This document shows, piece after piece, positions 1 to 64,000 of a stretch of DNA of 64,000 nucleotides (the stretch's first letter is position 1; every line of letters starts with the position of its first letter). This stretch comes from an uncultured Flavobacteriaceae bacterium. Its GTDB lineage: Bacteria; Bacteroidota; Bacteroidia; Flavobacteriales; Flavobacteriaceae. Position numbers and translations under genes: made by a program. The notes under the pieces were generated by a model. The model did no database searches. It was not told where the DNA came from and saw nothing but the letters and a program-made list of their open reading frames with translations. The DNA lies in the NCBI GenBank assembly GCA_947504035.1, contig CANNGA010000004.1:186001-250000 (forward strand), written 5' to 3'.

Positions 1-1025
1 AGTTTTATTTTGGTTTTTAGTTTTCCAGAATGGTTAGGCGTAGGATTTCCAAAAGGACCCCTTATGGCGAAGCGATTTATGCCGTGTTTTCCAATCCAAT
101 CTTCATCAACCACCTGGTCGTCTCTATTCCAGGCTTTTACTCTAACATAAACATCGTTTTTAAAATGCGTTAATACCACACCATCTCTAACAGTAGCATT
201 AAAATCGCGTAGGGCATTAGGATTAAGGTTTGCTGTCACTATAGGTCTGTTAAGTGTTGCGGCTTTAAACCTAGTGTTAGGCTTTTTAAAATCTGTAATC
301 TTAAAATTATTCACGGCATTTTTTAGAATACTATGATTAGTGATATTGGCAAATTTGGTAAGGTCACCAGCAATTTTAGTGGCGTTTTTAGCATTCATTT
401 TATGAAACTGTTGTAATGTGAACTTTTTTCTGCCACGCCTAGAGGTATGATGCGTACCGCGGTTGGGGTTTACAGTATCATTATCTGTATTGCGGGTAAA
501 TTGAATGTCTACAGCACAGACTTCATCAATTTCCCAATCGGATTTTGTAGGGACATAAAAAGGTCTGAAACCCGTCATAACCGTATCCATATAAGTCGAA
601 AATTGAGTATCAGTATTGCTGTGTACGGCACTAACGAGTTTAATGTATTTTGAGATATTTTTATAATGCCAATCTAAAGCCACATGATCGTGTTTTGTTT
701 TTTTTATAAAATACAATCTGTTGGCAAACGGGAGTATGCTGTGCTGCGCTGTGGCGATATTTAGGTGAAACAAATCGGCACTGTTGATACGGTAAGATTT
801 TTTATTGGCTTTAAACAGGTCTACATTTTTAATTGATTTTTCAGGCAAATTCATCACATACACTTTGAAGGTGCCTTTATGAGTGTTGTCTTTACGAAAG
901 GGGAGTCCAAGCCTGGTATCGAAATTCCAACGCAGGTGTATGCCGTCATTTACGGTGTCATCATTTTTAAATCCTGCACCTAAAACACTAAATAATGTTG
1001 GTTTCCAAAGTTTTTTTCTACGCAT
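1..1025 (-). CDS. Partial large hypothetical protein (5' part, runs off window)
   Basis: An open frame starts with ATG at 1025 on the minus strand and stays open for 341 codons to the window edge, so the C-terminus is missing. It begins MRRKKLWKPTLFSVLGAG, has no signal peptide, and carries the motif GIHLRW at residues 28-33. The visible part is rich in beta-type and basic segments (for example TSRRGRKKF near residue 195). It starts 19 bases after the stop of the 1967-residue gene upstream, so the two probably share a transcript. I do not recognise the family. GIHLRW-type openings are, from memory, seen in large proteins of Bacteroidota phage-tail-like loci, but that is a weak link. Function unknown. 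Confidence 0.75.
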   Translation of the reverse strand, partial: MRRKKLWKPTLFSVLGAGFKNDDTVNDGIHLRWNFDTRLGLPFRKDNTHKGTFKVYVMNLPEKSIKNVDLFKANKKSYRINSADLFHLNIATAQHSILPFANRLYFIKKTKHDHVALDWHYKNISKYIKLVSAVHSNTDTQFSTYMDTVMTGFRPFYVPTKSDWEIDEVCAVDIQFTRNTDNDTVNPNRGTHHTSRRGRKKFTLQQFHKMNAKNATKIAGDLTKFANITNHSILKNAVNNFKITDFKKPNTRFKAATLNRPIVTANLNPNALRDFNATVRDGVVLTHFKNDVYVRVKAWNRDDQVVDEDWIGKHGINRFAIRGPFGNPTPNHSGKLKTKIK

Positions 1026-1044
1026 TACAATTGGGTTTTTAAGG

Positions 1045-4000
1045 TTATAGTACAGGTATAATCATGTTGTGTTGTTGCACTTGGAGTATGGCACCAAGTC
1101 CAGGTAAATTTTTAGTTTCTTGTAAGGCTTCATTTATGTTTTGAGTTTTAGCCGCAGCGTCTAAATGTATAAAAGTGGCCTCTACATACTGAGTAATGGC
1201 TGTTTTTAGAGCAGCTTCTAAAGAAAACTCGAAGCCTATGGTTGTTTGGGTTTGCAAAGTTTTAAAAGTACTGCCATTTTTAGAGTTTAGGACGAGCATA
1301 CGACTGCCCGAACGGTCTACTAATAGAATACGTTCTTGTGTGGCCTTTTTGGTGCTGTAAATGCCTTGAGCTTGTAAGGCTTCGGCACTTGGTTTTAGAT
1401 GTTGCAAACGCACGCCTTCTTTGCCTAAAAGTGGTTCTGAAAATTCTATAACATGGCCCCAAGTATGTACTACGCCATTAGCATCTCTAGAAATAAGGTG
1501 CGCGACAAGATCGCCATTAGTCCCATAAAGTGGAGCAAGACGACCGCCGTTAGTTCCCAAAAGTTGTTGGTATATTTTTTCTATAGCGGCATCGAACCCT
1601 GTAGCCTCTCCATTTATTACGGCTCCTATATTACTTTGTAAGGTTGCTGCTGCTGTATGGTGATCTAAAACAGGGAGTTGAACAGGCTGTAGCCATAGTT
1701 TTTGATAAGCTTGCACATGTGGTTTAAGCTTTTTGTAGCGTGAGGTTTTAAAGCTAACGGTATAGGGAATGTGGGGTTGTGCTTTAGAGGAATCCTCTAA
1801 TTGTAGCGAGTAGTATGTATCTGGAATTAAGTTACGTTCAAAGACATCTACTTTTAAATGGGTCATGTGCTTAGCGTTTGGTAAGCAATCTTCGACTAAG
1901 GCTTCTAAAGCAGCGTCGGAAGGTAAAGACCCTATATTTAAACTGGTGGTTTTGCGCTTTGCTATGGCATTGCCGTTAATATCAACAACTTTGGTTTGTA
2001 GTGTATTAGGACCATAGTGTTTTTCAAATATCTTTTGAATGAGTCCTCGGTTTTTTAACGTGATAAGCGGTAAAAATGATTCTGTATATAGGGGCTGCAT
2101 CTCTGGCATTGGAAATGAGAAACCTACATATTTACTTATATGTTGCGAGGGTGTTTTTTCGGTTCTAAAGGTTAGGGTTTTAAATTTAGAATCGGCTGCG
2201 TTACTGCTATTTTTGGTATAGGTTTTTTCTAAAGGTTGTAATTTATCGGCATTACTTCCTGTAATGCGGGCTGTACCGTGTGAAGAGACTTTATAGGTAA
2301 TGCTGTAGTCACGATTTGGTGCCATAAGCATGGTGTCCCAGATTTCATTAATTCCTTCTTCATTAGTAACTGGTGCGCCATTATCACAGCCAGCAACACA
2401 GGTTTTACCCCAATGCCCATGCTGGTTATGGTTTTGTTCGAAACACAGTTCTACAAGTGCCATATAAGCGACAACATTAAGAGTGTTAACATGACGTGCA
2501 AATTGAAAAATGCTATCAGCAGTACCAAAGCTAGAGAATTGTGTTGGTGTAAAATGTGTTGCTGCGACTCCTGTGCTGTTTTTTTTAGGAAAGGCTATTG
2601 TATGTGGCCCTTCAACTTCTATATAGTCTATTAGTGCGCTAAGTGTTTTGGCCTCAAAACTAATTCTAAACCAGAGTTGCCCCTTGTCACGACATGTAAT
2701 TTTATCGGTAGGGATGTTTACAGATAGGACTTCGGAATTCTGCTGAATGCCTACTGATACAGTTCTAAAACCACAAGGTGATCGCGGGTCGGAGACTAAA
2801 GTAATAGGAATTTTAATGGGATCTAAAATGCTGCGTAATTTAACATGAAAGATGATGATAAAAAAACCTGTAACTGTTTTAGGGTTAGATGTGCCTCCAA
2901 ATATTAAAAAGTCGCACTGTACTTTCGTAGAATCTGGTGGATTTAGACGGGTACGGTGTGCGAGTAAAAGCATGCTGTTCTGCCACTGTAAACGCACGTC
3001 TTGTAGCGTGGTGTTGTTAAACGTTATGGGAAGGTACTCCAGCTCTCGTATTACAGTAGCACCCAGAGGACTATCGAAAACCAAACGGTTTTTATCTCCA
3101 ACAGCTTCTAATTCTGGTTGCTCATCACGGTCTATAATACAAATATGGGTAGGGCGTTTGCAGGGGGCTACGTAGGATGTGGTTAGCCTAGAATCGTAAA
3201 ATTTACCTAGCTCTTCTTTTTGGAATTGCAATTCAGGATTTAATAATGTATTTAAGTAAATGGCATGATGGTGCTCTGTGGTCGTGTCTGGGCCATCATC
3301 TGTATACAGTGCAGGAGGTTCCCATGTGGCTACGGTTTCAGTTATAATTTGTTTATCACCTCCGCCAATGTCTTCATGTGAAATTTGAATGAAGTCTAAG
3401 ACATGTTTTAATTCAATGTCATATTCATCACCAACAAACTTACTCGTGGTTTTTTCGGTAAGATTGCTATTGGCAGGATTTTCGTCGTTAATGGTAAGTT
3501 GGGTTTTAGAGACACCAGCCTCGGGGGCATTAAGGATTTCAAAAATAGGTTTGTTAAATTTTAATGCAATTATGGCATCTATAGGTACTGTGATACTGTT
3601 AGATTCGAGCTCTTGGGATATCGATTCTGATCTGGATAGGGCCACAGATGAGGTTTCTAATATAGGCTCGGCAATCATATTACTAGCATCGCCGCCTTGT
3701 AGCGCAAAATCGACAGAGGCTTCAATATCATCAAAAGGCCAGGGGAGGCCTATGGATATTTTAAGCTCACCCATAAACCTATAAAAACTTGGACTTGCCA
3801 AACCATAAAGACGAGCGGCGAGTGCGATCTTAAATTTAAAGAAGAAGACTTTAATTCTAATGTAGCCCATAGCAAATAATTCTCCGAAGATTAAAAACGG
3901 ATCGAAACTTACAGCGATATTATAGCCTAGAGCAGCAAAAAGCTTAACATTTAAAAAGCTAGGGCCGTAGGTTTTTGGACCTAATTGCCACATGCCGCCT

Positions 4001-6948
4001 TGTCCATAGGCAGGCCCTGGGATGTCTGGACGGCTAAAATCGCTACCAGGGTCCAGACCAAATTCTTTAAGTGCTCTAGTGTCGAAAACATTATAGGCTT
4101 TTACAGCAAAGAGGTCTAAAATACGGGCTTCAACAGGTCCCCCTTGGGTGCTGAGATAGTGTCCTAAATACAGCCAAAATACACCAGGACCTGTGCCAAG
4201 CTCGAATGGTGCTTTTACAAGTAAAATTTTACCATCGTCTTCTTTAATACGGTATTCGAAAACAGCTTTTATGGCAAAAGTTCTCGAAGCGTGTTCGTAT
4301 ACAATAACAACAGCGAGTTTGGCGCTTATGGGCTTTAGAACGGCATAACCCGCTAAAGCAATCCAAAATTCGGGAAAGCCTACCATAAGTATGGTGTCTA
4401 CCGAAATGGTTTTCCCTTGATCCATCGCAGAACCTGCTTTTACAAACAAGCCAATGGCGTATTTATCTTTGTCGTTATCAAAATCTCGAGAAGGATGCCA
4501 TGTCGTACCGTCGGTAGCAGGAACACTAGGCCAATCTTTTACATTATTAAAGGAACCATTACCAGAACCAAGGATCCAATTGGCAATACCCATAGCGCTA
4601 TTATCACCAGACGTATTTCCGGGGGCAATATTACGGCCAAATAAACCGCCAAGCCCAAAGACGCCTACAGGTCCTATAACAAATAAAGGCGTTTTACCTT
4701 CGTAATGCACTTCTACAAAAAGGAAATCGTATTTGGTTCCATTGGCTGGTCCTTCTTGGTTTGTGGCTTCACCCCATACAAACTCACCCCCAAACTGATA
4801 ATTGTAGTTTTTAACTTTAAAGAGGGCTTCCATATTATCTGGAGCCACAAGAGGACCACTGTAAATAACGCCCACATCGACACTAATTTTATTTTGGGTA
4901 CCTTTAAAACCAGGAATGGGTTTATTAAGATCGAAGATGCCTTCGGCGTATACCACATTGGGAATTACAAAGGTAAATTTAGGTTCTATGGCTAGTTGTG
5001 CCGACCATTCGAAGTTAAATTCTGGCCAAAAATAGAAAATAGCACCTACGGCAGGAGTATTTACTGCAAAAGCGGAATTACCTAGGCCTTTTAAATGAAT
5101 GGCAAGACCAAATTGTTTATCTGGCGCGGTGTCTTTCTGTACAAATTGAAAGGCAACAATAGGTTTTGGAAAGTCTGAGCTATCATCAGAGGGGGCATCG
5201 TCTCTTAAAATAATCTCAGGGAGTTTTTTAGCCGTAACACTCAAGTCTTTTTCTTGGAACAAACGGCGTATGTCCTGAGGTATTTCTGGCATAAAGGTAA
5301 CCCCGTTATCCTCTTTTTTAATACGCAGGATAAGGTCTTTAAAATCGAGCTCTAAAAACCCTTTAATATCGAGCTTGTCTGCTGTTTTGTCAAATAGTCC
5401 AGAAGGCGTATTACTTGCTGTTAACCCTATATCTCCGATGGCATTAAACAGCTCCATTATAGTACTATCGAGTTTCATTTTCACTCTAAAATCAATAAGG
5501 ATTTCGTGTAAATATTCGGTGCCTGAGTTCTTTTGAATGGCTATAAAACGGTAGCCTAATTTAGGAAGTGCTATCTGCTCGAGTCGTGGTAAAAATGCAG
5601 GGTTGCCTGCTAAATGCGCTCCAGCATCGGCAATGGCAAGAAACATAAGTGCAAGACCACCTACTGCAGGCCCTGCTTCGTCGTCATTAATGCCTTTAAC
5701 AAAAGCGAATACGCCAAAACCACCACCAACAGCCCATAAGAGGGCATTGGCTACAATGCCATTAAACTCTAAACCTGCATCGGCATTGTCTACAGAAATA
5801 GCTTCCATAATAATGTCTGCCCCCCAAATGGTACGCGCTGTTGTCTCATGACGTAGCAGTCCAATTTTTGTTTTTAAATCACCATTAAAATCTACCAAGT
5901 TAGCACCTTGCGTGTTTGTTTCGGTTCTTGCGGTTTGTATTACATCATTTTGATTAGACGTGTTTGTGTTTGCAGTAGCACTAGAAGAGGTGGTTCTTAC
6001 ACGATCTGAGGCTTTATGTAAATTCCACACTGCACTTAGGGCAGAGGTGATTACTTCATTATTGCGAATCTCGACTTCACCGCTAATAGATTTTAAGAGA
6101 TGTTCTGTATTATTGGAAGTGTATGCCAGTTTCGCTTTTCCAGAAAATAAACCATCGAAACCGTATAGAAAACCATCAATACCAGCGACAATAAATTCTT
6201 TGGTGTCTTTGTCTATAGGGATAAGAACATCTATTTCTTTCGCACCAATACCCTTCCAAGATGGGTCGTATACTTCGGGGTATAGTGCTGAGAAATTGGT
6301 AGCCCCAGTTTCTGTGAGGTCTAAGAATAGATTATCAATTACGAAGCCTGTTTCCATAAGCCAAGGGAATACCAAAACTTTGTCGTTTAAATCGAATTCT
6401 ATAATGCCTTTTGCTACATCCGCAATGCCTGTTAAGCTTTCATAAAACTGTACAGAAGATATAATTTTGTTGGCATCGGTTAGGTGAAAATTAAACTCTA
6501 AAGCTGCCGATAGCGGGAGCTCTATTTTAACGGTTTGATCGGCATTTTTATAACCGATAACCTTATTGCCTTGCTTTTCTTTATCGGCAAATACTGCTGT
6601 TTCCTTATCGAGTTCAAGGTAAATTTTAGAATGGCCCCCGCCGTCTTGAAAGAAAGAAAATAACATGCCAATGTGCGTGGGCTTACCATCTTCGATATGT
6701 AATCCTGCACGAGCTGAAAATGAACCGCCTTCAATTTTTAATTTGCCGATACCAAAATCAAAAGATTGCTCTGCAGCTCCTGTATCTAAGGTTTTAGTCC
6801 ACACAATATCGGTATCGGTGGTACTTAAATTGCCTTGGGTGCCGTTAGCTGCTATAAATAGGCCTAAAAAACTCGCGGCAGAAAGTCCTAACCAACCTGC
6901 GTCTTCGAGTTCGTCAGATAGTTTTGCAATTTTAAAATCGTCGGCCAT
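1045..6948 (-). CDS. Giant beta-rich hypothetical protein (1967 aa)
   Basis: The frame can be opened at 7008, but the first 20 codons (MCCLSITPIHVITIDLIFSV) look non-coding. ATG at 6948, giving MADDFKIAKLSDELEDAGW, is the better start. There is no signal peptide and no classical catalytic motif. Residues about 60-1200 alternate hydrophobic and Gly/Asp-rich strands of the kind seen in very large proteins with DUF6603-like regions; this resemblance is an impression. The last 800 residues are more mixed and hold a phrase of the type YTVSFKTSRY, followed by a mixed C-terminal region. The partial gene at 1-1025 follows in the same direction. Possible roles are an injection-system accessory or cargo protein, or a cytoplasmic scaffold. 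None is shown by the sequence. Confidence 0.8.
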   Translation of the reverse strand: MADDFKIAKLSDELEDAGWLGLSAASFLGLFIAANGTQGNLSTTDTDIVWTKTLDTGAAEQSFDFGIGKLKIEGGSFSARAGLHIEDGKPTHIGMLFSFFQDGGGHSKIYLELDKETAVFADKEKQGNKVIGYKNADQTVKIELPLSAALEFNFHLTDANKIISSVQFYESLTGIADVAKGIIEFDLNDKVLVFPWLMETGFVIDNLFLDLTETGATNFSALYPEVYDPSWKGIGAKEIDVLIPIDKDTKEFIVAGIDGFLYGFDGLFSGKAKLAYTSNNTEHLLKSISGEVEIRNNEVITSALSAVWNLHKASDRVRTTSSSATANTNTSNQNDVIQTARTETNTQGANLVDFNGDLKTKIGLLRHETTARTIWGADIIMEAISVDNADAGLEFNGIVANALLWAVGGGFGVFAFVKGINDDEAGPAVGGLALMFLAIADAGAHLAGNPAFLPRLEQIALPKLGYRFIAIQKNSGTEYLHEILIDFRVKMKLDSTIMELFNAIGDIGLTASNTPSGLFDKTADKLDIKGFLELDFKDLILRIKKEDNGVTFMPEIPQDIRRLFQEKDLSVTAKKLPEIILRDDAPSDDSSDFPKPIVAFQFVQKDTAPDKQFGLAIHLKGLGNSAFAVNTPAVGAIFYFWPEFNFEWSAQLAIEPKFTFVIPNVVYAEGIFDLNKPIPGFKGTQNKISVDVGVIYSGPLVAPDNMEALFKVKNYNYQFGGEFVWGEATNQEGPANGTKYDFLFVEVHYEGKTPLFVIGPVGVFGLGGLFGRNIAPGNTSGDNSAMGIANWILGSGNGSFNNVKDWPSVPATDGTTWHPSRDFDNDKDKYAIGLFVKAGSAMDQGKTISVDTILMVGFPEFWIALAGYAVLKPISAKLAVVIVYEHASRTFAIKAVFEYRIKEDDGKILLVKAPFELGTGPGVFWLYLGHYLSTQGGPVEARILDLFAVKAYNVFDTRALKEFGLDPGSDFSRPDIPGPAYGQGGMWQLGPKTYGPSFLNVKLFAALGYNIAVSFDPFLIFGELFAMGYIRIKVFFFKFKIALAARLYGLASPSFYRFMGELKISIGLPWPFDDIEASVDFALQGGDASNMIAEPILETSSVALSRSESISQELESNSITVPIDAIIALKFNKPIFEILNAPEAGVSKTQLTINDENPANSNLTEKTTSKFVGDEYDIELKHVLDFIQISHEDIGGGDKQIITETVATWEPPALYTDDGPDTTTEHHHAIYLNTLLNPELQFQKEELGKFYDSRLTTSYVAPCKRPTHICIIDRDEQPELEAVGDKNRLVFDSPLGATVIRELEYLPITFNNTTLQDVRLQWQNSMLLLAHRTRLNPPDSTKVQCDFLIFGGTSNPKTVTGFFIIIFHVKLRSILDPIKIPITLVSDPRSPCGFRTVSVGIQQNSEVLSVNIPTDKITCRDKGQLWFRISFEAKTLSALIDYIEVEGPHTIAFPKKNSTGVAATHFTPTQFSSFGTADSIFQFARHVNTLNVVAYMALVELCFEQNHNQHGHWGKTCVAGCDNGAPVTNEEGINEIWDTMLMAPNRDYSITYKVSSHGTARITGSNADKLQPLEKTYTKNSSNAADSKFKTLTFRTEKTPSQHISKYVGFSFPMPEMQPLYTESFLPLITLKNRGLIQKIFEKHYGPNTLQTKVVDINGNAIAKRKTTSLNIGSLPSDAALEALVEDCLPNAKHMTHLKVDVFERNLIPDTYYSLQLEDSSKAQPHIPYTVSFKTSRYKKLKPHVQAYQKLWLQPVQLPVLDHHTAAATLQSNIGAVINGEATGFDAAIEKIYQQLLGTNGGRLAPLYGTNGDLVAHLISRDANGVVHTWGHVIEFSEPLLGKEGVRLQHLKPSAEALQAQGIYSTKKATQERILLVDRSGSRMLVLNSKNGSTFKTLQTQTTIGFEFSLEAALKTAITQYVEATFIHLDAAAKTQNINEALQETKNLPGLGAILQVQQHNMIIPVL

Positions 6949-7008
6949 TACAGAAAATATTAGATCAATGGTTATTACATGAATGGGTGTGATAGACAAA
7001 CAGCACAA

Positions 7009-7489
7009 AAAGACGTGATGTATCTAAACTAAAGGCATACTGGGGTTTAAAATCTACTAAAAATAGAATACTTTAAACTATAACCTAGTGTATACCAGCG
7101 GTAAAGATGGTATGGCGCATTGTATTAAAATAGTTCTTAGGCGGGGGCGCGTGTGTTAAACAGATGGTACAGGGACTAGTAATGCTGTACGTAATGTATA
7201 TTGCGTCTTAAATCTAGTTTGTACACCCAATTTAAGGCTAGGTCTCTCTAAACAACGTTAGTGCTATTAATGTGTAAGAAGATGCCTCTAAGTAAGATTG
7301 AAATCGCTGTTTTTCAAAACTTTATAGATGAAAAGATGATTTATTAGTTGTAATGCTTTTTTTTGTGATGAATTTTAGGGCAAGCTTGTGTGTGACGTGT
7401 TGGTTATGTCTTAAAAATGAGGTTTTTAAATTTATTTTTAACTTGAAATCATAATTATGAATAGATGTAAATTTTAAATATGCGTTACC
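7009..7489. other. Gene-free stretch upstream of the giant gene
   Basis: About 480 bases between the restriction-endonuclease stop and the giant gene. I see no convincing ORF, RNA gene or strong hairpin. It probably holds the promoter of the giant gene, but I found no full TTTG-N19-TAnnTTTG match. Confidence 0.4.
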
Positions 7490-8569
7490 TTATTTTATAA
7501 ATCTAATTTGTAGATTGAGTTTAAAATAAAGTTCTCCATCTTCTTGGTAAATTGAACCAAAATTGTGTCTATTAGAACTAGCAGTATCTAGTTTTGTGTT
7601 ATTAAAGAGGTAATTTTCAAATTCATTTCTATTGTAAATGTGGTAGCATAGGACATTTCCGTTTTCTTTTACAATTAAATAACCGCCTGTAGCATCATAT
7701 TGTCCAGTCCAAACCTTAGAAGGCATCATCCCTAAAGCAATATCTGTTAAGAAGCGTTTAATTTTGTATTCATAAAATTTGTGTTGATTAGAAACATCAA
7801 AATTTAAGGGGTTTTTTAAGCTTATGTTTTTAACTAAATCGAAAAGGCTAGAATTTTTACTAGAATAAAATTCATAGATAATTTGAGCTAATATTTCGGG
7901 TAATTTGCTGTCAATAAGAATTAGATTATTAGAGAATATTTGTTTTTCTGTTTTTACAAAATCAAATTGTCCACCTGATTTTAAAACAGCATCTATTCTA
8001 TCCATTATCTTACTTTTTGAAGACATTAAATTAATAGCTTCTAGTGTTGATGCATTAAGTTGTGTACGAGATATTTTATAAATAAAATTAGTAGTCTTTC
8101 CTGCATTAAGTAAAGTTGATGGATGTCCTAACTGCGATTTTATACTAAAGCCTAGTGTGGGTTGTTGGTTTGTTCTTTGATCATGAACAACAATAGTAAT
8201 ATCTGTTTTAGTAGTTGAACCAGCTTTTAAAGACATGCAATTAATAGAAGCCATAAATGTTTCAATTTCAGGAATAGAAAACGTTCGTGTTTTATTGTCT
8301 TTGATTTTTTTGAGTAAGAATTCTGCGTTTTCTTTAAATTTTGAAATTTCAATTTTTAAAATTTCTTCTCCTCCAGAAATAAGTATAATTTCATCTTGAA
8401 TCGAATATTCAAAATCATTATTGTTTTCGGTTCTTAAAACGCGTAAAATAGGATAAACAAAACCTTCTAGTTTTTCAATTTCTTTATTACCAAGAAATAA
8501 TTGTTTGTCTCCAAGTAATTTAAAAAGTGTATAAATTTCACTCCATTCGCCTTTATTGCCCGTAATCAT
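7490..8569 (-). CDS. HpaII-family type II restriction endonuclease
   Basis: A 359-residue protein, predicted to be the cleavage partner of the cytosine methyltransferase encoded just upstream. Family assignment rests on the central segment with GFSIKSQLG followed by TLLNAGKTTNFIY, which is characteristic of HpaII-family enzymes, and on the overall length. HpaII cuts CCGG, so that is the likely target here too. The family is known, while the specificity is inferred. The ATG overlaps the methyltransferase stop by 4 bases (ATGA), so the two are translationally coupled. The gene is very AT-rich with many AAA and TTT codons compared with its neighbours, which fits horizontal acquisition. No disruption is visible, so it is probably functional. 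Confidence 0.9.
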   Translation of the reverse strand: MITGNKGEWSEIYTLFKLLGDKQLFLGNKEIEKLEGFVYPILRVLRTENNNDFEYSIQDEIILISGGEEILKIEISKFKENAEFLLKKIKDNKTRTFSIPEIETFMASINCMSLKAGSTTKTDITIVVHDQRTNQQPTLGFSIKSQLGHPSTLLNAGKTTNFIYKISRTQLNASTLEAINLMSSKSKIMDRIDAVLKSGGQFDFVKTEKQIFSNNLILIDSKLPEILAQIIYEFYSSKNSSLFDLVKNISLKNPLNFDVSNQHKFYEYKIKRFLTDIALGMMPSKVWTGQYDATGGYLIVKENGNVLCYHIYNRNEFENYLFNNTKLDTASSNRHNFGSIYQEDGELYFKLNLQIRFIK

Positions 8570-9831
8570 AAAGATTTAAGTTTTTCTATAATTTGTTTAG
8601 CTGTTGCTTGAATAGCAGGAACGGCAACAGAATTTCCAAATTGTTTATAAGCTTGTGCATCTGAAACTACAATTTTATAACTATCAGGGAAACCTTGTAA
8701 TCGCGCCCATTCCCTTGGGGTCATTTTCCTTATACCTTCACGGTTTACATTACCACTAATATTCGTTACAGGTGTGAAATCTTTTAATCTAAAGTCGTGG
8801 AGTAAATTTCTTTCTCGTCCCATTCCTCCGCAAACAACGGCGTTTGCTATTCCGTCATTAGGAATAATCTCGTAACCAAAACCGTTGCCTTTACTTGCAT
8901 GACGCGCTTTATGGTTTCGCAATGTATTGATATAAGTTTCAGAAAGGTAATATTTAACAGAAACGGTTTTCGCTTCTATAATAGCATCTAAAGTTACTTT
9001 TTTCTTGAACGGTTTGGGATATTCAAATTCTGTGATTTTTAAATCATTTCTAAAACCAACAATAAAAATTCTTTCTCTATTTTGAGGCACTCCAAAATGT
9101 TTAGCATTTATGACTTGAGGTTCTGGAACAAAATACCCTAAGTCTTCACGTAAAACATTTAAAATAGTGGCTATTGTTTTGCCTTTGTCATGACTTCTTA
9201 AGCCTTTAACATTTTCTAAGAAGATTGCTTTTGGTTTTTTTTCTTTTATAATTTCGGCTACATCAAAAAATAAAGTACCTCTTGTGTCTTCAAATCCACC
9301 TCTTTTTCCTGCAATGGAAAATGCTTGACAAGGAAACCCAGCACATAAAACATCAAAATTGTCTGGAATGTAATTTTTTGTTGTAGCTTTTGTAATATCT
9401 CCAAAAGGAACTTCTCCAAAATTAGCTTGGTAGGTTTGTTTTGAATATTTATCCCATTCGCTAGTAAAAATACATTTTCCTTTTAAATTTTGAAGGGCAA
9501 GCCTAAAACCACCTATTCCAGCAAATAGATCAATAAATTTGAAGTCTGGTTGCTTAGGAGCAGGAAACGGTAGCTTCTCTTGCTGAAAAATTAAATATTG
9601 TAAAGCTTCTTCAGCAATAGCATTAGAGGTTTTAACATCTGGAAATTTATATTTAAACAAATGTTTAACGTGTTCTATTGCATCAGGTTTGTAGTATTGT
9701 GATATGCCATTTTTATGGTTATGCAAATAGTGCGTAAATGAAGCTTCTGTATCTTTTTCAGATTCTATAAGTGTTATTTTGAATTTTTTTTCTTCAAAAT
9801 TTTCAATAGATATTTTTTCTTTTAGAATCAC
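8566..9831 (-). CDS. DNA (cytosine-5-)-methyltransferase (M.HpaII-like)
   Basis: A C5-cytosine methyltransferase of 421 residues that should protect the genome from the adjacent endonuclease. Canonical motifs are in order: SAM-binding motif I FIDLFAGIGG (residues 99-108), catalytic motif IV GFPCQ with Cys168, motif VI ENV (206-208), motif VIII QNRERIF, and motif X KQFGNSVAVP (about 396-405). The target-recognition region lies between VIII and X. About 95 residues precede motif I, longer than in minimal enzymes; this N-terminal part has no recognised motif. It is the first gene of a two-gene operon with the endonuclease. CCGG, the expected target, occurs at several places in the window (for example near 34566, 44339 and 50893), consistent with protection by methylation rather than site loss. 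Confidence 0.95.
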   Translation of the reverse strand: MILKEKISIENFEEKKFKITLIESEKDTEASFTHYLHNHKNGISQYYKPDAIEHVKHLFKYKFPDVKTSNAIAEEALQYLIFQQEKLPFPAPKQPDFKFIDLFAGIGGFRLALQNLKGKCIFTSEWDKYSKQTYQANFGEVPFGDITKATTKNYIPDNFDVLCAGFPCQAFSIAGKRGGFEDTRGTLFFDVAEIIKEKKPKAIFLENVKGLRSHDKGKTIATILNVLREDLGYFVPEPQVINAKHFGVPQNRERIFIVGFRNDLKITEFEYPKPFKKKVTLDAIIEAKTVSVKYYLSETYINTLRNHKARHASKGNGFGYEIIPNDGIANAVVCGGMGRERNLLHDFRLKDFTPVTNISGNVNREGIRKMTPREWARLQGFPDSYKIVVSDAQAYKQFGNSVAVPAIQATAKQIIEKLKSL

Positions 9832-10684
9832 TGTATTAAAAAAATTAGAACGTGCAAGTTACGAAAAATTATCTTTTCAAAAGTAACGAGCATAGAATAG
9901 CATGATTGTGTTTTTTACACTTGCAAAGGGTATTTTTGTTTAATGATTCATAAGAGGCATTACTGCTGGTTCCATGAATTATTTAAAGGGATCAATTTGT
10001 CTAGTCTCTATATATATTATACATACTTTTGGGTAATAAAAGCGTTAGTGTTTTAAAATCGCCTTATCACTCCTATAGCAGCTACGCCTTCTTTGCCTAC
10101 GTATTTCGCTAAAAGTGCACCATCTATCACTTGGTGGACAGTGATTGCCAATAGATTTGTTAAAGGAGGAATGTAATATTTGAAAAATAAACGCTTTAGG
10201 GGACTTTGCCTAATTGAGCTTTAGTCGTCATACTGTTTTTAAAAAAGGGGGCGCTAAAGTATACTATTTCATAGACTTAGGTAATACATAGAGTGATGAC
10301 TATGAGACCACTATTAGAGATGTTATAAATAGAAGTTTTAGTCTTTCCATTTACTGGTGATACCGTTCCTAATGCCTGCGAAACGTATTGGGATATTACA
10401 AGCAAAATTTAAATAGGAAGTATGCGCTTACGGTCTAGAATTGAAGACTGGTATTTAGTAGTGTTGTCTTAAAAAAAACACGAAATACAAGAAAAATCAA
10501 ATTACCGATTCCTTAAAAAGAGCTTAACTGTTTTTGTGAATTCGTAATCTAAATCATTCAATTTATCACATTACGAATAGCTTAAAGAATGAAGTGATTT
10601 GGCTTGTTTTTGAGTAAAAAAACCTCTATTTTCTACAAAAATTGATTAAAAAACCTTAAAAAACACTAAAAGTCGCAATTATTT
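9832..10684. other. Gene-poor, decayed intergenic region
   Basis: Apart from the MATE remnant, 850 bases hold no intact gene. On the plus strand around 10340-10410 a broken frame reads FPFTGDTVPNACETYWDI and then a stop, which looks like a scrap of real coding sequence that I cannot identify. The last 60 bases before 10685 are A/T-rich leader for the next gene. Confidence 0.4.
10053..10231 (-). pseudogene. MATE-family efflux transporter remnant
   Basis: Reading the minus strand from ATG at 10231 gives MTTKAQLGKVP and then a stop. Shifting one frame there continues directly as PLKRLFFKYYIPPL, then QVIDGALLAKYVGKEG and VAAIGVI, before a stop at 10053. This is the typical N-terminus of a MATE transporter: first membrane helix, the Val-Asp-Gly segment, then GKEGVAAIG. 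About 50 residues remain of some 450. The gene is therefore frameshifted near 10200 and lacks nearly all of its length. It lies immediately upstream of the restriction-modification pair, whose arrival may have removed the rest. The family call comes from the pattern alone. Confidence 0.6.
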
Positions 10685-12772
10685 ATGAGTACAACTAAAG
10701 ACACTGTTCAAGTTGATATACGTTTGCTATCCTTCGATATTGACAATACCTTAATGGATTTTCATACTTACAAAAGTAACTTTCGTAACATTTGGGACAG
10801 CTACAAACCTAAACAGGTACAGCTGGCGTATAATACAGGCCGTTTAATTGATGATGTTTTAAATTTAATCGATCAAGGCATTCTACCAGAACCCGATTAT
10901 ATTATTTCGGGGGTGGGGACACATATTTACAATTACAACGAAAAATGTGTGGTCAAAGAGTTTAACGATGTTTTAGATGATGGCTGGGATTTAAAAGCAG
11001 TAGAAAGCATTGTACAAAATATAAACCACCCTATAAGCGAACAACCTTCTCGATTTCAGCATGCGTACAAACGGAGTTACTTTTTCCAGGATGCCACTCC
11101 CGATCTTATTGCACAAATAGAACAAGATTTTAAAGATGCAGACATGCATATTAATGTGGTATATTCGGGCGCTAAGTTTTTAGATATTTTACCTCAGTTT
11201 GCGAATAAAGGGAATGCCTTACAGTGGTTATTGGGGACACTGCAATTGGATACTAATGCCGTGCTTGTTGCTGGCGATAGTGGTAATGATTCTGCCATGT
11301 TCGATTTAAAAGCGGTAAAAGGCATTGTTGTAGCCAATGCGCATGAAGAACTTTACCAATACACCAAACACAGAAAGGTTTACCACGCAGAAGCCGAAAA
11401 AAGTGATGGTATTATCGAAGGACTAATTTATTATAATGTACTGCCAGAAGATGCCAAAGTGGTTGGAGGTATAGACCATACAGATGATTTTTATATTAAA
11501 AAAGCACTTGATGATATTGCGCATGAAGATGAGGATGAAAAAATAGCACTTATTAAAGAAGGGTATACCAAAGCCATTGAAGCTCTTAAAAAGAACATTA
11601 CACCTCTAGGCTTTTCGGCCTGTTCTATAAAAGATAATGTGGCGCATGGTACCGATGAGAATTATTACAGTGTATGGGCTAGGGATGGCGCCATTACAGT
11701 GATTGGTTCTTTACCATTGGTACATGATAAAGCCATTCATGATTGCCAAAGACAAACACTCTTAACTTTATTAGAACATATTTCTAGAAACGGACAAATA
11801 CCATCTAATGTACGTATTAAAGACAATGTACCAGATTATTCTGGGGTAGGCGGTATTTGTTCTATAGATAGTGGTATTTGGGTGGTCATTGCGTTTTACG
11901 AATACGTCAACGTGACTAAAGATATTGAATTCTTAAGAACCCATATTGGTAAAGTTAAAGAAACCATGCGTTGGTTGGGGGCACACGACAGTAATAACGA
12001 TGCCTTATTGGAAATTCCAGAGGCAGGCGATTGGACCGATTTGTTTGGAAGGAGTTATAATATTCTTTACGATGAAATCTTATGGTACCGTTCTAACGTT
12101 TGTTTTGGACGTATGCTAGAAATGTTAGGCGACCATGAGCAAGCAGGCGAATACATTAGGTGGTCTCAAGTCATTAAAAAAGAAATTGTACAAAACTTTT
12201 GGCCGTCTACGCAGCAGCAATTATTTCAATCGGTATCCTTTGCAGAAAAGCAATTCACTTTAGGGGACACCTCCTACCTAATAGCACAAACAACACCATT
12301 CGATTTTAGTTGGCGCTGTGATACATTAGGAAACGTATTGGCATTTTTACACGGTACCATAGATGCCGAAAAAGCACACCAAACTTTTAAATTTATGCTA
12401 GGTGTAGGGGTTAACGATCCTTATCCCATTGCAAATGTATATCCTGTAGTAAGTCCTGGAGACCCCGATTGGCGGCCTTATTATACCGTAAATCTACTCA
12501 ATTTACCCAACCATTACCATAACGGGGGCATTTGGCCTTTTGTGGGAGGCTTTTGGGTTAAATATGTAAATAAATTAGGGTTTAAAGAAGTGGCCATATC
12601 CGAATTACACAAATTGGCTTTAATAAATAAAGAAGGCATCAATCACGAGTGGGAATTTACAGAATGGGCACACGGTACTACAGGAAAACCTATGGGGAAA
12701 GCTTATCAAGCCTGGTCTGCAGCACAATACATATCGGCGTGCCACGATTTAAAAATTATAAATAACAACTAA
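10685..12772 (+). CDS. Bifunctional HAD sugar-phosphatase / alpha,alpha-barrel glycosidase
   Basis: A 695-residue two-domain cytoplasmic protein. Residues about 10-245 form a HAD-IIB phosphatase of the sucrose-6F-phosphate phosphatase type: motif I FDIDNT with Asp18 and Asp20, motif III Lys175 in NKG, motif IV GDSGND (197-202), then ANAHEEL. Residues about 300-695 form an (alpha/alpha)6-barrel glycosidase like the glycogen-debranching C-domain or neutral invertases, with YSVWARDGAI, EAGDWTDLFG and HGTTGKPMGKAYQAWSAAQY. Next comes a sucrose/mannosylfructose-phosphate synthase-like transferase (11 bases on) and then a sugar kinase. The phosphatase half would finish disaccharide synthesis; the glycosidase half may hydrolyse the same or a related sugar. 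Domain calls are firm, but the substrate is inferred. Confidence 0.85.
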   Translation: MSTTKDTVQVDIRLLSFDIDNTLMDFHTYKSNFRNIWDSYKPKQVQLAYNTGRLIDDVLNLIDQGILPEPDYIISGVGTHIYNYNEKCVVKEFNDVLDDGWDLKAVESIVQNINHPISEQPSRFQHAYKRSYFFQDATPDLIAQIEQDFKDADMHINVVYSGAKFLDILPQFANKGNALQWLLGTLQLDTNAVLVAGDSGNDSAMFDLKAVKGIVVANAHEELYQYTKHRKVYHAEAEKSDGIIEGLIYYNVLPEDAKVVGGIDHTDDFYIKKALDDIAHEDEDEKIALIKEGYTKAIEALKKNITPLGFSACSIKDNVAHGTDENYYSVWARDGAITVIGSLPLVHDKAIHDCQRQTLLTLLEHISRNGQIPSNVRIKDNVPDYSGVGGICSIDSGIWVVIAFYEYVNVTKDIEFLRTHIGKVKETMRWLGAHDSNNDALLEIPEAGDWTDLFGRSYNILYDEILWYRSNVCFGRMLEMLGDHEQAGEYIRWSQVIKKEIVQNFWPSTQQQLFQSVSFAEKQFTLGDTSYLIAQTTPFDFSWRCDTLGNVLAFLHGTIDAEKAHQTFKFMLGVGVNDPYPIANVYPVVSPGDPDWRPYYTVNLLNLPNHYHNGGIWPFVGGFWVKYVNKLGFKEVAISELHKLALINKEGINHEWEFTEWAHGTTGKPMGKAYQAWSAAQYISACHDLKIINNN

Positions 12773-12783
12773 AATAAGAAGAC

Positions 12784-14058
12784 ATGAAATCAATATTGAT
12801 GATCTCGTTACATGGGTATGTAGCAGCGCAACCAGAATTAGGAAAACCAGATACAGGAGGACAAGTCGTCTATGTTTTAGAATTGGCAGAGCGCTTTAGC
12901 CGCCTGGGAAAGAAAGTAGATTTAGTAACGCGACAATTTGAAGAACAGCCAGAATACGATGTGGTTGACGAAAATTATAGTGTATGGCGCATTCCGTTTG
13001 GAGGCAAAGCGTTTATTCGAAAGGAAGACATGCATGACCATCTTAAGAAATTTGTAACCAACTGTTTGGCGGCGATTCAAAAGGAACGAAAAAAATACGA
13101 TGTCGTGTATTCACATTATTGGGATGCAGGATGGGCAGGACAAAAAATAGCAGAAGAATTGGGCATTTCTCATGTACACACCCCACACTCATTAGGCTGG
13201 TGGAAACAACATACCATGGGCAGTGATATGAAAGAGAAAGAGATGGAGGATACCTATCGCTTTAAAGAGCGTATCCGAAAGGAATATTTCGTGTATCAAA
13301 TGTGCAATCATATTATAGCGACAACCTTGCCGCAGGTGGACTTATTAACCCAGCAATACGATGTTTTATCTCGTAATTGTACCATGATTCCTCCTGGTAT
13401 AGATGAAAATAGATTTTATCCTGTACCTTCAAAAGAAAATGATAAAATTAGAGCGAAATACGACATTCATCCTACCGACATTCTAGCTTTAGGGCGTATG
13501 GCACATAACAAAGGTTATGATTTGCTGCTTAAAGCGTTACCAACAGTTTTTGATTTATGTCCAGAAGCCCGCTTAGTAGCAGCTATAGGTGGAGACTCCG
13601 AACAAGATAAGCAAGGGATTGATAAACTTAAAAAAATGGCTAATACGTTAGGCATTCAAGACAAAATCACTTGGAAGAATTATATTGCAGATGAAGATTT
13701 GGCCAATGTGTACCGTTCTGCTAATATTTTCGCAATGCCTTCTCGTTACGAACCTTTTGGTATGGTTGCTATAGAAGCTATGGCTTGTGGTACGCCAAGT
13801 GTGGTCACTGTACATGGCGGTTTATACGATTTGATCGATTTTGGAAATCAGGCCTTATTTGCAGATCCACACCGCCCTGTCGAGTTTGGAGCCATGATGG
13901 CAATGCCGTTATTATATCCTAATTTAAGAAATGAATTGTCTGTAGAGGGGGCGCGATTTGCGCGGCGTAATTTTGGCTGGACAGGTATTGCCAAACGTAT
14001 GTTAATGGTGTTTCGAAGCTCAATAAATCAACGTACTATGGAAACCAACATTTATTAG
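12784..14058 (+). CDS. GT4 glycosyltransferase, sucrose/mannosylfructose-phosphate synthase-like
   Basis: A retaining GT-B glycosyltransferase of 424 residues. The N-terminal acceptor domain has HGYVAAQPELG followed by DTGGQVVYVLELA, the hallmark of sucrose-phosphate synthase relatives, and later HTPHSLGWWK. The C-terminal donor domain has GRMAHNKGYDLL and the E-x7-E motif in EPFGMVAIEAMACG. These segments recall mannosylfructose-phosphate synthase of Agrobacterium, in which a HAD phosphatase and a PfkB kinase gene are neighbours, as here. The product could be sucrose-6-phosphate or mannosylfructose-phosphate, since donor specificity (UDP-glucose or GDP-mannose) cannot be read by eye. The gene follows the phosphatase-glycosidase fusion by 11 bases and should be co-transcribed. 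Confidence 0.88.
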   Translation: MKSILMISLHGYVAAQPELGKPDTGGQVVYVLELAERFSRLGKKVDLVTRQFEEQPEYDVVDENYSVWRIPFGGKAFIRKEDMHDHLKKFVTNCLAAIQKERKKYDVVYSHYWDAGWAGQKIAEELGISHVHTPHSLGWWKQHTMGSDMKEKEMEDTYRFKERIRKEYFVYQMCNHIIATTLPQVDLLTQQYDVLSRNCTMIPPGIDENRFYPVPSKENDKIRAKYDIHPTDILALGRMAHNKGYDLLLKALPTVFDLCPEARLVAAIGGDSEQDKQGIDKLKKMANTLGIQDKITWKNYIADEDLANVYRSANIFAMPSRYEPFGMVAIEAMACGTPSVVTVHGGLYDLIDFGNQALFADPHRPVEFGAMMAMPLLYPNLRNELSVEGARFARRNFGWTGIAKRMLMVFRSSINQRTMETNIY

Positions 14059-14119
14059 AAATGCTCATGTTGAACCCCTGTATTGTCGTAACAAATGAAT
14101 TCATATAACTACATATAAC

Positions 14120-15007
14120 ATGTCTAAAATTGTTTGTTTTGGAGAGGTATTGTGGGATGTTTTTCCCGATGGAAGTGAGAAAGTAGGTGGAGCACCATTA
14201 AATGTTGCTTTGCGTTTAAAAGACTTTGGCCATGAGGTAATTATGCTAAGTGCCATAGGCACAGATGTCTTAGGAACGGCTTTAATAGCGCACCTTGAGG
14301 AACGACACCTTTCAGTAGCCTATGTACAGCAGTCTAAAACCTATCCCACAGGAACGGTACAGGTGCAATTAGACGCTAATGGATCGGCAAATTATACGAT
14401 TGCTTATCCGAGTGCTTGGGATCATATTGAATGTTCTCAAGCTTTACTGCAAGAGGTAAGAACAGCGCAAGCTTTTGTCTTCGGAAGTCTTATCACACGA
14501 AATGCAGTTTCGAAAGACACCTTATTTCAGCTTTTGGAAGTGGCTCCTTATACCATTTTTGACCTTAATTTAAGACCACCGCATTATACCGAAACGGTTC
14601 TTACTCAATTGATGGCTACAGCAAATTTTATAAAATTTAATGATGAAGAACTTGATGTTGTGTGTCAGTTTTTAGGTGGGACTTCCACGACTTTAGAGGC
14701 TAAAATTGAATACATTGCAGCACAAACAGCTACAGCTCATATATGCGTTACAATGGGGGCAGATGGCGCTGTATTGTGGTACGAAGGACAGTTTTATAAG
14801 GGCAAGGGATACCCTGTTACTGTAGTCGATACTGTAGGTGCTGGGGATTCTTTTTTAGGGACATTGATTAGCCAATTATTAAATGGGATACCTCCGCAAG
14901 ATGCTATAAATAAAGCCTGTGCAGTAGGGGCACTTGTTGCAGGTATAAAAGGGGCTACCCCTCATTTATCTGCAACTCAAATTACAGATTTTATGGAAAG
15001 TAAGTAA
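14120..15007 (+). CDS. PfkB-family carbohydrate kinase, probable fructokinase
   Basis: A 295-residue ribokinase-fold sugar kinase. The N-terminal substrate lid has GGAPLNVALRLKDFG, and the C-terminal ATP signature is DTVGAGDSF with catalytic Asp243. Length and the GGAPLNVA form fit bacterial fructokinases, which make fructose-6-phosphate. It lies 61 bases after the GT4 gene. In context it would phosphorylate fructose released by the upstream glycosidase half, or supply the acceptor for the GT4 enzyme. Other PfkB sugars cannot be excluded. No truncation or oddity is seen. Confidence 0.88.
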   Translation: MSKIVCFGEVLWDVFPDGSEKVGGAPLNVALRLKDFGHEVIMLSAIGTDVLGTALIAHLEERHLSVAYVQQSKTYPTGTVQVQLDANGSANYTIAYPSAWDHIECSQALLQEVRTAQAFVFGSLITRNAVSKDTLFQLLEVAPYTIFDLNLRPPHYTETVLTQLMATANFIKFNDEELDVVCQFLGGTSTTLEAKIEYIAAQTATAHICVTMGADGAVLWYEGQFYKGKGYPVTVVDTVGAGDSFLGTLISQLLNGIPPQDAINKACAVGALVAGIKGATPHLSATQITDFMESK

Positions 15008-15061
15008 ATAACGCGTCTTTTTTAAAGCTTTAGACGTATATAAAGTGTTTAAAACGACAAT

Positions 15062-16465
15062 ATGAAGCGGATACTTATTCTAAGATGTGTTATAGCACTG
15101 TTTGTAACTAGTGCCACAGCACAAGTGGCGCAAATTGATTTTTCTAATACAACATACGCCTATGGCATTAAGCCTTCAAACAGTTCTAATGCAGATATAG
15201 AAGCGGCTTATACGTCTTGGCGTGCTACATTTGCTACGGCTTGTTCGAATGGGCGTTACCGCATAAAATTTGATGCTCCAAACGAGACCGTTTCAGAAGG
15301 TATCGCTTATGGCATGTTACTTTCTGCCTATGCCAATGATAAAGTTCTTTTTGATGGCTTATGGTTGTATTATCAAGATTTTTCTAATGCAAATGGCGTG
15401 ATGCATTGGAAAATTCGCGAATGCTCTGAAATTTTAGGCCGTAATGGTGCGGCCGATGCTGAGTTAGATGCGGCTATGGCTCTTATGGTTGCCGATGCCA
15501 AATGGGGCTTTACAGACACTATTGATTATGAAGCTGCAGCAAAAGCGCTAATAGCTACGATAAAAAGACATGAGGTTGAAGCAGGTACTCATGTTTTAAA
15601 ACCGGGCGATGTTTGGGGAGGGAGTGAAAATACCAATCCATCTTATTTTGCTACAGGTTATTTTAGAGCCTATGGGGCCTATACGAATGATGAAGCATTT
15701 TGGAATGCTGTAGCCGATAAAAGTTATGCCATTATCAATGCGAATTTAACCAAGCAAAATGCAGTTTATAATTTGGTTTCCGATTGGTGCGAAGCCGATG
15801 GCGATTATTCTGAGATTGTCCCTTGGGCTTTCGATGCAGGCCGATCGTATAATTACGATGCCGCCAGAACGCCTTGGCGTATAGCGATCGATTACCTTTG
15901 GTATGGGACATCAGATGCTTTGGCCTATCTCGATTTATGCAATGCTTTTGTAAATGCTAAAGGTGGCTTTAATCAGATTTTCCCAGGTTACAGACAAACA
16001 GGAACACCTATCACTACAGCATTTAGAGATCCTACATTTACTGGAGCTTACGCTACAGCAGCCATGTCTGTGACAAATCAGAATTATGTGAATGCTGCTT
16101 ATGCCGAGTTAAAGCGACAAACAACCTCGGCATATTTTGGAGCGACATTGCGCACCATATACATGTTTGTACTTTCTGGAAATGGATATAATCCAATAGC
16201 GTTTCAAGATAATGGCAATACTTTGGGGACTGCAAGTCCAGAAACAGTTCCATTTACAATATTTCCTAATCCAACGGCCGAGGTGATAAATATGAGGTTT
16301 AAAACGGCAGACACACATACAATTTCAGTACTATCGTTGCAAGGACAATCAGTGTTGCAATATGTCCATACAGGAGGACAATTCACTTTGAATGTGGGCG
16401 GTTTAAAAGCAGGTGTTTATTTTTTAAAAGCAAACGGAAGTACTCAGAAGTTTATAAAACTCTAG
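15062..16465 (+). CDS. Secreted GH8 glucanase with T9SS sorting domain
   Basis: A 467-residue exported glycosidase. Residues 1-20 form a signal peptide ending at ATA-QVAQ. The GH8 catalytic domain spans about 30-385, with the general acid in ETVSEGIAYGML (Glu79) and the family signature at 130-140 (AADAELDAAMA), where the usual second Asp of the signature is Glu134. Residues about 390-467 form a type A sorting domain, starting FPNPTAEVINM and ending GVYFLKANGSTQKFIKL, so the protein should leave through the type IX system. Substrates of the family are beta-1,4-glucan, lichenan, xylan or chitosan; I cannot choose. It lies 54 bases after the kinase gene, possibly read through from that operon. 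Confidence 0.92.
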   Translation: MKRILILRCVIALFVTSATAQVAQIDFSNTTYAYGIKPSNSSNADIEAAYTSWRATFATACSNGRYRIKFDAPNETVSEGIAYGMLLSAYANDKVLFDGLWLYYQDFSNANGVMHWKIRECSEILGRNGAADAELDAAMALMVADAKWGFTDTIDYEAAAKALIATIKRHEVEAGTHVLKPGDVWGGSENTNPSYFATGYFRAYGAYTNDEAFWNAVADKSYAIINANLTKQNAVYNLVSDWCEADGDYSEIVPWAFDAGRSYNYDAARTPWRIAIDYLWYGTSDALAYLDLCNAFVNAKGGFNQIFPGYRQTGTPITTAFRDPTFTGAYATAAMSVTNQNYVNAAYAELKRQTTSAYFGATLRTIYMFVLSGNGYNPIAFQDNGNTLGTASPETVPFTIFPNPTAEVINMRFKTADTHTISVLSLQGQSVLQYVHTGGQFTLNVGGLKAGVYFLKANGSTQKFIKL

Positions 16466-16509
16466 ACGCATTAAGCTGATTTTTAGATTAAAAAGGATAA
16501 GCTAGTCTA
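16463..16509. terminator. Candidate bidirectional terminator between convergent genes
   Basis: Nested inverted repeats: TAGAC (16463-16467) pairs with GTCTA (16505-16509), AGCT with AGCT, and TTTTTA with TAAAAA around a central GAT. It is AT-rich and weak, but it fills the gap between the convergent GH8 and aminopeptidase genes. Confidence 0.35.
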
Positions 16510-16516
16510 CAAATGG

Positions 16517-18196
16517 TTAGAGTGATTGTGTTTTTTTAGATAGTACATAAAAATCAGGAACGATGCTTAGTTTCGTTGTTTTAGAATCGAGTTTAAGTGT
16601 TTGCCAATTGGTGCTAGGTTTTAGCCATTGTGTTTCTGCGTTGAGTTGTATGGCTACAGGCATGTTAAACCCAACTACGGTTTGTGACCACTTGTAATTT
16701 AACGTTTTATCTTTAATGCTGTAGATGAGCGTGGGGATTCTGGTATCTCTTAAATATTGATTGAAAAAAGCACTGAGATCTAAACCTGTAGCATGGCTTA
16801 GAAAATCTTCAATCTCTTGTGTTGTAACGGTTTTATGGTAAAATTTAAGATTCATGTCTTGTAAAATAGAGCGCCATTTTTTAGTGTCGTTTACAAGTTG
16901 CCTTAATGTGTGTAACATATTGGCGCCTTTAAAATACATATCGCTAGACCCTTCGTGGTTTACATTATAATGGCCAATAATAGGTTTATCGTTGGCAATA
17001 TTTTTACGTGTACCAATCACATATTCAGCACCAGCAGTTGCTCCAAAATGGTATTCAAGATAGAGACTTTCGGCATAGGAAGCAAAACTTTCGTGTATCC
17101 ATAGGTCTGCAATATCTTTGTTCGTAATGCTATTGGCAAACCATTCATGAGCAGCCTCGTGAATAATGATAAAATCGAATTTTAAGCCCCAGCCAGTGCC
17201 TGATAAATCACGACCTAGATAACCATTTTTATAGTGGTTGCCATAGGTCACAGAGCTTTGGTGTTCCATGCCTAAGTAAGGTGCTTCTACGAGTTTAAAA
17301 CCATCTGAATAAAAGGGGTATTTACCAAACCAATGTTCAAAAGCTTCTAGCATTTTAGAGGTTTGTTTAAAGTGTACTTTAGCTTTGGTGAGGTTATAAG
17401 GAAGCACGTAGTAATCCAGATCTAAAGCGCCTGCTTTGCCAAGATAGACTTCGGCAAAATGAGCATATTCGGCAATATTAATGTTTACGCCGTAGTTGTT
17501 TATAGGTGCGGTTACCGCCCAATGGTAAGTGGTTGTATGCTTTAAGTCCTCGACCTGTCGCAGTCTGCCGTTAGATACATTTAGGAGTGGTTTAGGAACG
17601 TTTACGCTAATGCGCATGCTGTCAACTTCATCGTACATATGGTCTTTACAAGGCCACCATACACTTGCGCCTAAACCTTGACATGAAGAGGCTATAAAGT
17701 GCTTTTTATGAGCGTCGGTTTTCCATGAAATACCACCATCCCATGGGGCATTTATAGCAGTTTTAGGGCGCCCTTCAAAATAAAGTTCGAGTTGTTTTAC
17801 AGTATTGATGGTTTGGGGGGCTTTAAGCGTAATAAAATGGGCGTTGCCTTGATGTGAAATATCCAAATCGTGTCCATCTTGCGTTGCTTTTAACAAGTGC
17901 ATGGGCGATTGCAAGTCAATTTGTAAGGAGGTATGGGGTTCTAGAACCTTATAATGGACTGTGTTTTTTCCAGAAATAAATTTATGTTCTGGGTCTACTT
18001 TAAGGTTTAAATGGTAGTAGGAGAGGTCCCACCATGCACGTTCTGGAGTAATACTGCCACGAAGCGTATCTTGTTTGGTAAACGTCGTTTCCTTGGTTAA
18101 TAGACCTTGAGCGGTTAGAGGCATACTATTAAAGATAGCGTACAAAAGATAAAAAAGATACTGTATTTTGAAGTTGCGCATTACAAACGTATTCAT
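16517..18196 (-). CDS. Secreted M1-family metallo-aminopeptidase
   Basis: A zinc aminopeptidase of 559 residues from ATG at 18196. The frame extends to 18238, but that start lies inside the hairpin of a terminator; 18181 (MRNFKIQYLFY) is a close alternative. A signal peptide follows, ending near PLTAQ. The zinc site is HEAAH (346-350) with the third ligand in LWIHESFASYAES (Glu369). The upstream GxMEN-type substrate loop reads YLGMEHQSS. The N-terminal beta domain is present (LSYYHLNLKVDPEHKFISG), and the C-terminal HEAT region of long M1 enzymes is absent, as is usual for short bacterial members. It probably trims peptides in the periplasm or outside. It is separated from the fad genes by a terminator and so is transcribed alone. 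Confidence 0.9.
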   Translation of the reverse strand: MNTFVMRNFKIQYLFYLLYAIFNSMPLTAQGLLTKETTFTKQDTLRGSITPERAWWDLSYYHLNLKVDPEHKFISGKNTVHYKVLEPHTSLQIDLQSPMHLLKATQDGHDLDISHQGNAHFITLKAPQTINTVKQLELYFEGRPKTAINAPWDGGISWKTDAHKKHFIASSCQGLGASVWWPCKDHMYDEVDSMRISVNVPKPLLNVSNGRLRQVEDLKHTTTYHWAVTAPINNYGVNINIAEYAHFAEVYLGKAGALDLDYYVLPYNLTKAKVHFKQTSKMLEAFEHWFGKYPFYSDGFKLVEAPYLGMEHQSSVTYGNHYKNGYLGRDLSGTGWGLKFDFIIIHEAAHEWFANSITNKDIADLWIHESFASYAESLYLEYHFGATAGAEYVIGTRKNIANDKPIIGHYNVNHEGSSDMYFKGANMLHTLRQLVNDTKKWRSILQDMNLKFYHKTVTTQEIEDFLSHATGLDLSAFFNQYLRDTRIPTLIYSIKDKTLNYKWSQTVVGFNMPVAIQLNAETQWLKPSTNWQTLKLDSKTTKLSIVPDFYVLSKKTQSL

Positions 18197-18224
18197 AGCA
18201 TTGTATTTCTGTATAAAACTATAC

Positions 18225-18255
18225 AAAAAACGTCCCAAATTTACAATTTGAGACG
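18225..18255 (-). terminator. Rho-independent terminator of the beta-oxidation operon
   Basis: On the minus strand an 11-position stem with one mismatch (CGTCTCAAATT against AATTTGGGACG, loop GTA) is followed directly by six T. It lies about 115 bases after the acyl-CoA dehydrogenase stop. Confidence 0.75.
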
Positions 18256-18258
18256 TTA

Positions 18259-18343
18259 AACCCGCTTTAGGCAGTAAAAAAGTTTATGTAATGTTTAGTT
18301 AAGTGCCATAGGCACGGCAATGTGTTAATGTGTAAAGCGGGTT
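18259..18343. repeat. Long-range 11-bp inverted repeat with inner hairpin
   Basis: AACCCGCTTTA at 18259-18269 is perfectly complementary to TAAAGCGGGTT at 18333-18343. The 63-base interval contains a second perfect hairpin, GTGCC-ATA-GGCAC (18303-18315). It lies in the 3' untranslated region of the beta-oxidation operon, just before the terminator. Role unknown; possibly RNA structure protecting the transcript end. Confidence 0.5.
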
Positions 18344-18369
18344 ATTCTATTAAAAAACTTGGAGTTTAA

Positions 18370-20172
18370 TTAGAAGTTGTATTGATTACTTTCAATCACT
18401 TTTTTCGCAATAATATCTCTTAATTCTATAATGTTAGGCATATTTACATATTTAATGTAACGTTTTAGCCCCATAAGCATCATACGTTGTTCATCTCCAG
18501 ATGAAAATGAGATGATAGAGTGTTTTCCTGCGGTTTCTATAACGTCTATAGCATGGAATAAATTTAGTTTGGCCATGGCAATTTGTTCTTTTACATGCGC
18601 TTCGCCTTGTTTTTTAGCCATTTTTTCGGCACGTAATATAGCAGACTCTGCTAAGTAAATTTGAATTAAAATATCTGAGGCCGCCAACATTAATTGCTGT
18701 TGCTGTTCAATTTTCTCTCCATATTTTTGAAGGGTAGCACCAGCAACCATTAAAAACAATTTTTTAAGATTTTTGATGATGCTTTTTTCTTCAGAAAATA
18801 ATTCGGAATAATTTGGTACTTCAAATGAAGGAATACCCATAAGCTCGTCTTTTACAGCCATAGCGGGTTCTAGAACATTTACATGGCCTTTCATGGCTTT
18901 TTTTATCAGCATACCGATACTTAGCATTCTGTTAATTTCATTTGTCCCTTCGTAAATTCTGGCAATACGAGCGTCACGCCATGCCGATTCTATAGGGGTT
19001 TCTTCAGAAAAGCCCATACCTCCAAAAATTTGAATGCCTTCATCGGTACATTTTTGGACAAATTCAGATACGGCGACTTTAAGAATAGAGCATTCTATAG
19101 CAAATTCTTCTACGCCTTTAAGCTCGGCTTCTTGATGGGTGTCTTTACCATTCGTTTTACGTAATTCTATACGTGTTTCAATATCTTTAGCGGCACGGTA
19201 TGTCGCTGTTTCACCTACCCAACAATTGGTGGCCATTTCAGCTATTTTTTGACGAATAGCTCCAAAACTAGAAATTGGAGTTTTAAATTGAATGCGCTCG
19301 TTTGCGTATTTCACCGATTCTGTGATGGTACGACGTTGGGCGTCTAAACAGGCTGCGGCTAATTTAATACGACCAACATTAAGGGCATTCATCGCTATTT
19401 TAAAGCCGTTACCACGAGTGGATAGCATGTTTTCTACAGGAACGACTGTATCATTAAAAAAGACTTGACGTGTAGAAGAGGCGCGAATACCGAGTTTGTG
19501 TTCTTCTTCACCTAAGGTAATACCATTAGGTGTTTCAGGAGCATATTCTACAATAAACCCTGTAATATTTTTATCGTCTTCGATACGTGCAAATACAATC
19601 ATCACATTACAAAAGCCAGCGTTAGAAATCCACATTTTCTGACCTGTAATTTTATAAGATTTGCCATCGCTAGACAGTACTGCTTTTGTGCGACCAGAGT
19701 TGGCGTCACTACCCGCAGTAGGTTCTGTTAAACAATAAGCGCCAAACCATTCGCCAGACGCCAATTTAGGGACATATTTTTGTTTTTGAGCTTCATTACC
19801 GTAGAGTGTAATTGGCATTGTACCAATACCCGTATGCGCTCCAAAAGCGGTACTAAAAGACCCCGTAGCGCCAGAAATATAATCACAAACCAAACAAGTG
19901 TCTACAAAGCCCATACCCATACCGCCATAAGCATCTGGTACAGCTACACTTAAAAAACCAAGTTCTCCAGCTTGACGCATACACGATTCTGTAAGCGCGT
20001 AATCTTTCTTTTCGAATTGGGCTTTTTTGGCCCAGATTTCACGATCTACGAATTCGGTCACAGCCTCCTTCATCATCAATTGGTCTTCGTTAAAATCTTC
20101 TGGTGTAAAAATGTCTTCGCAGCTGGTTTCTCTAACTAAAAACTGGCCGCCTCTTATGATGTCTTGTTCCAT
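18370..20172 (-). CDS. Acyl-CoA dehydrogenase
   Basis: An FAD enzyme of 600 residues for the first step of beta-oxidation. The first family signature AYCLTEPTAGSDA is at 145-157. The second lies in GGMGFSEETPIESAWRDARI, with the catalytic Glu408 in IYEGTNEI. About 180 residues follow the normal core, an extension like that of very-long-chain acyl-CoA dehydrogenases and common in Bacteroidota. It is the last gene of the operon MarR regulator, FadB-like, thiolase, dehydrogenase; 109 bases separate it from the thiolase gene. Chain-length preference cannot be read from the sequence. Confidence 0.95.
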   Translation of the reverse strand: MEQDIIRGGQFLVRETSCEDIFTPEDFNEDQLMMKEAVTEFVDREIWAKKAQFEKKDYALTESCMRQAGELGFLSVAVPDAYGGMGMGFVDTCLVCDYISGATGSFSTAFGAHTGIGTMPITLYGNEAQKQKYVPKLASGEWFGAYCLTEPTAGSDANSGRTKAVLSSDGKSYKITGQKMWISNAGFCNVMIVFARIEDDKNITGFIVEYAPETPNGITLGEEEHKLGIRASSTRQVFFNDTVVPVENMLSTRGNGFKIAMNALNVGRIKLAAACLDAQRRTITESVKYANERIQFKTPISSFGAIRQKIAEMATNCWVGETATYRAAKDIETRIELRKTNGKDTHQEAELKGVEEFAIECSILKVAVSEFVQKCTDEGIQIFGGMGFSEETPIESAWRDARIARIYEGTNEINRMLSIGMLIKKAMKGHVNVLEPAMAVKDELMGIPSFEVPNYSELFSEEKSIIKNLKKLFLMVAGATLQKYGEKIEQQQQLMLAASDILIQIYLAESAILRAEKMAKKQGEAHVKEQIAMAKLNLFHAIDVIETAGKHSIISFSSGDEQRMMLMGLKRYIKYVNMPNIIELRDIIAKKVIESNQYNF

Positions 20173-20281
20173 ATGTATCCCATGGCATTCCTAAAAATGA
20201 CGTGTTATTTGGGTGTTTTTTTAATTAAACTTAGTTTTATTTATGAGTTGGTATTATTATGTTACTGTGGCTACATAGCGG

Positions 20282-21472
20282 TTATTTTAAAAATTCAAAA
20301 ATACCACAAGCACCTTGTCCAGTCCCTACGCACATGGTTACGGCGCCGTATTTGCCTTGCATATCGCGTTTGCGCATTTCATCAAATAATTGCACCGATA
20401 ATTTTGCACCTGTACAGCCCAAAGGATGCCCTAAAGCGATGGCACCACCGTTAACATTTATGAGGTCTGCATTAAGGTCTAATTCTCTAATTACAGCTAA
20501 AGATTGAGAGGCAAAGGCTTCATTAAGTTCTATAAGGTCTAAATCACTTTGTTTAAGCCCCGCCTGTTTTAATGCTTTAGGAATGGCTTTTACAGGGCCA
20601 ATGCCCATAATACGAGGTTCTACACCTGCTGCGGCATAGTTTACCAATCGGGCAATAGGCTCTAGGTTTAATTCTTTTACCATGGCTTCACTCATTACCA
20701 TAACAAATGCAGCACCATCACTCATCTGTGAGGAATTCCCAGCGGTAACACTACCACCTTGAGCAAATACAGGACGTAACTTGGCTAAGGCATTAATGTT
20801 TGTTCCTTTTCTAGGGCCTTCATCTTTGGTAACGGTATAGCTTTTAGTGGCTTTTTTACCATTAGCATCAATATATGTTTGTTCTACTTCTATGGGGACG
20901 ATTTGATCTTGAAATCTGTTTTCAGCCTGAGCCTTTAATGCTTTGAGGTGTGAATTATAGGCAAATTCATCTTGATCTTCTCGAGAGACTTTAAATTCGT
21001 TGGCAACAGCTTCTGCGGTGTTTCCCATGCCCCAGTAGTATTCTTCATGTCCCGATTTTGCCAAATCGTAATTAAGATCGGTTTTATAGCCTGTCATAGG
21101 CACAGCGCTCATACTTTCTGCGCCACCTGCAATAATACAATCGGCCATACCTGCTTGTATTTTAGCGGTAGCAATGCCAATGGTTTCAATACCAGAGGAA
21201 CAAAAACGATTTACGGTAACGCCCGGTACATCTACGGTGTTTAATCCCATTAGTGAGATAAGTCGGGCCATATTAAGACCTTGAGATCCTTCAGGCATGG
21301 CATTACCAACAATAACGTCATCAATACGTGTTTTGTCTAGTTGCGGTAACTCGGCCATCATATATTTAATGGTTTCGGCAGCGAGTTCATCGGTACGTTT
21401 AAATCTAAATACACCACGAGGCGCTTTGCCTATGGCGGTTCTGTATGCTTTTACTATATATGCTTGTTTCAT
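20282..21472 (-). CDS. Acetyl-CoA C-acyltransferase (thiolase)
   Basis: A 396-residue degradative thiolase that cleaves 3-ketoacyl-CoA in the last step of beta-oxidation. The acylated cysteine is Cys91 in NRFCSSGIE, His349 lies in [10 protein letters not shown], and the second catalytic Cys381 in [10 protein letters not shown]. The length is normal for FadA-type enzymes. It lies between the multifunctional hydratase/dehydrogenase gene and the acyl-CoA dehydrogenase gene, all on one strand, so the three form one pathway unit. Confidence 0.95.
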
Positions 21473-21569
21473 TTTTTTAGGCTTTTAGAGCTATTAGCTT
21501 AGGGCTTCTAGCATCACACAATTGTTTTAGAATGCCAATAGCAAGGTGCTACAGGCGTTTCGCTTAGGC

Positions 21570-23975
21570 TTAATTTCTAAGCGGTTTTCCTGTTTTGAGC
21601 ATGTGTTGTATACGTTCTAAGGTTTTACGTTCGGTACACAGGCTTAAAAAGGCTTCGCGTTCAAGGTCTAGTAAGTACTGTTCGGTAACTAGTGTGGGTT
21701 CTGATAAATCACCACCTGCCATTACATAGGCCAGTTTATTAGCTATTTTTTGATCATGAGCACTGATGTAGTTACTCGCTTCCATAGCGTCTGTACCGAC
21801 TAAAAACATCCCTAAGGCTTGTTTTCCTAATACTTTTACATCTTTGCGTTTTGGTGGTTGTGTGTAGCCGGCATCTGCAAGCAGTTTGGCATGGGCTTTT
21901 GCTGTCGCAATTTGGCGATCTTTGTTTACAACAACGACATCTTTGCCTTTTTGAAGCACTCCTAAATCAAAGGCTTCATAAGCTGAGGTAGAAACTTTGG
22001 CCATACCCACGGTTAAAAAGTACTCTTGCAATACATTTAATTCTACATCTCCTTTCCTAAATGTATCTGATGCACGAAGTGCCATTTCTTTAGAACCAGC
22101 GCCACCAGGAATTACACCAACACCAAATTCTACAAGTCCCATATAAGTTTCTGCTGCAGCGACAACTTTATCGGCATGCATGGAAAGCTCGCAAGCACCA
22201 CCTAAAGCCATGCCATGCGGTGCTGCTACGGTTGGAATAGAGGAATAGCGCATGCGCATCATGGTATCTTGAAAATACTTTATGGCCGCATTTAATTCGT
22301 CGTATTCTTGTTCTACAGCCATCATAAAAATCATGCCTATATTTGCCCCTACAGAGAAATTAGGGCCTTGATTGCCTATAACGAGTCCATCAAAATCTTT
22401 TTGAGCAATGTCTATGGCTTTATTTAAGCCCGATAGCACATCACCTCCTATGGTATTCATTTTAGATTGAAATTCACAGTTTAATATGCCATCTCCCAAA
22501 TCTTCAACCACTACGCCAGAGTTTTTAAACACTTCGTTTGACGTTCTTATATTATCGAGAATAATGAAGGCTTCTTGACCTGGTATTTTGGTTTGGGTCT
22601 TTGTAGGGCTATCGTAATAGTAAGTAGCACCGTTAGTGACTGTATAGAATGTTTTGCTTCCAGAAGCTAGCATGTCTTCTACCCAAGGTGCAGGCGTTAG
22701 GCCTTCTGCTTTTATAAATGCAATCCCTTCTGCAACACCTACGGCATCCCATATTTGAAAAGGGCCGTGTTCCCATCCAAATCCTGCTTTCATGGCATCA
22801 TCTATTTTGTAGATGTCATCGGAGATTTCTGGAATTCTATAACTTACATAGGCAAATAATTGTGCAAAGGTTTTACGGTAAAATTCACCTGCTTTGTCTT
22901 TACCTGATACTAAAACTTTAAAGCGGTCAACAACTTTATCTATAGATTTGGTAAGTTCTAAGGTCGCAAACTTTGCTTTTTTAGCACTGCGATAGCTTAG
23001 GGTGTCTAAGTCTAAGGTTAAAATTTCTTTTTTACCATCGGTAACTTGTTTTTTATAAAAACCTTGGCCTGTTTTACTTCCAAGCCATTTTTCAGTGACC
23101 ATGGTGTTGATAAAGTCGGGTAATTTAAAGAGTTCCAGACGCTCATCGTTTTTGCAGTGTTCTGCAATACCATTGGCTACATGTACAAGTGTATCTAAGC
23201 CTACAACGTCTACGGTTCTAAATGTCGCAGACTTTGGTCTGCCTATCACTGGGCCTGTAAGTTTATCAACCTCTTCTACGGTTAAATTCATAGCCTTAAC
23301 GGTATGAAATAAACTCATAATGCTAAATATACCCACACGATTGCCAATAAAAGCAGGGGTGTCTTTAGCCCTAACAGTTGTTTTACCCAAATACTGTTCA
23401 CCATAGCTGTTTAAAAATTCTAAGACGGCAGGATCTGTTTTAGGGCCAGGAATGATTTCGAATAATTTTAAATACCGTGGGGGATTAAAAAAGTGTGTCC
23501 CACAGAAATGCTTTTGAAAGTCTTCACTTCTGCCTTCACTCATAAATTTTATAGGGATACCAGAGGTGTTAGAAGTAATTAATGTACCTGGTGTTCTGTG
23601 TTTTTCCAGGTTTTCAAACACCTTTTGTTTGATGTCTAAACGCTCTACAACTACCTCTATAATCCAATCGACATTTGCGACTTTAGCAATGTCGTCTTCT
23701 AAATTACCTGTCGTGATTCGCGTTGCAAATTTTTGATGGTAAATAGGCGATGGTTTGGATTTTAGAGCAGCTTTTAAAGCATCGTTAACTAATCGATTTC
23801 TAACGCTTTTGTCTTTTAAAGATAAACCTTTGGCTTCTTCAGCTGGGCTGAGTGCATTAGGTACAATGTCTAGAAGTAAAACTTCTATGCCAATATTTGC
23901 AAAATGGCAAGCGATACCGCTGCCCATGATACCAGAACCTACAACAGCGACTTTTTTAATGATTCGTTTCCCCAT
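21570..23975 (-). CDS. 3-hydroxyacyl-CoA dehydrogenase / enoyl-CoA hydratase (FadB-like)
   Basis: A bifunctional beta-oxidation enzyme of 801 residues. The domain order is reversed from E. coli FadB. The NAD-binding dehydrogenase comes first, with GSGIMGSG at 13-20 and TSNTSGIPI further on, followed by a C-terminal dehydrogenase domain to about 420. The enoyl-CoA hydratase (crotonase) domain follows at about 500-700, with NQGPNFSVGANIGM, ALGGACELSMHAD and the catalytic Glu in GLVEFGVGVIPGGAGS. This order is usual for Bacteroidota and actinobacterial homologues. It starts 12 bases after the MarR gene and is certainly co-transcribed with it. Confidence 0.95.
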   Translation of the reverse strand: MGKRIIKKVAVVGSGIMGSGIACHFANIGIEVLLLDIVPNALSPAEEAKGLSLKDKSVRNRLVNDALKAALKSKPSPIYHQKFATRITTGNLEDDIAKVANVDWIIEVVVERLDIKQKVFENLEKHRTPGTLITSNTSGIPIKFMSEGRSEDFQKHFCGTHFFNPPRYLKLFEIIPGPKTDPAVLEFLNSYGEQYLGKTTVRAKDTPAFIGNRVGIFSIMSLFHTVKAMNLTVEEVDKLTGPVIGRPKSATFRTVDVVGLDTLVHVANGIAEHCKNDERLELFKLPDFINTMVTEKWLGSKTGQGFYKKQVTDGKKEILTLDLDTLSYRSAKKAKFATLELTKSIDKVVDRFKVLVSGKDKAGEFYRKTFAQLFAYVSYRIPEISDDIYKIDDAMKAGFGWEHGPFQIWDAVGVAEGIAFIKAEGLTPAPWVEDMLASGSKTFYTVTNGATYYYDSPTKTQTKIPGQEAFIILDNIRTSNEVFKNSGVVVEDLGDGILNCEFQSKMNTIGGDVLSGLNKAIDIAQKDFDGLVIGNQGPNFSVGANIGMIFMMAVEQEYDELNAAIKYFQDTMMRMRYSSIPTVAAPHGMALGGACELSMHADKVVAAAETYMGLVEFGVGVIPGGAGSKEMALRASDTFRKGDVELNVLQEYFLTVGMAKVSTSAYEAFDLGVLQKGKDVVVVNKDRQIATAKAHAKLLADAGYTQPPKRKDVKVLGKQALGMFLVGTDAMEASNYISAHDQKIANKLAYVMAGGDLSEPTLVTEQYLLDLEREAFLSLCTERKTLERIQHMLKTGKPLRN

Positions 23976-23987
23976 ATTTTATGAAAT

Positions 23988-24434
23988 CTAAGGTGTTTTA
24001 GTGTTATATATTTTTTTGTTACATACCATTTCATTGATTGTTTCTGCAACTTCATAGAAATGATTTAATTTCTCTTGAGATATATGTTTTCGAATGGCGT
24101 CGTTAAACTTTAAAACTTTATCTTTTGATAAATCTCTCTTAATTTTACCCAGAGCTGTAAGGTGTATTAAAACTCCTCTGCCGTCTTCTGGGTTTGGTCG
24201 TCTTTCAATAAGACCACGTTCTTGCATTGTTTTTACAATGCGCGATAAACTCGTTGCTTCCATGCCCATTTTAGGCCCTAAAGCTGTAGACGGCGTGCCA
24301 TCATCAGGATCGATACTTAACAACGTAAAGCCTATAGCCATAGTGATATCAAACTTAGCGGCCTCTTCATTATACATTTTATTTACGGTAAGCCAAGTGG
24401 TTCTTAGCACGTAATCTATGGTTTTGTCTTTCAT
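23988..24434 (-). CDS. MarR-family transcriptional regulator of the beta-oxidation operon
   Basis: A winged-helix regulator of 148 residues. The helix-turn-helix and wing region reads LGPKMGMEATSLSRIVKTMQ and continues ERGLIERRPNPEDGRG, the standard MarR recognition helix and wing. It is the first gene of the fad operon, 12 bases before the FadB-like gene. MarR regulators at this position typically respond to an acyl-CoA and repress their own operon; that role is inferred here. A perfect 12-bp palindrome lies 40 bases upstream, over the predicted -33 region, which supports autoregulation. Confidence 0.92.
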   Translation of the reverse strand: MKDKTIDYVLRTTWLTVNKMYNEEAAKFDITMAIGFTLLSIDPDDGTPSTALGPKMGMEATSLSRIVKTMQERGLIERRPNPEDGRGVLIHLTALGKIKRDLSKDKVLKFNDAIRKHISQEKLNHFYEVAETINEMVCNKKIYNTKTP

Positions 24435-24453
24435 CCTCGAGAGTTAGGTTTCT

Positions 24454-24485
24454 CAAATATAATGAAAATATACTATGCATGCATA
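24454..24485 (-). promoter_or_regulatory. marR/fad operon promoter with palindromic operator
   Basis: A full Bacteroidota -7 element TATATTTG (minus strand, 24461 to 24454) lies 20 bases before the MarR start codon. In place of a clear -33 box, 12 bases upstream of it, is the perfect palindrome TATGCATGCATA (24474-24485). A repressor bound there would block the promoter. Confidence 0.6.
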
Positions 24486-24636
24486 ATAAATAGTCGTAAA
24501 TTAATACGATATATTACAGTGTTGACAACTAAAATAGGGTAGGTATATACCTTATTTTAAGGACTGCTAGTAATACGTCTTTGTATTAGTTGTAAGCTTA
24601 CATTGGGATTTATCAAATTTGGTGTTATATGGTATT

Positions 24637-26418
24637 TTAGTTTATGGTTACGGGTCTGTATATTTTTTCAATTAAATGGGCGTACATTGTTTTAACAACG
24701 GCTCTTTTTACTTTCATGGTAGGCGTAAGATGCCCGCCGTCTATAGACCAAACGTCTGGTGTTATTTCAAAACGTTTAATTTGCTCCCATTTTCCAAATT
24801 TAGCATTACAGCGGTCAATTTCTTGTTGGAGGCGTTCTTGTACAATTTTAGAGGCGGCCATTGCTGGTAAATTATCGTCTACATCATGCTTTTTAAGTTT
24901 GATCCAGTCGCGTACAAATTCAATATTAATTTGTATTAAAGCAGCAGGCATTTTTTCCCCTTCACCTATCACCATAATTTGTTCTATAAATCGTGATTGC
25001 TTCAAGTCATTTTCTAAAAGCGCGGGGATGATGTATTTGCCACCAGAAGTTTTAAACATTTCTTTTTTACGTCCTGTTATTTTTAAGAAGCCGTCTGGAT
25101 CTATTTCACCTTTATCGCCTGTATGAAAATAATTTCCTGTCATTACACTGGCAGTTTTAGCGGGATCTTTGTAATAGCCTAGCATGACATTAGGCCCCTT
25201 ACATAAAATTTCACCGTCTTCTGCTATTTTAACTTCAACACCATCAATTACACGCCCTACACTACCTATTTTCCAACCACCGTTGCGTTTATCACTAGCA
25301 GAAATACCAGGGGAGGTTTCTGTAAGTCCATAACATTCCATAACAGGCATATTTGCTGCGCCGAAAATACGCCCCAATCTAGGTTGTAAAGCAGCACTAC
25401 CAGAAGCCATAAATATAATTTGACCACCTAAAGCGTCTTGCCATTTGCTAAAAATGAGTTTTCTCGCAATACTAAGTTTAAAATTATAGAGGGCGCCATT
25501 TGCATTATAGGGTTGAAATTGATCTCCTAAGTCTACTGCCCAAAAGAATAGTTTCTTTTTGATACCTGTAAGCTCACTGCCTTTGGCCATGATTTTATCG
25601 TATACTTTTTCAATGAGCCTAGGGACTACAGTCATAGTATGGGGTTTAATTTCTTTGGCATTGTCACCAATTTTATCGATGGCTTCTGCAAAGTAAATTT
25701 CGGTACCTAAATATTGATAAAGATAGGTGAACACACGTTCAAAAATATGACATATAGGCAAGAAGCTTAATGCTCTTGAGTGTTCAGGTAAGGGACAACG
25801 TTTTTGTGCTGAAATAACATTAGATACAATATTGTGGTGTGATAACATCACACCTTTAGGTTTTCCTGTGGTTCCAGAGGTGTATATTATCGTAGCCAAC
25901 TCATCGGATTTTACATCTGCTTTTCTAGCGTCGACCTCTTCTTGGTTACTGGTGTCTTTCCCTAATTCTAAAAGTTCAGAATAGTGTTTAGAACCGCTAA
26001 TATGATCGAAGGTATAGACTTCTTTAAGACCTGTTTTAGATTTTACTTTGTTTATTTTTTCCAGCACATCAGAGCAGGATACAAAGCAGTATGTAGATTC
26101 ACTGTGGTTCAATACATATTCGTAATCATCGGCACTAATTGTAGGATAGATGGGGATGTTTTGTGCACCAACCTGTAAAATACCAATGTCTACAATATTC
26201 CATTCTGTTCTATTTGTAGAAGCAATAATAGCAATTTTATCGTTTTTTTGAACACCTAAGCGCAACAAAGCTCTACTTATCGCATTGGCTTTATCGATAT
26301 ACTCTTGTGTAGAGGTTTTTATCCAATTGTTGTTAGACTTGGTAACCAGAGCAGCTTCTAAGGGGTGGTGCTTTAGTTGGTAATACGGAAAATCAAAAAG
26401 TCTTGTAATTGCTTTCAT
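24637..26418 (-). CDS. Long-chain acyl-CoA synthetase (AMP-forming)
   Basis: A 593-residue member of the adenylate-forming family that activates fatty acids to acyl-CoA, feeding the beta-oxidation genes nearby. Motifs: P-loop IIYTSGTTGKPKGVMLSHHN, the GLTETSPG motif, and the hinge region YFHTGDKGEIDPDG followed by GRKKEMFKTSGGKYI. Length and motif form match the long-chain FadD15/AAE15-like group. It is separated from the MarR gene by about 200 bases and has its own promoter, so it is co-regulated rather than in the same operon. Confidence 0.94.
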   Translation of the reverse strand: MKAITRLFDFPYYQLKHHPLEAALVTKSNNNWIKTSTQEYIDKANAISRALLRLGVQKNDKIAIIASTNRTEWNIVDIGILQVGAQNIPIYPTISADDYEYVLNHSESTYCFVSCSDVLEKINKVKSKTGLKEVYTFDHISGSKHYSELLELGKDTSNQEEVDARKADVKSDELATIIYTSGTTGKPKGVMLSHHNIVSNVISAQKRCPLPEHSRALSFLPICHIFERVFTYLYQYLGTEIYFAEAIDKIGDNAKEIKPHTMTVVPRLIEKVYDKIMAKGSELTGIKKKLFFWAVDLGDQFQPYNANGALYNFKLSIARKLIFSKWQDALGGQIIFMASGSAALQPRLGRIFGAANMPVMECYGLTETSPGISASDKRNGGWKIGSVGRVIDGVEVKIAEDGEILCKGPNVMLGYYKDPAKTASVMTGNYFHTGDKGEIDPDGFLKITGRKKEMFKTSGGKYIIPALLENDLKQSRFIEQIMVIGEGEKMPAALIQINIEFVRDWIKLKKHDVDDNLPAMAASKIVQERLQQEIDRCNAKFGKWEQIKRFEITPDVWSIDGGHLTPTMKVKRAVVKTMYAHLIEKIYRPVTIN

Positions 26419-26442
26419 ATAATGGTACGGGGTGTATTATCG

Positions 26443-26472
26443 CAAATTATAAAAATTAACGAGATTTACAAA
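26443..26472 (-). promoter_or_regulatory. Predicted promoter of the acyl-CoA synthetase gene
   Basis: On the minus strand, TTTG (26472-26469) is followed after exactly 19 bases by TAATTTG (26449-26443), one base short of the Bacteroidota consensus TAnnTTTG, 24 bases before the start codon. Confidence 0.5.
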
Positions 26473-26786
26473 TTAATACTTTTATAGCAATTTAATACTT
26501 TTGAGATGTAATTTTTAAAATATTAATAACTATTTAACGAATAATTAGTGATTTTTGAAATGTACGGGGGTTCTAAAGAATGCTAAACTTATGTTTTTCA
26601 AGCTAAAGGAGTTGTTTTTTAGTAAAACTAAGATGATGTGAACTGCATTGGGATTGTATTTTATATGATGGAGATCAAACAGGATGTATACGAAAATAAA
26701 TACAAGCAAAATAGTTATATTTGGTATGCGACCAATTTGAAATACATAACTGTAATCGTGTAGCACTTCTTTAATAAGGCAGTGTG

Positions 26787-26948
26787 TAGTATTAAGTTTG
26801 AAATTAGTTCTCCCATCACATCCAGTTCTTCGTCTTTCAAGGAAGGAACTTCTGTTAAGGCTTCTAATGTTTCAATAGTTTCAACAACGAAATCTTCGTC
26901 GTTGGCTTCTATAAAATTTGTTAAGTGTTTAATTACTGGTAACTTCAT
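26787..26948 (-). pseudogene. DUF6952 protein, C-terminally disrupted
   Basis: From ATG at 26948 the first 50 or so residues (MKLPVIKHLTNFIEANDEDF, later EVPSLKDEELDVMGELISN) match my memory of the DUF6952 family, small proteins encoded beside thioredoxin in Bacteroidota. After ELISN the frame continues only with an unrelated hydrophobic tail to 26715. A different frame instead reads HCLIKEVLHDYS, like the expected next part of the family. The gene therefore seems frameshifted near 26790 and its end decayed. It overlaps the end of the thioredoxin remnant by about 20 bases, the normal arrangement for this pair. Confidence 0.6.
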
Positions 26949-27240
26949 TAACGAGATCTTTTAAAACATCAAACTTATTGGTTTGAACTTGGTTAATAAA
27001 TTCGCCATTTTTAAAAGTAGCAAAGGTTGGTAAATTATCTACTGTAGCTAATTTTCTAGATTCAGGAAATTTTTCGGCATCGGCTATAACAAAGGTGATG
27101 TCTTCAAGTTCTGAAGCTAATTTTTTAACCTTAGGCTTCATGATGCGACAATTACCACACCAAGTTGCGAGTATTGAACAACTACAGTTTTATGTTCTGC
27201 GATAAGGTTTTGAAGCTTAATATTAGTAGAACATCTTGTT
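26929..27240 (-). pseudogene. Thioredoxin, frameshifted
   Basis: The intact frame is only 70 codons from ATG 27141 (MKPKVKKLASELEDITF), starting just after the active site. Reading upstream in that frame gives ATWCGNCRI, the thioredoxin redox motif, so the true start is further up. The preceding sequence continues in another frame, IKLQNLIAEHKTVVVQY, joining at about 27170. One base has been lost there, and no in-frame start codon is seen for the N-terminal part before a stop near 27243. So the catalytic N-terminus is no longer made as one piece. A sequencing error at 27170 would repair most of the protein, but not the missing start. Confidence 0.7.
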
Positions 27241-27308
27241 TGTTACAGTTAATTCAACGCAACCATTTTATTACAATTGCATCTTATTAGAAACGAAATA
27301 CATTAATT

Positions 27309-27761
27309 ATGATAAAAAATGTTTTAATTGTTTTATTATCAATATTTACTTTAAGCTGTAATACTGATGATGATTCGGAAATTGTAAGTGTTGAATCTAC
27401 TTTAATAGCTAAAGGGGAACTTTCTGGAAATGGCTCAGAGGGAATTAGTCGCCAAAATTTGATAATATCAAACGAAACAACTTGGAATAGTTTAATAACT
27501 CAGATGAATTTAGTGAATACTATATCTGATAGTTTTTTGGAAACAGATATTGACTTTTCTAAATATAAAATTATTGCCGTATTTGGTGAAATAAAAGGAA
27601 ATGGAGGCCATAGTTTGGAGTTAGATATTATAAATAATTTAGATAATATAATCGTTAAAATAACAGATATAGCCCCTGAAGGAAATGCAACTACAGTGGT
27701 TACTCAACCTTTTCATATTGTAAAAATTACAAATTCTGATTTATCGATAGTATTTGAATAA
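27309..27761 (+). CDS. PrcB-like lipoprotein
   Basis: A small lipoprotein of 150 residues. The signal peptide MIKNVLIVLLSIFTLSCNTD ends in a lipobox with Cys17. The body fits the PrcB C-terminal domain pattern: ETTWNSLITQMN, then YKIIAVFGEIKGNGGHSLEL, then VVTQPFHIVKI near the end. Members are linked to protease complexes in spirochaetes, but in Bacteroidota the role is unknown. It is divergent from the decayed thioredoxin gene and stands alone. Confidence 0.75.
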   Translation: MIKNVLIVLLSIFTLSCNTDDDSEIVSVESTLIAKGELSGNGSEGISRQNLIISNETTWNSLITQMNLVNTISDSFLETDIDFSKYKIIAVFGEIKGNGGHSLELDIINNLDNIIVKITDIAPEGNATTVVTQPFHIVKITNSDLSIVFE

Positions 27762-28114
27762 AAACGTGCTACACAAGTATACAAAAACGTAGGGCGATCT
27801 AAGTTTAATCGAAGATAAACTGTCATTATTAATGAAGTCGCTAGATATAAAAAGCATACCCTATACGAACCGTATTTTATGAATAAAGCGTATGGTCCCA
27901 GCGTTTATAGGGTAATAGTTGCCAAAGCATAGGCTTTGTTCCTCTAATCCAGATTATGCCTTGTAACACCGTCAAGAGGGTTTCAAATACCATAAACACT
28001 ACTATTTTATTAATTTCAGCGTAGTTATCATTACGTTTAAATTAAAAGATATAACGTAGCGCCAGTGTTTACAGGAGTAGAAAAACTATAATAGATGTTG
28101 TAATGAATTTGGGC
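27762..28114. other. Gene-free stretch
   Basis: About 350 bases between the PrcB-like gene and the convergent small gene at 28115. No ORF, RNA gene or strong terminator hairpin stands out. Confidence 0.4.
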
Positions 28115-28429
28115 TTAAGTGACAGTCTCAATAGCCTCCCATAATTGCTCAACAATAGCATTCCAAAGTTTCTCTATAGTAACCGATAAAAGGCCTTTTA
28201 GTGTATTCACAAAGTTGAGAGCCATAGCTTCTAGACCATCTAAAAAAAACGTTTTTAAATCGTCGTCTATATCTCCGTTTAAAATACCTTTTTTAATGAT
28301 TTGTGTTTGCTTTGCAATGGCTTCAATTTGTCTTTCACTAAATCCGTGCACGGTTGCGATGTCTTTTTCGAGTATGTTAGAAGCCACGTCTTTTATAGTA
28401 GCCATAATTTGTAGTACCTGTGCATCCAT
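28115..28429 (-). CDS. Small helical hypothetical protein downstream of the eCIS
   Basis: A 104-residue protein with no signal peptide and no recognised motif. It is mostly amphipathic helix (MDAQVLQIMATIKDVASNIL; later NFVNTLKGLLSVTIEKLWNA). Its start is 4 bases after the lipoprotein gene's stop, so both are made from one message. The C-terminal half could lie on or enter a membrane. A helper of the lipoprotein or of the neighbouring injection system is possible. Confidence 0.7.
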   Translation of the reverse strand: MDAQVLQIMATIKDVASNILEKDIATVHGFSERQIEAIAKQTQIIKKGILNGDIDDDLKTFFLDGLEAMALNFVNTLKGLLSVTIEKLWNAIVEQLWEAIETVT

Positions 28430-28433
28430 ACGA

Positions 28434-28931
28434 TTAACGTTTTAAAAAACTTTCATAGGTTAAGGCTTGGTCAAGGAAAATTTCTATTTGTCCCTTAAAA
28501 GCTTGTATCGCAGTAGGCTTTATGCCTGTAGATTTATCTTTGTTTTTCATTTTTCTTAAGGTTTTCGATAGGGCTTCAAAGGCAAAAGCACTGGGATAGT
28601 CTCCTGAGAGTGTGTTGCCTCTTGTACCTAGCAATTCATTTATTTTTTTGGTGGCAATATGTTTAGGAACAGGACGTGCTTTAGCCTTAATTTTTAAAGC
28701 ATCATAAGCTCCAATTAAATGGTTATAGGTGTCTTCACGTTTTGAAAAATCAGTAGCGGTAGTGCCTTGAGCGACCAGAGCAAAAAAGCGCATAGTAGCT
28801 TCGCTTGTTATGCTTACCGTTTCGACGATTGCTTTATCGTATTCTGGAGCTAAACGTGTTTTGCAACCTGTAATTGTAATGCTCACTATTAGAAAGCATA
28901 ATGGTAATAGCGTTTTTCTTAGTACAAGCAT
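28434..28931 (-). CDS. Hypothetical lipoprotein downstream of the eCIS
   Basis: A 165-residue predicted lipoprotein. Residues 1-22 form a signal peptide with lipobox ITGC; the lipidated Cys is at about 23. The mature part is a largely helical domain with many Lys, containing RPVPKHIATKKINELLGTRG and no catalytic motif. It ends 4 bases before the next small gene and starts about 200 bases after the last gene of the eCIS operon on the same strand. It could be an envelope attachment point or a spanin-like release factor for the particle, but the sequence does not decide. Confidence 0.75.
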   Translation of the reverse strand: MLVLRKTLLPLCFLIVSITITGCKTRLAPEYDKAIVETVSITSEATMRFFALVAQGTTATDFSKREDTYNHLIGAYDALKIKAKARPVPKHIATKKINELLGTRGNTLSGDYPSAFAFEALSKTLRKMKNKDKSTGIKPTAIQAFKGQIEIFLDQALTYESFLKR

Positions 28932-29133
28932 GTCTTGAAATTTGGGTTGGAAATTAGATGTATAAGGAGTAATTTATACTTTGATAATGTTGTTTTTTGG
29001 GGCAAATTACAAAAGTTTTTTCGTTTTAGAAGACCATCAAGAGCTATGTTTTATTACGTTGTAATATTAGAAGTCTTTTGTTGTTTTCCAATATAGTGCA
29101 GTTTGTGACGCATAGGTTTTAGTCTCGAAAAAC

Positions 29134-29373
29134 TTAGGTTTTCCCCCAATTGTTTTTACACAGCTTTACACTCCCTTTTACGATTTTAAGCATAGCCTGT
29201 ATAAAAATGAGAAGTCCGTAGAAGCCCATACCATGTTTCCAATGCAGGGATGTATTGAAGATATTATCTTTATACAGTTGTTCTAAACCAATAACGATTA
29301 GATCTATAGCTATAAAAAGTTGTGTCACGGGGTGTTCTAGAAATTGTTCTAGGTAGGTTATTACTTTTTTCAT
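29134..29373 (-). CDS. Small two-helix membrane protein (eCIS operon end)
   Basis: A 79-residue protein with two probable membrane helices: TQLFIAIDLIVIGLEQLY at about 17-34, and GFYGLLIFIQAMLKIVKG at about 50-67. The ends are basic (KNNWGKT). Size and topology recall small holins, but no family is recognised. It is the last gene of the tightly packed operon, 12 bases after the PAAR-like gene. It may form a pore for release or anchor the system. Confidence 0.75.
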   Translation of the reverse strand: MKKVITYLEQFLEHPVTQLFIAIDLIVIGLEQLYKDNIFNTSLHWKHGMGFYGLLIFIQAMLKIVKGSVKLCKNNWGKT

Positions 29374-29385
29374 GATCTAATAAAG

Positions 29386-29775
29386 CTAACTTAATGTGAC
29401 ATCTTCTTCGCCAGCATCAGAAAATGAGATTTCACCAGCCCATGTACAGGCGCAAGTACTGTTATTATCTAATGCGGTAAGTCCGCCTATAGTGACATCT
29501 GCAATGCCTGGCGACCATGGTGTTACAGTGGCAGGTACACATGGTGCGGGAGTTTGTACGCCATTAGCGGCGGCAGTAGCTGCAATAACAGCAGGATTGG
29601 TTTCTGAAGAGCATTCACCAAAAGACATGATGTTCACCAAAGGGCTATAATCTTCTATAGTCGCAGCAGGCATACTGTCTGCATTAACTTCGTTGGTTGG
29701 TAAAATAGTGAGTGCCGAAGTCGCTGTACCATAAGAACAGCTAAGTGTAGCACCACTACAAGCTAAATTTGCCAT
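29386..29775 (-). CDS. PAAR-like spike tip protein (DUF4280)
   Basis: A 129-residue protein predicted to cap the spike of the injection system, the counterpart of Afp10. The DUF4280 pattern is clear: an N-terminal cysteine-rich strand (ACSGATLSCSYG), VNIMSFGECSSETNP, then TPAPCVPATVTPWSPG, and a C-terminal NNSTCACTWAGEISF. Paired cysteines could bind a metal as in PAAR tips. Unlike Afp, where the tip gene follows the baseplate gp25-like gene, here it comes after the ATPase gene near the operon end. Confidence 0.85.
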   Translation of the reverse strand: MANLACSGATLSCSYGTATSALTILPTNEVNADSMPAATIEDYSPLVNIMSFGECSSETNPAVIAATAAANGVQTPAPCVPATVTPWSPGIADVTIGGLTALDNNSTCACTWAGEISFSDAGEEDVTLS

Positions 29776-29786
29776 AGTTTATAGAT

Positions 29787-31169
29787 TTAATTAAACGTTT
29801 TATTAGATTTCTCGTATTCTTTCTTTATGCCTGTCATGATGGTGGCATAATCAATTTTTTTCTCGCCACTTTGAGCCGCTTTAATAGCACAATACCGCAA
29901 AACATTAATCATTTCGCCTCCAGATAACTCGTATTGAGCAGCAATAGTGTCTATGACCTGAGTTGCATTCTCAATGTCGAAATCTGTACTAAGCAAGTTT
30001 TCCCATAAACGCTTACGTTCTTTGTATTTAGGTTTAGGAAATTTAATGCTATTCTGGAAACGTCTTAAAAAGGCATCGTCGATATTGGTTTGCAAATTTG
30101 TGGCTAATATCACCAAACCATCAAAACTTTCTATGCGTTGCAACAAATAGGCAACTTCTTGATTGGCATGCCTATCGTTAGAGGTGTTGGTGTCGGTACG
30201 TTTACTAAATAGAGCATCGGCTTCATCAAAAAAGAGAATCCAGTGTTTTGCAGCAGCACTATCAAATAAACGGCCTAGGTTTTTTTCGGTTTCACCAATA
30301 TACTTAGAAACCACCATAGATAAATCGATTCGATACACTGGGACATCTATTGTTTTTCCTAATAGGGTAGCCGCTAATGTTTTTCCTGTACCTGGGGGGC
30401 CGTAAAACAAAACACGGTAACCAGGTTTTAGCGTTTTATCCAATGCCCATTCGTTAAGTATAAGGTGGCTGTGGGTAACCCATTGTTTAACGTCTTCTAA
30501 TTGGGTTTTTATACTGCTTTCAAGCACCAAGTCATCCCAAGTCATTTTAGTGAAAATGGCTTTAGCAGGGAATTTAGAGTTGTACTGCGGGCTATAAGTT
30601 TTATTGGTAATAATGATGCCCAAATACTCATCAGATACTTGTAAAGGTTCATGAAGTACTACAGGGTGTTTTGAGGCTTCCAAAACCCCTTCTTTATAAA
30701 GGCTGTTCGATTCATAAATAATTTTCATGAACTCAAGACGAATCTCTATATTGTCGGCACCACCTAATAAAAAACAAACGGTTTCTAAGGTCGGTACAAA
30801 ACCATGCTGTTTGTCGTCTTTAAGACCTCCAAATTCAGAAAATACAGTATCTAAGGACTTGTTTTTAATTAGAAATACATCGAGACTCTGCGGTTTAATA
30901 AGTCTTACCAGTGCCATAACAAGCGTAAGCCGTTCTTCGAAATTTAAATGAAGACGTCTTAGAATTGTCGCGTAACCCGATGTGTCTTCGGGGATAATCT
31001 CTGGAGGAGTTAAAGCTTTAACATTACTGTATTTCTGTTCGTTTTTAAAGTATAAAGCCAGTGCAACTTCTATAATAGCTTCTAACCAGAGCATATCATG
31101 TTGTAAGGTATGGGCGGCAGGCTTATGTATTAAGTTCTCCATATCACTTCTATTAATTGTGTCATCCAA
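29787..31169 (-). CDS. AAA+ ATPase of the contractile injection system (Afp15-like)
   Basis: A 460-residue ATPase. The N-terminal 200 residues are specific to eCIS ATPases. A classical AAA+ module follows: Walker A GPPGTGKT (257-264), Walker B LFFDEAD (312-318), sensor-1 Asn358 in ATNLQ, and arginine fingers at 369-370 (FLRRF). In Afp/PVC systems this protein is needed for particle assembly and is not part of the final particle. Its start overlaps the end of the tape-measure gene by 40 bases. Its presence separates the locus from phage tails and R-type pyocins, which lack it. Confidence 0.95.
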   Translation of the reverse strand: MDDTINRSDMENLIHKPAAHTLQHDMLWLEAIIEVALALYFKNEQKYSNVKALTPPEIIPEDTSGYATILRRLHLNFEERLTLVMALVRLIKPQSLDVFLIKNKSLDTVFSEFGGLKDDKQHGFVPTLETVCFLLGGADNIEIRLEFMKIIYESNSLYKEGVLEASKHPVVLHEPLQVSDEYLGIIITNKTYSPQYNSKFPAKAIFTKMTWDDLVLESSIKTQLEDVKQWVTHSHLILNEWALDKTLKPGYRVLFYGPPGTGKTLAATLLGKTIDVPVYRIDLSMVVSKYIGETEKNLGRLFDSAAAKHWILFFDEADALFSKRTDTNTSNDRHANQEVAYLLQRIESFDGLVILATNLQTNIDDAFLRRFQNSIKFPKPKYKERKRLWENLLSTDFDIENATQVIDTIAAQYELSGGEMINVLRYCAIKAAQSGEKKIDYATIMTGIKKEYEKSNKTFN

Positions 31170-34100
31170 CTTAGTTTTAATTGTGCTATAGACCAGGGAA
31201 TGGTATCTAAGAGCATATCGAAAGAGCGTGCTTCAACGTTTAGAACGTATTTTTGATCTTCAATAGTAATACGACCAGGTCTGCATAAAAAAGACCCTCT
31301 TAAACCCTCTATTGACGTATTTCCTATAGTGGACCAATGCGAAATAATTGCTTTAAGCATACCATCTATTACTGTTTTTTCAGAAGCAGATAATTCAAAC
31401 CTTTCCGGTACTGGGGCATAAATAGGCATACCACAAATGATTTTATTGAGAATTAAATCCTGTTCTTGAGCGCTTACATTACCAGTGGCGGCATATTGTA
31501 AAGCATATAGTGCCTTATACAGACAGCTGTCGCTTACAAAAGTACCGTTGTTTAGAAGTTGCATACGATCGAACAACATAGGGATATAAGGTGCTATGAT
31601 AATTAGACCCGCATTTTCAATAAAAATGGCGTCTCCGATGGTGTCCTCTTCTTCTCTAGTTTCTGGCATAAGCTGCTCTGCTTTTAGAGCTGTTGTATCT
31701 AGATCTAATAAAGGGTGCAAATGTGTAGCTATACTTGGTAATAGTTGCTGTGTTGTATCTAATAGCGTTTTAAAAAAGCTGCGTTTCGAAGGGAAGGCAG
31801 GTACTTTATGTAGACTTTCATAAAAAATTGCAGTCCAGGTGTGTACGGTTCTATGGTGTTGTGCTTGTATGGCGCTATTTAAAAATAACTTATCTATAAA
31901 ACGAATCCAAATGTGCTGGTAGGCTTTCGCATTCAATGCGGTTCGAAGTGCTTTAAAGAGTTCAAAAAAACGAAGTAGCATATGGTGATCAGCTATTGGA
32001 AACACTAGGGTTAAAGCACGCTTTTGGGCACTAAAATTTAAGCGCTCTATAAGCTGTTTTCTAAATGAAATCTGTTTTAAATAAAAATACAGAAGTTCTG
32101 GCTGCGTTGTAGAGAGCGTATTTAAATCTTCAATAAGTATTTTGCTATTTACAGTGTTAATAGCAGTACTCCAACTACGTGTAGTTTGAAGTTGTGTCAT
32201 GCTATTTTGAAGTGTTGTAAGTGGCGAGATTACCTGATTAGAAAGCCATATTATTAACGCTTTATGATGTTGTGAATCTGCATGATACGCTTTTAAACGT
32301 TCTAGGAGCAACTGTTCCACATGGTGTTTCGCACACTTAAAAGCTTTAGTGACCTGTTGTAAAAAACGTTGTGTTAACTGTACGCTATCTACTGAGGGTG
32401 TTTTTAAAACGGTTTTTAATAGATCTAATTTTAAAGCCGTGTAAAAAGCTGGTGGAATTTGTGCCAGTCCAGAGAGGTCTCCTTTTAAAAGTGAGACGAA
32501 GAGGTCATGTGTAGCTATAGTGGGTAGTGCAGCGACAGATTGTATATGACTAAGCATACTGTTAAAGGTAGGTGTATCTAACTGAGTAACGAAATGGTTT
32601 TGGTATTGTGCTGTTTTAAAGTGGGCAATTAGTAGTTCAGGAAACACATCTAAAGCGGTTCTAATGCTGTATTGAAAAGTCGCAATTGACTTTGAAGTTG
32701 CCCACCACGGCAATTTACCATGATTCATATAGTAGATAGAAAGTTCTATAGCATAAACATTAGAGTTGGCGTGTGGCGCTGTTGTATTGTTTGTATTTGG
32801 TATGAGTTTTAAAAACGTAAAGAGCCCTTCTGGAACTTTCCATTCGGTTTGCATGTTTTTAAATGTACTGATAATGGTTGTTTCCGAAACCTTAAATGTT
32901 TTAGAAAAGGCCGCAATGTTTTGAGCAATGCAGGTACTTAAGTCTTCTATGTCACGCTTAAAAAAGGCATTAAGTAACGTGTTTAAGAGCTGTTTATAGT
33001 TGCTTTTAGAACTATTGTTTTTGGCTTTAGGCAGCGCCTTAAACGCATAGCTGTCTTTAGACTGTAATCTCTTTTTAGCATGCAAAATAACCGCCTTAAG
33101 TTTGGGGTCTACAACTAATAATGTTGCGATATGTTCCGTTTCATTTAAAAGCGTATGTGTGTCTTTACCTTTTGCTTCCACAGCGATAAGCCGTAATACC
33201 AGCCACTCGCTTAGTGTCTCTAAAGCAGCTAGTTTATGTTGTGAATAGCGTTCTACTAAAGCTAAAGTTAATTTAAAAGTAGTACTGTTATAGTAGCGGC
33301 ACGGCCTTAATAACCTCTCAAATTCGGCTTGGGTTAATACCTTAACACCTTGGTAGTACGAATGTAAAGCCTTAGCGTGAGCTGTTAAATGTGTTGAATA
33401 CTGTTCTAACTTTGGGACATAAGGTTGAAGTGCTTTTAACGTATCCAGATGTTTTAAAAGACCTTGTTGTGTTTTGTAAGTATCTGTTTTTGTACTATGG
33501 ACTACGGTAAGAATAAAGGGAGCATCAATAGTTATGGTTTTTAAAATTTGGTGTAAAAAGGCGTCTATGCCGTGTGTGGCATGTTCACTATGCTGTCTAT
33601 AAGCGTGTAATGCTAATGTTCCAAATTGAGCATTAAGAGACGTTAGAGTAGAGGAGGTTAGATTTAATGTTATTGCAGAAGCTTTTAAAGCCGTATAAAA
33701 TGCTGTGATAGTTTTAAAAACAGCAAATGGCGCTTGTGTTATGATGTCATAAAGTAGTGGTGCAGGGAAGCGTTTCGTTAGTGCAATGAGACGTTCGGGT
33801 TGTGCTTTGAGGTGTGATAAAAAGAGCGTGAAAAATGCTGTTTTATCATGTACTAAAGCCGTAGCGATTTGTGTGTAAAAATCAGGCTCACGTGTTAGTG
33901 AACTTTGTTCTGGCAATGCATGGTGTTTTAGAAAAAAGTCTAAGGTTTCCAAAAAAGGAATCGTATCAGCATTTAAGCCATTCTGTGAATTGGTAGGATC
34001 TACTCGAACCTCATCATAAAGGTTTAAAATGTGATGCTCAAAATAGGAAGAAGTAGTTAATGTGTTTTGCTTTGGGGTGATCCCAGATGCGATAGCGCCA

Positions 34101-34879
34101 AGCAAATCTTTATAAGTAAGATTGTAACGTGCTGCTATTTTAGAGATGAGGTATTTTAAAAAATGAGGTCTGTTGGAGTGGTCTTTATTAGTGGTAAGTA
34201 TATAACTAAGTATAAGTTCCCAAACGACTTGTTTAAACAACAATGTACTTGCCGCAAGCATAGGCGCTTGCGCTTGGTAACTTAATAGCTGTTTGCGCGT
34301 TGTATTTATAAATGTTCCTTCGTTTTTTTGAACAGCGTCTACTAGAGCTTCTAAAGCCATATCGCTAAATTGAGAACTTAAGCGTTGCCGTATAGCAGCT
34401 TGCGGTTCTGAGGTTTTGAAATGCTGTACAAGTGCATCTTTATCATCTTGTAGTACTTTTAATAAAAGGTCTTCTGGTGTTAAACCCGTAGTTGAACGCC
34501 AAGGCAAGTAACCATAATTTAGAAAGAAAAGTAATTGCTCTAATTGTACGTGTGTTACAGGCGACCGGTTACCAGTAATCAAGGCGTTGTATACCGTGGT
34601 GTTAGATTTAAAAAAGGCACTAAAATGCGCTTCAATTTTATACGCCAATTCATTTTCAAAGTTAGAAGCCGATAAGGTTCCCAAATCTAATGTAATACGA
34701 TCGTATTGATCGTGGTACTGTGGCGAATGGTGGGCGTCCATAACCTTTGTGAGAATGTTTTGAATCTTATGCTCTTGCAATTGGCTCATTTTAGATTGGT
34801 AAGTGTGGGCTTCACTTTCCTCATCTAGCGTAATCGCGTATTCTAAACGTTTTATGATATGTGTTGTAGCTGCTTTCAA
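31130..34879 (-). CDS. eCIS tape-measure protein (Afp14-like)
   Basis: A very large (1249 aa) helical protein. The first 90 residues hold the conserved opening of this family in Bacteroidota, with MSQLQEHKIQNILTKVMD and DRITLDLGTLSASNFENEL. The rest consists of repeated helical segments, several with the pattern LxFFLxxGxLPWW/R (for example LLFFLNYGYLPWRS and SIYYMNHGKLPWWATS). In contractile injection systems the tape measure sets tube length and lies inside it; its length suggests a long particle, but scaling is uncertain because much of the protein may be removed or folded. It starts 6 bases after the Afp12-like gene. Confidence 0.88.
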   Translation of the reverse strand: MKAATTHIIKRLEYAITLDEESEAHTYQSKMSQLQEHKIQNILTKVMDAHHSPQYHDQYDRITLDLGTLSASNFENELAYKIEAHFSAFFKSNTTVYNALITGNRSPVTHVQLEQLLFFLNYGYLPWRSTTGLTPEDLLLKVLQDDKDALVQHFKTSEPQAAIRQRLSSQFSDMALEALVDAVQKNEGTFINTTRKQLLSYQAQAPMLAASTLLFKQVVWELILSYILTTNKDHSNRPHFLKYLISKIAARYNLTYKDLLGAIASGITPKQNTLTTSSYFEHHILNLYDEVRVDPTNSQNGLNADTIPFLETLDFFLKHHALPEQSSLTREPDFYTQIATALVHDKTAFFTLFLSHLKAQPERLIALTKRFPAPLLYDIITQAPFAVFKTITAFYTALKASAITLNLTSSTLTSLNAQFGTLALHAYRQHSEHATHGIDAFLHQILKTITIDAPFILTVVHSTKTDTYKTQQGLLKHLDTLKALQPYVPKLEQYSTHLTAHAKALHSYYQGVKVLTQAEFERLLRPCRYYNSTTFKLTLALVERYSQHKLAALETLSEWLVLRLIAVEAKGKDTHTLLNETEHIATLLVVDPKLKAVILHAKKRLQSKDSYAFKALPKAKNNSSKSNYKQLLNTLLNAFFKRDIEDLSTCIAQNIAAFSKTFKVSETTIISTFKNMQTEWKVPEGLFTFLKLIPNTNNTTAPHANSNVYAIELSIYYMNHGKLPWWATSKSIATFQYSIRTALDVFPELLIAHFKTAQYQNHFVTQLDTPTFNSMLSHIQSVAALPTIATHDLFVSLLKGDLSGLAQIPPAFYTALKLDLLKTVLKTPSVDSVQLTQRFLQQVTKAFKCAKHHVEQLLLERLKAYHADSQHHKALIIWLSNQVISPLTTLQNSMTQLQTTRSWSTAINTVNSKILIEDLNTLSTTQPELLYFYLKQISFRKQLIERLNFSAQKRALTLVFPIADHHMLLRFFELFKALRTALNAKAYQHIWIRFIDKLFLNSAIQAQHHRTVHTWTAIFYESLHKVPAFPSKRSFFKTLLDTTQQLLPSIATHLHPLLDLDTTALKAEQLMPETREEEDTIGDAIFIENAGLIIIAPYIPMLFDRMQLLNNGTFVSDSCLYKALYALQYAATGNVSAQEQDLILNKIICGMPIYAPVPERFELSASEKTVIDGMLKAIISHWSTIGNTSIEGLRGSFLCRPGRITIEDQKYVLNVEARSFDMLLDTIPWSIAQLKLSWMTQLIEVIWRT

Positions 34880-34885
34880 TACGAA

Positions 34886-37756
34886 TTAGTGACTAGGGGT
34901 TAATGTTTGCAATAGCTTTATAAGTTCATAAGCATTGTATGTGAAATCCTTAGAGGCATTACTATGTTGCAATACTGCCAGCCATTTAAAATAGAAGGTT
35001 TCAAACAGGTGCATATGTTTGTAATCCATCCAATAGGTGGAAGCCTGTATATGTATGGGGACCTCTTCATAACAGGTGTTTTCAAAGCTATTTCTGAAAT
35101 TTTCATTTTGAAAACGCACTGGCCATGACGGTAAGATAAAACTGAGTCTAAATGTGAAAAAGGATTCGTTTACGGGGTGCGTATCATAATAGACATAACA
35201 GGAGGTGGCAGCTTCAAGATCGGCAATATCATAAGCAAAGTCCTCTTGTTGCAGGTCTTTTAAGTATTGCGATACGAGAGCTTCAGAAGGAAACGACTGC
35301 TGAGATACGGCAAGACGTTCACCATTGGCCCCTTTTAAACTAATGGTATATCCCGAAGCTTCTTTATGACTTTCAAATTGCAATCGATGCTCTAAAACAC
35401 CTTCTAATAGAGACGTGACGTTGGCGTTGCGAACAGCAAATGTGGCGGTTTCAGGATGAGTGAATATAAGATCTAATTTAGAGTTTATTTGGCTAAAATC
35501 TACCGTAAAACCAAAATGTTTACCGCTATAAGCGGGGAGTAAAAGGACATGTTCTAACATAAAAAAACCTTCACTTTTCTGACTCAAATCTACGAGGTAT
35601 GCTATGGTTTTATGTATTGCTTGTTCAGCCTCGGTTTCGGTTTTTGTACTATGGGCGACATAAGCTGTGCCATTGGTAGTGTGATGAAGAACATGGTATT
35701 GCGTTTTTTTACGATCTGCTTGTACAATCTTGTAACGTTCTGCAAGGATACCTTCACGCAACACGTATTCTAGAATACTGTCTTTATCTCCTACATAGTG
35801 CATGTAGCGGCGTAAATTTTCTTGAACATCTTCTTTTATATTGACTGTTTTTGAAGTTACTGTAATTGGTGTTTCTTTTGGGGTAGCCAAAGTAAGTGCT
35901 TCGATAACCACATCAATTTCTAAGGCTTCAGGATGTATGTGTATACCAGAGTCTGCAATGGTTTGCGAGAGGGGTTTAATTTCAAAATTAGCAATTCCCA
36001 TAAGCAAGGCTATTTTTTTTAGAATCCCTGGGGTATCTTGCTGTGTTTTGTTGTCTGGGAGCAGAGCTGCACTATGATAGTTAAAAGATTTAGATCTGTT
36101 ATAACTAATGGCTGCATAATTTTTAACGAGCTCTTGTTTAACAGCTAAAAACTTGTCTTTAAAATGTGTTGCAGGCATGGCAGAACCATAACTTGTCGTA
36201 TTAATTTTAAATAGAGCAAACGTTTTAAAGGTTTCGCTGTGTCTTGCTAATAGGTGGTCTGCTATCTTATCGAGACGTTCTGGCGCGTGCTCATCAAAAA
36301 GAGCATTTAGATTATGGGTGACCTGCGTCCAGTAGTTTAGAATTTCGGTGTCTGTGTCTACGTTATACATTGCTGGGGGTGCCAGTAATTCTAGGAGTGC
36401 TTTTGCATCGGGTAGGGTATTCGTAAAATAAGATTGTTCTGTGTTATTAGCAACATCATAAAGGGTGTAGATATGACTAAGTTGGGCTAGAAAATTAATA
36501 ATAACTTGATCGAAAGGCAATAGATAACCTTGCAATTGCTTTACCTGTGCTTGTCTTAATGCTGTTGCTTTAGAACCGATACCTCTATCGCCTACACCAT
36601 AAATTTCGGGCAATTGTTTTCGAATAGGGAAATGGTAATTAATATCCTGTACTTGTCCTTCTGGGATAGGAATACTATTTAGAGAATTAGAGGCTGCTTT
36701 AAATTTACTGGCATCTAATGCTTGAATAAAAGCAAGTTGCTTTTTAGTGGCCTTTAAATCGGGTTTAAAGGAGACGCCAGAGTTTTCGAAAATTAAACCA
36801 TCGTTTGTTTCTGGAAATAGAACACGCGCTGTTGTATGCTTAGGCATTTCAAAACGTTCTCTAATGCTATGTTGGGTTTGGCTTGCCGTATCTACATAAT
36901 GCAATTGGAAATCGTTTATGGTTACAACTCCAGAAATTTTAGAGATGCGCTTTATAATTTCTGAGACTTCTATAATTTGAAGTGGTTCTTTTAAATCTTC
37001 ATCTTTTATAAAACCATTAGAGAGCAATGGGCCGTTAAAAATAGTATTGGTATCTAGCGCTTCATTTTGCAACTGACGCAATGCATAATAACCGACTTCT
37101 GGGGCTAGATAGTCATTAATTTTATAGAGAATACGGGCTAAAACTTCTTCACTATCTACTAAATCTAAGAGCGTTATTTTTAAATCAACTTTAAATGTTA
37201 AAGAGCGATACACTTCTATACTATGTAAGCGTTCACACAGGTTACGATGGGTGTTGTATAAGTGGTGTATTTCGTTAGTAATACGCTTGTTTTCTGAAAT
37301 TTCTTCAGCAGAATTAGATTGGTATTCGTATTTTTCAACATAAACCTGTAAAAGCCCTTTAATTGTATCTAATGCGGTATCACCTGTAGTTACAGGTTTA
37401 ATCCAGACATTTTTAACATTAGTAACTTGGTCAATCCATAGTTTTCTGTAATCGTTAAAGGTAACGGGGTTTGTCGTTAAAATATCAGAAGCCGTAAATA
37501 GGCCATTATCACCAGATACTAAAGGACGCCCTTTAGACGATTGTAATATATCTTGAACAGGCAGTTTTATTTTATGCGCTATTTCTGTAATGGCATAAGC
37601 GATATTTTCTAATAGGGTAACGCCTGGATCGTGCTCGTTATAATCAGTCCATACGCCACCACTTAGCTTTTGTAAAATTTCTAAAGCTTCCTCGTGCAAA
37701 CTTTCATAAAGGCTACTGCCTTTCTTTAGTTTAGAAATATACCCTTTATTGTTCAT
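34886..37756 (-). CDS. eCIS baseplate protein, Afp12-like
   Basis: A 956-residue baseplate wedge protein. The N-terminus has the conserved phrase YNEHDPGVTLLENIAYA (about 40-56), shared by gp6/gp7-like baseplate subunits of eCIS. Later parts are mixed alpha/beta with no enzyme motif. It starts 45 bases after the fibre-like gene and ends 6 bases before the tape-measure gene, the same order as afp12 to afp14 apart from the fibre. Assignment rests on this motif, size and position. Confidence 0.82.
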   Translation of the reverse strand: MNNKGYISKLKKGSSLYESLHEEALEILQKLSGGVWTDYNEHDPGVTLLENIAYAITEIAHKIKLPVQDILQSSKGRPLVSGDNGLFTASDILTTNPVTFNDYRKLWIDQVTNVKNVWIKPVTTGDTALDTIKGLLQVYVEKYEYQSNSAEEISENKRITNEIHHLYNTHRNLCERLHSIEVYRSLTFKVDLKITLLDLVDSEEVLARILYKINDYLAPEVGYYALRQLQNEALDTNTIFNGPLLSNGFIKDEDLKEPLQIIEVSEIIKRISKISGVVTINDFQLHYVDTASQTQHSIRERFEMPKHTTARVLFPETNDGLIFENSGVSFKPDLKATKKQLAFIQALDASKFKAASNSLNSIPIPEGQVQDINYHFPIRKQLPEIYGVGDRGIGSKATALRQAQVKQLQGYLLPFDQVIINFLAQLSHIYTLYDVANNTEQSYFTNTLPDAKALLELLAPPAMYNVDTDTEILNYWTQVTHNLNALFDEHAPERLDKIADHLLARHSETFKTFALFKINTTSYGSAMPATHFKDKFLAVKQELVKNYAAISYNRSKSFNYHSAALLPDNKTQQDTPGILKKIALLMGIANFEIKPLSQTIADSGIHIHPEALEIDVVIEALTLATPKETPITVTSKTVNIKEDVQENLRRYMHYVGDKDSILEYVLREGILAERYKIVQADRKKTQYHVLHHTTNGTAYVAHSTKTETEAEQAIHKTIAYLVDLSQKSEGFFMLEHVLLLPAYSGKHFGFTVDFSQINSKLDLIFTHPETATFAVRNANVTSLLEGVLEHRLQFESHKEASGYTISLKGANGERLAVSQQSFPSEALVSQYLKDLQQEDFAYDIADLEAATSCYVYYDTHPVNESFFTFRLSFILPSWPVRFQNENFRNSFENTCYEEVPIHIQASTYWMDYKHMHLFETFYFKWLAVLQHSNASKDFTYNAYELIKLLQTLTPSH

Positions 37757-37801
37757 TGGTTTGTGTTGTCTAGCGCTGTTTTTATCAAAAATAAGTTAGG
37801 G

Positions 37802-38566
37802 TTAAAGGGGGTAATCCTCAAACAATTGGTTCATATCGTTATCCCATAATTTACTAATATGGAAACGTATATTATGTCCATGACCATAGTCTGACCGTGT
37901 TTTGAGTTGTAATTTGTAATTATAGGTTGTGCCTGTAAATCTTATGGCTATTTTGTTCCAAAACCAGCCATAATGTGCTTGTGTTTTTGATATTTTATGT
38001 CGAGATTTTCCAAAAGTACTTAGGGCATGTGCATGTAATAAAGCATAGCGTCCCGCCTTTTCTTTCCCTACTTGGGCTAGAACTTCAAAGGCAATACAAC
38101 CGTCTAAACCCGTAACGACGTCGTGCCATTGGCCATCGGCAGCTACTGTACCTATAGCATGTGTACCCACGCGCTTGGTAGCACCTAGTGTTCCTGCTAT
38201 TTCTAGAGTGGTTTTAGGGGTTTTAGTGCCAATACCAATAGTGCCAGATTTTTGAAATGTAATGGCAGGTGTGGCTTCTTTTTTCGTATCTGGAGCGACA
38301 ATAGACAAGCTTTTAGCATTGTCTTGATCTAAGGTAATACTCCATTCTGGAAGGTTGTTTTCTACGTTCTCATAAACACTAATAACACGGTTAGAGGTTT
38401 TGCCTTCTGGAGCAAGAATTAAACCGTCTTCTTCGTTTTTTGAGATGCCATCATCGATTTTATTAACCATAGAATCTATGAGGCTTGAGAAATTACTTTC
38501 TTTAGGTCTAGCGCCTGCACCAAATAATGACTTAAGGCTTTGTCTGTTTAATAATTTTATATTCAC
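37802..38566 (-). CDS. Tail-fibre-like protein in the eCIS operon
   Basis: A 254-residue protein without signal peptide. The central part carries SGTIGIGTKTPKTTLEIAGT (about 108-127), the repeat phrase typical of phage tail fibres and Bacteroidota fibre-like proteins. A globular C-terminal part follows (DGQWHDVVTGLDGCIAFEVLAQ; LKTRSDYGHGHNIRFHI). The N-terminal 100 residues would attach to the baseplate. It sits between the gpJ-like and Afp12-like baseplate genes, so it may be a short receptor-binding or baseplate-decorating protein. No other fibre candidate is in the operon. Confidence 0.7.
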   Translation of the reverse strand: MNIKLLNRQSLKSLFGAGARPKESNFSSLIDSMVNKIDDGISKNEEDGLILAPEGKTSNRVISVYENVENNLPEWSITLDQDNAKSLSIVAPDTKKEATPAITFQKSGTIGIGTKTPKTTLEIAGTLGATKRVGTHAIGTVAADGQWHDVVTGLDGCIAFEVLAQVGKEKAGRYALLHAHALSTFGKSRHKISKTQAHYGWFWNKIAIRFTGTTYNYKLQLKTRSDYGHGHNIRFHISKLWDNDMNQLFEDYPL

Positions 38567-38589
38567 AAGTTCTAAATGATATGAAATGG

Positions 38590-41500
38590 TTATTCGAGTT
38601 TAAAATTTAAAATAGTAGGCTTTTTAAGCGTGCTTTTGGGCTTCGTTGCTGTTGGTGTGCCCTGTGCTGTTTCGGTATTTGGACTATCAGGAGGTGGGGC
38701 TTCATGATCGGATGCTATGATGTAGTCAACACCAATTTGTAAATTGTCATTATCTCCCTCAGCACTGCTATGTGCATCTAAAATAGATGCGTTGTAAATG
38801 TTGTGTTTCGATTTTGGTGCGAGTATAGACCAAGGTGTTGTAGGTGCAATTTCTTCGCTTTCCTTGTATATTTTAACCGTAAAATTGTCCAATCCTTTTT
38901 TAACGATATGTTCTATCTCTAACTGTTTTACAGTTGAGATATAAGGTAGGTTTTCAATATGACTTCTTAGCATTCTAGGAATTATAATAGCGCCAATCCC
39001 TTCTATGGTTGTGCTATCGCTATGGGATAACGGACATAAATAGGCACTTATTTCTGTATTTAGTGCATTGCGGTAATAGCCCCCTTGATCTTCTGCTTCG
39101 AAGGTTGCAAAGCAATTTACAAGCAACCATTCTACTTTAGGGTTTTGTACCGTAATAGTGATAAAAGGGTTGGCCTTACGTTTTATAAATTGGTGTATGC
39201 TATTAAGGGTTTCTGTGCTAAAATAATGGTGGGCATGATGCGTCCATTTGTTAGACATAACCACAAGCCGCACCTGTCCTGCACGAGGTTTAAAAGCACG
39301 GTTTAGATTTGTACATTTTACAGCAATAACATGGTGAAAACGCTCTAAGATTAAATGTTCAAAATCCCAAAGGGTTAAGGCCCTATCTTTATGTTTTAGG
39401 CGTTCACTAACGTTGGTGTAAAAGTGTTCTGAAGAGGCAGGTGTTTTTCCTCCATAGGAGTGCGCAGGCTGTATTATTTTTTTGAGTTCCGCAATCTTAC
39501 GAATCGGTTTATGAATGCTATATGCGGGGACTATTTTTCCTAAAACATTCTCATCGGTACTGGTGCAATGCGCCTGTACAGCATTAAGGTAAATACCGTG
39601 CATTTTAGGGTAGGTATAGGCCTCTTTTTGCGCTACAAAGCGCAATTCATAATTTGTAGCCATACGTTTGGTTTCAAAATAGGGCAATACCAGTTCTATA
39701 ATGCCAGAGGTGCTTAATTGGGCTGTGCCATCGGTAATAATGTTTTTAGAGGGGAGCTGTATCCAACGTCCCATTTTTTTATACTCAATGGTGATATTGT
39801 TGGCATGCGTATTATTTATTGGAGTATCGTTTACGAGGTCAAAAAACAGCGATAGTGTTTGGGTGCGTTCTAATTTAGACAATTTTAAATAGAGGTACCC
39901 AGAGCCATCAAAGTCACTAAACATGGTGTCTTTATAAACCCTACTGTCTTTTACTATGGTTTCTGTACCAAAAGGTGAGATGTGCATGTAACTGCCTTGT
40001 ACACTTTCTGAACTGTTATCGAAGGCATTATTAAAATAAATGGTATCGGTTGCAGCATAGGCTAAGGTGACTTGTTTCACTTTAGGAATAAAAGGCGGGT
40101 TGGGCAATGGTTTTGTGTCTTCGTTTTGAGCATTATAGCGCACTACAGCACTGTAATTTTTATGATATACAGATTTGCCAAAGGCATATTTAGGGGCTTT
40201 AAATTCTAATTTAAAGAAGCCTGAATGTGTATGCACATCATAAGGGATAGGATCTTTCTGGTGGTAATCTCTGGATAGTTTGTATTGGTCTAATGCAGAA
40301 ACAGCTATGGTGGTTGTTTCAGAAAGTACCACGGTCTCATAGCCTTCTGGCGTGACTGCAGGAACGGTATCGAATAAGTTTACTGTAGCGGTTTTAGAGG
40401 GCGTTTTTGGGAACCAAACCCCATGAGACAAGGCTTTAATATCTACTTGAAATGATGTATTTGTAATGCCTTCTTCATAAGCATTGTAATAGGTGTCGAA
40501 TCCGCCATATGCTACTGGCAAGTTATCCCATGCTATAGTTATATTTAAGGCTGTAAGTTCTTTTTTAAACAACTCGCTTTTTCCTACCATTATATAGCTT
40601 CCAAGCGTTGGTGCTGCGCCAAATAGATGGAACGCTTTTGTAAGAGGCATTTTACCTACAGTATTATAGAGGCTTAAGTTTTTAACACCTTTTACGTGTG
40701 CATCTATGGTAACAGAATCTACAGCGACACGTCTAAAAAACGAATACGTGTATACAGGGGCATAGGGGTCTAGTACAATTTTAACCATAGGAAAAGAGGT
40801 CTCTGTATGTTGTGTCGATGCTTCTAGAGGTGGATGGGTGATGTCTAACGTAAACTGTATGGTGAATTGGCAGGCGGCTTCGTTGTAGCGTACACGATAT
40901 TTGGAAAGGGTGACCCAATCTTTTGCTGTAGAGTACGAAATACAGAATGCACGTTCGAAGGTGGTGTTAAAAACACTATCGAGCGGTGTTTCCAAAGTCT
41001 GTGCCATTTCATGAAGTAACTGCCATAGGGTGGCTTTGGCACTTGTTGGTTCTAAATTGAATGTGATGGTAATGTCACGTTCTCCTTCTTCTAAAAAGAG
41101 CACAGGAGATGCTATAATACAACCAATAGTGGCAAGTGTATCTTTTGAAATGGTTGAGGTTATAATATTGTCTTCATTAGCGCCAAAAAGCGCTTGGTTA
41201 GGCACATGAGCTACAGGACTCCCATTTTTAATACGTTCCGTTTTTAGAATAGAGGCTATGGTAGGACGGTGCGTCCCTATTTTAACAAAAGGGCTTGTAT
41301 TGAAATAAAGGGTGTCTAAAGCTTCAATTTTAATAGGAACAACTTCTAAAGGTTTATCGGTTTCAAATTCAATATTTTGTTTGTGTTCAAATAGTTTGCC
41401 TGCATTTAATGGGGTATGGCTTGGTATGAGAATACCTTTAGATTTTGGTGTTAATTCAAAACAAACAACAGTTTGCGTGGGGATGCCTTCACTAGGAGTT

Positions 41501-42213
41501 TGTTGCAATATGTCTTTATAATAAAAGTCTAAATGCTTTTGACCTATGGCATTCATTTGGTCTTGTATGTTATGAAACAAGATGGCAAATGTAATGTACA
41601 TGGCATTGTTGGGCATGTGGTTATCGGCTGCAAATACATTACGCTCTAAGTACTGACTTGTAAAATTCTGGATGTAGAGAATCATTTTTCGAAACGTATG
41701 CGTTACATCGTCTAAGTCTACAGGCGCATCAGGCTTTTCTTTTGGAGGCGCGGCTAGTGTAGGTTGCTGTGCCGTGCTAGAGGCAGTCGTTTTTTGCTGT
41801 GCATTTAAAAGTGCTGTTTTTTTATCTTGTAATACATCGCGAAGCACATTGCCAATTTTATCGGCTAGAAGGTCTGTTTTAAAATACAGCAGTCTATGGT
41901 ACCACTGTTCTATGGTATCATACCAGTCTAGTAGTAGTTTAATGTGGTCTGCTTGCGACGCTTTTTCAAAATGAAGATTTGTAACAGGCGCTTTTATAAT
42001 CCCAATACAAAAGATAACAGGGTCCTGTTCTATGAGTGTCTTCCAGTTTCCATCGATCTTATGGGTGCTATCGAAGAAATTAACATGTTCTACATAGGCG
42101 ACGATGTAGGCCAATATATCCTCAAAGGAGCGCTGGTCTATCTTAAACTCAGGATGAAGTAGATTGCTATTGCTGCGTTGGCGTTGTATGGTGCCTTTTC
42201 GTCTTTCTATCAT
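38590..42213 (-). CDS. Baseplate protein J-like (Afp11-like)
   Basis: A 1207-residue baseplate wedge protein. The C-terminal third holds the gpJ-like pattern: RLKHKDRALTLWDFEHLILE, then HHVIAVKCTNLNRAF, then ITVQNPKVEWLLVNCFATF, as in the gp6/gpJ family. Earlier parts are beta-rich and specific to eCIS homologues. A Pro/Thr-rich tail (PPPDSPNTETAQGTPTATKP) near the C-terminus precedes a short basic end. It follows the gp25-like gene by 22 bases, the same order as afp9-afp11. Confidence 0.9.
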   Translation of the reverse strand: MIERRKGTIQRQRSNSNLLHPEFKIDQRSFEDILAYIVAYVEHVNFFDSTHKIDGNWKTLIEQDPVIFCIGIIKAPVTNLHFEKASQADHIKLLLDWYDTIEQWYHRLLYFKTDLLADKIGNVLRDVLQDKKTALLNAQQKTTASSTAQQPTLAAPPKEKPDAPVDLDDVTHTFRKMILYIQNFTSQYLERNVFAADNHMPNNAMYITFAILFHNIQDQMNAIGQKHLDFYYKDILQQTPSEGIPTQTVVCFELTPKSKGILIPSHTPLNAGKLFEHKQNIEFETDKPLEVVPIKIEALDTLYFNTSPFVKIGTHRPTIASILKTERIKNGSPVAHVPNQALFGANEDNIITSTISKDTLATIGCIIASPVLFLEEGERDITITFNLEPTSAKATLWQLLHEMAQTLETPLDSVFNTTFERAFCISYSTAKDWVTLSKYRVRYNEAACQFTIQFTLDITHPPLEASTQHTETSFPMVKIVLDPYAPVYTYSFFRRVAVDSVTIDAHVKGVKNLSLYNTVGKMPLTKAFHLFGAAPTLGSYIMVGKSELFKKELTALNITIAWDNLPVAYGGFDTYYNAYEEGITNTSFQVDIKALSHGVWFPKTPSKTATVNLFDTVPAVTPEGYETVVLSETTTIAVSALDQYKLSRDYHQKDPIPYDVHTHSGFFKLEFKAPKYAFGKSVYHKNYSAVVRYNAQNEDTKPLPNPPFIPKVKQVTLAYAATDTIYFNNAFDNSSESVQGSYMHISPFGTETIVKDSRVYKDTMFSDFDGSGYLYLKLSKLERTQTLSLFFDLVNDTPINNTHANNITIEYKKMGRWIQLPSKNIITDGTAQLSTSGIIELVLPYFETKRMATNYELRFVAQKEAYTYPKMHGIYLNAVQAHCTSTDENVLGKIVPAYSIHKPIRKIAELKKIIQPAHSYGGKTPASSEHFYTNVSERLKHKDRALTLWDFEHLILERFHHVIAVKCTNLNRAFKPRAGQVRLVVMSNKWTHHAHHYFSTETLNSIHQFIKRKANPFITITVQNPKVEWLLVNCFATFEAEDQGGYYRNALNTEISAYLCPLSHSDSTTIEGIGAIIIPRMLRSHIENLPYISTVKQLEIEHIVKKGLDNFTVKIYKESEEIAPTTPWSILAPKSKHNIYNASILDAHSSAEGDNDNLQIGVDYIIASDHEAPPPDSPNTETAQGTPTATKPKSTLKKPTILNFKLE

Positions 42214-42235
42214 TACGTGTATAGGGGTAAACCTG

Positions 42236-42751
42236 CTATTTTTGTTGTTTATCTTTATGAAGTGCTACCAGTTCGGCTAGCGTTGTCGGTGCTTTTTCAC
42301 GTGCTTTGTAACGCTCAGGAATGTCTGTACCTTCCACTTTATAATACGGAAATACCAAGTTAAATCGGGTATTGGTAGTAGGTATTTTATAGTCTAAATT
42401 AACTTTTATAACACCATCGAGATAGTCTGATTCGTCTAAGTGCACTTTTAAGAGTTTTATTCTAGGTTCAAAGCGCAACACGGCTGTTTTTATCATTTCT
42501 ATAATTTGATGCACACGAGAGTTGGATATGGATTCGAACAGATATGTGTAAATATCACAGCCATATCTAGGATTCATAAGACGTTCTCCTAATTTTGTAC
42601 TTAATAGAATTTCTAAAGATTGTTGGATGTCTTCTTCATTAGAAATCATTTCTACACCTAAAGCACTTTCTTTATGAAAGGTAGGGGGAAAACTCCAACC
42701 TGTTCCTAGAAATAGGTTATGAGATTTGATGTCTTGTTTTTTGTACGTCAT
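42236..42751 (-). CDS. gp25-like baseplate wedge protein (Afp9-like)
   Basis: A 171-residue gp25/GpW-family protein, joining baseplate and sheath. Conserved parts: LGTGWSFPPTF near the start, then EDIQQSLEILLSTKLGERLM, NPRYGCDIYTYLFE, and the family's EPR in VLRFEPRIKL. The last 35 residues, after VEGTDIPERYK, extend beyond the usual gp25 fold and are charged. It starts 2 bases after the spike gene and ends 22 bases before the J-like gene. Confidence 0.93.
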   Translation of the reverse strand: MTYKKQDIKSHNLFLGTGWSFPPTFHKESALGVEMISNEEDIQQSLEILLSTKLGERLMNPRYGCDIYTYLFESISNSRVHQIIEMIKTAVLRFEPRIKLLKVHLDESDYLDGVIKVNLDYKIPTTNTRFNLVFPYYKVEGTDIPERYKAREKAPTTLAELVALHKDKQQK

Positions 42752-42753
42752 AT

Positions 42754-44547
42754 TTAATTAAGATTTACTGATGAACCACTAATATCTGTAGCACCGCTGC
42801 TGCTAATAGTACAACCACTATCGCCATTAATGGTGGCCGAACTAGAGGCTGAAGCCGATATATCTTCACCATTAATAGATACGGCATTGGTTGCTGTAAT
42901 GGTAACCGAATCGCCTTGTATGGTGAGGTCGTTTGCTGCTTTTATGGTCATTGCAGAAGCACTTTCTACAGTAATGCCATCTCCATTTAATTGAATTTGA
43001 TTGCTGTTTTGGTCTGTAATGGTAATGCCTTCATCTTGGTCGCTTATAACGATTGTATTCCCATTAGGTGTTAGTAGGCTCATTATGATATTTTCATCAT
43101 CAAATTGCATTTGCAATTGGCTGCGGGTAACAAGCGCTTTAATGTTATTGTTACTATCGGCAGGAATGGCAGTATCGGCAGGTGGTAATGTACTGCTGTA
43201 TAGACTGCCTAAAATAACAGGGTAGCCAGGATTGCCGTCTACAAACCCTAGAATAACTTCGTCGTTGACTTCGGGATAGAAAAACGCCCCAAAACTATTA
43301 CTGGCATAGAAGGATGCTAGACGTGCCCATACAAATTCTGTGGTATCATTAAGCATTGGGATTTCTACCTGTACTCTATAGGCACCACCGTCTTCATCGT
43401 AAGTGTCTTTTACAATACCTACTTGTACGCCTTTTACATCGATAAGGCTGTCTTTAGTATCGGGTTCAGAGGGGGCATTTTTTACTTTTTGACTGTGCAT
43501 TTCAGGAAGTAGTCCAATTTGTATTTCTGTAAACCAATTGCCACCACTAAAATTTTGATTGACACTAGAAATGTAAGCATCGCCATCAAAAAGTTCGCCT
43601 AAGCCTGTTAGGGTAATAAGTGTATTGGGTTTAGCATCTGCAGATCCAGGAAATTTTATAGAACCGCGGTATTTAGACATGCGTAAGCGTAACAAAATGG
43701 CATCAGACAGTTGCTGTGCTTCGTCTTCGGTTAAAGGCACAGAGGTACTAAATGTATCCTCGGCGTCGGTCACAGCCTCTAAATCTGATTCTTCGGCATC
43801 GCCTTGGTCGTTTACCGTAGGTTCTGTAGCTTCCGAAGTCACCGCATCTTGTTCAGAGGGTGTCCATGCATTTATAGAAAATGACGAAGCTTGATCTACA
43901 GCGTCTAGCTCTAAATCCATTTCTATAATGTCTACACCATAGGTTAATTCTAATACAGGTGTGTCCGAATTGGTTATAGCACTCACCACTAGAGTCCCAT
44001 TATCGGTAACGACTGCCATGCCATTGCGTTGGGCTCTACTTACGATAAAGTCCCAATCGGTCGCATTGTATTGAATGATTTTTTCTTTATTTACCGTTGT
44101 TGCTGTAATGTCATTTTCTACACCAAGATTTTCTGCGATTTGACTTATAGCATCGCTATCTAAACTGTCTGTAAGTACCAGTTGACTTCGTGTTTTTGTG
44201 GCTTCTACCAAGGCATCTTTACAGGTCACTTGAAAGGTAGTGCCAGAATCGTCAACCTTTATGGATTGTTTGGTAACCACACCAGAAAACACTGTTGTAG
44301 TATCTGTAGCGTACCCTAAAGCAATGTCTATGGCATTACCGGTTTGAAAGGTTGTAGCATCTGCAATCTCGAACATTTGTGTGGAAGGATTGCCATCTCT
44401 AACTGTAATCTGCGCTTGTGCTATTTTATCAATTTCTTGCGAAATAGTTATACTCGTAATGCCATAGGTATCTGGAATCGCATCACCTTCTGAGGTGATG
44501 GTAAAGGTAACGAGGTTATTGCCATTTAGTATCGGTGAGTTTGCCAT
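42754..44547 (-). CDS. VgrG-like spike protein (Afp8-like)
   Basis: A 597-residue central spike protein. Residues about 10-350 match the gp27-like phage late control D/VgrG ring. Residues about 370-470 form the gp5-like OB fold, with GVQVGIVKDTYDEDGGAYRV and VNDEVILGFVDGNPGYPVIL. The last 110 residues are a beta-helix of Ser/Thr/Ala repeats (SASSSATINGDSGCTISSSG). An acidic insert (EPTVNDQGDAEESDLEAV) lies near 245. No toxin domain is fused. It follows the LysM protein by 3 bases. Confidence 0.94.
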   Translation of the reverse strand: MANSPILNGNNLVTFTITSEGDAIPDTYGITSITISQEIDKIAQAQITVRDGNPSTQMFEIADATTFQTGNAIDIALGYATDTTTVFSGVVTKQSIKVDDSGTTFQVTCKDALVEATKTRSQLVLTDSLDSDAISQIAENLGVENDITATTVNKEKIIQYNATDWDFIVSRAQRNGMAVVTDNGTLVVSAITNSDTPVLELTYGVDIIEMDLELDAVDQASSFSINAWTPSEQDAVTSEATEPTVNDQGDAEESDLEAVTDAEDTFSTSVPLTEDEAQQLSDAILLRLRMSKYRGSIKFPGSADAKPNTLITLTGLGELFDGDAYISSVNQNFSGGNWFTEIQIGLLPEMHSQKVKNAPSEPDTKDSLIDVKGVQVGIVKDTYDEDGGAYRVQVEIPMLNDTTEFVWARLASFYASNSFGAFFYPEVNDEVILGFVDGNPGYPVILGSLYSSTLPPADTAIPADSNNNIKALVTRSQLQMQFDDENIIMSLLTPNGNTIVISDQDEGITITDQNSNQIQLNGDGITVESASAMTIKAANDLTIQGDSVTITATNAVSINGEDISASASSSATINGDSGCTISSSGATDISGSSVNLN

Positions 44548-44550
44548 AAT

Positions 44551-45231
44551 TTATTTTAAAGGAGGAAGGTATAGTGTGGTGCCAGGGGTGATATCTCTAA
44601 AATTAAGGATGTTATTAAAAGTAGCGACTTCCATATAGTAACTGCTATCGCCATATACTTTATAACAAATAAGAGGAAGCGTATCCCCTTCTTTAACTTC
44701 TATGTAATGGGTGAGGTCTGGCGATTGGTTATCGGCTTCGGCAGCGATATCATCGGCAGATATAGCGCCCTCAAAAGCGGTTGTTAATTTGGCTCTTAGG
44801 GGGGTGCCATCACTTTGAAACAGGGTGTATGAGATATTTAAAGACGTAAGTTTACATTTAAAGACTAGAGTACCCCAGGATAACATTAAATAATTGGGTT
44901 CGTGTATGCTACCGTTATAGGTAAAACAGGTACTTTTAAACGTATCTATTTGGTCAGAAACAGGTGTTATGGTTGAGAGTAGACTACTAATGCTACTAGA
45001 ACTTATAGCGCCAGTGGCATCAAAATAAATATCGAAAGATACTTTTTCTGGCGGGGTACCTTTGTACCACACCGAAGTGCCTGGCGATCCTACAGGTTGA
45101 AACTTATTATACTCTATAGTATGTTCATGTGTATACGATGCAGGATTAATTTGCACGGTACAGGTGTCTCCTGTTTTGCTGGAATACTCGTTATCTGAGT
45201 ACGCTATAATTTCCATGAGTTCTTTAGACAT
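44551..45231 (-). CDS. LysM-containing baseplate/tube adaptor (Afp7-like)
   Basis: A 226-residue CIS tube/baseplate protein. The N-terminal 170 residues follow the Afp7-type beta barrel (INPASYTHEHTIEYNK; WYKGTPPEKVSFDIYFD). The C-terminal 50 residues form a LysM-like domain (EVKEGDTLPLICYKVYGDSS; later NFRDITPGTTLYLPPL), as in gp53-like adaptors where it contacts the spike. It lies between the DUF5908 gene (5 bases) and the spike gene (3 bases). Confidence 0.93.
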   Translation of the reverse strand: MSKELMEIIAYSDNEYSSKTGDTCTVQINPASYTHEHTIEYNKFQPVGSPGTSVWYKGTPPEKVSFDIYFDATGAISSSSISSLLSTITPVSDQIDTFKSTCFTYNGSIHEPNYLMLSWGTLVFKCKLTSLNISYTLFQSDGTPLRAKLTTAFEGAISADDIAAEADNQSPDLTHYIEVKEGDTLPLICYKVYGDSSYYMEVATFNNILNFRDITPGTTLYLPPLK

Positions 45232-45236
45232 ATAAC

Positions 45237-45395
45237 TTAACGTTCTTTAAATTTTTGCAATTGTCTTTTAACTTCTTTTTCGCAAAGGCGTTCTACGGTG
45301 GCCTTTAATGCGTTCATATCTATAGCATCGGGTGCTTTGGTAGCCGATGTTTCTATTTTTACTTTCAAGATCAATTCTCTAATTTCTATAGGCAT
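45237..45395 (-). CDS. DUF5908 small eCIS protein (52 aa)
   Basis: A 52-codon gene starting MPIEIRELILKVKIET and ending VKRQLQKFKER, in the exact gap between the second tube gene (4 bases) and the LysM adaptor gene (5 bases). The opening MPIEIREL is characteristic of DUF5908, a tiny protein always found between tube and adaptor genes in eCIS (Afp6 position). Its short N-terminal strand and C-terminal helix may act in spike or tube assembly; the role is not established. It is easily missed because of its size, but codon pattern, spacing and motif all support it. Confidence 0.9.
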   Translation of the reverse strand: MPIEIRELILKVKIETSATKAPDAIDMNALKATVERLCEKEVKRQLQKFKER

Positions 45396-45399
45396 AATG

Positions 45400-45846
45400 T
45401 TAGATAACTAGTGCGTAATCGTAAGCGAGTTCTAAACTTTCTATGAGAATATCATTGGTCATAGAATTTAAAGGAGAAAACTCCCATTTAACGGGCCACG
45501 CATTGATAAAACTCCAATTTTTAATTGGTAAACTGTCTTCATTAAGAAGGCTAACGATAATGGTTTGTGTCACTATTGTGGTTGCTAGTCCTCCTGCAAT
45601 CATAGCTTCACACCATATAGATAGTGCCGAAATACTAGAGGTGACACCGCGTTTCAATACTAAGTTTTGGTATTTTGTACCAGTAGGGACACGATGTTTG
45701 AAACGGTTTTCACCACCTTCGGCGATCTCTTCAATACCCATTTCCATAGACATACCTGATACTTCTTTAAAAGAAGTATCAAGTAAGCCCAATTCTAGTG
45801 GAAATGTGAGTCTAAAATAAAAACCTGGTAAAGGGTAATCACTCAT
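45400..45846 (-). CDS. Second inner-tube protein (Afp5-like)
   Basis: A 148-residue gp19-family tube protein. Conserved parts: PLPGFYFRLTF at the start, then FKEVSGMSMEMGIEEIAEGG, then NLVLKRGVTSS, and a C-terminal NAWPVKWEFSPLNS. It shares fold and length with the first tube protein, encoded 3 bases upstream, but differs clearly in sequence. In Afp and PVC the second tube gene makes the ring that joins tube and baseplate, and its position next to DUF5908 and LysM genes suggests the same here. Confidence 0.93.
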   Translation of the reverse strand: MSDYPLPGFYFRLTFPLELGLLDTSFKEVSGMSMEMGIEEIAEGGENRFKHRVPTGTKYQNLVLKRGVTSSISALSIWCEAMIAGGLATTIVTQTIIVSLLNEDSLPIKNWSFINAWPVKWEFSPLNSMTNDILIESLELAYDYALVI

Positions 45847-45849
45847 AGG

Positions 45850-46311
45850 TTAACCATTTGCTATTGTAATGCCTTCATGAGCAAGCTCTAAAGTTTCTAC
45901 AGCAACTTCATTTGCATCAGACTTTAAGTCTGTTGCTGTAATTTTAGTAGGCCATGCATTCGATAAAGACCATGTCATTGTTGGTGCACCAGATTCATCA
46001 AGTAGTTTTATAACTACCGTTTCTCTTTTTATGGTATTCATTTTTATTGCATTGTACCATTTCCAAAAATTATTGTCTTTAATAAAAACACCTTTTTTAA
46101 GTGTTACGTTACTAAACTTTGCCAAGCCAGGCATTTTAATAGTACTAAATGTTTTGCTATCGCCGTGTCTGTATTCCACAACTTGTGTTTCGGTATCTAA
46201 ACCAGATATTTCTTGAAAAGAGGCCGTATTATCCTGTGAGCCTAAGCTTACCGAAAAATAAAACTTAGTTAACGGCCATGTAGCACCTTGTGCTGATCCA
46301 TCATCTGCCAT
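45850..46311 (-). CDS. Major inner-tube protein (Afp1-like)
   Basis: A 153-residue gp19/Hcp-like tube subunit, expected to form most of the inner tube. Conserved parts: WPLTKFYFSVSLG near the N-terminus, FQEISGLDTETQVVEYRHGD, VTLKKGVFIKDNNFWKWYN, and NAWPTKITATDLKSDANEVA at the C-terminus. A 104-base gap separates it from the sheath gene, the longest within the operon. It ends in an A/T-rich leader (AAAAATATATAATT) before the ATG. That would allow extra promoter or translation signals for this abundant subunit. Confidence 0.94.
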   Translation of the reverse strand: MADDGSAQGATWPLTKFYFSVSLGSQDNTASFQEISGLDTETQVVEYRHGDSKTFSTIKMPGLAKFSNVTLKKGVFIKDNNFWKWYNAIKMNTIKRETVVIKLLDESGAPTMTWSLSNAWPTKITATDLKSDANEVAVETLELAHEGITIANG

Positions 46312-46415
46312 AATTATATATTTTTAAAGTGTATTAATTAATTTTTAAGTGTTGTTTGCGTTGTCATTTCACAATAAAAACAGGGTTTAAACTGTGCCTA
46401 TCAACGAAAACGGAA

Positions 46416-48077
46416 TTATGCTTTTTGCATTTCTTGTTGGAATGTAATTTCAATGAATTCCGCAGGATGTGATACGGCAACTTTAACCGCTACAATCATA
46501 CGTCCATTAAGGATATCATCTCCAGTCATAGTACTTCCTAAGCCAACAGTTACAGAAAATGCATCTCCAGGTTTGGGGCCTACTAAGCCTCCTTGATTCC
46601 ATAAGCCTAATAGAAAGTTACTAATCATACTTTTTACAGAAACCCATGTATTGGCATCGTTGGGAGTAAAGACATAAGCACTTGCAGCTTCTTTTACAGA
46701 TTGTTCAATATAAATTAGGGTACGTCTTACATTAATGTATCTCCAGTCGTTAGAGTTTCCATCTAAGGTTCTAGCCCCCCATACCAATACGCCTTTTCCT
46801 GGAAAAGAGCGAATAGCACATACCGATTTACCATCTAATGGCATGTTGAGGTCTTCCTGAGCTTTTAAATCGATTTTAATAGCAGGGGAGACAACAGCTT
46901 GCACGCCTACATTAGCAGGAGCAACCCATACGCCTTCATTATTATCTACAGTGGTATAAATACCAGCCATAGCAGCACTAGGAGTCATTAAATTGAGTTG
47001 TTCTAAAAGGTGCTTAAATAGTAATTTGTAAGTACTACTTAAATTTTTAAGTACAGCATCTGCTTTTTCTGGTGTTATACCATCTGCAGCAGGTTTAGGC
47101 GCAAATAATGCTGTGATGTATTTTGAAATAGGATTAGGTACAGAACTTTTTGTTTTAGGATCTATAACGCTAGGAAACTCTGCGTTTAATAAGGTTTTAA
47201 CAGCAGTGTAACTTGAAGAAGCAATATTTTTATAAGAAATGTCTGTTAATTGGTTCACGGTAGTATGCAACCAAGGGTAATATGCAGCCGCATAGCTGTT
47301 AAATTTAGGGAGTGTTGGTTCTACTGCATTTCTAAAACCTTCTACGCTTGTAGTGCCTACTAACGGTTCGCTGTAGCCTCCAGGGATATCGATAAGAGCG
47401 ACTCTAGTGGCCAATTCGCCACAATGATTAATCATTTCACCTTGCAGGGTATAGCACAGTGCATATTTTTTAGCCAGTTCTGTTTCGGTAGGGTCGCTAA
47501 GTTCTACAGCATCTGGTATAAGAATCATGGTAGGCTCTGTTTCTTTTTCTAAAACCGTTAGCGCATCTGTAAATGGCGTTGTGCTTGTTAAACCAGTCAT
47601 GGTATAATCGTAACCTCCAGTAGATACGATGTAACAAGTTCCTCCTCCATTTTCGTAAAAGAAACGTACGGCGCTGTATAATCTATAATTTACAGTGGTG
47701 GTATTAAGACTGTAACCTGTGGCTCCTACATAAAAATCGGCGATTTTAGTTGGCGCTGTACTAGCGGCAGGAGCAGTGGGTTTGCTGCTGTCTGCTGGTT
47801 TCTTTTTAGATGCATCTGCTGCTGCAGGCTTGGCTGCTGGTGTAATTGCATCTACGCTAAATTGAATTTGTGGCGGTGTGCTGCCAAAAATAGCGTTAAA
47901 CTCTGCTAAAGAGGTCACTCTTACGGCTTTGTTTACTAAATCTTTACCATTGTAGCTCGTTTGTCCTGTATATCCGATAAAGGCCGGAATTGCAGTTGGA
48001 ACTGGTACAACGGCATTTCCAAAGGCATCCAATTCTTGGATGTATACCCCTGGTGTTTTCATTGCTGTTACTGACAT
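46416..48077 (-). CDS. Contractile sheath protein (Afp2/3/4-like)
   Basis: A 553-residue sheath subunit. The N-terminus KTPGVYIQELDAFGNAVVPV with AIPAFIGYTG, and the C-terminus GKGVLVWGARTLDGNSNDWR, then YINVRRTLIYIEQSVKEA and SHPAEFIEITFQQEMQK, are the standard tail-sheath signatures. Between them, residues about 80-110 form a linker of almost only Pro, Ala, Lys, Ser and Thr (AAKPAAADASKKKPADSSKP), probably exposed. Only one sheath gene is present, whereas Afp/PVC have three paralogues. It follows an unknown conserved-position gene by 21 bases. Confidence 0.95.
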   Translation of the reverse strand: MSVTAMKTPGVYIQELDAFGNAVVPVPTAIPAFIGYTGQTSYNGKDLVNKAVRVTSLAEFNAIFGSTPPQIQFSVDAITPAAKPAAADASKKKPADSSKPTAPAASTAPTKIADFYVGATGYSLNTTTVNYRLYSAVRFFYENGGGTCYIVSTGGYDYTMTGLTSTTPFTDALTVLEKETEPTMILIPDAVELSDPTETELAKKYALCYTLQGEMINHCGELATRVALIDIPGGYSEPLVGTTSVEGFRNAVEPTLPKFNSYAAAYYPWLHTTVNQLTDISYKNIASSSYTAVKTLLNAEFPSVIDPKTKSSVPNPISKYITALFAPKPAADGITPEKADAVLKNLSSTYKLLFKHLLEQLNLMTPSAAMAGIYTTVDNNEGVWVAPANVGVQAVVSPAIKIDLKAQEDLNMPLDGKSVCAIRSFPGKGVLVWGARTLDGNSNDWRYINVRRTLIYIEQSVKEAASAYVFTPNDANTWVSVKSMISNFLLGLWNQGGLVGPKPGDAFSVTVGLGSTMTGDDILNGRMIVAVKVAVSHPAEFIEITFQQEMQKA

Positions 48078-48098
48078 TCTTCTTAAGTTATTTAAGGG

Positions 48099-49088
48099 TT
48101 AAACATAAATTATGGTTCGAGAATAATAGATATTCTCATTATTTTCTATTGTTTGACGTGTCGCATTGGCTGCGGGTACTGGCAACTTTATATCTTGTTC
48201 TTCTATGGTATCTGAGAATTGATGTGTGTATTGTAGTTTTAAAATGCTATACTGTTGCGGTGCTTTTACAAGTTTTAAGGGCTGTTGCGATACAAATACA
48301 TAAGCCGTTTTGTTTTGAAATAAGGTTTCTGTTTTGGGTTTGTAGAGATCTGGTGCTATTTCTAGACGTTTAAGATTTATTTTTTTGTCCTGTGGTACAA
48401 CGACAAGGTACTCCCAATAGGTGGCTTTAGACTCAAAATGAAGTGTTAGTGCAGGAAGAGTAAGTGTTTTTAAGAGGTCTACGGTATGTTGCATTTGCAG
48501 ATGGACTATGCCAAAACAGCGTTCATGAAGCGGTTCGGTTGTGCCTAAAAAGGACTTGGATAGTTTGCCGTCTAACCATAAATCGTAGCGGCCTGTACCA
48601 AGAGCTCTTAAATCTACCGTTGTACGTGGAGTATTTGCAGTCGATTGTTCAAAGACTGTTGCACCCTGCATGTTTTTTACGCTTAGATGTTGTACGTTTT
48701 TGGTCGTAACAGTAAAGCGTAAGGGGGTGTGCGACACAATAGTAGTAGGGGGTACGACCTCTTCTGTAGAGGGATTACTATTGGTAACGTATATTAAATT
48801 GTCTTGTGTTTTGTTTGAAGGGAGTTTTGTGTAACTGCTAAAGTTGTTATCTGTAGGTATTAATTGCAAGAAAAGATCGCTTGCGGTTTGTAATTCTTGT
48901 GCTATAGATTTAGAGGGACGTACTTTAGCATAGATTAAAAGTTGCTGCTGTTGCAGTTGGCATTTGATGTCAAAATTTTTAAACAGCTTATACGTATCAT
49001 GTGTTGGTACGATATTAAAAACAGGGCATATACTATTAGTAAAGTACTCATGTGTTATAGTAAAGGTAAACCAATGTTGATACGTCAT
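48099..49088 (-). CDS. Unknown protein between terminator and sheath genes of the eCIS
   Basis: A 329-residue protein I do not recognise. It has no signal peptide. The first 90 residues begin with FTFTITHEYFTNSICPVFNI. A Pro/Thr stretch near 108-118 (STEEVVPPTTIVSH) separates them from a beta-rich second half, which includes RTTVDLRALGTGRYDLWLDG. The C-terminus (ENNENIYYSRTIIYV) is beta-like. It starts 2 bases after the DUF4255 gene and ends 21 bases before the sheath gene, so it is part of the operon. A structural or cap-associated role is likely from position only. Confidence 0.75.
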   Translation of the reverse strand: MTYQHWFTFTITHEYFTNSICPVFNIVPTHDTYKLFKNFDIKCQLQQQQLLIYAKVRPSKSIAQELQTASDLFLQLIPTDNNFSSYTKLPSNKTQDNLIYVTNSNPSTEEVVPPTTIVSHTPLRFTVTTKNVQHLSVKNMQGATVFEQSTANTPRTTVDLRALGTGRYDLWLDGKLSKSFLGTTEPLHERCFGIVHLQMQHTVDLLKTLTLPALTLHFESKATYWEYLVVVPQDKKINLKRLEIAPDLYKPKTETLFQNKTAYVFVSQQPLKLVKAPQQYSILKLQYTHQFSDTIEEQDIKLPVPAANATRQTIENNENIYYSRTIIYV

Positions 49089-49090
49089 AA

Positions 49091-49681
49091 TTAGTTATCG
49101 TTTTTAAGAGGGGTTGTTTCGGTGTCTACAGAAATGATACTTGCAATTTCGCTTTGCACACGTTCTTTTTCAATACTTACCATTCTAACCTTATAAAGAA
49201 TTGAAGGCACATATTTGGCGCCTATACCACTCCAAACATGACTGAGTTCTTGTATAGGGACATTATAAATTTCAAAGGTTAAACGCTCTATATATGGGGC
49301 TAATTCTGGATGTGTTTCCGAAGTGAATATTTTATCGGCTTGAAAAACACCTATTACACTAGATAGCATTTTTAAAGCATCCATATAGTTTTCTGAATTG
49401 TAGTTGGCAGAAGCCAAGACATATAGATTAAGATGAACGGGAGGGTTTACTTTATGAAAACCACTTTTGGTAGTATTTCTATAAGGACTTTTATGTTTAA
49501 CCGTTTTCTCATGTTCTAGATTGATGATGGAAAGGACTATTTTATTTTCGATATTTTTAGTGATACTGCCATCCAAATTAATAAGGCTTCCTACAACCAC
49601 AGTATCATCTGTAAGTCCAAAGGCCATTTTAAGTTCTTTGTTTAGTAGATTACTGATGAATAAAAGTGCTTTTTCTAACAT
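49091..49681 (-). CDS. DUF4255 tube-terminator protein (Afp16-like)
   Basis: A 196-residue DUF4255 protein. It opens with MLEKALLFISNLLNKEL, has VVVGSLINLDG, NPPVHLNLYVLASANY and a conserved middle part (YMDALKMLSSVIGVFQ), and ends with charged residues. In Afp and PVC the homologue caps the growing tube and sheath and limits their length. In most eCIS it is at the 3' end of the cluster, but here it comes in third position, before the sheath. It overlaps nothing and starts 4 bases after the small membrane-protein gene. Confidence 0.9.
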   Translation of the reverse strand: MLEKALLFISNLLNKELKMAFGLTDDTVVVGSLINLDGSITKNIENKIVLSIINLEHEKTVKHKSPYRNTTKSGFHKVNPPVHLNLYVLASANYNSENYMDALKMLSSVIGVFQADKIFTSETHPELAPYIERLTFEIYNVPIQELSHVWSGIGAKYVPSILYKVRMVSIEKERVQSEIASIISVDTETTPLKNDN

Positions 49682-49685
49682 GATT

Positions 49686-50009
49686 TTATGATTTACTGCC
49701 TAATTGCGTTTTAAGAGCGCCTGTTACGAGCCTAGAAAAATAAATACCCGCAACACATAGGGCGTATAGTACTCTAAACGGAGGTTGATTGGGGGTTAAA
49801 ATTGCTGTAATTTCCTCTAAATCTTTAATACGTTCGGCTTCTAATAGTTGCGCATCTGCACTAATAATATATTGTAAAGCAAGCGCTAGAGGAATACTTA
49901 TGGCCATTATAAGTAGTACCGATAAGAATTCTTTAGCGACCGCTTTTTTTATACTGGCAACTAACTTTTTAAGCGCGCCTGCATTCTTTTTTGCGTTTTT
50001 TGTATCCAT
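49686..50009 (-). CDS. Small two-helix membrane protein (eCIS operon start)
   Basis: A 107-residue protein with a Lys-rich N-terminus (MDTKNAKKNAGALKKLV) followed by two probable membrane helices: FLSVLLIMAISIPLALALQY (about 28-47) and VLYALCVAGIYFSRLVTGAL (about 80-99). A short acidic segment lies between. The topology recalls small holins or an anchor, with no family recognised. It lies 13 bases after the GH18 gene and 4 bases before the DUF4255 gene, so it is firmly in the operon. Confidence 0.78.
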   Translation of the reverse strand: MDTKNAKKNAGALKKLVASIKKAVAKEFLSVLLIMAISIPLALALQYIISADAQLLEAERIKDLEEITAILTPNQPPFRVLYALCVAGIYFSRLVTGALKTQLGSKS

Positions 50010-50022
50010 CGTTAGGTCAGCC

Positions 50023-51738
50023 TTAAGGCAAATCTTTTTGTTTTTCTTGTATGTACTTGTTCACAAAGTAATATGTAAATGCACCAGCTATAAATCCTAT
50101 AATTAATAGAACAAGACCATCGTTTATCCAGTTCAGCATTCTAAAAATGACAACAATGCTTATTAAAACGCCTGTAATGTAATAGGCTTTTATTGTGTTG
50201 TCGTTAAAGAGTTTATTACGTGTATTAGGGGATAGTATGGCGATGATAAAACCTAAGCCGGCAAAACATAATAGAAAACACATGGTATATAGTAAAATGG
50301 TTTTGTAATTAGTGATAGATACTAATTTGGCTTCCGTTTTATTTATTTTACCATCAGGGTCTGCCAAGCCTAAGGTTTTGACAATGCTAGAGATAATAGA
50401 ATTTTTAGAGGTACTGTCTTTAGCTGTTGTTGCGGTATCTATAGGTTTTGCCATTTCTTTGCGAATCACATCCCATATTTCGGTGTATCCTTTGTCGTAC
50501 CCAAGTGCCCACAAGCCTAATCCTTTAAGTTTTTTAGTTTTAATGAGTTGAGTTTTATAGACAAAACTAGAGTCGTTTTCATACCAACATTGCCTGTATG
50601 TTGTAGGTTTTCCTTTTAGAGCATAAGCGTTATAAGCACTTTTACTTATAGGGTCTATATAGGTGGTCTCGTTGTTTTCTATAGCCGATTTTATGTAGCT
50701 TAAGGTTCTTGCGCCTACATATGTCTTTACCTTAGATTTGATATCTAAATTTTGTGTTTCCCAAACGGTTCCATAGATGGGCAAAGCCAAAATAATTTTG
50801 CTGCTAGGAATTCCGCTTTGTATGTAATAATCTACGGAGTTGGTAAGGTTATAAGGCTCCCATGTTTTTCCACTTTTTAAGGGGGCAACTGGGCCGGCTA
50901 CTTTGCTAGGTTTGCCATAATAGTCATAGCCCATTATGATAAAGCGATGTACGGCCTGTTCTATCGCTTTAAAGTCTATAGCTTGTGCCCAGTTTACACT
51001 GGGTACAGTAACATAAATTTTATAGTTGCTATTGGCAGCTTTTAAACGGTTAGACAGGGTGATAAGAAAACTGGTGTAATCACTTTTTGAACTTTTAGGA
51101 ACACCTTCAAAATCAATACAAACCCCATCTGCATTACGTTTATTAAGTAGTGTTATAAGGTTGGTCGTAAGTACATCTACGGCCTCTTTATTTTTTAAGA
51201 ATTCAGAATTATTATGTTGCCCGAAGTTGCTTACTGTAAGTAACAGTTCTTTATTGGGGTGCTTTCTAATAGCATCTACTAAGGCTGTGGTTTCCCAATC
51301 ATGTACAGTATTGGGATGGCCTGTTTTGGGGTTCACTTCATAAGAGAAGTAAGCAACAGTCGTTAGCAGTGAAAAATTAAGCTGTTTGTAATAGTCTTTT
51401 TCCCAATGGGGATAAAAACCAAAGACTTCGTAGTCCAGTTCGAAATTTTCAGGAACACTTATGGTAACAAGTGTTACAGAATCTAAACCTGTACTAAAGG
51501 TAGGGACTTTGTCTCTTTTAAGCTGCCTATGATGTTCATGTATAAACGTATGTGCTTGTTTAACGGAATCGTTATGATGAAATATGCTTTTCAAAATTTT
51601 AGCAAACTTCTTTCCGCCTTTAAGCAACTTTGTACTATCCTCAACAGGAGTTGCTGTTTTTATATTAGTTGCTGCGCTTAGGTTGGTTGAAACAGCAAAA
51701 AACATAAAAACAGTAAAAATTACAGTTTTATGACTCAC
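50023..51738 (-). CDS. GH18 family protein with membrane tail (first eCIS operon gene)
   Basis: A 571-residue protein starting with GTG at 51738; the next ATG would cut the signal peptide. Residues 1-23 form the signal peptide. The GH18 domain spans about 100-435: HWEKDYYKQL, the active-site strand DGVCIDFEG (204-212, catalytic Glu211, with Cys207 where the family usually has Asp), FIIMGYDYYG, and LGLWALGYDKGYTEIWDVI. Three hydrophobic helices end the protein (about 479-502, 519-535, 541-559). The form is that of YaaH/SleL-like peptidoglycan-active enzymes rather than secreted chitinases. It is the first gene of the eCIS operon, so a role in wall opening, anchoring or release is plausible; the Cys change leaves activity open. 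Confidence 0.88.
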   Translation of the reverse strand: MSHKTVIFTVFMFFAVSTNLSAATNIKTATPVEDSTKLLKGGKKFAKILKSIFHHNDSVKQAHTFIHEHHRQLKRDKVPTFSTGLDSVTLVTISVPENFELDYEVFGFYPHWEKDYYKQLNFSLLTTVAYFSYEVNPKTGHPNTVHDWETTALVDAIRKHPNKELLLTVSNFGQHNNSEFLKNKEAVDVLTTNLITLLNKRNADGVCIDFEGVPKSSKSDYTSFLITLSNRLKAANSNYKIYVTVPSVNWAQAIDFKAIEQAVHRFIIMGYDYYGKPSKVAGPVAPLKSGKTWEPYNLTNSVDYYIQSGIPSSKIILALPIYGTVWETQNLDIKSKVKTYVGARTLSYIKSAIENNETTYIDPISKSAYNAYALKGKPTTYRQCWYENDSSFVYKTQLIKTKKLKGLGLWALGYDKGYTEIWDVIRKEMAKPIDTATTAKDSTSKNSIISSIVKTLGLADPDGKINKTEAKLVSITNYKTILLYTMCFLLCFAGLGFIIAILSPNTRNKLFNDNTIKAYYITGVLISIVVIFRMLNWINDGLVLLIIGFIAGAFTYYFVNKYIQEKQKDLP

Positions 51739-51773
51739 AAAATTTGGTTCGTTAGGGTTATTTTGTAAGACAA

Positions 51774-51813
51774 CAAGGTATATATTTTATGTTAAAACAA
51801 GCGTGTTTTAACA
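51774..51813 (-). promoter_or_regulatory. eCIS operon promoter region with perfect dyad
   Basis: A perfect inverted repeat, TGTTAAAACA (51790-51799) and TGTTTTAACA (51804-51813) around AGCG, lies about 50 bases before the GTG start of the operon. On the minus strand it covers a TTG at 51800-51798, followed 17 bases later by TACCTTG (51780-51774), a weak -7 element. It has no T-run on either side, so it is more likely an operator than a terminator. Confidence 0.5.
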
Positions 51814-52018
51814 AATATTTTTTTACACAACAAAGAAGTTACTACAACTTTTTGGTTTTAGAAGTGTACAAAAATTTTGTTTTTACGTGTTAAAATAGGA
51901 AATGTGTCTGTAAAATAGTTATGCTATAGCATCTCTTTCTGTTTTTTTTGAATATTATTTTTAAATCTATGTATGAATAAATTTCAGTTTTAGCGTCTTT
52001 TTTTATCCAACATACGTC

Positions 52019-52111
52019 ATGAATTATTTTGAAACTTTAGAGCTGGTGGCTAAGACCTATAGTAATGACGAAGGTAATGCTAATGTAGAGGCGTTTTTAA
52101 ATCTGTTATAA
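52019..52111 (+). CDS. Possible 30-residue peptide
   Basis: ATG at 52019 opens MNYFETLELVAKTYSNDEGN, ending AFLNLL with a TAA at 52109. Composition is that of a real soluble helix, unlike the surrounding A/T-rich DNA. It may be a small gene or the cut-off start of a former one. Confidence 0.3.
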   Translation: MNYFETLELVAKTYSNDEGNANVEAFLNLL

Positions 52112-52306
52112 CTACATTTTAATTTTGAATAACACCATATTAAATGTAAAATTTCTACGCTTAAGCCTTAGTAACAGATTGTAATTACAGTTCAGTATTA
52201 AAAATTAACAGTTCGGGAGTTCCTTTTTTTTAAAACCTTATTCGTACAGGATCTTTGTGCCAATCAACACATCAAAAAACGAACATTAATTTTTTAAATC
52301 AAGATT

Positions 52307-52936
52307 ATGAAATACTTAGTTATTATTACAGCCTTATTTATTTTGAAGGTCGCTACTGCACAAACGCATTACGAAACCCAGATGAAAGATGCTTTAGCAC
52401 TTATGAACACTCAAAAAAAAATAGAGGCGCTACACGCATTCGAGCAAATTGCTAAAACCGCTCCTAATGAATGGTTGCCATTATATTATGCGTCTCAAAT
52501 TCAAATAATAGGCAGTTTTGGAGTTAAAGATAAAATACTCCTATCAGAGCGCTTGGAGGAAGCACAGCAGTTGTTAAACAAAGCAGAAGCCATTTCTAAA
52601 GACAATCCAGAACTTATAGTGCTGCAAGCATTACTGCACACGGCTTGGATAGCTTTTGATGGGGCAACCTATGGTAGATTTCTATCAGAACCAGTAGAAA
52701 CCTTATATGAAAAAGCAGTATTTATAGCGCCTCATAATCCAAGAGTAGTATACAATAGAGTGAGATGGAAAATGGGGAAGGCACGTTATTTTGGAAAAGA
52801 TACAGCACCGTTTTGCAAAACATTAGAACATGCTCTGGAACTTTTTGCTACTTTTAAACCAGAAACACCTTTACACCCTAATTGGGGAAAAAACAGAACA
52901 AAAAAAGCATTAGCATCCTGTAGGAAGTCATTGTAA
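52307..52936 (+). CDS. Periplasmic TPR-like protein
   Basis: A 209-residue exported protein. Residues 1-18 form a signal peptide (ending ATA-QTHYE). The rest is made of helix pairs of the tetratricopeptide type: KDALALMNTQKKIEALHAFEQ, LNKAEAISKDNPELIVLQAL, then a family-specific end with PLHPNWGKNRTKKAL. It lies 35 bases before the histidine kinase gene and is the first of four genes in the same direction. It could be a sensor partner or be only co-transcribed. Confidence 0.82.
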   Translation: MKYLVIITALFILKVATAQTHYETQMKDALALMNTQKKIEALHAFEQIAKTAPNEWLPLYYASQIQIIGSFGVKDKILLSERLEEAQQLLNKAEAISKDNPELIVLQALLHTAWIAFDGATYGRFLSEPVETLYEKAVFIAPHNPRVVYNRVRWKMGKARYFGKDTAPFCKTLEHALELFATFKPETPLHPNWGKNRTKKALASCRKSL

Positions 52937-52971
52937 TAGTATTTTTTCATTATTAATTAGTTGCATAAATC

Positions 52972-54306
52972 ATGTTAACATCAAATAAAACGATCCTTAT
53001 TACTTTTAGTATAGGTATGGCATCCTTTATCGTAAGTAATTTATTTTTTAAGGGGTTTCATTTTAATAGCGTATCTCATCTCATCATCGATGTGTTGATG
53101 AACCAACTGTATGCTTTTGTTCTAGGTTATTCTAATATGTGGTTTTTTGCTTATCTAAGACGGCGCTCTTGGAAGCAACAAGACAGTTTTAAACGCATTT
53201 TTTTAAGTAGCACAGGGAGCACACTTATTACACTTATAGGTTTATTCTTGTTACGATTAATTACAGTATTAAGCATAGGGCGGTATTCGTTTTTAGAGTT
53301 TATTTCCAGAGAAAAATTTAGCAATTATTATTTTGGTTTAGGACTCACTTTTGTCGTGATTACACTATTTCATGCGATTTATTTCTATAACCGTTACCAA
53401 CAAAATAGGTTAAAGGAACAAAAGGCTATCGTAGGTACCGTAAGTGCTAAATTTAATGCCTTAAAAAACCAGTTAGATCCACATTTTCTCTTTAATAGTT
53501 TAAATGTATTGAATAGTTTAATAGAAGAAAACCCAGAGGCAGCTCAGCGCTTTACCACAGCTTTATCTAAAGTATACCGTTATGTTTTAGAGCAAAAAGA
53601 TAAAACATTGGTCACAGTAGAAGAAGAATTGCAATTTGCTAAAACTTACATGTCATTACTAAAAATGCGATTTGAGGATAGTATTATTTTTGAAATGCCT
53701 CAAAGAGTTTTGCATCCCGATTCTAAAGTGGTGCCCTTAGCGTTGCAGTTGCTATTAGAAAATGCAGTAAAGCATAACAGTGTTACCTCAAGTGCGCCTT
53801 TGTACATTAAAATTTATGAATCGGAGGGCTGTTTGGTGGTCGAAAATAACTTACAACCCAAACAAATTATAAAAAGGAGTGGCGGAGTAGGCTTAAATAA
53901 TATAGAGCAACGTTACAGCTTGCTAACGCGTAAAACCGTGCAAATTGCTAAAGGAACTGATAAATTTGCAGTGTCTCTGCCTCTTATAACGGATTCAGAA
54001 TCAGTGTTTACATCTCCTACTTCACCACAAAAAGATGAGCTGTATGCACGTGCACTTAATCATGTAGATGCACTTAAAAAGTTTTATTACAGTCTCATGG
54101 CTTTTAGTGTTGTGATGCCTTTTCTAATTTATGTAAACTATAGTACGTCTTGGAGGTTTCATTGGTTTTGGTTTCCTTTATTAGGCTGGGGTTTAGGACT
54201 ATTGATACAAGCAATTAAAGTGTTTGTACCTACAAGGCATATAGGACAACGCTGGGAAAAACGCAAAGTAGAAGAATTTATAAAAAAAGAACGTACAGAA
54301 CGTTGA
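52972..54306 (+). CDS. LytS-type sensor histidine kinase with C-terminal 2TM domain
   Basis: A 444-residue kinase. Four membrane helices lie in the first 140 residues. The His_kinase dimerisation segment is KNQLDPHFLFNSLNVLNSL with phospho-acceptor His171, followed by a HATPase region with LLLENAVKHN (N-box) and GGVGLNNIEQR. Unusually, residues about 355-440 add a 2TM domain (FYYSLMAFSVVMPFLIYVNY; WFPLLGWGLGLLIQAIKVF), nearly the same fold as the separate 103-residue protein encoded next. The cognate regulator is the LytTR protein two genes on. Confidence 0.93.
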   Translation: MLTSNKTILITFSIGMASFIVSNLFFKGFHFNSVSHLIIDVLMNQLYAFVLGYSNMWFFAYLRRRSWKQQDSFKRIFLSSTGSTLITLIGLFLLRLITVLSIGRYSFLEFISREKFSNYYFGLGLTFVVITLFHAIYFYNRYQQNRLKEQKAIVGTVSAKFNALKNQLDPHFLFNSLNVLNSLIEENPEAAQRFTTALSKVYRYVLEQKDKTLVTVEEELQFAKTYMSLLKMRFEDSIIFEMPQRVLHPDSKVVPLALQLLLENAVKHNSVTSSAPLYIKIYESEGCLVVENNLQPKQIIKRSGGVGLNNIEQRYSLLTRKTVQIAKGTDKFAVSLPLITDSESVFTSPTSPQKDELYARALNHVDALKKFYYSLMAFSVVMPFLIYVNYSTSWRFHWFWFPLLGWGLGLLIQAIKVFVPTRHIGQRWEKRKVEEFIKKERTER

Positions 54307-54325
54307 ACTTAAAATATAAGAGTTT

Positions 54326-54637
54326 ATGACAAAAATATATACATTAACAGAAGAACAACGCTATTTAAGAGCAAAAAAGCGAGTTACCGAATTAAAGGGT
54401 TTTTATTGCCATCTCCTATCTTTTGGTTTGGTCATTCTCATTTTAATTTTTACAAATTACATGACATTTTGGGGGTATAAATGGTTTCGGTATCCTGCAA
54501 TGGGTTGGGGGATAGGACTTGCATTTCATGCCTATCGCGTGTTTGTAACTAATGGCATTTTAGGATACGAATGGGAAAATCGTCAAATAGAAATGTTTAT
54601 AGAGAAAGATAGGCTGTTTGCCGTACGTGATAAATAG
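54326..54637 (+). CDS. 2TM domain protein
   Basis: A 103-residue membrane protein consisting of one 2TM domain: LKGFYCHLLSFGLVILILIF at about 24-43, then RYPAMGWGIGLAFHAYRVF at about 57-75, with a basic C-terminus (GYEWENRQIEMFIEKDR). It resembles the C-terminal domain of the kinase encoded 19 bases upstream (LLGWGLGLLIQAIKVF; GQRWEKRKVEEFIKKE), so the two probably arose by duplication and may pair in the membrane. It ends 28 bases before the regulator gene. Confidence 0.9.
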   Translation: MTKIYTLTEEQRYLRAKKRVTELKGFYCHLLSFGLVILILIFTNYMTFWGYKWFRYPAMGWGIGLAFHAYRVFVTNGILGYEWENRQIEMFIEKDRLFAVRDK

Positions 54638-54665
54638 TATAAAAAAGTATTTTAAAATAAACTAA

Positions 54666-55421
54666 ATGACCGTATTAATTATAGAAGACGAGAAACCTTC
54701 TGCAAGGTACTTGCAACGCATGTTAAAAGGGCTAGGTATAGTGGTAAATACCATGTTGCATTCTGTTGAGACTGCTATTGCTTGGTTTGCAGCACATCCT
54801 CATCCCGATCTTATTTTTTTAGACATCCAATTGAGTGATGGGCTGTCTTTTGAAATTTTTGAAAGCATTGAAATTAAGAGTGCCGTTATCTTTACCACAG
54901 CTTACGATGCTTATGCTTTACAAGCCTTTAAGTTAAATAGTATAGATTATTTATTGAAACCTATAGATGAAGCCGATCTGGTTGTTGCTCTAGATAAATA
55001 TAAGGCGCGTGTAGCGGTACAGCCGCCTGTAACTTTAGATGTTAATGCTGTAAAAAAATTATTAGTAATACCAGACCTCCCAAAGTATAAAAAGCGCTTT
55101 TCGGTTAAAATAGGGCAGCACTTAAAGCTGGTGTCTATTGCAGCTATAGAATGTATTTATAGTGAAAATAAGGGAGCTTATATACACACAACAGAAGGGC
55201 GATCGTATTTAATAGATGGGAGTTTAGAACAGTTACAAGAGGATTTAGATCCAGAAGTGTTTTTCCGAATAAACCGTAAATTTTATGTCAACATACATGC
55301 TATAAAAGATATGCTAAACTACACCAATTCACGTCTACAAATTAAACTTAATTCGTATAAATCTCAAGATATTATAGTGGCACGAGAACGGGTAAAGGAC
55401 TTTAAAAAATGGTTGGGGTAA
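54666..55421 (+). CDS. LytTR-family response regulator
   Basis: A 251-residue regulator. The receiver domain has acidic residues 7-8 (IIEDEK), phospho-acceptor Asp53 in LIFLDIQLSDG, Thr near 77 (FTTAYDAYA) and Lys98 in YLLKPIDEAD. A LytTR DNA-binding domain follows (about 145-251) with IECIYSENKGAYIHT and FFRINRKFYVNIHAI. It should be phosphorylated by the LytS kinase of the same operon. LytTR proteins bind direct repeats. Control of the adjacent eCIS operon is possible from position only. Confidence 0.95.
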   Translation: MTVLIIEDEKPSARYLQRMLKGLGIVVNTMLHSVETAIAWFAAHPHPDLIFLDIQLSDGLSFEIFESIEIKSAVIFTTAYDAYALQAFKLNSIDYLLKPIDEADLVVALDKYKARVAVQPPVTLDVNAVKKLLVIPDLPKYKKRFSVKIGQHLKLVSIAAIECIYSENKGAYIHTTEGRSYLIDGSLEQLQEDLDPEVFFRINRKFYVNIHAIKDMLNYTNSRLQIKLNSYKSQDIIVARERVKDFKKWLG

Positions 55422-55449
55422 TATTTAAAGGATAAGTATAGTGTGTTTT

Positions 55450-55477
55450 TAAAAATATAACATCAGTTAGAACTGAT
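55450..55477 (-). terminator. Candidate terminator after the TlpA-like gene
   Basis: On the minus strand a perfect 7-bp stem, ATCAGTT and AACTGAT around CT, overlaps the stop codon and is followed by GTTATATTTTT. The loop is short, so it is a weak candidate. Confidence 0.4.
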
Positions 55478-56885
55478 TCAACAAACCAAGCAATTCTTGT
55501 TCGAAATTTTTAGAAAACATATTGGCATGACCATTAAAAATCTTATGTTCTTTATTTACAAGAATGGTTTTTGTTAACGGGTATACCGCAAGACGCTTTA
55601 CAGATTCTTTAGGACTTTCAAAAACGTATTCCTTATTGGTGTTGTCTTGTTTGTGCTTTTTTAATGTAGTTGCCCATGCATCTTTATTGTAATCGTCTAT
55701 ATTCACAGAAATAAAGGAAATTTCAGGGTATTTTACATGAAGTTCGCTAGCGCGTTTGTGCGTATTTCGAAAGTAGTTTTTATTATTATGAGACCAGAAA
55801 TAGACAACGGTTGGTTTATCTATAATACTTTTAATATTTACAACATCATTATCTAGATTGCGAAGTGCTATACTAGGAAAGGTAGCACCTGGCTTTAGTT
55901 GATTTATTGAAGCACTGTACGATGAAATTTCAGCATTATTGTTGGTGTCTGTGCTTTTTGATAAAAAATAGTTTACGACTTTAGCATTGTTCTCTATCTT
56001 GTTATTCTTGTGTAAGAAGTTCAAACTAAAGTTGTAGAGCAGCTGATTTTTAATGGTTTCATCTTGCACTAAACTGTCAATAACCGCTAACTGATCTAAA
56101 TTAAAACAACAATTTGTCCAAATGTGATCTTTCGTTTTTGAGCTATGCTTTAAATGATTAGAGAGTGCTATATTTTTAAAGCTGCGTTTAAGAAATGATC
56201 TGTAAATAAAGTGATTGATAAGAAACGCATCGTTATAATTTATATTTTGTCTGTATGCATAGAAATTATCAGGGACATTATCTTGTTGTTTTCTTTTTTT
56301 GCGGCGGTAATGGAGAAACGGGAAGGCCTCTTTATTACTAAAGTAATTGTAATCTATATTTGCCTGTGCAATTTTATTAAATAATGGAGATGGTATATTT
56401 TTTTCTTGAAAATGCTTTAGTTTTTTGTTTTTAATATCACGCATAGAATCTATATGCTTTACATAAGCTTCTGGTGATAACATGCATAATTTATAGATGC
56501 GTTTCTCATCGATTTCATTTTGAATAAAATCATTGATAAGGTAGTTGTTTTTCTTAGCACCTTTTCCTGTGTATACTAAAGATTCATCAAACTCTAAAGT
56601 ATTTAAACGAAACAAAAGACTATCGCCTGGTTCTAAAAGTACTTTCTGTATCTCATTGCCATGGTTAAATGTATAAAATCCAGCGTCTAAATTTTTAATT
56701 TTATAATTAAATCTATTGTTTTTATCTAAAGGCACAGTATCTATTACTTGTTTGCCATAGAGCAATACAACGAAATCTGCATTTTTATTTATAATTTCTC
56801 CTCCTAATATGGCATAACTGCAAGACTTTTGTCCACAGCTAAATGCTACGAGCGAAATGGATAAAATGTACAGATATAATTTCAT
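55467..56885 (-). CDS. Lipoprotein with TlpA/thioredoxin-like domain lacking the CXXC motif
   Basis: A 472-residue protein. Residues 1-16 form a lipoprotein signal peptide (SISLVAFSCGQK). An N-terminal beta region (about 25-110, LLYGKQVIDTVPLDKNNRFN) looks like the DUF4369-type domain that often precedes TlpA. A helical middle follows, and a thioredoxin fold ends the protein (about 335-472; PGATFPSIALRNLDNDVV, KPTVVYFWSHNNKN, ISFISVNIDDYNKDAW). At the active-site position both cysteines are absent (HNNKN instead of WCxxC), so it cannot be a normal thiol-disulfide reductase. It is convergent to the LytTR gene. Confidence 0.85.
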   Translation of the reverse strand: MKLYLYILSISLVAFSCGQKSCSYAILGGEIINKNADFVVLLYGKQVIDTVPLDKNNRFNYKIKNLDAGFYTFNHGNEIQKVLLEPGDSLLFRLNTLEFDESLVYTGKGAKKNNYLINDFIQNEIDEKRIYKLCMLSPEAYVKHIDSMRDIKNKKLKHFQEKNIPSPLFNKIAQANIDYNYFSNKEAFPFLHYRRKKRKQQDNVPDNFYAYRQNINYNDAFLINHFIYRSFLKRSFKNIALSNHLKHSSKTKDHIWTNCCFNLDQLAVIDSLVQDETIKNQLLYNFSLNFLHKNNKIENNAKVVNYFLSKSTDTNNNAEISSYSASINQLKPGATFPSIALRNLDNDVVNIKSIIDKPTVVYFWSHNNKNYFRNTHKRASELHVKYPEISFISVNIDDYNKDAWATTLKKHKQDNTNKEYVFESPKESVKRLAVYPLTKTILVNKEHKIFNGHANMFSKNFEQELLGLLNQF

Positions 56886-57018
56886 AAGTCTTTTTTCAAT
56901 AGAATAGGTAATTAACCCAACAACACAAAAATATATTTTGAGAATAGAATACCCTGTTAATGGGCTGTTAAATGTTGTTTAAACGTTAATGAAGCGTTAA
57001 AAATTAAAGCTATTAAAC

Positions 57019-57049
57019 TTTAAGTAACCGTTAGATTTTTTTACTTTTG
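57019..57049 (+). promoter_or_regulatory. Promoter of the ABC-F gene
   Basis: TACTTTTG at 57042-57049 matches the Bacteroidota -7 consensus exactly. TTTA at 57019-57022, 19 bases before it, is one base off the -33 box. The start codon follows 20 bases later. Confidence 0.7.
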
Positions 57050-57069
57050 CAAAAAATTAAACTCAGCTT

Positions 57070-58695
57070 ATGTTATCAGTTTCAAACCTTTCAGTACAGT
57101 TTGGTAAACGCGTTTTATTCGATGAAGTCAATACAACATTTAATAATGGAAATTGTTATGGTATTATTGGAGCGAATGGTTCTGGTAAATCTACATTCTT
57201 AAGAATACTTTCTGGTAAGCAAGATGCGACCTCAGGCCATGTGTCTTTGGAATCTGGTAAACGTATGTCTGTATTAGAGCAGAATCATAATTTATATGAT
57301 GAAAATAATGTTTTAGAGACCGTTTTAATGGGAAATAAAACCCTGTATAAAGTGAAAACTGAAATTGATGCACTTTATGCAGATTATACCGATGAGAATG
57401 CTGAGAAAATAGGGGAGTTGCAAGTGCAATTCGAAGAGATGAATGGTTGGAATGCCGATAGTGATGCTGCGGCGTTGTTATCTAATTTAGGGATAAAGGA
57501 AGACCACCATTACACGTTAATGGCAGATTTGGACGGAAAGCAAAAAGTACGAGTGCTTTTAGCCCAGGCTTTATTTGGAAATCCAGATGTGCTTATTATG
57601 GATGAGCCTACCAATGATTTGGATTATGAAACCATCTCTTGGTTAGAAAACTTTTTGGCAAACTATGACAACTGTGTGATTGTTGTATCTCACGACCGTC
57701 ACTTTTTAGATGCAGTTTGTACTCATATTTCTGATATTGATTTTGGAAAAATAAATCATTTTTCTGGAAATTATACCTTCTGGTACGAGTCTTCGCAACT
57801 GGCTGCAAAACAACGTGCACAGCAAAACAAAAAGGCTGAGGATAAAAAGAAAGAATTGGAAGAGTTTATTCGTCGTTTTTCTGCCAATGTTGCTAAGAGT
57901 AAACAAGCCACAAGTAGAAAGAAGATGATTGATAAATTAGACATTTCAAACATAAAACCAACAAGTAGACGTTACCCTGCCATTATCTTTGAACGTGAGC
58001 GTGAAGCTGGCGATCAGATTTTAAATATTGAAGGTTTAGCAGCGTCTTTAGATGGGGACATGTTATTTCAAAAGATAGATTTAAACTTAGCTAAAGGTGA
58101 TAAAGTGGTTGTGTTTTCTAAAGATTCTAGAGCAACTACTGCATTTTACCAAATTATAAATGGTAATGAGACCGCAGATGCTGGTACTCATGCTTGGGGT
58201 GTTACAACAAACCAATCGTACTTGCCCTTAGATAATAGTGAATTTTTTGATAGCGACTTGTCTTTAGTAGATTGGTTACGCCAGTGGGCAACCACAGAAG
58301 AAGAACGCGAAGAAGTATACATAAGAGGTTTTTTAGGTAAGATGATCTTTAGTGGAGAAGAAGCCTTAAAAAAATGTAATGTCCTTTCTGGGGGGGAAAA
58401 AGTACGTTGTATGCTAAGCCGAATGATGATGATTCGTGCTAATGTATTGATGTTAGACGAGCCTACGAACCACTTAGATTTAGAAAGTATTACCGCCTTT
58501 AATAACTCGTTAAAAAACTTTAAAGGTACCGTGTTATTTACAACGCATGACCATGAGTTTGCACAAACGGTAGCCAACCGTGTTATTGAATTAACGCCAA
58601 ATGGCATCATTGATCGTTACACAACTTTCGACGAGTATATGCAAGATGCTAAAATTAAGGAATTACGTGAAAAAATGTATACGGTAACAGCTTAA
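57070..58695 (+). CDS. ABC-F family ATPase
   Basis: A 541-residue protein with two ATP-binding cassettes and no membrane part, acting on ribosomes. First cassette: Walker A GANGSGKS (34-41), a modified signature (MADLDGKQKVRVLLAQALFG), Walker B LIMDEPTNDLD. A charged linker follows (KAEDKKKELEEFIRRF). Second cassette: signature LSGGEKVRC (439-447) and LMLDEPTNHLD. The LDG form of the first signature and the length fit the YkpA/YbiT-like group. These bind the ribosomal E site and modulate translation; the specific role is unknown. It has its own promoter and is transcribed alone. Confidence 0.94.
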   Translation: MLSVSNLSVQFGKRVLFDEVNTTFNNGNCYGIIGANGSGKSTFLRILSGKQDATSGHVSLESGKRMSVLEQNHNLYDENNVLETVLMGNKTLYKVKTEIDALYADYTDENAEKIGELQVQFEEMNGWNADSDAAALLSNLGIKEDHHYTLMADLDGKQKVRVLLAQALFGNPDVLIMDEPTNDLDYETISWLENFLANYDNCVIVVSHDRHFLDAVCTHISDIDFGKINHFSGNYTFWYESSQLAAKQRAQQNKKAEDKKKELEEFIRRFSANVAKSKQATSRKKMIDKLDISNIKPTSRRYPAIIFEREREAGDQILNIEGLAASLDGDMLFQKIDLNLAKGDKVVVFSKDSRATTAFYQIINGNETADAGTHAWGVTTNQSYLPLDNSEFFDSDLSLVDWLRQWATTEEEREEVYIRGFLGKMIFSGEEALKKCNVLSGGEKVRCMLSRMMMIRANVLMLDEPTNHLDLESITAFNNSLKNFKGTVLFTTHDHEFAQTVANRVIELTPNGIIDRYTTFDEYMQDAKIKELREKMYTVTA

Positions 58696-59165
58696 GTAAG
58701 CCTACTACTAGTCTTATATTAATGTCTTTATGCTGCTGCGTTTATCCTTATTAGAGGGTAGAGGGTAATGCGGAAGTAATACGCGTAAATCTATTTATGA
58801 TCTAAAAACGTTACCTAAAGTAAGAGGTATAGAAATACACAGGTTTTAGATAACAGCGGTAGGTTAAGTTCGAATATGGAATGATACAACACAAAGAAAA
58901 GTGGCATAACTATTTTGGAAAAAACATTAAAAGGTAACCATGTATAGATGGTAGAACATTATGCTTTACTTTGGTCTTAGTGTTGTAATTTGTGTTGGTG
59001 CGATTTAAAGATTTTTAGAAGCAATCCTACACGTATTAAGAACATAAAAATAGACCTATAAGCCCGATACATGCGCATGGTCTCAGTGGTGATGTCGTAT
59101 ACTTGTTTTCCTAATTAGTAGGATTTAGGATTAAAAGACGGCATTAAAACGTATTTAATCGCCTT
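58696..59165. other. Gene-free stretch after the ABC-F gene
   Basis: About 470 bases between convergent genes. No ORF of note and no RNA gene recognised. The right end holds the terminator at 59130-59174. Confidence 0.4.
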
Positions 59166-59174
59166 TTATGCCGT
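59130..59174 (-). terminator. Terminator of the pheT operon
   Basis: ACGGCAT (59138-59144) pairs with ATGCCGT (59168-59174), extended by a run of A opposite T. On the minus strand CTTTTAAT follows. It starts within the stop codon of the DUF2007 gene, the last of the pheT transcription unit. Confidence 0.6.
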
Positions 59175-59408
59175 AGCTGTAACCGTTTCTAAAAGTGTTA
59201 ATTGTTCCAAAATGGGAGACGCATTTTTGAGCTCTTCTTTGTGGATATGAATTTCCTGTAAGCCTTCAATGCTAGAGCCAAAACCCGCTAAACGACCAGA
59301 TTCTGACTCCTCCTTAATAATAGCACAAACGTTTTGCGCTTCTAATGCAGCAAATAATTGCTGAACTTCGATAAAATTTCCTGAGAATACTTTAATGTAG
59401 TTAGACAT
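59166..59408 (-). CDS. DUF2007 domain protein
   Basis: An 80-residue cytoplasmic protein of the DUF2007 family (putative signal-transducing protein). Typical parts: YIKVFSGNFIEVQQLFAALE, then VCAIIKEESESG, then LQEIHIHKEELKNASPILEQ, the alpha/beta fold of the family. The function is unknown in all bacteria. It lies 44 bases after the PAP2 gene and is followed by a terminator. Confidence 0.85.
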   Translation of the reverse strand: MSNYIKVFSGNFIEVQQLFAALEAQNVCAIIKEESESGRLAGFGSSIEGLQEIHIHKEELKNASPILEQLTLLETVTATA

Positions 59409-59451
59409 AATGCTTTGATTTAGTTATTTTTGTAAAGGTAAGAAAAAACAA

Positions 59452-60336
59452 CTAAAAAACACCCCTTAATCCTATAGAATTTACACCTAAACTCATATTC
59501 CAACTTATTTTTTTAGGGGCTTTCGTATAATCGTAAGCCTCTGTGTTGAATAAAAACTTATCGACACTGTCCACAATAATAACACTTAATGCTGCCGAAA
59601 AAGCAATATCTGTAAGCCAATGCGCACCATCTACAAGACGCGATACTGGTGGAATGGCACCCAGAGAATAGATGCCTACTTTTACCCAAGTATTGCTAAA
59701 TTGTTTGGCTATAGCGTGCGCCATAGTCGTAGAAAGCGCAGTATGACCAGAAGGAAAAGAATGGAACGTTGGTTCTGCAGAAAATAAACTAAGATCGTTG
59801 TTACTAAACCCAGAGTTGGGGCGTGCACGCCCAACAGCAGTTTTAAGAAAACTTTGTAAAAAACCATTGGTTATAGAAGACGATATGATTAATACACTCG
59901 TTTTTCTAATTTTTTCATTTTTAGTAAAAAGACCAAAACCATAGAGCCCTGCATTTGCTAAGAAATAATTTTGAGGACTCCCAAAATACCAACCTACATT
60001 TCTAATCGGTTCTGGAAAGTCTTCACTGTTTCTTGCAAAAAAGCGATTGGTTTCATTGTCTAAACTTGTAAGCGCTAAAGTACCGCCCACAAGTATACCT
60101 AACTTAGCAAAGTCTTTACCTTTCCAGTATAAGGGTCTTGAAAAGCCATGAACAACACCTTTAAAGGTGTACTTGGCATCATGTTTTAAAAGTTGAAATA
60201 TACTGGCAGTAGACGGGTCTTGTACCAATAGACTATCTTTTGTAGTACTCGAAGCACCTTGTTGTGCAGAGATTTTTAAACCGCTATGGCATACAAAAAG
60301 GATGCATAAGGTTATAACTGTTTTAAAATTATTCAT
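59452..60336 (-). CDS. PAP2-family membrane phosphatase
   Basis: A 294-residue phosphatase, probably acting on lipid or polyprenyl phosphates. Residues 1-24 are a signal peptide. The three PAP2 motifs are present: KTAVGRARP (165-173), PSGH (195-198), and SRLVDGAHWLTD (232-243). The last part (YDYTKAPKKISWNMSLGVN) is extended strand. It may work at the periplasmic side in envelope lipid recycling. It starts 4 bases after pheT's stop and is transcribed with it; that pairing has no obvious functional meaning. Confidence 0.93.
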   Translation of the reverse strand: MNNFKTVITLCILFVCHSGLKISAQQGASSTTKDSLLVQDPSTASIFQLLKHDAKYTFKGVVHGFSRPLYWKGKDFAKLGILVGGTLALTSLDNETNRFFARNSEDFPEPIRNVGWYFGSPQNYFLANAGLYGFGLFTKNEKIRKTSVLIISSSITNGFLQSFLKTAVGRARPNSGFSNNDLSLFSAEPTFHSFPSGHTALSTTMAHAIAKQFSNTWVKVGIYSLGAIPPVSRLVDGAHWLTDIAFSAALSVIIVDSVDKFLFNTEAYDYTKAPKKISWNMSLGVNSIGLRGVF

Positions 60337-60339
60337 AGT

Positions 60340-62772
60340 TTAGCGTAATTCAGCACCAAGTTGCTTTTCAAAATTGGACTGTAATTTAGTCATTATTTTA
60401 TCAATTTGCTTTTCGTTAAGCGTTTTGTTTTCATCTTGCAGTTTAAAACTTACGGCATAACTCTTTTTACCTTTAGGTAAATTTTTACCTTGGTAAACAT
60501 CAAATAAACTAATGTCTTTAAGCACGTGTTTTTCGGTTTGTTTCGCGATTTTATGAATAGCTTCAAAAGTTACGTTTTCATCCAATAATAAGGCAAAATC
60601 ACGGCGTACCGCTGGATATTTCGCTATAGGTTGGAATGTTATTTTATGACGTTTAACGATGTCTAATACGGCATCCCAATTAAAATCTGCATACACAACT
60701 TCTTGTGTAATATCAAAGTGTTTTAATACTTTTTTAGAAATCAGACCAAAAGAGACCAATTGCGTTTTACCAAGATTTAAAGAGACCCCTTCACTATACA
60801 AATCGTTGGTAACAGGCGTTTCGTTGTACCTAGAAATTCCTAAGCGATTAAATACAGCATGTACAATACCTTTCATATAGAAAAAATCGCTGCGTTGAGC
60901 TGTATTGCTATTCCAACGTTCTGCATTTTGATTTCCTGTAGTAAAGAGTGTTAAATGTTTACCTTCTTCGGTATTGGTTGCTGTGTACTTATGATACGTC
61001 TTGCCAAATTCAAATAACTTTAAATCTTGTCGTTTTCTGTTGCTGTTATATGCTATGGCTTCTAATCCAGAAAATAAAAGCGACTGTCGCAATACAGAAA
61101 GGTCTTTGCTTAATGGGTTTAGTATTTCGACATTATGTTCGGCTTTAAGTTGTTCACTAAGCGCGGCATAATTTGGTGTTGTTAAAGAATTGGATAAAAT
61201 CTCAAAGAAACCTTGAGCTGCCAATTGATCGCCAATCGTGTTTTGAAGTTTATAATCTTCAAAACGCGATATGCTGGAAATAGACGCATTGAGCTTCTTA
61301 GAGGTAGATATGTTATTGTATCCATACACTCTTAAAATTTCTTCAATAATGTCTGCTTCACGTTGTACATCGTTTCTATACGCAGGTACGGTAAGTCCCA
61401 AGCCTGTTTCAGTAATGTTATTTACTTTAATTTCTAAAGCTGTGAGAATACTTTTTATCGTTTCTTTTGGAATTTCTTCTCCAATAATTTTTTTCGCATT
61501 ATCAAAACTTAAACGCACTTGAAAGTCTTCAATTTTCTTTGGGTAAAAGTCTACAATATCACTTGTAATATCACCACCTGCCAATTCTTGAATGAGTAAA
61601 GCAGCGCGTTTTAAAGCGTACTCTGTGATGTTAGGGTCAATACCGCGTTCAAAACGGAAAGACGCATCTGTATTAAGCGCATGGCGTTTTGCTGTTTTTC
61701 GAATGCTCACAGGATTAAAATAAGCACTTTCTAAAAATATACTTTTAGTTTGGCTGGTCACACCAGAGTCTAAGCCTCCAAAAACCCCCGCGATACACAT
61801 TGGTTTTTCGGCATCACAGATCATTAAATCTTCTTCATGTAGCTCACGTTCTACACCATCTAATGTTGTGAATTTTGTGCCTTTTTTTAAGGTTTGCACC
61901 TTAATTTTATGACCTTCAATTTTACCGGCATCAAACGCATGTAAAGGCTGTCCTAACTCATGCAATACATAGTTGGTAGCATCTACAACATTGTTTACTG
62001 GGGTTAAACCTATGGCTTGTAGCCTGTGTTTTAACCAATCTGGAGAGTCGCTAACTTTTAAGCCCGATATAGAAACCCCACAATAACGAGGCGCTAAATC
62101 TTTAGACATCACTTCAACATCTATTTTTAAGGTGCGATTTTCAACGTGAAAAGCACTAACAGATGGGGTGATTAATTCTTTTTTAATTTCTTTTTGTGCC
62201 AAGCCTGCTTTTAGATCGCGAGCTGTACCAAAATGGCTCATAGCATCTGCTCTGTTAGGCGTTAGGCCTATTTCAAAAACAGTATCGTTTTCAATATCGA
62301 AAATAGTAGCGGCAGGAGTTCCTACTTTTAAAGCGTCGTCCAATACCATAATACCATGATGAGAGGTGCCCAAACCAAGTTCGTCTTCGGCACAAATCAT
62401 ACCATGACTCACTTCGCCTCTTATCTTTCCTTTTTTTATAGTCCAAGCCTCACCATCTTCGGTATAAAGCGTAGTGCCTATAGTCGCTACGGGAACCTTT
62501 TGTCCAGCAGCAACGTTAGGCGCACCGCATACAATTTGTACGGGTGTTTCTAGGCCTAAATCTACTGTTGTTACTTTTAATTTATCGGCATTAGGGTGTT
62601 TTTCGCAAGTTAAAACGTGACCAACAACGACACCTTCTAATCCTCCTTTTAAAGATTGATAGCTAGTAATACCTTCAACCTCTAATCCTAAATCGGTAAG
62701 TAATTCACTGGTTTGCTCTGGTGTCCAATCTATCTTAATAAACTGCTTTAACCAGTTGTACGAAATCTTCAT
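60340..62772 (-). CDS. pheT: Phenylalanine--tRNA ligase beta subunit
   Basis: An 810-residue beta subunit that charges tRNA-Phe together with PheS, which is not in the window. Domains in order: EMAP/tRNA-binding OB fold (about 40-150, VVVGHVLTCEKHPNADKLKV), B3/B4 editing region (about 210-380), B5 domain (about 405-480), core, and FDX-ACB anticodon-binding domain (about 718-810, AKYPAVRRDFALLLDENVTF). The length is that of Bacteroidota PheT. Promoter elements lie just upstream, and PAP2 and DUF2007 genes follow. Confidence 0.97.
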   Translation of the reverse strand: MKISYNWLKQFIKIDWTPEQTSELLTDLGLEVEGITSYQSLKGGLEGVVVGHVLTCEKHPNADKLKVTTVDLGLETPVQIVCGAPNVAAGQKVPVATIGTTLYTEDGEAWTIKKGKIRGEVSHGMICAEDELGLGTSHHGIMVLDDALKVGTPAATIFDIENDTVFEIGLTPNRADAMSHFGTARDLKAGLAQKEIKKELITPSVSAFHVENRTLKIDVEVMSKDLAPRYCGVSISGLKVSDSPDWLKHRLQAIGLTPVNNVVDATNYVLHELGQPLHAFDAGKIEGHKIKVQTLKKGTKFTTLDGVERELHEEDLMICDAEKPMCIAGVFGGLDSGVTSQTKSIFLESAYFNPVSIRKTAKRHALNTDASFRFERGIDPNITEYALKRAALLIQELAGGDITSDIVDFYPKKIEDFQVRLSFDNAKKIIGEEIPKETIKSILTALEIKVNNITETGLGLTVPAYRNDVQREADIIEEILRVYGYNNISTSKKLNASISSISRFEDYKLQNTIGDQLAAQGFFEILSNSLTTPNYAALSEQLKAEHNVEILNPLSKDLSVLRQSLLFSGLEAIAYNSNRKRQDLKLFEFGKTYHKYTATNTEEGKHLTLFTTGNQNAERWNSNTAQRSDFFYMKGIVHAVFNRLGISRYNETPVTNDLYSEGVSLNLGKTQLVSFGLISKKVLKHFDITQEVVYADFNWDAVLDIVKRHKITFQPIAKYPAVRRDFALLLDENVTFEAIHKIAKQTEKHVLKDISLFDVYQGKNLPKGKKSYAVSFKLQDENKTLNEKQIDKIMTKLQSNFEKQLGAELR

Positions 62773-62797
62773 AAATTTATGATGCTATTTAAGCAAG

Positions 62798-62828
62798 CAA
62801 AGATAATTTTTTGAGGTTAGTATTCAAA
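62798..62828 (-). promoter_or_regulatory. pheT promoter
   Basis: On the minus strand TTTG (62828-62825) and TATCTTTG (62805-62798) are separated by exactly 19 bases: a perfect Bacteroidota housekeeping promoter, 26 bases before the start codon. Confidence 0.8.
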
Positions 62829-62919
62829 TAAAGGGTTTCAATTTATGCGAACTAAATCATAAGTTTTTAAAACTTTAGAGCCGTCCTTCTCAATTTTAGA
62901 AATTGAAAGTGGCTTAAAG

Positions 62920-62949
62920 CAAAAAAAATCGGAACCTAAGTCCCGATTT
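62920..62949 (-). terminator. Strong rho-independent terminator
   Basis: AAATCGG and CCGATTT (62926-62949, minus strand) form a 7-bp stem extended by a G-T and two more pairs, followed by a run of T. It terminates transcription of the small secreted-protein gene upstream of pheT. Confidence 0.8.
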
Positions 62950-62995
62950 TCTTTCTTTTTCATAGTGCTACGATGTAATAACATCATAGGTTTTA

Positions 62996-63442
62996 TTATG
63001 GTAAACCAATTGCTGCAGAAGCAGGAAATCCACGTCTTGTAGATGTGCTTGAAGACGGTGTCTCAGTACTGCTAGAAGTTGTAGTGTCCGAATTATTTGT
63101 AACACGTCTTCTAATACGAGAAGAACGTCTACTTACTGTACTTGTAGTGCTAGGCGTAACATCTGTAGAGGGCGCAGTAGGTGCTGCTACTTCACCAGCA
63201 AGACCACATTGTACGCTAAGATTACTACCTTCACATTCAAATGTATCAAGAAGTTCTCCAGTTCTTCTGTTTAAAATGTTTAAAGTAGCACCGTCGCGTA
63301 CTGTTCGTATTATAACATCATACCCTCTTGTAAAAGTACCACATTCAGAACTCACAGCACATTCAGTCACTTGTGCATTTACTGCCGATGAGATTGCCAA
63401 CGCGGCAACCATTGTCATTAGTGTTTTCATAATAATTTTCAC
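62996..63442 (-). CDS. Small secreted Ser/Thr-rich protein
   Basis: A 148-residue protein with a signal peptide (MKTLMTMVAALAISSAVNAQ; start at 63442 or at the ATG 12 bases on). The first part after cleavage has four cysteines (TECAVSSECGTF; TFECEGSNLSVQCG), likely two disulfides. From residue 85 on it is almost only Thr, Ser, Pro, with an Arg-rich patch (RRSSRIRRR). This is the composition of an extended, surface-exposed tail. No family recognised. Confidence 0.8.
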   Translation of the reverse strand: MKIIMKTLMTMVAALAISSAVNAQVTECAVSSECGTFTRGYDVIIRTVRDGATLNILNRRTGELLDTFECEGSNLSVQCGLAGEVAAPTAPSTDVTPSTTSTVSRRSSRIRRRVTNNSDTTTSSSTETPSSSTSTRRGFPASAAIGLP

Positions 63443-63931
63443 TTGTTTTTATCCCTACTCTATTAAAGGCTTTTCGGGTTACGCCAGCGCTGTATGGGTC
63501 GTCTATTTGTAAAGCGTCTTACAAGAGAGGAAACGTCAAAACGCCCGTTTTTTCTTATTTTAACATTTTAACAGTTTTAATATGGTGCCGTTGTATTTAC
63601 AGTCACTTTATTTAGAGTGTATTATTACGAATAGAAATAGATATGTTAAAATTAAAAATGAGATGTTAATTTTTAATAAAGTATGTTGAAATGGCTGTTT
63701 ATATACAAGAATGGGCGTTTTAATGGCGTGTGAAAAAGCTAGAAAACCATAGTTTTGAGCTGTGTGTATTTTAGCATTAAAGCACATATTTAAAGGATTA
63801 GAGGTACTTTATTCTGTAAGTGTAATACGTATTTGTCTTTAGAATAGGTTATTTTTACAGTGTAATTTTCGCAAATGAGATGGAATGTTATAACGTCTAT
63901 TTTCTAATGTGATGTACAAGGGTAAATTGTT
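63443..63931. other. Gene-free stretch at the right end
   Basis: About 490 bases between divergent genes. AT-rich, with a weak 9-bp inverted repeat near 63650-63675 (ATTAAAAAT and ATTTTTAAT) and no other structure. Confidence 0.4.
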
Positions 63932-64000
63932 ATGAAATCACTACTGTCTAAAGCTGTTCTTCTTTTTTGTTTTTGTGTTGGAACAGAAACCCATATACAA
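63932..64000 (+). CDS. Start of an exported protein (cut by window edge)
   Basis: ATG at 63932 opens MKSLLSKAVLLFCFCVGTET, still open at the edge after 23 codons. The charged start and hydrophobic core are those of a signal peptide. Nothing more can be said. Confidence 0.55.
   Translation, partial: MKSLLSKAVLLFCFCVGTETHIQ

What the first reader, a model, noticed from the sequence alone, without database searches (positions are those of the whole stretch)
28115..51738. Complete contractile injection system operon in a Bacteroidota genome
Eighteen genes on one strand, with gaps of 2-104 bases and one 40-base overlap, encode sheath, two tubes, DUF5908, LysM adaptor, VgrG spike, gp25, gpJ, Afp12, tape measure, AAA+ ATPase, DUF4255 terminator and DUF4280 tip. 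This set defines eCIS (Afp/PVC/MAC/AlgoCIS relatives). The order differs from Afp: terminator before the sheath, tip after the ATPase, one sheath gene instead of three. No toxin domain is visible among the operon genes, so the cargo and target are open.
Basis: partly seen in the sequence, partly recalled or inferred. Interest (0 to 1): 0.8.

Follow-up and report, generated by a model that had tools for sequence, protein, structure and literature searches.

The report
Contractile injection operon with membrane hydrolase
This bacterium carries a complete set of genes for a spring-loaded protein syringe, and here and in its close relatives the set starts with a membrane-embedded sugar-cutting-type enzyme that may hold the syringe to the cell's own membrane, which would make it a cell-bound device rather than a released particle.

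Summary
The operon is real: 18 packed minus-strand genes (51738 to 29134) plus two after a 202-base gap. It is a contractile injection system of the AlgoCIS/tCIS kind; its order, odd against Afp, is ordinary among Bacteroidota relatives. Three things were missed. (1) Genes 1 and 2 encode a membrane protein with a GH18 domain and a small two-helix membrane protein. They head the operon in 24 of 26 named loci of this sheath clade; the other two show no baseplate either. (2) The 254-aa gene is a short tail fibre related to Cis13 of tCIS, with a head as conserved as the sheath. In 299 family genomes, all 11 CIS genomes with an intact fibre carry the GH18 gene; of the other 35, one does. (3) Two DUF4157 cargo candidates lie elsewhere in the genome. 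The GH18 active site is intact in 25 of 25 close proteins but broken in 6 of 12 distant ones that keep the membrane layout; 35 of these 37 end in proline. Best reading: the pair docks the particle at the producer's inner membrane (0.48); producer lysis and release is the main rival (0.27). No structure or experiment tests this.

The parts
50023..51738 (-). GH18 membrane protein, first gene: signal-like N-terminus, GH18 domain (residues 105-415), linker, about three C-terminal membrane segments, C-terminal proline
   Evidence: Pfam Glyco_hydro_18 8.7e-36; best solved relative YdhD 3cz8 1.2e-17; hydropathy peaks; D209/E211 invariant in 25 of 25 aligned proteins, window included
49686..50009 (-). 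small membrane protein (M107), Lys-rich N-terminal helix and two hydrophobic stretches (one passes the hydropathy threshold)
   Evidence: no family hit of weight; next to GH18 in the 24 named loci that have GH18 (plus L081 read by eye); alignment A4
49091..49681 (-). cap / tube terminator (Alg16A, Pvc16_N)
   Evidence: Pvc16_N 2.7e-34
48099..49088 (-). cap adaptor (Alg16B-like)
   Evidence: SalCis16b chain 9r9n_C, 1.1e-5; position
46416..48077 (-). sheath (single)
   Evidence: Phage_sheath_1C; 9r9h 1.9e-128, AlgoCIS 7adz 1.3e-89, tCIS 7b5h 6.9e-83
45850..46311 (-). inner tube
   Evidence: Phage_T4_gp19 6.1e-50
45400..45846 (-). tube initiator (Alg5-like)
   Evidence: Phage_T4_gp19 2e-38
45237..45395 (-). 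plug (Alg6-like, DUF5908)
   Evidence: DUF5908 9.9e-10
44551..45231 (-). tube initiator / LysM adaptor (Alg7-like)
   Evidence: CIS_tube 2.1e-49; LysM below cut-off
42754..44547 (-). spike (VgrG/Alg8-like)
   Evidence: Phage_base_V 3.6e-20, Phage_GPD 3.4e-8
42236..42751 (-). sheath initiator gp25 (Alg9-like)
   Evidence: GPW_gp25 1e-22
38590..42213 (-). baseplate wedge 1 (Alg11/gpJ-like)
   Evidence: 9rce 4.6e-69, All3317 2.7e-49, AlgoCIS 7aeb 6.4e-48
37802..38566 (-). short tail fibre (Fib13): Cis13/All3316-like baseplate anchor, shaft, conserved head
   Evidence: profile vs All3316 4.2e-4, vs Bd2133 2.5e-7; conservation
34886..37756 (-). baseplate wedge 2 (Alg12-like)
   Evidence: Alg12 8.2e-67, All3315 1.2e-59
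31130..34879 (-). tape measure, 1249 aa, three CIS_TMP stretches
   Evidence: CIS_TMP 1.7e-105
29787..31169 (-). AAA+ ATPase
   Evidence: AAA 8.5e-29
29386..29775 (-). PAAR-like tip (DUF4280)
   Evidence: DUF4280 2.2e-28
29134..29373 (-). small hydrophobic protein (M79)
   Evidence: homologues after the tip gene in G072 and G198; no family above cut-off
28434..28931 (-). optional lipoprotein (Lipo165), after a 202-base gap
   Evidence: hydrophobic N-terminus then Gly-Cys (lipobox-like, by eye); homologues; not part of the CIS core
28115..28429 (-). optional helical-looking protein (P104), paired with Lipo165 wherever found here
   Evidence: 7 of 299 family genomes, beside Lipo165 in the stretches read; AtTam9 hit below cut-off

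Best explanation
A clade-Ib contractile injection system (kin of AlgoCIS, tCIS and SalCIS) of a distinct subtype in which the particle is probably docked to the producer's own inner membrane. Proposed working: sheath, tube, spike and baseplate assemble in the cytoplasm, loaded with DUF4157 cargo made from two unlinked genes. The short fibre (trimeric by analogy) sits on the baseplate by its Cis13-like N-terminus and with its conserved head meets a fixed partner in the same cell. That partner is the complex of the GH18 membrane protein and the small two-helix protein: GH18 domain in the periplasm, on peptidoglycan; Lys-rich helix and C-terminal proline tail in the cytoplasm, facing the baseplate. 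Firing then drives the tube outward through the own envelope, the GH18 domain binding and, in this subclade, perhaps cutting the wall at the docking site. Shown by computation: homologies, operon order, linkage of GH18, small partner and fibre, conservation pattern, unlinked DUF4157 genes. Inferred: membrane topology, peptidoglycan as ligand, trimer, contact between fibre and GH18 complex, docking, outward firing.
For: Part of the unit: of 26 named loci in the window's sheath clade, 24 have GH18 and M107 at the operon head; L095 and L116 have neither, and show no baseplate or fibre. None of the four genes on the 5' side of the window operon occurs in those 24 loci, whose view reaches at most about 6 kb upstream. 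Linkage to the fibre: in 299 family genomes, 14 have Fib13 (E<1e-20), 18 GH18 (E<=1e-40), 12 both; of 46 CIS_TMP genomes the 11 with intact Fib13 all have GH18, of the other 35 one (G019, no C-terminal membrane segments). In 395 phylum genomes 6 of the 7 Fib13 genomes carry GH18 or a diverged GH18-like protein in the cluster; the seventh, G648, matches Fib13 only outside the head (positions 6-129) and shows no GH18 in view. Control: ten strong GH18 hits from Fib13-less genomes have no C-terminal membrane segment and no CIS gene in view, 0 of 10. Fibre: N-terminus matches All3316, the tCIS fibre that anchors the particle in the membrane (PMC8894136 passages); head 67.7% mean pairwise identity against sheath 69.6%, spike 54.4%, Alg11-like 46.2%, while eCIS receptor-binding domains are described as rapidly evolving (PMC12923769 abstract). 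Docking rather than cutting as the constant: 6 of 12 distant relatives (five lineages) have lost catalytic Asp or Glu but keep barrel and membrane segments. Last residue Pro in 25 of 25 close and 10 of 12 distant proteins. Precedents for membrane contact: CisA (PMC12237407), tCIS, T6SSiv.
Against: The fibre has no membrane helix, unlike Cis13 of Anabaena. The linkage cases share ancestry, so the Fisher value overstates the evidence. Within the window's own subclade the active site is kept in 25 of 25, which fits an enzyme with a job. A published catalogue reads short eBAP2 fibres, with an example from Aquimarina, as receptor binders (PMC12923769 section 10). G113, G569 and G387 have no small two-helix gene next to GH18; G359 and G448 lack the C-terminal Pro. 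GH18 is common without CIS: 38 of 42 GH18 genomes in the phylum sample have no Fib13, and one of ten control proteins (G650) also ends in Pro.
Confidence: 0.48

Rival explanations
1. Release module: the GH18 protein is a membrane-tethered peptidoglycan hydrolase and M107 (with M79) a holin-like or regulator protein; together they lyse the producer and free ordinary extracellular particles that find targets with the short fibre.
For: Active-site D209/E211 and M269/Y271 invariant in 25 of 25 close proteins; the single best solved relative is YdhD, named a sporulation-specific glycosylase, although chitinases and other GH18s follow closely; Afp carries a lysis cassette (PMC12961389 passage); AlgoCIS particles are found in supernatant (PMC8894135 passage).
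Against: Catalytic residues lost in 6 of 12 distant relatives with the layout kept; about three C-terminal membrane segments and a near-invariant C-terminal Pro, not expected of a lysin; 34 of 35 CIS genomes of the family without the intact fibre have no GH18 hit at E<=1e-40 (a copy as diverged as in G359 would be missed); it is the first gene of the structural operon, not a separate unit.
Confidence: 0.27
2. Ordinary free eCIS; the short fibre is a receptor binder with a conserved ligand such as a common surface glycan, and GH18/M107 is an accessory that remodels the wall during assembly without docking or lysis.
For: eBAP2 mini-fibres are reported as the most abundant eCIS fibre group, with putative saccharide-binding heads (PMC12923769 section 10); the shaft resembles Bd2133 (recalled to be a Bdellovibrio adhesin); DUF4157 cargo present.
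Against: Does not explain why GH18/M107 and this fibre type occur together and hardly with other CIS, nor the loss of catalysis with kept layout.
Confidence: 0.15
3. The GH18 protein is an injected effector rather than part of the machine.
For: A protein with predicted function 'Chitinase?' (EAT3, Dickeya) is among published eCIS toxins (PMC8213781 passage).
Against: It has a signal-like N-terminus and C-terminal membrane segments, no DUF4157 hit, and heads the operon with M107 in 24 loci; the DUF4157 proteins are better cargo candidates.
Confidence: 0.04

Closest known systems
AlgoCIS of Algoriphagus machipongonensis (clade Ib eCIS; PMC8894135, PMC13314943; passages seen)
   Same: Single sheath, separate cap and cap adaptor, plug, LysM tube protein, Alg11/Alg12 baseplate; chain matches.
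   Different: AlgoCIS has the 1443-residue Alg19 fibre and two DUF4157 cargo genes in its cluster; here a 254-aa Cis13-type fibre, GH18/M107 at the head, tip gene after the ATPase, cargo candidates elsewhere. The word GH18 does not occur in the AlgoCIS paper.
tCIS of Anabaena PCC 7120 (PMC8894136; passages seen)
   Same: Fibre related at its N-terminal anchor, lying here between the Alg11- and Alg12-like genes as All3316 lies by number between All3315 and All3317; sheath and baseplate matches.
   Different: Cis13 carries its own membrane helix and tCIS has the Cis19 crown; here neither was found, but separate membrane proteins instead.
SalCIS (PDB 9r9h, 9r9i, 9r9n, 9rce)
   Same: Closest solved sheath (1.9e-128), cap adaptor and Alg11-like chain.
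   Different: Alg12-like match is weaker (3.5e-29) and that chain shorter (804 aa); no paper found, so its organism, GH18 and fibre content are unknown to me.
CIS of Streptomyces coelicolor with CisA (PMC12237407; passages seen)
   Same: A membrane protein encoded in the CIS cluster that is needed for firing and proposed to recruit particles to the membrane.
   Different: CisA is single-pass with a cytoplasmic N-terminus and a C-terminal domain likened to substrate-binding domains; not compared by sequence here.
Afp lysis cassette (endopeptidase, holin, lysozyme; PMC12961389 passage)
   Same: Cell-wall-type enzyme plus small membrane protein beside an injection operon.
   Different: Here the enzyme is itself membrane-anchored by prediction, has lost catalytic residues in some relatives, and is part of the structural operon.

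Membership tests
Clade Ib contractile injection system | Sheath closest to AlgoCIS/tCIS-type sheaths | tested here: met
   Top chains SalCIS, AlgoCIS, tCIS; Pvc/Afp and phage lower
Clade Ib contractile injection system | Cap plus separate cap adaptor, DUF5908 plug | tested here: met
Clade Ib contractile injection system | Spike cage domain in the Alg11 homologue | tested here: inconclusive
   Best stretch to SalCIS covers residues 410-1179, to AlgoCIS 673-1139; the cage part was not modelled
eCIS (mode of action) | Particles released into the medium | not testable with these tools
   Needs microscopy or proteomics of supernatant
eCIS (mode of action) | Variable receptor-binding fibre | tested here: inconclusive
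   Fibre found but its head is conserved like the sheath
eCIS (mode of action) | DUF4157 (eCIS_core) cargo | tested here: met
   Two proteins in the genome, both on other contigs than the operon; that they are cargo is inferred
tCIS | Cis13 fibre N-terminal baseplate domain | tested here: met
   Profile E 4.2e-4 over residues 5-40
tCIS | Membrane helix in the fibre | tested here: not met
   No hydrophobic segment in Fib13
tCIS | Cis19 crown / Alg19-type large fibre gene | tested here: not met
   None in the operon; 6-base gap between Alg12-like and TMP genes; elsewhere in the genome not searched
T6SS (types i-iii) | VipB/TssC sheath | tested here: not met
   0 matches in the own genome; control found it in E. 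coli
Lysis cassette | Active wall hydrolase | tested here: inconclusive
   Active site kept in 25 of 25 close, broken in 6 of 12 distant proteins; activity untested
Lysis cassette | Holin and spanin | tested here: inconclusive
   Small membrane proteins M107 and M79 have no holin family hit
GH18 | GH18 barrel with DxE catalytic motif | tested here: met
   Glyco_hydro_18 8.7e-36; D209 and E211 present

The most novel reading that the evidence does not exclude
A contact-dependent, envelope-docked contractile injection system that is neither T6SS, eCIS nor tCIS: a GH18-fold membrane protein and a two-helix partner form the docking gate in the producer's inner membrane, the fibre head is the plug for that gate, and the GH18 fold serves as a peptidoglycan grip or hole cutter for outward firing.
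Probability: 0.4. Interest if true: 0.85.

Novelty: new variant of a known kind. Interest (0 to 1): 0.62.

Why it matters
How closely related injection systems switch between released particle and cell-bound weapon is an open question in this clade. Here a defined subtype, seen in several families of Bacteroidota, carries its own membrane module, in genera with named strains (Flavivirga, Aquimarina), so that the switch can be tested by removing two genes. The near-invariant C-terminal proline and the conserved fibre head give two precise sites to test. It also warns that 'eCIS' labels based on structural genes do not establish release.

Tried and rejected
Rejected: Afp-type reading (sheath and baseplate are nearer AlgoCIS, tCIS and SalCIS); phage tail or T6SS; GH18 as a chance neighbour (it stays with the operon while the genes upstream change). 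AtTam9 hit of P104: below cut-off, no paper found, dropped. IteA hit of the ATPase: AAA core only, far below cut-off. A Bacteroidota promoter motif (recalled) before GH18: a regular-expression scan of 632 bases found none. Lipo165/P104 as CIS core: the pair occurs with no CIS gene in a 10-kb view in G164, G027, G233, G091 and G294, so it is optional. Tape-measure length as a mark of the subtype: G179 and G105 have long ones without GH18. SalCIS paper: not found. Tree: quick search only, SH-aLRT without bootstrap, several long branches.

I also read ten of the eleven strongest GH18 hits without Fib13 (G618 skipped by oversight) and the unread slot of G448.

Rows dropped before counts: G072 and G284 left out of the tree as the same genomes as L076 and L096; G018, G090, G253 and G293 had no sheath long enough in the stretches taken. 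The window's own label in the tree was set by hand. My ORF picker missed M107 in L081; it was found by reading the frame. One search failed for G448 (wrong start in my script) and was repeated.
Full report
What is there. The minus strand from 51738 to 29134 carries 18 densely packed genes, gaps 2-104 bases and one 40-base overlap; two more ORFs follow after 202 bases, within the interval given. Pfam and PDB sequence searches assign cap, cap adaptor, single sheath, two gp19-type tubes, DUF5908 plug, CIS_tube/LysM, spike, gp25, Alg11- and Alg12-like baseplate proteins, tape measure, AAA+ ATPase and DUF4280 tip. In transcription order the operon starts with a GH18 protein and a 107-aa membrane protein, and between the two large baseplate genes lies a 254-aa protein without a Pfam family.

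Which kind. The sheath matches solved CIS sheaths in the order SalCIS 1.9e-128, AlgoCIS 1.3e-89, tCIS 6.9e-83, with Pvc, Afp and phage gp18 lower. Cap, or cap and adaptor, before a single sheath is the usual order in the relatives I annotated; G198 has two sheaths, and G080 and G077 have two extra ORFs between sheath and tube. The place of the tip gene is narrower: a DUF4280-type gene follows the ATPase here and in G284, G198, G090 and G253 (in G072 it follows the tape measure and no ATPase was called), whereas many other relatives have a 95-100-aa ORF after the spike instead.

The GH18 module. A scan of genome contigs with the sheath gave 67 named loci. On a quick sheath tree the window lies in a set of 28 rows with SH-aLRT 100: the window, G198 and 26 named loci. 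In 24 of the 26 (L076-L094, L096-L098, L119, L140) the operon begins GH18 - M107 - cap - adaptor - sheath, the cap not being called in L089, L093 and L094 (M107 of L081 seen). L095 and L116 have no GH18 and also no baseplate or fibre gene in view. The 24 span Flavivirga, Aquimarina, Tenacibaculum, Dokdonia, Altibacter, Crocinitomicaceae, Fluviicola, a Cytophagales and a Bacteroidales MAG. None of four genes on the 5' side of the window operon occurs in their ORFs; the view upstream of GH18 is about 6 kb in most, 1.9 kb in L089 and 0.1 kb in L140, and the 3' side is out of view. Over the 81 tree rows: 27 have both GH18 and fibre, 2 GH18 only and 1 fibre only (their contigs end), 34 are CIS with neither, 17 are sheaths without the Alg11-like gene in view. 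For the named loci among the 34 a GH18 gene more than about 10 kb away would be missed.

Two genome samples. In 299 genomes of the family, CIS_TMP occurs in 46, GH18 at E<=1e-40 in 18, Fib13 at E<1e-20 in 14 (34 at E<=0.001, the rest weak and partial), both in 12; Fisher p 1.9e-15, which ignores shared ancestry. The two Fib13-only genomes (G189, G221) show fragments; G189 is a decayed locus. The 11 CIS_TMP genomes with intact Fib13 all have GH18; of the other 35 only G019 has a hit at that threshold, on another contig than its CIS_TMP hit and without C-terminal membrane segments. In 395 genomes of the phylum, 7 have Fib13 at E<=1e-10. G000, G383, G387 and G569 have GH18 within about 12 kb. G359 and G448, of one genus, have no hit at the threshold, but both carry in the slot before the cap a 578- or 530-aa protein that matches the GH18 profile (1.2e-19 in a one-sequence search; 5.5e-18 for G448 in its stretch), followed by a 92- or 93-aa two-helix protein. 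G648 matches Fib13 only over positions 6-129, in a 669-aa protein, and shows no GH18 from upstream of the cap to the Alg12-like gene. GH18 itself is no mark of CIS: 38 of the 42 GH18 genomes in this sample have no Fib13. I read ten of the eleven strongest of these: none has a C-terminal membrane segment, none has a CIS gene in the 11-20 kb seen, one (G650) ends in Pro, and two of the ten genomes have CIS_TMP on another contig. The other 28 were not read.

What the GH18 protein looks like. Hydropathy shows in most rows an N-terminal signal-like segment and two to three segments at the C-terminus. Asp209, Glu211, Met269 and Tyr271 are invariant in 25 of 25 aligned proteins, window included. The best solved relative is YdhD (1.2e-17); chitinases and other GH18s follow (5e-16 to 9e-14), YaaH has 1.4e-12. 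That peptidoglycan is the substrate is therefore inference. Of 12 further CIS-linked proteins with membrane segments, six keep Asp and Glu (G018, with Lys for Tyr271; G198, G569, G387, G090, G253); G102 and G281 have Asn for Asp, G113 Tyr for Asp, G259 neither, G359 and G448 Gln for Glu. G281's system is itself decaying. The final residue is Pro in all 25 and in 10 of the 12, the exceptions being G359 and G448. A small two-helix protein lies next to GH18 in 9 of the 12, not in G113, G569 and G387. In G018, G102, G113, G569 and G387 the GH18 gene sits elsewhere inside the cluster rather than at its head.

The fibre. The profile of 22 Fib13 proteins matches the N-terminus of All3316 (Cis13 of tCIS) at 4.2e-4 and, over the shaft, Bd2133 at 2.5e-7 (that Bd2133 is a Bdellovibrio adhesin is recalled). 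Mean pairwise identity over the clade is 73.7% for residues 1-50, 53.4% for 51-140, 67.7% for the head 141-254; sheath 69.6%, tube 86.2%, spike 54.4%, GH18 49.2%, cap adaptor 35.8%. A head as stable as the sheath suggests a fixed partner or a universal ligand. The published fibre catalogue (section 10 read, other passages seen) describes eBAP2 mini-fibres as carrying putative saccharide-binding domains and shows one eBAP2 fibre with a C1q fold from Aquimarina; I did not test whether it is this protein.

Cargo. The own genome has two DUF4157 (eCIS_core) matches, on contigs C10 and C5, away from the operon on C4. The ORFs are 601 and 716 aa with no further Pfam family above cut-off. Relatives G072, G090 and G018 have proteins with similar N-terminal parts beside or inside the operon (by eye). 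There is one Pvc16_N match and no VipB match in the genome, so these two are most simply cargo of this system. A study reports 88% of its known toxins within ten genes of the operon (PMC11297309 passage), so the unlinked place is less usual.

Mechanism and rivals. The constant features are a membrane protein with a GH18 fold, usually a small partner, a nearly fixed C-terminal end and a conserved short fibre. The variable feature is catalysis. That favours docking over lysis, with CisA, tCIS and T6SSiv as precedents for membrane contact in related systems (passages seen). It does not prove it, and in the window's own subclade the active site is intact. I put docking at 0.48, release at 0.27, accessory of a free eCIS at 0.15, effector at 0.04.

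Novelty. Searches of the held library for CIS with glycosidase, peptidoglycan, GH18, chitinase or these genera (listings seen) and term searches within six papers showed no description of a GH18 membrane module in a CIS operon. The library lacks most subscription papers and all preprints. I call it a new variant of a known kind.

Noticed in passing
L107, L111, L105, L100, L104, L118, L099, L101, L108, L141; L095; G233 stretch L069: Sheath genes standing without a baseplate in view, some with only cap, tube or a 170-190-aa C-terminal CIS_TMP piece beside them. Function unknown; such short CIS_TMP frames also appear in G206, G045, G195 and G279.
   Followed up: partly
window 28115-28931; L107:8502-9330; L111:11624-12452; L164-L169: A two-gene pair, lipoprotein plus 104-aa protein; the latter is found in 7 of 299 family genomes. 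The pair follows an orphan sheath in two Aequorivita records (L107, L111) and in G254, follows the CIS operon here, and stands without CIS genes in view in five others.
   Followed up: partly
L074:6524-8329 and L075:6087-8237: Two DUF4157 proteins of the own genome with unassigned C-terminal parts; the second has an arrangement that by eye recalls ADP-ribosyltransferases (recalled, no family hit).
   Followed up: partly
window 52307-55421: Divergent from the operon lie a small TPR-like protein, a sensor-kinase-like membrane protein, a small membrane protein and a LytTR-type response regulator (read by eye, no family search); not found beside the operon in 24 relatives.
   Followed up: partly
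G281 (L173, L174) and G189 (L175): CIS loci in decay: Fib13 split by stops or reduced to a fragment, large minus-strand ORFs after the tube gene.
   Followed up: no
L113, L120: Clade Ib CIS in MAGs labelled Bermanella and Paraburkholderia; transfer or wrong binning.
   Followed up: no
G198 (L043, L044); G359 (L160, L177); G448 (L181): Tandem copies of sheath plus tube in G198, and three Tube1-like genes in a row in G359 and G448.
   Followed up: no
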